NCBI GenBank assembly: GCA_024741835.1
Contig: JAENRP010000470.1
Location: 1 to 27,188, forward strand
Direction: 5' to 3'
Source of the DNA: Diplocarpon mali
Lineage: Eukaryota; Ascomycota; Leotiomycetes; Helotiales; Drepanopezizaceae
DNA length: 27,188 nt
A model generated the notes under the pieces. It did no database searches. It was not told the DNA's origin and saw only the letters and a program-made list of their open reading frames with translations. Shown piece after piece: positions 1 to 27,188 of this stretch; within the stretch, counting starts at the first letter, position 1, and each line of letters opens with the position of its first letter. Made by a program: the position numbers and the translations under genes.

Positions 1-266
1 GATAAGTATATTATCCTTTAAGATACTTAAGTTAATAGTAATATTAAAGTGATTTAAAAGGCGGCTTAAATCCTATCTAAGGAGACTTAGATATAAATTT
101 CTATAGTCTTAAAGACTTAGGATGCCCTTTAGTTAGCTTAATTAAATGAAGCTTATGCCCTTTGCTATAGTATCGACCTTATAAACACTTAATAAGCTAT
201 AAGTGCCTTTAAATCTATCTAATATTAATAATTAACTATTTGCAAGATCTATTGTGCGCTATTTAA

Positions 267-281
267 GGCAGCAATGCTGCC
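267..281. repeat. Perfect hairpin, 6-bp arms
   Basis: Arms GGCAGC and GCTGCC are separated by AAT. The arms are GC-rich in an otherwise AT-rich region. It lies 21 bp before a second, stronger hairpin and next to the palindrome GTCTTAAGAC (289-298). Function unknown. Confidence 0.6.
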
Positions 282-302
282 CTTAGGCGTCTTAAGACTT
301 AA

Positions 303-323
303 GGCGCTAAGGTGCTTAGCGCC
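303..323. repeat. Perfect hairpin, 9-bp arms
   Basis: Arms GGCGCTAAG and CTTAGCGCC are separated by GTG. With the hairpin at 267-281 and the 10-bp palindrome between them, it forms a compact structured block. It could be a remnant of a foldback or hairpin-ended element, or a folded RNA. No T-run follows that would suggest a terminator. Confidence 0.6.
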
Positions 324-398
324 CTTTAATATATAAAAGGGTTATTTAGCTTAGCTAAGGGCTATTCTTAGGCTTCCTTTAATAATATCTACTACTAA

Positions 399-604
399 AA
401 GGGCAAGGGTAGATAGGTCCCTTTTAAGGGCCCTTTAAAGGGCAAGGATCTAGATCTTAATAATTTAAATAAACTGAATCTAAAGGAGATCGCAGCTGCT
501 CTTACTTAAGTATAAGCTTAAGAGGAGCGGGCTAACTTAACTGCTACTTTAAGTAGTAAGGCTTCTAGGCCTTAGGGGTTTAAGGATCTACGCTTTAGAA
601 ATCC
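399..604 (+). pseudogene. Possible coding fragment cut by the Gypsy-1 insertion
   Basis: Frame 3 reads through about 68 codons whose only stops are TAG/TAA of the type RIP makes from CAG, CAA or TGG. The composition is hydrophilic (Lys, Asn, Pro, Gln, Ala) and resembles a disordered gag-like linker. The frame runs up to the ATCC duplication at the Gypsy-1 LTR and could continue from 12395, although the continuation soon meets more stops. No family is recognised. In RIP-mutated DNA such a frame can also arise by chance. Confidence 0.25.
601..604. repeat. Left target-site duplication of Gypsy-1 (ATCC)
   Basis: ATCC directly precedes the 5' LTR and recurs at 12391-12394 directly after the 3' LTR. 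The apparent fifth matching base (A) is the last base of the 3' LTR, so the duplication is taken as 4 bp. Confidence 0.75.
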
Positions 605-852
605 TATAGAGACCTGAGATGGATAGGTCTTGTGATATATATCATATGATCGGCGCAGGCCGGTAGGAGGATAAAAGGGCCACCTTCTGTATATAGAGAC
701 AGCGCGTGTTGCTATAGTACTGAATATACCCTATACTTAGGACTTGTTCCTAATATCTTATTTAAGAGAGCCTGCTTATAGTGCTTCCTCCTCTTGTTTT
801 TAGGTCTTCCCTTAGGCCTATTCTTATGTTATCTCCTCCTTAAAGTTTTATA
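605..852 (+). repeat. Gypsy-1 5' LTR (248 bp)
   Basis: It matches 12143-12390 over its full length with scattered, mainly transition differences. It begins TATAGAGACC (TG start mutated to TA) and ends AAGTTTTATA (CA end mutated to TA). The antisense strand holds a frame that is almost fully open across the LTR. Confidence 0.92.
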
Positions 853-872
853 TTAGTAACCTACGCAGGGAC
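853..872 (+). other. Putative Gypsy-1 primer binding site
   Basis: The sequence directly after the LTR starts TTAGTAACC. Undoing one TpG-to-TpA change gives TGG, the usual start of a site complementary to a tRNA 3' CCA end. I could not match the rest to a particular tRNA by eye. Confidence 0.4.
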
Positions 873-1795
873 CGATTTCTTAAGATTTCTATCCTTATAC
901 GACCTTATCGATCTCTTAGTTCGCAGATAAGAGACCGGCCTTTGAAATACGTCTTTGAAACACTTATAGCATTTTAATCAACTTTAAAACCCTTATCCTT
1001 AATCGCTTAATTATTTAGAACTGTCGATTTTCGTTTAGCAACTATTAACAACCTTAGACTTTCCCTTTTCAGCTCTGCTTTGAAAACCCTTATTCTCTTC
1101 CTTAACTTTGAGATTTTCGGAATTTTCGGCTTCTTAGTATAAAAAGTTTAGCAAATCCTATAATAGCAATTTCAAATAGTAGTAGTTTTAAGTACTTAAG
1201 TAATACTAAGCGCAAACTCTAATTGGAAGTGCCTCTTTAGAATCCTTAGAAATCCGAATCTGATAATTTAGCCGCCTCGGCTTGATAAAACTTTAAAAAT
1301 TGCCTTAGAATCGTCTTTAAAGACCCCTTTATTCTAAAGACTAATAGGAATTGGCCTAAAGGCTAAGAAGAATCTTAGATATAAACCTTATCTTGGAAAT
1401 TGGTCTTAGATTAGGTAAACCTTATCTTATTGCAATTAGTTGTAATACTCTTATTAGTTGTTTAGTACTTACTTAGAATCTCTTAGTAAACTTAGATTAA
1501 ACTTTTAGCGGAATTCGGAATTATACTCTTAGGCCTAGCCTATAAGTAAGAGGATAAAAAGACGTCTTTAAACAACTTAGGACTACTACTTACTTTTTTA
1601 ATATCGACGCTTGAAAATATTAATAATAATAACAATTTTGAACTTTTTACTAACCCTTTGTTCGAATCTTTTCAAACTCGTCTTAGTCACTCTAAGATTG
1701 ACTCGGATTCTAAACGCTTTTTAAGCCCTTTTGAATCTTAAAGTACTTCTTTTAGCAATTAATCTCGCAATATCGAAGCTTCCCCTTTGCCTTCT
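873..1795 (+). other. Gypsy-1 leader, possible N-terminal extension of gag
   Basis: Between the primer site and the first convincing gag ATG (1796), frame 2 (the gag frame) stays open from about 863 apart from RIP-type stops. It has Pro/Gln/Asn-rich and Ser-rich stretches, including a run of Asn codons near 1620-1640. Gag may start upstream of 1796, or this may be a leader that is open because RIP creates few other stops. No domain is recognisable. Confidence 0.35.
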
Positions 1796-4425
1796 ATGGA
1801 TTCTATTAACTTAGATAGTTAGTATAAAACGATAATGGCCGTATTTAAGGCTATTACTAATCACTTTCCCCTTCCTAGTTCCCTTAGTACTTCTTACTTT
1901 ATAGGCGCTAATATTACTAATTTCCTTAAGTAATATAAGGAAACTTATTACGATTTTGGTATTATATAAGAGGATATGATTTCTCGACTTTTTTACTACT
2001 ATGACTATATAAGTAAAGATATTATTAAATCCCTTCTTAAATAGAAAACGCATAGTTTATAGGAATTCCTTATTAAGGCTCTTAAGTCTGAATTCCGAGA
2101 ATTTGATAGATAGTAGATTTGCGATACCTTGGCTTTCTTAAAGGAATTTATTCTAGTCACTTATACTCTTAAGGAACTTAAAAACTACTATCGGACTTTT
2201 ATTTGTATATTAAATACCTTAATCAGCTAGAAAATACTTAGCGAAGTTGAAAGAGGCCGCCTTTTCTTACTTAGATTACCTATTAGCCTTTGAAATAAGA
2301 TCATTAAGCATTTTAAGATTAATAAGTAAGACCTTATAACCTTTGCCTTATTTAAGGAATTCTTAGCCTTTGCTTTAAAATCAGATCTTAGTAAGAGAAC
2401 TATTAATACTATAGAGTAGGAAAAAGCCCCTACTCCCTCTTATACTAAAGACCTTAAGAGCCTGGTCTAAGAATACTTAAAGGCTTTAGAAGTTATAGAG
2501 GAGGTAAAGAAGAACCTAGTGGTTATACCTTTCACTTGCGGTCCTAACCTAGGAGTAAGATCCAACCTTAGAATTAAGGAACTTAAGACCTAATTTATAG
2601 AACTCTAAATCTAAAGCTTAGAAACTAGGATTAATAATCTCTTATAGGAAAAATAGTATATTTCCTAATTTAATAATAGGTAAAACTCGGCTACTATAAG
2701 CCAATATAGTAGTTCCTATTACCAGACTCTTACTTCTTATCATTTGGAATAACTAGCTAATATAAGAACTCAATAGTTGATTAAAGAAGGAGAAATTAAT
2801 CCTAACTAGCACTTTATTAATATTAATACTATAGGGTACTAAGGGAATGGCAATAGAAGACGATTAACTTGCAACTTTTGCAATAATAAAGAACCTAACT
2901 GCGCTTTATATAAGTATCGTAACAATTGCCCTCTTTTCTATTGTTTTATTAACACTAGGGTTATATATATTAATAAGTATAGGATACTTTGCATTAGAGA
3001 TCTTAGGCTAAAAGCTATCCCTATTAAAAAGCACTAGAATCGCTTATAGTTATAAACTGTTCGAATAATGATATATAATATAAAATAGGATAAGAATTTA
3101 GTCGAACGATAGCGTATTATAGATATGAATGCTAAAATTCCAACTTATATATATACTAGTCCAACTAGCAACCTACCTAAGGGAGTTCTTAAGGACCTAG
3201 CTTCTAATTAAACAACTATAGAAGTTAAAGGCATCTCTGTCTTAGGATAGGTTAATAATAATATGTTTGCTAATATTAATGCTACTTCTGTGTTTAGAAA
3301 CCCTTGGAATACTTAGTGTCCTTTTAGATCTACTACTCCTTTAATACTAATAAAACCAGCTAAAGTCCAGAAATCAACGCGTATAACTTAGGAATCTTAA
3401 TATGGAGTTTAAACGCTAAAAGATACCTAATAATCTGGAACCGCAATGGATAAGGATGAAGCCGATATAGTAGACGAATTGATTAGAGATATAATAGATA
3501 AAGATGGCTTTAAGCTTAAAGATTAAGAAGTTGAAGTTATTACGCGGACCCTTGACCTTAAGCGAAAGAGATAGATGTTAAAATAGGAGAAATTCGTTAA
3601 TAAATACGCTAGTTTAACCGCAATAGAGAAAGCTGTAGAGAATATTATAGCTTAGTAAATTAACTTTATATTTAAAGACCTATTTAGTTTGACTGGACGC
3701 TTTAATAAAGTATTAAGAAAGCATATCCTAGTTACCTTTAAAAATTTGAATAATAATAAGGAAATGGAAATTGTAATATAAAAGAACTTTAAGAAGCACT
3801 TAGCCTTAATCAAATGTCTTTAGATTGCAAAAGACAAAGGAACCTAAAGGTACTATAATATTATAGCAATAGCTTTGATATTTTAGAATATTAATTGAAA
3901 TTGTTTAGTAGTTGTAATAAAAAGCCCTATTATTATTTATTTTATAAAAGAATCAGTTAAAGCAAAGGCTCTAATCGATTATAATTCAGAAGTTAATATA
4001 ATAATTAGAAAAGTAGTAGAAATAGCTCAATTGATAATTATTAATAATCGACTCCTTATTTATTCAACTGTCTCTAGATCGAAATACAATTTTAATAGAT
4101 AGGTGAAAAATATAAAGGTTAAAGTCAAAGGAATCATTAATTATACTAACTTTCTAATAATAGAGAATTCTTCAAATGATATTCTTTTAAGAATGCCCTT
4201 TATTTTAAAATCTTAGCTAATATTTAATTATCCTAGAGATAGGCTTATAAAAGCTAGCCTTTAAAATATAGATCGATCCTTAAAAGGATAAATGGTTATC
4301 GTAAGAGATATAGCCGAATTTTAAAACGAGGTTTCGGAAAATAATTAGCTAGCATAAGGGCTAAGCTTAATACTAGTAAAGGAAGGCACCTAGCGAGGAG
4401 TTATAGTAAAAGAAAGGTGAGTTTG
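1796..4425 (+). pseudogene. Gypsy-1 gag-protease frame
   Basis: This would encode the structural Gag polyprotein and the aspartic protease that cuts it. All of it is in frame 2. The ATG at 1796 is followed by a capsid-like domain to about 2400, a linker with a palindromic module (2534-2557), and a Cys-rich zinc knuckle at 2870-2929. The knuckle's Cys codons are at 2870, 2879, 2900 and 2927, and two Tyr codons (2909, 2915) are probably former His. The protease motif A-L-I-D with S-E-V-N after it starts with Asp at 3977; the usual D-S/T-G reads D-Y-N here. The second retropepsin motif, I-L-L-G-M-P in ancestral form, is near 4183-4200. Many internal TAA/TAG stops are present. The frame gives way to frame 1 somewhere between about 4330 and 4449, by overlap and frameshift or by an indel linked to the module at 4449. 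Confidence 0.85.
2534..2557 (+). repeat. Palindromic module 1 (gag linker), A-B' type
   Basis: This 24-bp copy has half-site A followed by the complement of half-site B. It lies between the capsid-like domain and the zinc knuckle. In the gag frame it reads T-C-G-P-N-L-G-V. Confidence 0.8.
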
Positions 4426-4448
4426 CCGATTTTAAATAATAGCAATTT

Positions 4449-4473
4449 GACTTATAGTCTTGGACTAGGAGTC
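4449..4473 (+). repeat. Palindromic module 2 (protease-RT linker), A-B' type
   Basis: This 25-bp copy has ends GACTT and GAGTC. In pol frame 1 it reads T-Y-S-L-G-L-G-V. It lies at or just after the point where coding moves from frame 2 to frame 1. Confidence 0.75.
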
Positions 4474-6577
4474 AAATCTGGAATTTTAAAAATTGGTGCA
4501 ATTAGAGTTTTATTAGCTTAATAATTAAGAAAAAAGAAAAATAAGGTAGAGAAGAGAGTTTGTTTTATAAATTTTGATAATTTACCAATTATTTTAAAAA
4601 ACTTAAAAACCATTTATAGGCTAGACCCGCAAGTGAAAAACAATAAAATTACTAATAATATTTCTATTTATATACTTTAAATTAATAATTTAGAAAATCT
4701 TTTATTTATTTTTAAAAAGGAAAATTCAGATCATTTTATAGGATTTGATAAAAAAGGAAAGAAGTAGAGAAGCATAGTATTAGCTAATATTTAAACTATA
4801 TATAAAAGTAAGACTAATAAAGTACAATTAGTAGATTAGGGAATCTCTAACGGCTTAAAGCTTAAAGGATTAGATAATTGGTTTAAATAAGATAAGAAGC
4901 TTCGACCTTTGAAGCTAGGTAGCAAATTCGATAAGTTCATTATAGGTAGATTTTCTAATAAACCTATTAGATATCGACTAATAAAAGAACGTTTCGATAT
5001 ACTAAAAATTAAAGAAGACTTAATAGAGTAAGAACGCAAACTACTTTATAAAACCTTAATAAATTGAGAGGATGCTTTAGCTTTTGATTAGACGGAACTT
5101 AGCCAGATTCGAGAAGAGGTTACGCCTTATATTAAGATTAAGATAATACCTTATAAAGCTTAGTAAGAGAAAACATTCGGGGTTCCTAAAGCTCTTTAAG
5201 AAAAGGTAATCGAAATGTTAAAGGATAGGCTAAAGCAAGGTGTTCTTAAGTTCTATAATAGCCCTTATAAGAATAAATAATTCCTAGTTGTTAAGAAGGA
5301 GAAGGGAACTTATAGATTAATAATAGCAGTAGTAGAGATAAACCGAGTAATTGTTAAAGATGCTAACGTTCTTTTAAATATAGATAAGTTTTTAAATGAA
5401 TTCGCAGGATTAACCTATAGCTCTCTTATTAACTTCTTCTTTAGATATAACCAATTTATTCTTAATGTTAAATCGAGAGATATAATAGCAATTTAAACCC
5501 CTCTTAGGCTACTTCGAATAATAAGATTACCTTAAGGGGTTATAAATTCGATCGCTTAATTTGTTTAAGTAATTTATAAGATACTAGTAGATTGTATACC
5601 TAATATTGCGCTCCCTTATATAGATAATATAAGAGTAAAAGGATCAAGATCATTTTATAACTATAAAGAAGTTCTCCTTAGTATATAACGATTTATAATA
5701 GAATATATTTAAAACCTGGATTAGGTGCTTATACGATTCGAAAGGGTAGGAGTAATAGTTAGTCCGAAGTTATAATACTATCTTCTATCAATGGAAATTG
5801 TTAGTTTTATTACTAATTCTAATGGCCGAAGTCCTTAGAGGGCTAAAGTACTTAAAATCGACGAATAGAAGAAGTATAATAATATGGCAAAAGCTCGCGC
5901 ATTTATTAGAGTTATAGTATACTATCGCATTTAGATTAAGGATTTTGCTAAAAAGGCAGTACCTATTTACTCCTTATTTTAGAAAGGGGCTGAGTTTTAA
6001 TAGGAGAAACCCTAAATAGAGGCTATAAAATAATTGAAGCAAGCGTTGCTTAAGGCGCCTTATCTGATTAAAATAGATTATAGAGCTAACGCTAGGCTAA
6101 TTATACTAATAGTTGACGCAAGCTTAATCAGATGGGGTACTATCCTTTAATAAGCTGATAGCTAATAGAAAAGACATCTAGCTTGCTTTAAAAGTAGTCT
6201 TTAGAATCTAGCGGAAATAAAGTATAATATTATTAAATAGGAATGCAAAGGCGCTTTAAAGGCGATGAAAAAGATGAGAAGCGACCTTTATAGCACTTAC
6301 TTTATTTTTAAAACTGATGCTAAAGTGCTAGTAGAATAATTAAATAGAGCTGTAAGCGACCTACTAGGAGCCTTATTAATAAAATGGATTGCTTAAATAA
6401 GACTAATGGACTTTAAAGTCAAACACATTCTAGGAATGAAAAACACTACTGCTAATGGCCTTTTAAGAAGAACTCGGCCCTACCCCTTTAATTTAATTAA
6501 AGAAGACGAAATAGATATTAATAAATAGGTAGAAAACGAAGTTAGTTATCTATTGATATATTGCCTTAAAGGGACTT

Positions 6578-6602
6578 GACTCGCGAGCCTGGCCCGCAAG
6601 TT
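6578..6602 (+). repeat. Palindromic module 3 (RNase H-integrase linker), A-A' type
   Basis: Both halves are type A, so it is a near-perfect 12+1+12 palindrome; the arm mismatches are transitions. In pol frame 1 it is read in the alternative open frame (L-A-S-L-A-R-K), unlike most copies. Confidence 0.8.
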
Positions 6603-8012
6603 AAATAAGAGAATTTTATTACCTAACTACTTAAGTAACTTTAAAGAAATCGCGAAGTTTTTAATTATATTTAAACGATTAAAGATAGTTGCTCTTAAGG
6701 ATTTTTAGAAATTCAAAGCTAAAGCTCTAATTTATCTAGTATAAGGAAGACAATTGTTTAAAAGGAGCGATAACTTATTCCTTATATAACTCTGCTTAAA
6801 TAACGAAAAACTAAAGGCTAAGGCTATTTAAGATATTTATAAGGAAACTGGCTATTAAGGAGCTAAGTCCACTTACTATTAACTCTTGAGAAAATTCTTT
6901 TGGAAAGGCTCTTTTAAAGATTATAAAGCTTTTATAAAGAGTTGCGTCCTTTATTAGAAATGAAAACCTAATTATAAGGAAAATCCCTTATTCTTAACCT
7001 AGCTATTAGGCCTTTTTTATAAAGTCAGCCTTAATGTTATATAAGTACTAACTATTAAGAATAGGATAATATATTTTGCTTTAGTAAAGGAAGACCTATT
7101 AAGATGGCCTAAAGGACGACCTTTAAGATCTGCTAACTTTAAATCTATTATAAAGTTCCTTTAAGAAGACGTAGTCTATCGCTATAGACTTTTTAGCAGA
7201 TTAACTATTAATAGAGGCCTTAAAAATAAAGGAGTAGTTAAAGCTTTCTTATAAAAATATAATATTAAACAGGTTCAAATCTTAGTATATAACTCGAAAG
7301 CTAATAGAGTGGTAGAATAAGGATACTATAATATTCTTAATAGTCTATTTAAAGTTACTTGCAAAGGATTTAAGGATTAGATAAAACGCTTTTATAGAAT
7401 ACTCTTTGCTTATCAAACGATAATCTATAAACCAACTAGAGTTATACTATTCTTCCTTATCTATAGTAGAGAGGCATAGCTCCTTCTTAAATCCTAATGG
7501 CCTATTTAAAGATTGTTCGACTATAGTCAAATTCGGAACCGTTCCGATTTGCTTACGATAAGATGCTAATAACTTAAGCTTTAAGATATAGATATAAAGG
7601 AAATTATTCTATAAAAGAAACGATATTAAGAAAAAGCTAAGGAAGCATAGGCTGCTTCTAAAGTACTTAAAACGCACCCTATTTGAAAAGATGATCTTAT
7701 CCTAGTTTATGATATTGTAAAAAGTATTAATATATTAGTAGATACTAAACTTGACTATTAATAGCTTAGTCTATTTAAGGTTAAATCTAAGTAGAAAGAT
7801 AAGGGATACTATTCTCTTTAGGAACTTAATAGAATCGATATTAAGAGAACCTTTACAGCTAACCGATTAAAGCGCTTTTATTAATGCGATTAGACCTTAT
7901 TCCCCTTAAAAGACGAATTAGAAATTGATACAACCTCTGAATCCTCTATAGGAACCGACGGCGATATAAGCAATTTTGAACCCTCAGATAAAGACTAAGA
8001 TTTTTCCAATTT

Positions 8013-8037
8013 GACTTATAAGCTGGTCTTGCGAGTA
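8013..8037 (+). repeat. Palindromic module 4 (pol C-terminus), A-A' type
   Basis: This 25-bp copy is more decayed than module 3. In frame 1 it reads T-Y-K-L-V-L-R-V. It lies past the integrase, about 120 bp before the probable end of pol. Confidence 0.65.
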
Positions 8038-8160
8038 AAGAATATTAAAATACCTAACTAATCGCAACCTTAAGTTATTATTCTTAAAATATCCGAAGAA
8101 CGCAAATAGGAATATCGAACGATTTCCTAGCCTATCAATTGTCCTACCTTCCTCTAATCC

Positions 8161-8430
8161 TTATTTTTATATTTTTAATAAGGTCGCCTCCTTTGTTATT
8201 TAAGATATAGATCTTTTAAGATTACTTTAAATTCTTACCTACTTTGACTTATTTTGCATTCTTAATATTAGCCTTTAATTATAGCATTCCTATTACTTTC
8301 CTTAAATAATAAATAAAAAGTCCAATTTCCTTAATATATATATAGTAAACTTATTGCAGCTTATATGCCCTTTTAATTCTTATATCCTATTGAACTTTCT
8401 TATTTATATTCCTTATCTTTTATAAGTAAT
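8161..8430 (+). other. Spacer between pol and the accessory frame
   Basis: About 270 bp are AT-rich with stops in all frames. No promoter or motif is recognisable apart from AT runs such as the one near 8335-8345. Confidence 0.4.
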
Positions 8431-10665
8431 ATGCCTTTAAAGAATTTACAAATGGTTTTATCTATTATAATAAGGGATAAATAAGCACTAGTTATAAACT
8501 TCTCTTAAGACGGTAGAGCTATTGCATTATTAGAGAACTTTAAATCGACCTACGCAGCCTTAGGAGATATAGAGTAATAAAAACTCCTTTTAGCTTACGC
8601 GAATGCTATTAATAACCTTTTAACTTAAGTGGCCCTTGGAATTCTCCAATTTGACGACTTCTTAATTGAAGAATTAAGATTGAAGGGAATCTCTAAAGAG
8701 GAATTCTTGGCCGATGCAGATTAATATATAACCTTAGCTAACACTTTTAAAATAGACTAAGATAAAAGGGAAGAATCTATTCGACGATTAGATAATTTAG
8801 CCACTAATAAGAGAGGACTCCTATTTCGTTCGCGCTTTTTAACAAATATTAATTCTAATAATAGAAGGCAAGTGTTATTAAAAATTCTTAAGGAAAATAC
8901 TCTTATAGCTAAAGCTATATAAATTCTTAATTTCTTTATTATTTAAGAAGGAGTAGTAAAATTCCGAAGCAATCGAATTCGCAGTTGCAGATTTGTAAGC
9001 TTATTTAATATAGTACTTATAGCAGCTGATAGGGCTATAAAAAGATCAAATTAGGCTATAGATATTACCTTACCTAATAGTACTATTATTAATATACTAA
9101 GGCTCTGCGCTTCTGCTTATAGTTTACTTATTTTAAAAGAGAACTGGACTCTTATATTAAGGTTTAGATAAGATTTCTTTAATAATAAAGAAGGGAATTG
9201 GTTATTTGTAATTAAGCCTGCCTTGAAATTCGCTTCTTAACTTAAAGATATAATAAGTGCTAAACTATATAATTTGACTTGCGGTCTTAGATTAGGAGTT
9301 AGAAATGAGAATTTTAAAACTGGACCTAACTTGCCTTTTGCTGAAATGATTTTAAAAACCGCTGCTAAACAAATTGCTTAAACGCTTAGCGCAGCCTCTT
9401 TAGAATTTTCGGAATCTTTAAGGGACTCTCCTTTAGCTAAACGACCTATTTTAGCTCAACCTTTAAAAAGGATAGATCATTTAATAGTTACCTTAGCTAA
9501 TTTGCAATTTAAAATTAAAGGATTGTGCGCTTACTTAAACTCTTTCCTTAATAACTTAAAGGAGCTAGTTCTTAACTTCTTTATATCTATATGCAACTGT
9601 TTTAAAAACGATAATATAAGGGAAGACCCTATTCCTACTACTCTAAAGACGACTAGGAGAGCTATTAGATAGATTTAATAACTTATTTTAAATGAGTTCG
9701 CTCTTACAGATATTGTTCAATTCTTTAATAATTATAGAAGTTAAGAACCTAGTCTCTTAGATGCTAAGCGAGACTATTTTATCTTATAAGAAAGAGAATG
9801 CGAAGAGGAATCTATTAATTAGGACATTTGTGATTATAGCAATATGCCTTAATCGGTCATTCTTAACCTCGAGCTTAAAGAACGATATAATATTCAAGTA
9901 TCCTTTGCAATAAAGACTCGCTTTCGATAGTATCTTTTTAATATAGAAATCGAAGGGAGAAGACTTTGCGACCTTTATATTCGCTCTTTTTCAATTTACT
10001 ATAGTTTTAATTATAAAGGATTTAATATTAATGAAACTATTAAATACCTTGAACTTCTTTATATAATAGAAGATGTCGATCTTTTTCTAATCTACCTTAA
10101 TAATCAGTTCTTTATCTCTTTAAGGATATACAAATCTAACCTATTGATAATGGAGGCATCTTTAGGTACTATAAAATTTAAGGCTGATCCTGAAGCCTTA
10201 AAGGCGTTAGAGCTGATTAAATAGAATAATTCTTTCTTTTCGATATTATTAAGTAATAAATAGTAAGAGGAAATAGAGGAAGAAGGGTCAATTATGATGC
10301 TTAAACCCTTTAGATACCGCTTCCTAATCGACAATTTTACTACTAATGATAGTGCTTTTACAAGTATATTCCTCTCTATTATAAGATAAGAAGTAGAGAT
10401 ATACCTTTATCACTTCTACCCTATGGATAACGCGACCTCTATACCTTCTTATTTTCTTTATAATATAATATTTAGTCTTACTTAATAAGTCCTTCGGATA
10501 TATTATAAACTCTACCTCTTAGCTATAATAGCGAAAAGTAGAGGAGCCTATTAGCTTACGGCCTACCCTAAACCTCCTTAATTGATTAGCCTTAGTCTTT
10601 ACAATTAAGTTGTTTCGATAAAGAGGGATGCAAGTGCTACTAATAAAGAAATTCCGATTTTCTGA
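8431..10665 (+). pseudogene. Gypsy-1 accessory frame, first part; function unknown
   Basis: From an ATG at 8431, frame 1 runs 745 codons to a TGA at 10663. Every interruption before that is TAA or TAG where CAA/CAG would fit, which suggests a real reading frame later damaged by RIP. I do not recognise the product: it has no gag knuckle, protease, RT, integrase or clear envelope signature, and no convincing transmembrane segment. It is rich in Leu, Ile, Lys and Asn. A palindromic module at 9276-9300 is read in frame as T-C-G-L-R-L-G-V. The terminating TGA is formed by the first bases of the next module at 10664, and a second open stretch begins there in another frame. It could be a captured host gene, an envelope-like or regulatory protein, or part of another element. 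It is within the LTRs, so it belongs to Gypsy-1 as inserted. Confidence 0.6.
9276..9300 (+). repeat. Palindromic module 5 (accessory frame), A-B' type
   Basis: This 25-bp copy has ends GACTT and GAGTT. The accessory frame continues unchanged on both sides, so the insertion here added a multiple of three bases. Confidence 0.8.
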
Positions 10666-10688
10666 CTCCTAGGCCCGGCTCGCAGGTC
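10664..10688 (+). repeat. Palindromic module 6, B-A' type, at a frame switch
   Basis: This 25-bp copy has ends GACTC and AGGTC. The upstream accessory frame (frame 1) terminates in its first bases, and the downstream frame 3 reads through it as T-P-R-P-G-S-Q-V. Confidence 0.85.
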
Positions 10689-11485
10689 AACTCCCCTAAT
10701 AATAGAACTATTGACTATCATATGATTCCTATTGCAAAACAATCGACTGGAGAATTTACTATATAGGAAAAGTCTTATAAGTTATCTATACTTATACCCT
10801 ATTGTCTTAAGAACTCTTAATAGATCTCGTTGAATCTAGCGTAGAGCACTATATAATAAAAAGAGCTGAATACTAAGGAGAAAATTATCTTAAAGGAATA
10901 CGTTTCAAACGACACTACTCTATTCTTAGTATTTATAAGATAAGGTACATTTATTGATCTTAATTTGGAATAGGAACCTGGAAAGGGCGGCTTTTTAACT
11001 ATTAGCAATAACTATACAGAAGTTATTAGCAATGATTCACTTAAGAATGGCACTAACTTAGAAGATTTTCTCATTAACTCACTTAGTATAAAGAGACTAA
11101 GCATAGTAAGATAGGGTGCGGCTAGAGAATCTTCTGCAAAGTTCTATACAACCCTTGGGATAACGAAAGGCGGTCTATTATTAGAGGCCCTTATAGGTAG
11201 AAGATTATAGAATGACCTATTAATAGTAATGGCTATAAAGGAGTTGTTCTCGAAGGATGTAGCACAACTGATAATATATTTAAAGAAATACAAGTAAGAA
11301 CTTTTTAACGATTTTGCTAATACTTAAAAGCTAGTGCAATAACTAGAACTATAGTTATATAGCGACAAATCCTAGGCTAAGACGAAAGGCACTAACGATA
11401 ATATTAAGGCTAATAATATAATTGATAAGACAATTCTTCTCGAGAAGTACAGTACTAAAAAGCCTTATGCAAAAACCCTTGATAC

Positions 11486-11510
11486 GACTCCTAGGCCTAG
11501 CCCGCGACTC
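11486..11510 (+). repeat. Palindromic module 7, B-A' type
   Basis: This 25-bp copy reads T-P-R-P-S-P-R-L in the second accessory frame. Its right end is GACTC instead of GAGTC, so the outermost arm is partly lost. Confidence 0.7.
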
Positions 11511-11910
11511 AATCTAGAGAAAGGCAAGGCCAAGGAAGTCGTGGCCGTAGAATCTCCTGCCGCGTCCTCCTTAATAGCAGATGACTCTCTAGAGAATGAT
11601 AATAATAATAAAGAGGATGATAATAATAACGCTATAATATAAGTCTCCCTCTTTATCGGTAGAAGCCGTCAAACTATACTAGCATCTTTATAAAATACTA
11701 AAGCTCTTATAACACTAAGACCGGACTCTTCTAATACTAATAGTGAACTATTAAGAAGAAGTAGGCACTTTATAAAGAGAGTATTATCTAGTGATAGTTC
11801 TCCCTATCCCTTAAAGAGAACTAAGGAAAATTGATATCTAGATTAGTATTATTTTTAATTGTTTTTATAACTCTATAGCTTATTTGTTTGTTTTGCTAGT
11901 TTCGTTTTCT

Positions 11911-11935
11911 GACTCTTAGGCCCGGCCTATAGGTA
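11911..11935 (+). repeat. Palindromic module 8 (3' UTR), B-A' type
   Basis: This 25-bp copy begins GACTCTTAGGCC and ends AGGTA. It lies after the last recognisable frame, so modules are not limited to coding DNA. Confidence 0.75.
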
Positions 11936-11952
11936 AAAAGTGTATAAAAAAA

Positions 11953-11964
11953 NNNNNNNNNNNN
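11953..11964. other. Assembly gap (12 N)
   Basis: Twelve unresolved bases between an A-run and a T-rich run. The true length here is unknown. Confidence 0.98.
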
Positions 11965-12142
11965 CTCTTTTTTTTTCCTTTTACCTTTGATAATAATATA
12001 GCCCTAGTTTAGGCCTTTTAATATATTAGTTTTCTCGCACTTAGGGTTTGCTAGTGATTAATATGCTATTGCCTTAACCTATATTGTTTTATATTCTTTG
12101 CTAATAGTAGTAGGGGCTACTACTTTTGTTATTTAGGATATA

Positions 12143-12390
12143 TATAGAGACCTAAGATAGATAGGTCTTATGATATATATCATATGATCGGCGCAGGCTA
12201 GTAGGAGGATAAAAGGGCCACCTTCTATATATAGAGATAGCGCGTATCGCCATAGTACTAAATATACCCCATACTTGGGACTTATCCCTAACATCTTATC
12301 TAGGAGAGCCCGCTTGTGGTGCTTCCTCCTCTTGTTTTTAGGTCTTCCCTTAGGCCTATTCTTATGTTGTCTCCTCCCCAAAGTTTTATA
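12143..12390 (+). repeat. Gypsy-1 3' LTR (248 bp)
   Basis: This is the full-length partner of 605-852. It keeps more CpA/TpG than the 5' copy in places (for example CCCCATACTTGGG), so the two copies were mutated unequally. ATCC follows directly at 12391-12394. Confidence 0.92.
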
Positions 12391-12394
12391 ATCC
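12391..12394. repeat. Right target-site duplication of Gypsy-1 (ATCC)
   Basis: It matches 601-604 and marks the right edge of the Gypsy-1 insertion. Confidence 0.75.
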
Positions 12395-12659
12395 TAGTGC
12401 TTAAGATAGGTACTTATTAAGGGTAGAATTATTAATAGATTATTATCTTTAGTAATATAATAATTGCTGCTTTGCTATAACCTCCTTTTTAAGTATTGCT
12501 TAAGTAATAAAAAAAATGCAAGTATGCGTAAGTAAGTAAGAAAAGATAAAAAGAAGGTAGTAATAATAAGTATAGGAATATATCTTATAGTAAAAAAATA
12601 AAAAAATAAATAAAAAAATTACTAATAACTTGCAATTAAAAATATTAGATATTATTAAT
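12395..12659 (-). other. Copia-2 3' region, A-rich on the + strand, no gene
   Basis: This lies downstream of the Copia-2 pol stop. The + strand is A/G-rich with several A-runs (12500-12630). A purine-rich tract followed by TTATAG on the - strand (around 12476-12490) might be a polypurine tract and LTR start, but I found no partner LTR in the window. Confidence 0.4.
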
Positions 12660-13643
12660 CTAAGACCTTTTTAGGTTTAGTTATACCTTAATAGGCCTTT
12701 ATACCTATCCTTCTTTCTTAATAGTTATCGAATTAGTATCTACCAGTTGCTAAAGGGCCTGATTTGGATTGGCCTTTATTATAGCATTAGTAGGGTTGCT
12801 AGCGCTATTAATCTAATATATCTTTATAAGCTCCCTATTCTTATATGATTATTGAATAGCTATTATATCGATTATTAATTGCTTCTCCTTTATAGTGCCT
12901 AATTTGATAATATATTTATATAAGGAGAGGGAATCTGTATATATAATAGTAGGGAGGCGGGGTAGACTTAGCTTAGCTATTACTATATTGATTATTATAG
13001 CTATAGAAACTAGCATATTAATACCTACTACTATAGTATATAGTTTAAAGGCTAATATAGCTTTTGTTACTCTTTTATACTTTATTAAGCTATAGTATAG
13101 AATATTGCCTTTTAAAGTAAACTGCGATTCTCTTTCCTTTTTAATAGCTAATACAATAATATAGCCAATCTGCGAGCTTAAATCCTTATTATTAGTAAAA
13201 GATCTATTAATAAATGCGAATAGCTTAGCGTTTTATAAATTGATAGTAAGGTAGGTTAGGCCTCTTTTAGGGTTATTTCAGATCCATTTAAGTCACTTAT
13301 TCAAATTCTCTACATCTTAAACTATTAGATCCTAGTATTAGGCTATAGCTGATAAATTGAAGGAAGCTTTTAGCTAGCAGATTATAGCTAAATAAGCTCC
13401 TCTTACTCTTTACTTTAGGTATTATTACTTATAGCCCTTTTAAAAAGTATCAACTAGTTCTAGCCTTTAGCCTTGGCCCTTTTATCATATATATACCCTA
13501 TTCCCTTCTTAGGAAATAATATACCTATTGAAAGCTAGTAATTTAATACTTAATAGGTATTATATTAGCTTTATAAGGAATCTTACCCTTTTGATCTCGT
13601 CCTTCTCCTTTTTTAAAAAGTCTACTTTTTTAAGTATTAAAGT
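12660..13643 (-). pseudogene. Copia-2 pol C-terminal part: end of RT and RNase H
   Basis: The - strand reads a Copia RNase H: an F-I-N-R-S-F motif where F-V/I-D-G-S-F is expected (Asp to Asn), a conserved cluster of Ser, Thr, Lys, Cys, Lys and Arg, a T-D-S-L-S-L-Y motif, and the C-terminal N-P-A/T-x-A-M-T/I-K-A-N-P-N region near 12770. The frame ends about 12660. It resumes in phase at the AAAGT site from the RT segment at 19749 onward. RIP-type stops interrupt it. Confidence 0.82.
13639..13643. repeat. Target-site duplication of Copia-1, left copy (AAAGT)
   Basis: AAAGT directly precedes the Copia-1 LTR and is repeated perfectly at 19744-19748. Five bp is the usual Copia duplication length. 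Confidence 0.9.
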
Positions 13644-13838
13644 TATTGAGCTTAAGTGAGTCGGCGCAATAGGTAATAGAAACTTCTAGAGGTCGATGGT
13701 CGATATATTGGTAAGAGTTAGGGAAGGAAGGTTACCCCTTTCTTACTTATAGCTATATACATATTAACATCCTACTAACTAAGCAGTAGGGTCATATGAT
13801 AATATATTAGAGTAATAGCTATATTACCTATCTTAATA
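13644..13838 (-). repeat. Copia-1 3' LTR (195 bp)
   Basis: Aligned by eye to 19549-19743 it has about 19 differences, all transitions. On the + strand it starts TATTGAGC and ends CTTAATA, the RIP-altered form of TGTTGAGC...CTTAACA. Confidence 0.95.
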
Positions 13839-13847
13839 CCCCTACTC
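13839..13847 (-). other. Copia-1 polypurine tract
   Basis: On the - strand GAGTAGGGG abuts the 3' LTR, the expected position and composition for the plus-strand primer. Confidence 0.7.
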
Positions 13848-13975
13848 AGACCTTACTCTAATTGACCTATAGTTAGGAAAATAATAATTATCCTTTTGCG
13901 CTAATCTAACTCCTAGGTATCTCTTTAAATTAAAAATAATTAATTAATAGCAACCTCTATTGAAATTACCAATCC

Positions 13976-14141
13976 TACTTATAAGGTAGGACTAGGAGTT
14001 AAATTTCCAAAAGCGTTCCTTTATAAGACTATATGACTTAACTTGCGGTCTAGGCCTAGGAGTCGATTTAAAAAAAACTTTACTCTATAAGACTATATAA
14101 CCTGACTCGCAGGGTAGGCCTAGGAGTCGTCCTTAAGCCTG
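13976..14141 (-). repeat. Three 64-bp tandem units, each with a palindromic module (Copia-1 3' UTR)
   Basis: Modules at 13976-14000, 14040-14064 and 14104-14128 are exactly 64 bp apart. The intervening sequence also repeats, with shared stretches around TATAAGACTATAT. All three are A-B' on the + strand, B-A' in the element's sense. The units lie between the pol stop (about 14139-14141) and the 3' LTR. Confidence 0.8.
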
Positions 14142-15850
14142 CTAAGCCCCTACTGTCTTCTGCAACCTTAGTATATCTTTAAACGCTTTAAACTTTGTAA
14201 CTATCTCTAGTGGCTTTATAAATCCATCTGCTACTATTCGATTAGTTAGGATATAGGTAATCGATAACTTATTCTTTACAATAAGGTCATAGATGAAGTG
14301 GTAGGCAATATCGATATGTTTCGATCGCTTATGCAAGTGTAGATTCTTTATAAGTGTAATCGCCTTTGTATTATCTACTTAAAGATTAATACAGTTCCTA
14401 TCTTATCTAATATACTTAGTAAAACCTATATCTTTTAGAACTTGGGCGATCTATAATCCTTACTTGCAATTTAATAATATTAATATATATTTAGCCTTAG
14501 TGCTTGCGGTAGCCACTGATTTCTGCTTCCTACTTCCTTATAATATAGGTCTACTATATAGTATTACTACGCTTCTAAATATACTTTTCTAACCTTTTAT
14601 ATTTGCCTAGTTAGAATCGGTATATACCTTAAGCTTTGCGCTTATATATTTCGTTAGTCTGTATCTTACCTTCTATATGATTATCGATTGAAGGTACCTT
14701 CTAAGTCGCTTGACTACATTCTTATATCGAATTGTCAGATCCTTTAAGTTCTGACTAAGTTACCTAGTAATAAAGGCGATATCTGGTCTTATATATACTA
14801 TAGTATATATAATCGCTCTAATATCCTATTAGTACTTCTTTAAATCTCCTCTTTGTTTATTTTCATTAGCAGGCTCTAACTTATTATACTTTCCTTTAAT
14901 TAGAGTACGCTTTGGCTTAAAGTTGGGAGCATAAGTAGAGAGTCCCATTCGGTCTAGGATCTTCTTAGTATACTACTCTTAATCTAACTAGAGTTCTCGA
15001 GTAGAGCGGTTCTTTATAATATAGATGCTGAGGATCTTATAAATTCCCCTTAGATCCTTAGTATTAAAACGTTTCCAAATTGTTATAAAGAACCAATCTA
15101 ATTGAGTAGTTGTTTTCGCAGCTATAGTAATATCGTTAATATATAGTAGCAACTTAATTCTACGCTTAGTATAGGTAAATAGATAAAGGTTAGCTAGGCT
15201 TTGAACAAATCCCATTTCCATTAGAGTAGAGCTATATAAGAGGTTCTAATTATAGGCTGATTGTTTGAGCCTATAGATACTACAGAGTATACAAAGGGAG
15301 TGGCTAGCATATATAGGAATACTATTAGGTCGGGAGAGAAAAATCTATTCTTTTATAGTCGCTTTAGTAAATACATTTTTAATATCGTACTATCTGTATT
15401 TAAGGTCCTTAACGGCTACTATTGCTATGAATATGCAAAGGGTATCTATGCGAACTATTAGCGCGAACGTATTAAAGTAGTCTTCTCTATACTATTAGGA
15501 GAAGCCCTTAGCTATAAGCCTTGCCTTGTAATATTCTAGGGTCCTATCTGCATATATCTTGATTATAAAGACCTACTTTATTAATACTAGGTTTACGTCC
15601 TTTAGCGTTGGTTCTTCTATTTATATGCCATTTGCAATAAGAGAGCTTATCTCCTCTTAGATTGCCTCATTCTATACTGCTCTATTCTCCAAGTTGTTAA
15701 TAGCTTTGTTATACATCTTTAAAAGAGAGATTTTCATTATCCCCTTAGCGGCTAGGAACGCATTATTTTTATTAAAGCTCTATTGGAGTTTAAGCTTATA
15801 GATCCTATATGCTATTATGGCCTAGATACGCTTGGACTCGCGTTCGTCTA
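14139..15850 (-). pseudogene. Copia-1 pol C-terminal half: RT and RNase H
   Basis: The - strand reads a Copia reverse transcriptase. A Y-K-A-R-L-I-A-K-G-F motif lies near 15510-15540. The polymerase motif Y-V-D-D reads Y-I-N-D near 15130-15145, with G-F-V-Q-S-L-A upstream and R-F-N-T-K-D-L downstream. RNase H follows: a T-D-S-N motif, a region resembling S-V-A-A-T-A-S-T-K-A, and the C-terminal motif R-S-K-H-I-D-I near 14320, with I-V-A-D-G-F-I-K-P near 14215-14240. The frame ends at about 14139. Upstream is a Glu/Ser-rich integrase-RT linker (about 15850-16100), typical of Copia polyproteins. Stops are TAA/TAG. Confidence 0.9.
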
Positions 15851-16149
15851 AGGTGTCTTCCAGTTCTAGGTCTCTATTCCTCTTTAAAGGCGTAGGTTCG
15901 GCTATAGGTTCTATAGGCTTATCATTTAAGGAACCGCTTTCTAATAGTAGAGGCTTATCGTTACTTATACCTATTTCGGGAATATCCTTTACTATAGGTG
16001 CTTTAACTAAAGGGATAATGATATTAAAGTTATTCTATACTTTAGGCAGTTCGCAAATAATAGGAATAGTCTATTCGGCCTTTAGGTAATTAGTAGGTTA
16101 TCGATCAGCAAGTACGCTTAATGTACTTAAGCTTAAAGAGAAAGGTTAT

Positions 16150-17110
16150 TAGTTCGGCTTGATAGTATTACTATTAAGTGGTATACCTTGCGAATCTCTA
16201 GGTATGCGGAGCTTTAAGGATAGCTCCCTCCTATTTTGAGATTTATCGAACTTAACTATTAAGAATATGATTACTCGCCCTAGGTCTAGCGTGTATACTA
16301 TCTATTGCTTTATTATCTATTTAATATACTTAATAAATATATACTCTTTACCTCGGTCTATTAGCTTCTTGCTCTTTATACTTGCGGGCTAGGACTTCGG
16401 GCTGATATAAGAGTAGCAGACGCTTTTAAAGACGCAGATATGGTCTAGGCTTGGTTTCTATTTAAAATATACTTTATATAATGATATTTAAGTGCTATTG
16501 ACTATTAGTCCACTACCTATTCTATTTTGTAGGTATGCGTTTGCCTTAATCGTAAGGTCCTAGAATTCTAATAGTAGGTCAGCATCTTGCAATAGAGTGC
16601 GATAATTAGTCTCTACTTACTAAATGCTTCGCTCGGCGATGCTATTTTAATAAGAACCTTTATATATTATAGTTAGTTTATAACAAACTCTTTGTTTTGC
16701 CTATTTGTTAAGCTTTACTTTAATCTCTAATGCGTTATTAGACCTAATAGCTATTAGCTTCAACTAGGTCTAGCGTTCCTTTATTACTTTTTAAGTTTCT
16801 AGCTTTTCTATAAGCTTAGATTTAGTCCTAGCGCAAATAGTCTATATCTACTAAGTGGAATTATCTACTATTTGAGAAAACTAATTATTTCCTCTAATTG
16901 AGGTCGTAAATAGTCTAGCAGTATTAATAGATATTAGCGCTAGTATTAAATCTTTCTATAGACTAAGCTTAGTTCGCGTCCGATTTCAAAGTTTTATTAG
17001 CTTACAAATTCGGCATATTAAGCGATCCTTTAGTACTTAGATCTTCCGTTTTAAGATTAAGACTTTATATAAGCCCTTTAATTTCTTTAGCCTTAGATAT
17101 ACGAATCTTC
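16150..17110 (-). pseudogene. Copia-1 integrase
   Basis: The - strand reads the zinc-binding C-x2-C (Cys codons at 17013-17015 and 17004-17006). The core follows, with the second acidic residue in A-I-R-S-N-N (Asp to Asn at 16737-16739) and the Glu of I-A-E-R at 16632-16634, the usual spacing. A one-base frame slip lies between those two motifs. The C-terminal part has a region reading V-F-x-x-V-C-Y and ends near 16150. Inactive. Confidence 0.82.
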
Positions 17111-17239
17111 TATATATTAGCTAATACCTTAATAGGCTTTTGGCTTTTAATAGCTTTAATAGCCTATTATCAGTCGATGCTTTATTATTAGCAGCTAAAA
17201 AGGACTAGTAATAGCAGTTTAAGGTTTTGCCGTTTTCTA

Positions 17240-17622
17240 ATTGCGAGCCTAGCTTAGGAGTCGTTTTTAGTAAAACCGCGAGATCTACTTGCGGTCCTAG
17301 CTTAAGAGTCGTCTCTAACGAATTTGCGAATTTCACTTACAGTCCTGGCCCAAGAGTTGTCGTTAGCAAATTTGCAAAATCCACTTGCGATCCTAGCCTA
17401 AGAGTTATTTCTACTAAATTCACTTATGATCCTAGCTTAAGAGTCATCTTCAAGGACACTTTACACTCTACTTATAGTCCTAGCTTAAGAGTTATTTTCG
17501 CGAATTTTACTTGCGATCCTAGCTTAAGAGTCCATCTATTCTCCCTATTTTTACTTAATTGTATTAAGGCAAAGAGTGCACTTTCTTTAAAGGAATCTAC
17601 TTATAAGTCTGGCTTAAGAGTC
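17240..17622 (-). repeat. Array of eight palindromic modules (Copia-1 protease-integrase spacer)
   Basis: Eight modules start at 17240, 17287, 17335, 17383, 17422, 17470, 17509 and 17599 (23-24 bp each, A-B' on the + strand). Start-to-start distances are 47, 48, 48, 39, 48, 39 and 90; the first becomes 48 if that copy is started one base earlier, and all are then multiples of three. In the sense (-) pol frame each copy reads T-L/P-K/R-x-G-x-Q-V, separated by about 5-8 residues with a recurring F-A or V-x-F-A pattern. The array therefore forms a repeat region in the polyprotein between protease and integrase. The opposite strand is also open across it, giving a 142-codon frame of T-C-D-P-S-L-R-V repeats that I regard as a shadow. 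Confidence 0.88.
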
Positions 17623-17649
17623 AATTTCTATAATATTACCTTTAAGATA

Positions 17650-18010
17650 ATATAAAGTCCATCTTTGATTTTAGCTTTAAAGATTACTTTATAGTTGTTA
17701 TTTATAAATTATATAAATTGATTATTGAAAACTCCTATACAATTCAACTCTATATAGATCTTATAGCTAGATAAAAGATTAATGCTTAGGCTAAGCATAA
17801 GGAGAACATTTTGTAAAAGGAAAAAAACACTAGCGATATTCATCTCTATTATACCTATCGAGTCCGCATATAACCTTCTACTACTAACCTTAATAGAGCG
17901 CCTTTTTATTTTAATAAGCGGGCCTTTAAATAAGTAGGGTTTATTAGTTATATATGCTATGCAACTAGTATCACTATATCAGTCGGATTCAAGGATCTTA
18001 CGGAGATCGG
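17650..18010 (-). pseudogene. Copia-1 aspartic protease
   Basis: The - strand reads S-D-T-S-C (Asp at 17970-17972), matching the Copia protease D-T/S-G-A-S-C signature with decay, followed by hydrophobic strands to about 17650. It would process the Gag-Pol polyprotein. Its C-terminal end runs directly into the module array. Confidence 0.7.
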
Positions 18011-18099
18011 CTTTTAAAATATAGGCATCTTTATTATAATTATCATTTGAATTATCGGAAGTGGATTTAGGTTCAAATGACCCACTATTATTATTAGAG

Positions 18100-19200
18100 G
18101 TATCTGCTAAAGTTTTAGCTAAATAGCCTTTTCCTTTGCCTTTTCTTAATAGTTACGGCCTTCGGCGGGATAAGGGCAGTTTGCTTCTTGACTTCTGCTT
18201 CGATTGCTTCTTAATATTAAAGCTAGCGACTATATTGATCAGTTGCCTTCTAACTTTACAATTAGTAATATTATAAGCACTATTATAGAAGTAGTATCCC
18301 CGATGAGCTTAAGGGCTTATCCTACGCTCCTTCCTCTTCTTAGGCTTATCGTTGCCCTATAATGCGGCATTTGCCAATTTAGAGCGTCCTTTAAGGTCTT
18401 GCTCAATAGTTCAAAGGAGGTCGATCTTCTTATAGATCTTAAGGTTAGGTTAGATGAGAAGAGATTGTTTCGTAATAGCGAACTTAAAAGGGAGGCTATT
18501 AAGTAAGAAACTAAAAAGCTGAGTTTCCTTAAAAGTCATAGCTATCCTAAGATCTGCGGCTTTTACTCTCCTCCTTACTTTATATAATATAGACTAGGTA
18601 GAGTCTATATTTATATCTATATCCTTACTATCTTTATCTTTTCTATATTAAAATAAAGTGATCTACTATAGTAGATGCTAGGTATTAAGGGCAGTTATTT
18701 AAGAGTATTTTACCTTTAACGTATCCTATCTTATCTTTGTATTATTATGAACTCGAACAAAATCTCGGTCTTCGTCGCTTAAACCTTTATTAATCTTAAG
18801 CTTGCATTTGGCTAAGGCTAGCCTATACTCCTTCTCCTTTTCTATATTCAAAATCTGCCTTTAGGATTCTTAGTTATTATCTACTAAAGCTCTTAGGCTA
18901 AGCTTATTTAATATATTTAGCAAATCCTTAGTAGTTGTATTAGCTATTAAAGTAGAAGTAGACGAATTAATAGAGGGAGTATAGGAGGCTATTCTCGCAT
19001 ATTCAATAAGTGTCTTTTAAATTGCTATTTCAATGCCTTTGCTCTTAAAGTAAAGCTCTAAATCGTCGAACTATTATTGCTAGTTCTTTTAAGAGAGTTA
19101 GAGGTCTTTAGGCTTAGTGTTTCGATCGGAATCGGATGCTATTGCCGTTTTAAATAGAATTGCGTTTAAAATCAAATAAATTAAATAGTTAAGGGCACTC
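18100..19200 (-). pseudogene. Copia-1 gag
   Basis: Nucleocapsid precursor of Copia-1 on the - strand. A gag-type capsid region (F-D-D-L-E-L-Y-F-K-S-K-G-I near 19040-19080) is followed by long helical stretches. A decayed zinc knuckle lies around 18258-18295, where Tyr codons stand for Cys/His and the last Cys (18258-18260) is kept; a Ser/Asn-rich linker leads to the protease. No original ATG can be identified with confidence, and the coding-like frame fades near 19200. Stops are RIP-type. Confidence 0.75.
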
Positions 19201-19258
19201 CTCCTATCGAAAAGTTGAAATGATTAAATAGCGGGTGTTATAGAAGTATTAAATAGGG

Positions 19259-19430
19259 AGGAAGTCCTCTTATTGAAAAGAGTTTTTAGGCTATAACGTA
19301 GGGAATCACACCTCTTATAAAATACAATAAAGCAAGGAATCACACCTCTTGCAGTACCAAAGGGGTTATAGAGCAAGGAATCACACCTCTTGTAATACGG
19401 GTTGGCTAAATAAGGAATCATACCTCCTAT
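19259..19430 (-). repeat. Short repeats in the Copia-1 leader
   Basis: The 15-bp core GGAATCACACCTCTT (+ strand) occurs at 19302, 19336 and 19377, with a variant at 19414 and a weaker one near 19262. Spacing is irregular (34-41 bp). Several copies are flanked by GCAAG/CTTGC, so each can form a small stem-loop. They lie between the primer binding site and gag, where packaging or translation signals occur in retroelements. Role unproven. Confidence 0.75.
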
Positions 19431-19533
19431 TCGCCGATTGCTCGCCTTTTACTACGAGTCTTATTCAACTTCCTACTAATAGTTGCAGCGCAAGTGCTTT
19501 CTAAAGGAAGTCAATAATCTATTATCAGTCTAT

Positions 19534-19548
19534 CCAGGGCTTATAACC
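19534..19548 (-). other. Copia-1 primer binding site, internal initiator-tRNA-Met type
   Basis: Directly after the 5' LTR the - strand reads GGTTATAAGCCCTGG. With one TpG-to-TpA change reversed it is GGTTATGAGCCCTG, complementary to the anticodon stem-loop of fungal initiator tRNA-Met (CAGGGCTCATAACC). Drosophila copia is known to use such an internal tRNA fragment as primer. Confidence 0.75.
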
Positions 19549-19743
19549 TATTAAGCTTAAGTAAGTCGGCGCAATAGGTAATAGAAACTTCTAAAGGTCG
19601 ATAGTCGATATATTAGTAAGAGTTAAGGAAGGAAGATTACCCCTTTCTTACCTATAGCTATATATGTATCAATATCCTACTGACTAAGCAGTAGGGTCAT
19701 ATGATAATACATCGGAGTGATGGCTATATCACCTATCTTAATA
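19549..19743 (-). repeat. Copia-1 5' LTR (195 bp)
   Basis: Partner of 13644-13838. On the + strand it starts TATTAAGC and ends CTTAATA. Confidence 0.95.
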
Positions 19744-19748
19744 AAAGT
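19744..19748. repeat. Target-site duplication of Copia-1, right copy (AAAGT)
   Basis: Identical to 13639-13643. It lies within the Copia-2 RT reading frame. Confidence 0.9.
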
Positions 19749-20460
19749 ATTATTTATTTGTATTTCTACTATATTGAAAAAGGGAGAAGTACTTAAGGTT
19801 AATAATAGATAGGAGTTATAAGTTAAGTTGATTATATTAAAATTGCTATAATAGTACTTATAGTAGGTGCTAAACTAATAGTTTCCTAATTTGGGAATAC
19901 TATAAAGCGGTAGTATTACTTTAAAGACTATACTTATAGGGAATAGCTTAGCAATATCTTATAAGGGAAATATAAATATATTATATAGTAGCTTTAAAGC
20001 TGCTTAAGTATACGCTTATATAATATCCTATAAGCTAAGAATGCCTTTTTTGCCCTATTCTTTAAAGTATTTTTAGATTAATGCTAAAAGTGATATTAAA
20101 AGGCATTAGCTTGCTTATTAGATAATTAGGAATTAAGTGATTATGCCTTCCTCCTTCTTATTAGTATTATTTTAGGCTTATATAATTAGGCGTGATTTCT
20201 TAAATAGGTAATCTATCTCCTTCCCTTTTATTTTATTAACTATTCTTAATTTAAAGATCCTTTTGCCTTTTATAGTAGGGTCATTTTTATTTATTAGTAT
20301 AAATACCCCTTTATTTATTAGCTTTTAATACTCCTTTAAGTGAGATTGCTAAAAAGGGCACTTAAGAGTAGTAATCTTACCTTTTGCCTATAGCTTTTGC
20401 AATAGTTCTTAGTCCCTATTCTCCTTTTCTATTAGGAATACCTTTGATTTGGCTATATAT
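19749..20460 (-). pseudogene. Copia-2 reverse transcriptase, 5' part
   Basis: The - strand reads the N-terminal Copia RT: K-L-I-N-K-G-V-F, then K-R-I-F-K-L-R-I-V-N-K-I-K-G-K-E-I-D, then K-S-R-L-I-I, followed by an RT core region with a recognisable D-I-I-x-A-Y-T-Q-A segment (D-I-T-Q-A-Y-T-Q-A in ancestral form). The frame reaches the AAAGT duplication and continues in phase at 13643. Many RIP stops. Confidence 0.82.
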
Positions 20461-21090
20461 AGCTTATCGTCTGCTTTAAAGGATATTTATATCTTAGTAT
20501 TATAGTTGTTATCGATTATAAGAAGGCTGGAAATAGGCTTAATAAAGGGAACCTTTACTCTTGGCGATTACTTATAGTTATTAAGTTGCAGCTTAATTAA
20601 GCGAGAGGGCTTTACTTCTTTATCAACATTAGTTGCGTTCTACTCCCTTTTAATAGTTGTTCAATCCTTAGGTTTAGTTCCTTTAGTTTCCTTTAGGTAG
20701 TTTTCTTTATTATCGATTTTAAATAGACGTACGCTTATTGATCTAAAGTGCCTTATTCTACCGCTAATATTAACTATATAAGTTTCGTTCTTTAAGCTTA
20801 GGAACTCAAATAGGCCTATTTATCCTCCCTTCTTTTAATATACTAATACTAGGTCTTTTAGCCTTAAATTATAGATATAAGTGGTTCTAAGGCCATTCCT
20901 TATGCTTAAAGTGTTATTAACCTTGCGAGTAGTATAGATCTTTCTAACTTCCTTTATAGCCTTTTTAATTATTACTACCTTTTATTCTACTAACGGATTT
21001 GGTAAATCTAATTCAATTAGCCTTAAATATATCTTAAAAATGAATAGGGTAGGAATCATCCTATTAGGCCTTGCTATATTATTAATTGCT
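20461..21090 (-). pseudogene. Copia-2 integrase C-terminus and integrase-RT linker
   Basis: The - strand continues the integrase frame: a conserved R-K-I-Y/R-K-V-N-N-T-L region with N-G-L-R-T-T, a hydrophobic segment, then I-R-H-F-R-S (near 20745), and an acidic/Lys-rich linker. A weak match to the palindromic module at 20556-20579 was noted but not accepted. Confidence 0.7.
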
Positions 21091-21690
21091 TTAATAGCTA
21101 TTTGTAGCCTTTTATTATCGCTTAATTAAAGGTATTTAGCTATTATTATTTTAAAAGTATATTTTAAAGGGCGATAATACTATTCGACCTTACTAATAGA
21201 ATAGTGCGCCTTTCTAGGAATTAGTTTAAGGGTTATTCTTATAGATCTTAAAGAGCTTTTGAACTCTGCTAAGTTAAAGTTAGTGCTATAGTTGTATATT
21301 ATAAAATCAAAAGGTCTAATATACGTATTTAGTTAAGCCAATTTAAGGGCTTGAAATACTATATCAGTCGAATATACTCCTATTCCCTTTTATAAGAACC
21401 TTGCGGCTTTAAATCCTATTGCTTTATCAACTATATAGAGGGCGTTCCTTCTATCAAACTGAGTAATATCGATATATATAGTATAATTGAAATCGATATT
21501 ATTTTATAGCTTGAATCAGAATCTGTAAGGAGCATTAGCATAGAGTTGATAATATTAGCATATTTCCCTTACTTTTGCTATAATACTAAAGTTGATATTA
21601 TAACCGGCCTAATTTAAAAGGTATTTAAAGCGTTTTACTAATAGATGTCTGAATCTTTTATATAGCCTTTAAATCTCCATTTCTATTAAG
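21091..21690 (-). pseudogene. Copia-2 integrase zinc finger and catalytic core
   Basis: The - strand reads a zinc finger of the R-L-H-R-R-F-x-H type (now R-L-Y-K-R-F-R-H, near 21640-21680) with C-x2-C (second Cys now Tyr, near 21555). The core follows: first Asp in Y-I-D-I-T-Q (21468-21470) kept, second acidic residue now Asn (21291-21293), and Glu in S-K-V-E (21183-21185) kept. The second residue and Glu are exactly 35 residues apart, the D,D35E pattern of retroviral-type integrases. Confidence 0.87.
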
Positions 21691-21899
21691 TGGCATATAT
21701 TAATTATACCCTTTAAAGTTATTAGGAGTTGCTCTATTATATTAAGTAAAAGCTATAGGTGCTTATGTTTTTTAACAATTAAGTGTTTCTCCTTACTAAT
21801 TATAAGTAAATTGCGCAGATTATTATATTTAGCTCCTATTTTATTAAATTATTATAAGTAAATTAAAAACGGTATATCTGCTTTTATAATTAAGAACTC

Positions 21900-22260
21900 T
21901 ATAAGGCCTGCTAGTATTTAAACAATTGTCTTACCGATTGCATTTTATAAACCTGCTCTAAAGGTAATTTTATACTTTTTAGCATTAAGTAGAGTTAGAA
22001 CTGCGTCCTATATATTTTATAGGGCTTTGAATTAGTTAATTCCTCTTATATTTTTATTTAAAGTACTTATATTAATTAGGAATCCTTAGAAGAATTGATC
22101 CGTCTATTAAGTTATAAATACCTTAAGGTCCGTTTATATAGGTTTATTAACTTTTATTATTAAGAGGTATTTAACCTTTTACTTTTCAAGCTAGTTAAGT
22201 ATAGTTCTTAAGTTATACTCCTTTTTAAAAGCTAGGAATACTATAGTAAAGTTGATATTA
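21900..22260 (-). pseudogene. Copia-2 aspartic protease
   Basis: The - strand reads a region matching I-D-T-G-A-S-K in ancestral form, now I-N-I-S-T-L-N with the catalytic Asp as Asn (22071-22073), then G-I-N-Q-F-K-A-L and a later K-A-D-I-P-F-L motif typical of fungal Copia proteases near the zinc finger of integrase. Inactive. Confidence 0.7.
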
Positions 22261-22429
22261 TTATCCTTAAGGTTGCTAATTGCTTAGTCCTCCTCTTTTG
22301 AAGACGTTTCTTATTTATCCTTATTAGTCCTATTGCTTTTTAAATATACTTTATTATCCTCTTAAGTAAGGTATGCTTTATATATTTTATCTATTGGCTT
22401 ATAGCCTTCGGCTCATCGGCTTACTATAT

Positions 22430-24140
22430 AGTAAGACTTCTAGGCGGCTCTTTCTTCTTTTAAGTGCTTATTACTATAGCAGTCCTTTTTCTAATATATA
22501 ATGCACCTTATATAGCTTGGTTTTAATTAGAAGGTTGTTTCTCTTTTATTACCTTAAGTAAACTTTATCTTTCTATTTGAAAAGTGCGCTATAGATTGCC
22601 CTTACTCTTTAGCTAAATAATATTAGGGTCTATTAGTAGCTAAACTGGAATGCTAGGGTTTAGATAGTCCGTCTTAGGCAATTACTCTTGCGCAAGCTTA
22701 TAAGCTATCTAATAGAGCTAGGAACGTCGCTAGTAGCTTAAAAAGTGCCATTTGGAATAGCCGATTCTTAGAAATACCTTATATAAGTCTATCTCTAATC
22801 AATCGATCGTTCCTTATACTAGCATATAGGCCTAATTGCAAGTTTTATAGCTTTTTAATATAGTTCTTAAGTTAGGTTAAGATCGGTTTCCCCCTTTAAT
22901 AGTCCTCTTATTAAAATAGGTCAAATGTCAGCCGAAACCACCTCCTTAGGAATCTGCTACTTCTTTCTTTAGTCTTATAATTAGCCCAAATGGCCTCTAT
23001 TAGCTTAGCAAACTTAAAGTTCTTATTTTATAAGTACTAATAGTAGTATATTAAGGCCAAGTCTTATAATATAGATAGAAAGGCTCTATACTATATGCTT
23101 TAGTTTACTAAGGCTCTTTAGTATAAATTGGTAAATATATAAAGCTTCTTATTAAAGTGATCTTTCCTACTTAAGTACTAAGTCTCCTTAGTATATATCT
23201 TACTTAGATTTATAAGGGTTTTGGCCTAATTTGAAGTCAAAGGTTCTATAATATACTAAGATAGTTGAGCGTCGCTTTAATTAAGGTCTAAAAGCGCTCT
23301 TAAACCCCTTCTTATAGTAAAGGGTAGTAATAATCTATCTCTTAATTAGATCAGCGGTATTAATATCAGATTCAGGATCTTTAAATATTATATAACTAGG
23401 GTTTGTCTTAACTAGGATTAATAAGGTGTTCTTTTAAGGTTATATTATTCGATTGTTTATCTTAGAGTATCTACTTTATATAAGTTGTCTTATAAAGTAT
23501 TATTATATCTAAGGTATCCTTATTAAAGCGAGTCTTAGTATAGTATCTTCTATTTAGTTATAGTAACCCTTTAAGCAAGTGGCTTACTTATTTGTATAGA
23601 TTTAGCAAATTCTAAAGCAGACTTTGTTCTATATCTTAGAGATTATGCTATAACTGAGTTTAGTACTTCTTAAGTTTATAACTTTAGCTAGTCTTTTAGC
23701 TACTTATTTCCTTCTTAGTATATTATATTAAAAAGTGCTTAGCCGATTAAAACGCCTTTCCTACGCTAAATATATACTCTATAGTACTAAAGGTCGTCCC
23801 TTAGGCGTTATTAAACGTCTTTATCTAGCGATTTAAAGTTGCTAATTATCTAATCTTAAAACTCCTCTTAGAAGTCCTTAGCGAGGTATAACCTTCTCCT
23901 TTTGCTATCTTATAATATCTTTTAGAAGTTCTTTATATATTAATCTTTTAATTTAAGGGCCTTTTTGCTAAGTTGATCCTCTTAAGGTCTTATATCCCTT
24001 TTAAGATCCCTTAGTATCTAAAGTTGCTTTAGATTAAGTAGTATTAATAGTCCTCCTTTAGTTATTTCCTAATATTGTCTAGATATTGCTTTGCGCCTTA
24101 ATAGGGTTTAAAAGAAGTCTAATATAGTTGTATTTTGCGT
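22430..24140 (-). pseudogene. Copia-2 gag
   Basis: Gag-like frame on the - strand. An atypical zinc knuckle at about 22450-22510 reads C-I-I-Y (C-x2-C in ancestral form) then D-C-Y-S-N-K-H, followed by K-E-E-R; I recognise this C-x2-C...C-x4-H-x-K-E-E-R pattern from fungal Copia gags. Upstream is a helical capsid-like region with W-F-R-L-T-F near 22930-22960. Upstream of about 23300 the frame is hard to follow and has many stops. The start was not found. Confidence 0.65.
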
Positions 24141-24438
24141 ATTATTATACTATTATCTAGTTATAATTAAGATACTAATTGCATTCCGGTTTTACCTTAA
24201 TTATAATGCGTAATAGAATGTAAGTAGAAGAGGATAGTATCTACCTTTAAAGTAATAACTCTAGCTTAATTCGCATACCTTTTGCCTTTTCCCCTTTAGT
24301 AGTAACTGATATTACTTTATATATTTAAATTGGTATTTAAGGTAAGCTGGAAATATAATCAAGTACTCTTTAAATTAAGAAAGAATTCTTTAGTTTAATA
24401 ACCTTGCTATCTATAGTAAAGGTGCTACTATTAATTAG
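24141..24438 (-). other. Copia-2 leader region, no gene
   Basis: About 300 bp between the supposed gag start and the Gypsy-2 5' LTR. It is AT-rich. No ATG, primer binding site or LTR partner to the 12395-12659 region was found. Confidence 0.35.
24435..24438. repeat. Target-site duplication of Gypsy-2, left copy (TTAG)
   Basis: TTAG precedes the left LTR and follows the right LTR at 26897-26900. As in Gypsy-1, a fifth matching base (A) is shared with the LTR's last base. Confidence 0.65.
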
Positions 24439-24737
24439 TATAGGTTTTATATTAGTAATTAATATTTATATAAATATAGTTAAGTACTTATTATTAAAAA
24501 GAATTTATTATAATATTTATCTATCTCTATATAATTGAAATAGTACCTTTATACCTTTGAATATCCTCTCTCTTATAATCCCTCTTAGCTATATATAGAT
24601 ATCCTTCTAAGGTCCTCTGGCTGAATAGCCGTTTGAAATATATATAAAACCCCTTATATTATATATAGTATAGCTGTATAAGATGACCTTAGGAATAAGG
24701 ATAGCTTGCCTCTTGTATAGGAATCTGCGTACTAACA
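24439..24737 (+). repeat. Gypsy-2 5' LTR (299 bp)
   Basis: Begins TATAGGTTTT and ends ACTAACA (TGTAGG...AACA before RIP). A TATA-box-like TATATAAAA lies at 24641-24649. It matches 26598-26896 over its whole length with mainly transition differences. Confidence 0.93.
24641..24649 (+). promoter_or_regulatory. TATA-like box in the Gypsy-2 LTR
   Basis: TATATAAAA followed by CCCC, conserved in both LTR copies (also near 26800-26808). It is placed like an RNA polymerase II TATA element upstream of the LTR transcription start. Inference from sequence only. Confidence 0.45.
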
Positions 24738-26597
24738 ATTAATAATATTCTCTTTAATTATATTAACGATTTCTGCTCTACTTATTTAAATAATATTCTA
24801 ATTTACTTAGAAAATTCCTTTAATTATAAGATTTATATTAAAAAGATCTTAAGAATTCTTTAATACTATAGCCTTTAAGTAGATATTAAGAAAAGCGAGT
24901 TTAGAGTTACTAAGATTAGGTTCTTAAGATTTATAATTAGAGTTTATAGAATTAAGGTAGACTCTAATAAGGTCTTAGTCATTTAAGAGTAGAAATATGC
25001 TAAAAATGTATATAGTATATAAAGCTTCCTAGAGTTCTATAACTTCTACCGAAGGTTTATTTAAAGCTATAGTTATATTTGCCGACCTTTAATAGCTTTT
25101 ATAAGAAACGTTCCTTTTGATTTTAATAACGCTTGTAAAGAAGCTTAAGAAGCTCTGCGCTTAAGCCTTTAAATAATCCTGATTTTATACTACTATTACC
25201 CTTAGAAGCAGATAAAGCTTAAGATTAACGCCTCTAATAGCATAGTTGCCAGCGTACTCTTTTAACTTTAAGAAGACGATAATTACTACCTAATTAGGTA
25301 CTTCTTAAAGATAATAAATAACGCTAAGCTAAATTATCCTATTTATAATAAGGAGCTCTTAGCGATTTTTAAATCATTCTATTAGTATAAGGCAGAGCTA
25401 CTTAAGGCCTAGAAAACGGTATATATATATATAGATTATAAAGCCCTTAAGTACTTTATAATAACTAAGGACTTAATAGCTTAGTAGGCTCGCTAGGCGG
25501 AGTTCTTTACTAATTTCAACTTCCTTATTATATTCTAAATGGGTATAACGAATACGCTAGCTAATATACTCTTATATCGAGACTAGGAGCTGACCCCTTT
25601 TAAGGCTAAGAAACAAGCTTTATACTACTAGTAGCTCTTACCTAATAATAAGCTCTCTATAGAAGTACTTGCTACTAAAGGCGATTCTACTCCTAGGCCC
25701 GGCCTACGAGTGACTTTAGCGCAAATCGATTCTACTCTTAGGCCTGGCCTACAAGTAACGATTATATCAATTGCGCTAATAGAGGCACCTGCCGACCTAA
25801 CGTCTAGGGTTAAGTACAATATAGCAAACTACTATATTATTAATAAGGTTATTTAAGCTAATAAAACCTCCTTAAAGCTATAGAAGCTCTAAGATAAGGC
25901 GTAGAACTATAGCCTTAACTATAAACTTAGCTAAGGTAAACTCTTCTTTTAAGGTAGACTTATTATACTATCCTAACCTCTCGAACTGCAAACGGCCCTG
26001 ATTTGTTATATATATAAGTAACCTTGCGTCGTATACACTAGAATTAGGAAAATAAGACTTTTAATAGGAAGAAAATACTATTAGAAAAGCCTTAGTAGCA
26101 ACGTTAGCACTTATATCTAAAACTATTATTATTTAAGAATAAAAGCTTATTATAATAAGACCCTAAGTTTCCTATAACCCTTGCCAATTCCTAAACGAGT
26201 ATATTAACACTTAATTATAGATTTTATAAAGCTCTTGCTTAACGAACTCGGCTACGATTTTTTATTAGTAATAATAGACCGATTATTAAAGAAGGTAGTA
26301 TCGATCTTATATAATAAGACAGTTGATATAAAAGGCTTTGCAAAGTTATTTTTAATTCACTAAATATGCTATTTCGGCATGCTTAACTCAATTCTATTAA
26401 ATAAAGGCGCCTAATTCGTTTCTACCTTTTAAAAAGAGCTCTATTAAATACTAAGTATAAAGGTTAAGCTAACTATAGCTTATAACCTTAATATTAATAG
26501 CCAAACTAAGATTATAAACTAGTATTTAAAATAACGCCTTAAACTATTCTACTTATACTATTAAGATAATTAAAGTCGTCTCTTGCCTTTAATAGAT
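24738..26597 (+). pseudogene. Gypsy-2 pol fragment: end of RT, RNase H, part of integrase
   Basis: Coding begins at the LTR edge with I-N-N-I-L-F and Y-L-N-N (Y-L-D-D in ancestral form, about 24775-24800). It continues with I-L-I-Y, the conserved K-K-S-E-F region, and S-F-L-E-F-Y-N-F-Y-R-R-F-I. RNase H has I-N-A-S-N-S-I-V-A-S-V-L (T-D-A-S in ancestral form), then K-E-L-L-A-I, an I-D-Y-K-A-L segment (T-D-H-K-A-L) and an N-T-L-A-N/D motif. Two modules sit in the linker. The integrase runs from a decayed zinc region to a core where D and E codons are mutated, and it stops at L-I-D-Y, exactly at the right LTR. Frames shift more than once, so small indels are present as well as RIP stops. Confidence 0.85.
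25688..25757 (+). repeat. Two palindromic modules in the Gypsy-2 RNase H-integrase linker
   Basis: Copies at 25688-25712 and 25733-25757, B-A' type, start 45 bp apart (15 codons). In the pol frame they read T-P-R-P-G-L-R-V and T-L-R-P-G-L-Q-V. Confidence 0.88.
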
Positions 26598-26896
26598 TAT
26601 AGGTTTTATACTAGTAATCGATATTCATATGAATATAGTTAAGTACTTATTATTAAAAAGAATCTATTATAATATCTATCTATCTTTATATAACTAAGAT
26701 AGTACTTTTATACCTTTAAATATCCTCCTTCCTATAGTCCCTTTTAGCTATATATAGATATCCTTCTAAGGTCCTTTAGCTAAATAGCTATTTAAAATAT
26801 ATATAAAACCCCTTATATCGCATATAGTATAATTGTATAGGATGACCTTAGGAATAAGGATAGCTTGCCTCTTATATAGGAATCTGCGTATTAATA
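26598..26896 (+). repeat. Gypsy-2 3' LTR (299 bp)
   Basis: Begins TATAGGTTTT and ends TTAATA. It follows the integrase codons with no intervening sequence. Confidence 0.93.
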
Positions 26897-26900
26897 TTAG
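26897..26900. repeat. Target-site duplication of Gypsy-2, right copy (TTAG)
   Basis: Matches 24435-24438. Confidence 0.65.
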
Positions 26901-27188
26901 TAGTACTCTCTTTTGAAAAGACCTTTTCAATTTGTATAAAGAAGTATATAGAATAGGTGCATATAAGAGGTAGATTAATAGTAAATAATCAAATAGTAAT
27001 AAAGAATAAAATAGCAAAGATAAATAGCTTAATAGTAAAGGTAGGTATAATAAGTAGTAAGGATAGTATATAAAAAGTAAAATAGTAAAGATAAAGGCAA
27101 AATAGCAAAGAGGGAAAGGAAAGGTATTTAAGTAATAGAAGTAATCTAAGGTCTTTATTTAAGCCTTATAATAGTGCAATTATAGTCT
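26901..27188. other. Flank after Gypsy-2: purine-rich, no gene
   Basis: The + strand is A/G-rich with a repeated AAAATAGYAAAGA word (27008, 27079, 27099). Read on the - strand it is C/T-rich, as in fungal leaders or promoters, and it may be the 5' leader or LTR of Copia-2 beyond the Gypsy-2 insertion. No LTR partner was found. The - strand open frame that enters the Gypsy-2 LTR from here (26766-27017) is not supported as a gene. Confidence 0.35.

Follow-up and report, generated by a model that had tools for sequence, protein, structure and literature searches.

Could a very short palindrome be copied as a unit of its own among the retrotransposons of a nuclear genome? This question is raised by a 27,188-bp stretch of Diplocarpon mali DNA (contig JAENRP010000470.1; the whole stretch is called the window here), for which a preliminary description had listed 21 copies of a 25-bp module, composed of a half-site, one base and an inverted half-site, in otherwise unrelated retrotransposons. 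The window was scanned with a matrix whose training set comprised 30 fetched loci and the window itself. The motif was confirmed at 21/21 of the listed positions, and three extra places (1525, 4612 and 16380) exceeded the threshold of at least 14 bits, which brings the window to 24 places; a weak match at 11368 (12.5 bits) falls below it. With both strands scored, these 24 places yield 48 hits, since the motif is near-symmetric; the mean over 20 first-order Markov shuffles was 0. The layout described earlier stands, whereas the unit size does not: the module is 23 bp long, an 11-bp arm being followed by one free base and the inverted arm, and its core starts at ACT, one base inside the 25-bp unit.

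The preliminary description held that a motif no more frequent than its composition predicts would not be an independent unit. Genome-wide, the exact 16-mer ACTCCTAGGCCNGGCC, whose count is independent of the matrix, has 207+198 matches and its reversed control 0+0, while a RIP-tolerant degenerate pattern for the whole palindrome has 8,066 matches and its reversed control 0, so the motif is far above chance. On these counts and the Markov shuffles, with controls of zero, a chance origin was rejected. Most of the copy-to-copy variation is accounted for by RIP, and the module before RIP was probably close to ACTCCTGGGCCNGGCCCGCGAGT. Before RIP, the arms apparently read A = ACTCGCGGGCC and B = ACTCCTGGGCC, which differ at positions 5–6; RIP would have turned CCTGGG into CCTAGG. 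At one locus of GC content 0.64 (L034), only half of the motif was matched. An Rfam search returned nothing, and a description of the module was not found in the full-text literature searched, a scope outside which subscription journals mostly lie.

The features of the window are listed in Table 1. Modules 10665, 11487 and 11912, formerly placed in a separate Copia element, belong to the same LTR-bounded element as 1525–9277, as the LTR repeat pair indicates. Likewise, the arrays 13977–14127 and 17239–17621, formerly assigned to Gypsy-2, are both in a minus-strand Copia element, which is recognized by its LTR pair and an RVT_2 match (14991–15245:-, E 1.3e-5, 25.3 bits, below the Pfam cut-off of 31.6); a weak Pol_BBD match is also present (17712–17978:-, E 0.0094, Pfam), and a protein search with a Copia integrase-RT piece gave no homolog. 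The plus-strand open frame at 17215–17652 (146 aa, the longest stop-to-stop frame of the window) was rejected as a gene, Copia being on the opposite strand; RIP may simply create no stop there. The Gypsy-1 reverse transcriptase and the block 24738..26597 are presumably Gypsy, judging by motif resemblance, and Pfam gave no hit on the RIP-degraded Gypsy-1 fragments or in the block, which is also RIP-degraded. Gypsy-1 has collinear copies across the genome. Two observations on these copies were discarded: L020 seems to lack module 11912 because of a stretch of N, and a 63% match of L027 to window 8083–8233 was not confirmed on re-test.

Table 1. Retrotransposons, modules and deletion junction in the window (strand given as + or -; a point stands for features without strand).
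Feature	Coordinates	Strand	Remarks
Gypsy-1, LTR to LTR	605..12390	+	LTRs 605-852 / 12143-12390, 248-bp direct repeat, 90%; 10 modules
Module B-A'	1525..1547	+	Matrix scan; same site in L027, L082/L110, L121; phase 1 in L110
Module A-B'	2534..2556	-	Matrix scan; common to L027, L029, L092
Module A-B', T at position 9 of both arms	4450..4472	-	Matrix scan and copy alignment
Module A-A', absent from the preliminary list	4612..4634	.	Matrix scan and copy alignment
Module A-A'	6579..6601	.	Coding phase 1 in L062, L066
Module A-A', diverged	8014..8036	.	Matrix scan and copy alignment
Module A-B', T at position 9 of both arms	9277..9299	-	Matrix scan; also at 398 in L112-L116
Deletion junction	10660..10665	.	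Fusion of the flank left of module Y with TG + module 10665
Module B-A'	10665..10687	+	Matrix scan; coding phase 0 in L029
Module B-A'	11487..11509	+	Phase 0 in 88-aa open frame at 11376
Module B-A'	11912..11934	+	~200 bp before 3' LTR
Copia	13644..19743	-	LTRs 13644-13838 / 19549-19743, 195-bp repeat, 90%
Module A-B', unit 1 of 64-bp array	13977..13999	-	Matrix scan
Module A-B', unit 2 of 64-bp array	14041..14063	-	Matrix scan
Module A-B', unit 3 of 64-bp array	14105..14127	-	Matrix scan
Module A-A', diverged, absent from the preliminary list	16380..16402	.	Matrix scan
8-module array, all A-B'	17239..17621	-	Starts 17239, 17287, 17335, 17383, 17422, 17470, 17509, 17599; steps 48/48/48/39/48/39/90 bp
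Gypsy-2-like block	24738..26597	+	Common to several fetched copies
Module B-A', unit 1 of 45-bp array	25689..25711	+	Phase 0; 1- and 2-module copies exist
Module B-A', unit 2 of 45-bp array	25734..25756	+	Phase 0

By our count, the module has about 25 unrelated sites, on both strands, which are spread over at least four families of LTR retrotransposons (Copia as well as Gypsy-like). Two clusterings of the fetched loci gave 19 and 21 flank clusters without mutual similarity; three overlapping loci (L016, L018 and L038) were excluded from these and from the breakpoint comparison, and the 21-cluster run omits 27 of the 30 Gypsy-1 loci (one being the window). The 40 loci L069–L108 came from lists of first hits, partly chosen to avoid known spacings, and are not random. 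The earlier view that the motif resides in different LTR families, at sites without common flanks and in both orientations, is upheld. Since it is also far above chance, a 23-bp unit must have been copied between places. On contig C1 (560 kb), the matches listed up to 522,786 fall in three transposon islands and one isolated place (292109), itself the remnant of an element related to Gypsy-1 that has its module at site 1525; among the first 100 matches listed for a pattern requiring a purine at position 9, which reach C24, none is on contigs C2, C5, C11, C14, C17, C18, C20 and C22. The module copies reside in LTR retrotransposons, some of them on contigs as long as 560 kb, and do not have the setting of organelle DNA. 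Had all copies arisen by ordinary duplication of one element, the module would, according to the preliminary description, be no independent unit. This holds for copy number, because most copies descend by retrotransposon copying of fixed sites, where they have multiplied with the host elements to thousands, and it does not hold for the number of sites.

The pairings seen in the window (14 A-B', 6 B-A', 4 A-A' and 0 B-B') agree with the earlier report of both orientations and of the first three types; of the two typing runs, one kept the overlapping loci L016, L018 and L038 and the other excluded them. Among 51 listed genome places, one is B-B' against 8.6 expected under free pairing, a count in which places within one family are not independent and the same overlapping loci, as well as L089, fetched for being B-B', are left out. 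With a purine at position 9, B-B' has 1 genome match, and the B-B' pair among the 51 places has T there; a near-total ban on B-B' was rejected, as the earlier patterns had required a purine at position 9 and one B-B' with T is listed. Outside modules, 46 half-sites were counted in 202 kb (overlapping L016, L018 and L038 dropped, 26 of 30 Gypsy-1 loci left out) against a Markov background of 98, so there is no excess, and half-sites as independent units or transposon ends were rejected. Therefore, the idea of exchangeable half-sites as units was abandoned: lone arms show no excess, the spacer is one base, and B-B' is far below free pairing. Arm types do switch occasionally at one site, as in the F6 family, which has A-A' in L080 and B-B' in L089.

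How does the module behave at its sites? No empty site was found at 6579, where 40/40 scored copies, counting the window's, hold the module; at the Gypsy-2 site, scored matches never cross the junction without extra bases, and no target duplication was found in the scored copies at either. In 30 Gypsy-1 copies (window included), 6579 and 8014 are present in all, 4612 in 27 and 4450 in 26, and the copies without the 4612 or 4450 module have unrelated sequence there. The window's Gypsy-1 carries a deletion of about 3.9 kb with both ends at modules, from the left edge of module Y to 2 bp before module 10665, and its junction is found in 2 genome copies; as TG is kept left of module 10665, there was no crossover inside the module. 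Other Gypsy-1 breakpoints (866/2335, 1593, 4498, 4773, 4828, 5558, 5834) lie between 26 and 924 bp away from a module edge. The array at 17239..17621 has 40 scored genome places, window included, at 84–100% identity. Array length differs by whole units between copies; for example, L120 has a 10-module version of this array.

We infer that new sites were seeded during reverse transcription of element RNAs, and we tentatively favour, at somewhat below an even chance, the view that LTR retrotransposons carry the module as an ultra-short palindromic passenger and that template switching seeded its sites. The near-palindrome would fold on itself or pair with another module on the same or a co-packaged RNA, so that reverse transcriptase could switch template there and copy the module to a new place. 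The surviving insertions would be those leaving the frame open in gag or in inter-domain linkers; the same switching would remove sequence between two modules, and slippage would produce tandem arrays. This reading, tentative as it is, draws on the unrelated flanks, the island restriction, the two frames, the deletion at modules, the hairpins and the whole-unit array changes. Against it, insertion events are not seen in the scored copies, the other breakpoints are off modules and RIPped folding is weak. The unmutated hairpins reach -21.9 kcal/mol for A-A' (z -5.2) and -13.9 kcal/mol for A-B' (z -3.0), and the RIPped forms only z -1.6 and -1.3. In an alignment of 32 rows, which we chose with B-B' copies omitted (for which reason its 0/32 B-B' is no fair test), pair 5–19 is unpaired in 22/32 rows, and the covariation score was reached in 12/500 shuffles. 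Since most A-B' stems retain the mismatch and covariation is weak, pairing itself does not seem selected, and a pure hairpin model leaves the B-B' rarity unexplained. The stronger form, in which a nuclear 23-bp selfish palindrome that itself encodes nothing parasitises Gypsy-like and Copia reverse transcription, hopping between RNAs by template switching and spreading through the genome by the transposition of its hosts, we consider rather unlikely.

The close rival, a possible reading though hardly a probable one, is the site of a dimeric DNA-binding protein, the host's or the elements', with one monomer per 11-bp half-site and, in most cases, an A half on one side or both; the site would have been captured by several LTR families and kept in many copies because the predicted bound protein would help in transcription, as a boundary or in anti-silencing, in the manner of the binding-site arrays of Drosophila gypsy. 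The two inverted half-sites have a constant one-base spacing and a free central base in the 32 rows, and substitute nearly independently at the one position pair considered (9/15, position 9 of the two arms, G/T: 17/4/6/5, Fisher p 0.21, 32 chosen rows). The scarcity of B-B' (1/51 listed places) fits such a site, and so does the spacing of Gypsy-1 modules, which is more even than a random placement would give (CV 0.45; P 0.003 for 13 sites, of which two were positioned by the spacing in the window, and P 0.037 for the 11 sites matched directly). In the 48-bp array, transversions number 6/154, 6/154 and 8/286 in arms against 25/166, 27/166 and 56/298 in spacers (pairs not independent), while module and spacer have diverged to the same degree in the 64-bp array (3/22 vs 6/41), and the module has altered more than the adjoining sequence at 2534 within Gypsy-1 and at the F6 site. 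A strong claim of purifying selection was dropped: local flanks, compared with the L004 row of site 16380 left out, look decisive, but whole-alignment windows do not, 3.7% to 54% of them being as conserved as the module, which makes its conservation only suggestive. Moreover, many sites are within coding frames, and a binding site leaves the spread of 23 bp to about 25 sites unexplained.

That spread, with the inverted arms and both orientations, would suit a miniature DNA transposon or its footprint, ending in the arms and moved by a transposase in trans, like REPs/REPINs. We judge this improbable, given the restriction to LTR elements among the places listed and inspected and the lack of an empty site or target duplication in scored copies; the 1-bp spacer leaves no body between terminal inverted repeats as in a MITE, and with lone arms at background no longer arm-ended element is seen in 202 kb. 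Recombination between modules, site-specific or homologous, would shuffle them between elements, and the junction at two modules and the arm-type switching in the F6 family (L080, L089) point that way; yet the retained TG and the breakpoints elsewhere make it slightly less probable still. A last candidate is a peptide repeat (TPGPGPRV / TRGPGPGV before RIP) that protein selection would maintain in gag and linkers. In the first loci, the frame that stays open longest across the module is in phase 0 in 156/165 cases, and in 77/77 if it has at least 90 aa (not independent). However, phase 0 at 10665, F5, F6, F8, L087 and L110:1186 is opposed by phase 1 at 1525, 6579 and L110:1293, one open frame of L110 holding three modules in two frames (a protein search with an L110 frame gave no homolog). 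Because different coding sites use two reading frames for identical DNA, the constraint is not on a peptide, which is refuted as main cause and very improbable altogether; third codon positions are also conserved, with the free central base the exception, and the 64-bp array is unable to stay in one frame.

To our knowledge, organelle and bacterial genomes have long posed the puzzle of ultra-short mobile palindromes, on whose mechanism there is no agreement. If the passenger reading is true, a nuclear LTR-borne palindrome with a reverse transcriptase and thousands of RIP-marked copies would make template switching directly testable; if the module is a protein-binding site instead, it would point to a factor adopted by both Gypsy-like and Copia elements. 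The Su(Hw)-site array of Drosophila gypsy, many copies of one protein-binding site, resembles the module in its multiplicity within one LTR element, but it is not palindromic, is confined to one family and has a known protein. Rickettsia palindromic elements are, like the module, palindromes within coding frames; however, these in-frame insertions are longer (about 100–150 bp), bacterial and in protein-coding host genes. Ultra-short invasive elements come from Podospora. They are cited alongside the GC-rich palindromes of Neurospora mitochondria, and the same source presents the Allomyces double-hairpin elements and Fusarium palindromic microsatellites as mobile, the latter linked to nearby indels (PMC7218506). 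These mitochondrial palindromes of filamentous fungi are short like the module, but they are other sequences in organelle DNA, and the accessible part of that source describes no carriage by retrotransposons (PMC7218506). Bacterial REPs, extragenic and proposed to move as doublets by the RAYT transposase, are similar in their palindromic units of about 20 bp, up to many hundreds of copies and some ordered tandem arrays; REPINs are inverted doublets, whereas the module occurs as single units or direct tandem arrays, also in coding frames (PMC3116915). The yeast mitochondrial GC clusters (GC42 etc.) are likewise very short, GC-rich, (quasi)palindromic and dispersed in many copies, with possibly RNA-mediated movement and a palindrome reportedly constrained (PMC4478555). 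They are mitochondrial and 32–42 bp long, have AG as target nucleotides and are known from sites both with and without the cluster (PMC4478555), whereas the module is 23 bp long and resides in LTR retrotransposons, with no empty site among the scored copies.

Scanning with a 23-position matrix, whose training set includes the window itself, gave 24 places of at least 14 bits in the window, compared with an average of 0 over 20 Markov shuffles, and all 21 places claimed in the preliminary description are among them. The module consists of two inverted arms of 11 bases each around a single free base. Arms were typed by position 5, where a purine defines A and a pyrimidine defines B. Among the 165 modules of the loci fetched first, some of which overlap, the pairings are 98 A-B', 56 B-A', 9 A-A' and 2 B-B', the prime denoting the inverted arm. 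Based on a RIP-tolerant pattern with a purine at position 9, the genome contains 1,831 B-A' and 784 A-A' matches and a single B-B' match, with a control of 0 for each; the last lies in locus L089, at site F6. The wider palindrome pattern, which leaves position 5 unrestricted and also accepts T at position 9, occurs at 8,066 places genome-wide (control 0), and among its matches listed (51, all on contig C1) there are 40 A-B', 10 A-A' and 1 B-B'. The B-B' module at C1:520859-520881, in which T is the ninth base of one arm, stands in a row with two further modules about 45 bp apart. Comparison of RIP states suggests that the arms before RIP were ACTCCTGGGCC (B) and ACTCGCGGGCC (A), which would therefore differ at two positions. 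The half-sites had been described as exchangeable. Half-sites as units of their own are not supported, since arms standing alone (46 in 202 kb) are no more frequent than in Markov sequence (98), while 457 arms are inside modules.

The window represents the whole of contig JAENRP010000470.1, in a genome of 49.37 Mb in 676 contigs, and is strongly marked by RIP (CpA 0.34 and TpG 0.48 of expectation; TpA/ApT 1.45). A carrier protein encoded at a GC-rich locus in the same genome is 100% identical to a Diplocarpon coronariae protein (96% of the query), followed by D. rosae with 88%, which points to D. coronariae, the apple-blotch fungus, as the probable host. Flank comparison grouped the modules into 19 clusters in one run and 21 in another. 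From 32 representative rows we count about 25 module sites, because sites 1525 and 2534 are each represented by two relatives, two C1 rows are probably a single site, and some rows are repeat units from the same array. The elements that carry them belong to at least four LTR families (see the table), and no module was found in unique, gene-rich DNA among the matches listed and read. On C1, the matches listed extend to position 522,786 of 560,066; they fall into three islands, and a single match stands apart from these, in locus L121 (C1:291400-292900). This locus is the old remnant of a Gypsy-1 relative, shows little sign of RIP (TpA/ApT 1.07) and lies in a stretch otherwise free of modules; its module, at site 1525, has T9 together with A15. 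Full-length Gypsy-1 seems unusually long, with an internal part of about 15.2 kb as estimated from the C1 copy and modules 0.2-2 kb apart. The direct repeat on either side of the Gypsy-2-like block may represent a pair of LTRs or else a different repeat present twice.

Host elements of the module and neighboring features. Both Gypsy names are based on motif resemblance, Pfam giving no match for these degraded pieces.
Feature	Window position	Other loci	Remarks
Family 1, Gypsy-1	605-12390	Relatives L027, L110	LTR-bounded
Family 2, Copia, minus strand	13644-19743		Repeat pair at 13644 and 19549; RVT_2 match under Pfam's cut-off
Family 3, Gypsy-2-like block	24738-26597
Family 4, second Copia		L022, L109	RVT_2 match in L022, under Pfam's cut-off
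Direct repeat	24439-24755 and 26598-26913		317 bp at 88%; flanks Gypsy-2-like block
Run of N	11953-11964	Same place in L009, L013, L020, L023, L029, L031, L037	After module 11912, near A run and T run; assembly gap or withheld sequence

Module positions are fixed within each family. For example, 30 Gypsy-1 copies, the window's counted, are 90-92% identical to that of the window, with almost only RIP-type differences near modules 6579 and 8014. These two modules are present in all 30 copies, while 4612 is present in 27 and 4450 in 26, the rest having unrelated sequence there. No empty site 6579 was found, as all 40 scored copies exceed the module-less query by exactly 23 bp. For site 25689/25734, queried without both modules and the spacer, 11 copies contain 23 bp extra and the remaining scored matches break at the junction, none passing it uninterrupted. 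Arrays change in length by whole units, that at 25689 having one or two 45-bp units and the Copia array 8 or 10 modules. In locus L120 (C8:300500-305650), the two extra modules of the Copia array form a 39+48-bp unit. The fixed sites and whole-unit changes indicate that most of the thousands of copies arose when their host retrotransposons were copied in the ordinary way. Ordinary duplication of one element had been named as the outcome that would exclude an independent unit; it accounts for most of the copy number, but the module sites cannot stem from it.

We also found a junction between two modules. To the left of module 10665, the window is unlike all relatives compared: the alignments of 12 loci, at 11 distinct places, start no earlier than 10662-10665, although looser scoring extends some of them leftward with reduced identity. 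This left flank is present in 40 scored copies, the window's counted, and the five others read all run into another module, Y, which is of A-A' type in most. The window's Gypsy-1 copy has therefore lost about 3.9 kb, the distance being estimated from the C1 copy together with the spacing in the window. The deletion ends at the edge of module Y on the left and two bases before module 10665 on the right, with one base of microhomology, and the junction is common to two copies. Between the other Gypsy-1 breakpoints and a module edge there are 26 to 924 bp; therefore, module-module deletion is one event and not a rule.

Then, is the module maintained as DNA or as peptide? Among the first loci, 156 of the 165 longest open frames across a module share one phase, as do all 77 that have at least 90 aa, a pattern that would fit a peptide repeat. 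Further loci refute it by their reading in two phases: L062 and L066 both read site 6579 in the alternative phase, and a stop-free frame of L110, which has 163 aa up to a run of N, carries three modules in two phases. In the module codons, third positions are conserved and the central base is free.

The module can be read in two ways. It may be a passenger of LTR elements, a tentative reading to which we give somewhat less than an even chance, and modules would then be copied to new sites by template switching during reverse transcription of these elements. The restriction to LTR elements, the unrelated sites, both orientations, the strong hairpins predicted for unmutated forms, the unit-wise arrays and the module-module deletion all fit such switching. 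It is also possible, though somewhat less likely, that the module is a dimer-binding site kept by selection, as its independent arms at fixed spacing, the rarity of B-B' and the conservation of modules in one array would suggest. In that Copia array, transversions are about four to seven times fewer in modules than in spacers; a lower rate was not found in the 64-bp array. Both readings can be true, with spread by switching and retention for a function.

Between divergent Gypsy relatives, site 1525 has 0 or 1 transversion in the 23 positions of the module (the one at the free center) vs. about 20% in local flanks, and the most divergent pairs at sites 2534, 10665 and 11487 have 0 or 1 vs. 7% to 16%. 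In contrast, module 2534 of L092 differs from the window's by one transversion, with 0 in 220 flanking bases. At F6, arm types have changed (to A-A' in L080 and B-B' in L089) and the flanks hardly. Since 3.7% to 54% of all alignment windows used are as conserved as the module, conservation beyond the flanks is only suggestive. Over the 32 rows, 83% of cells are paired, a value reached in 7 of 500 shuffles, and pair 5-19 is unpaired in 22 rows; the apparent covariation is weak. The bases at positions 9 and 15 vary almost independently of each other (17/4/6/5, p 0.21). Along one full-length Gypsy-1, modules are more evenly spaced than random (P 0.003 for 13 sites, two placed from window spacing; P 0.037 for the 11 directly matched).

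Among the papers that full-text searches listed, none described this element; the D. coronariae genome paper counts LTR elements, and "palindrom" is absent from its main text (PMC11527701). As far as excerpts of the sources describe them, the nearest in form include bacterial REPs (PMC3116915), the GC clusters of yeast mitochondria (PMC4478555) and the short palindromes of other fungal mitochondria (PMC7218506). Because it is located in LTR retrotransposons on large contigs, the module does not belong to the mitochondrial class.
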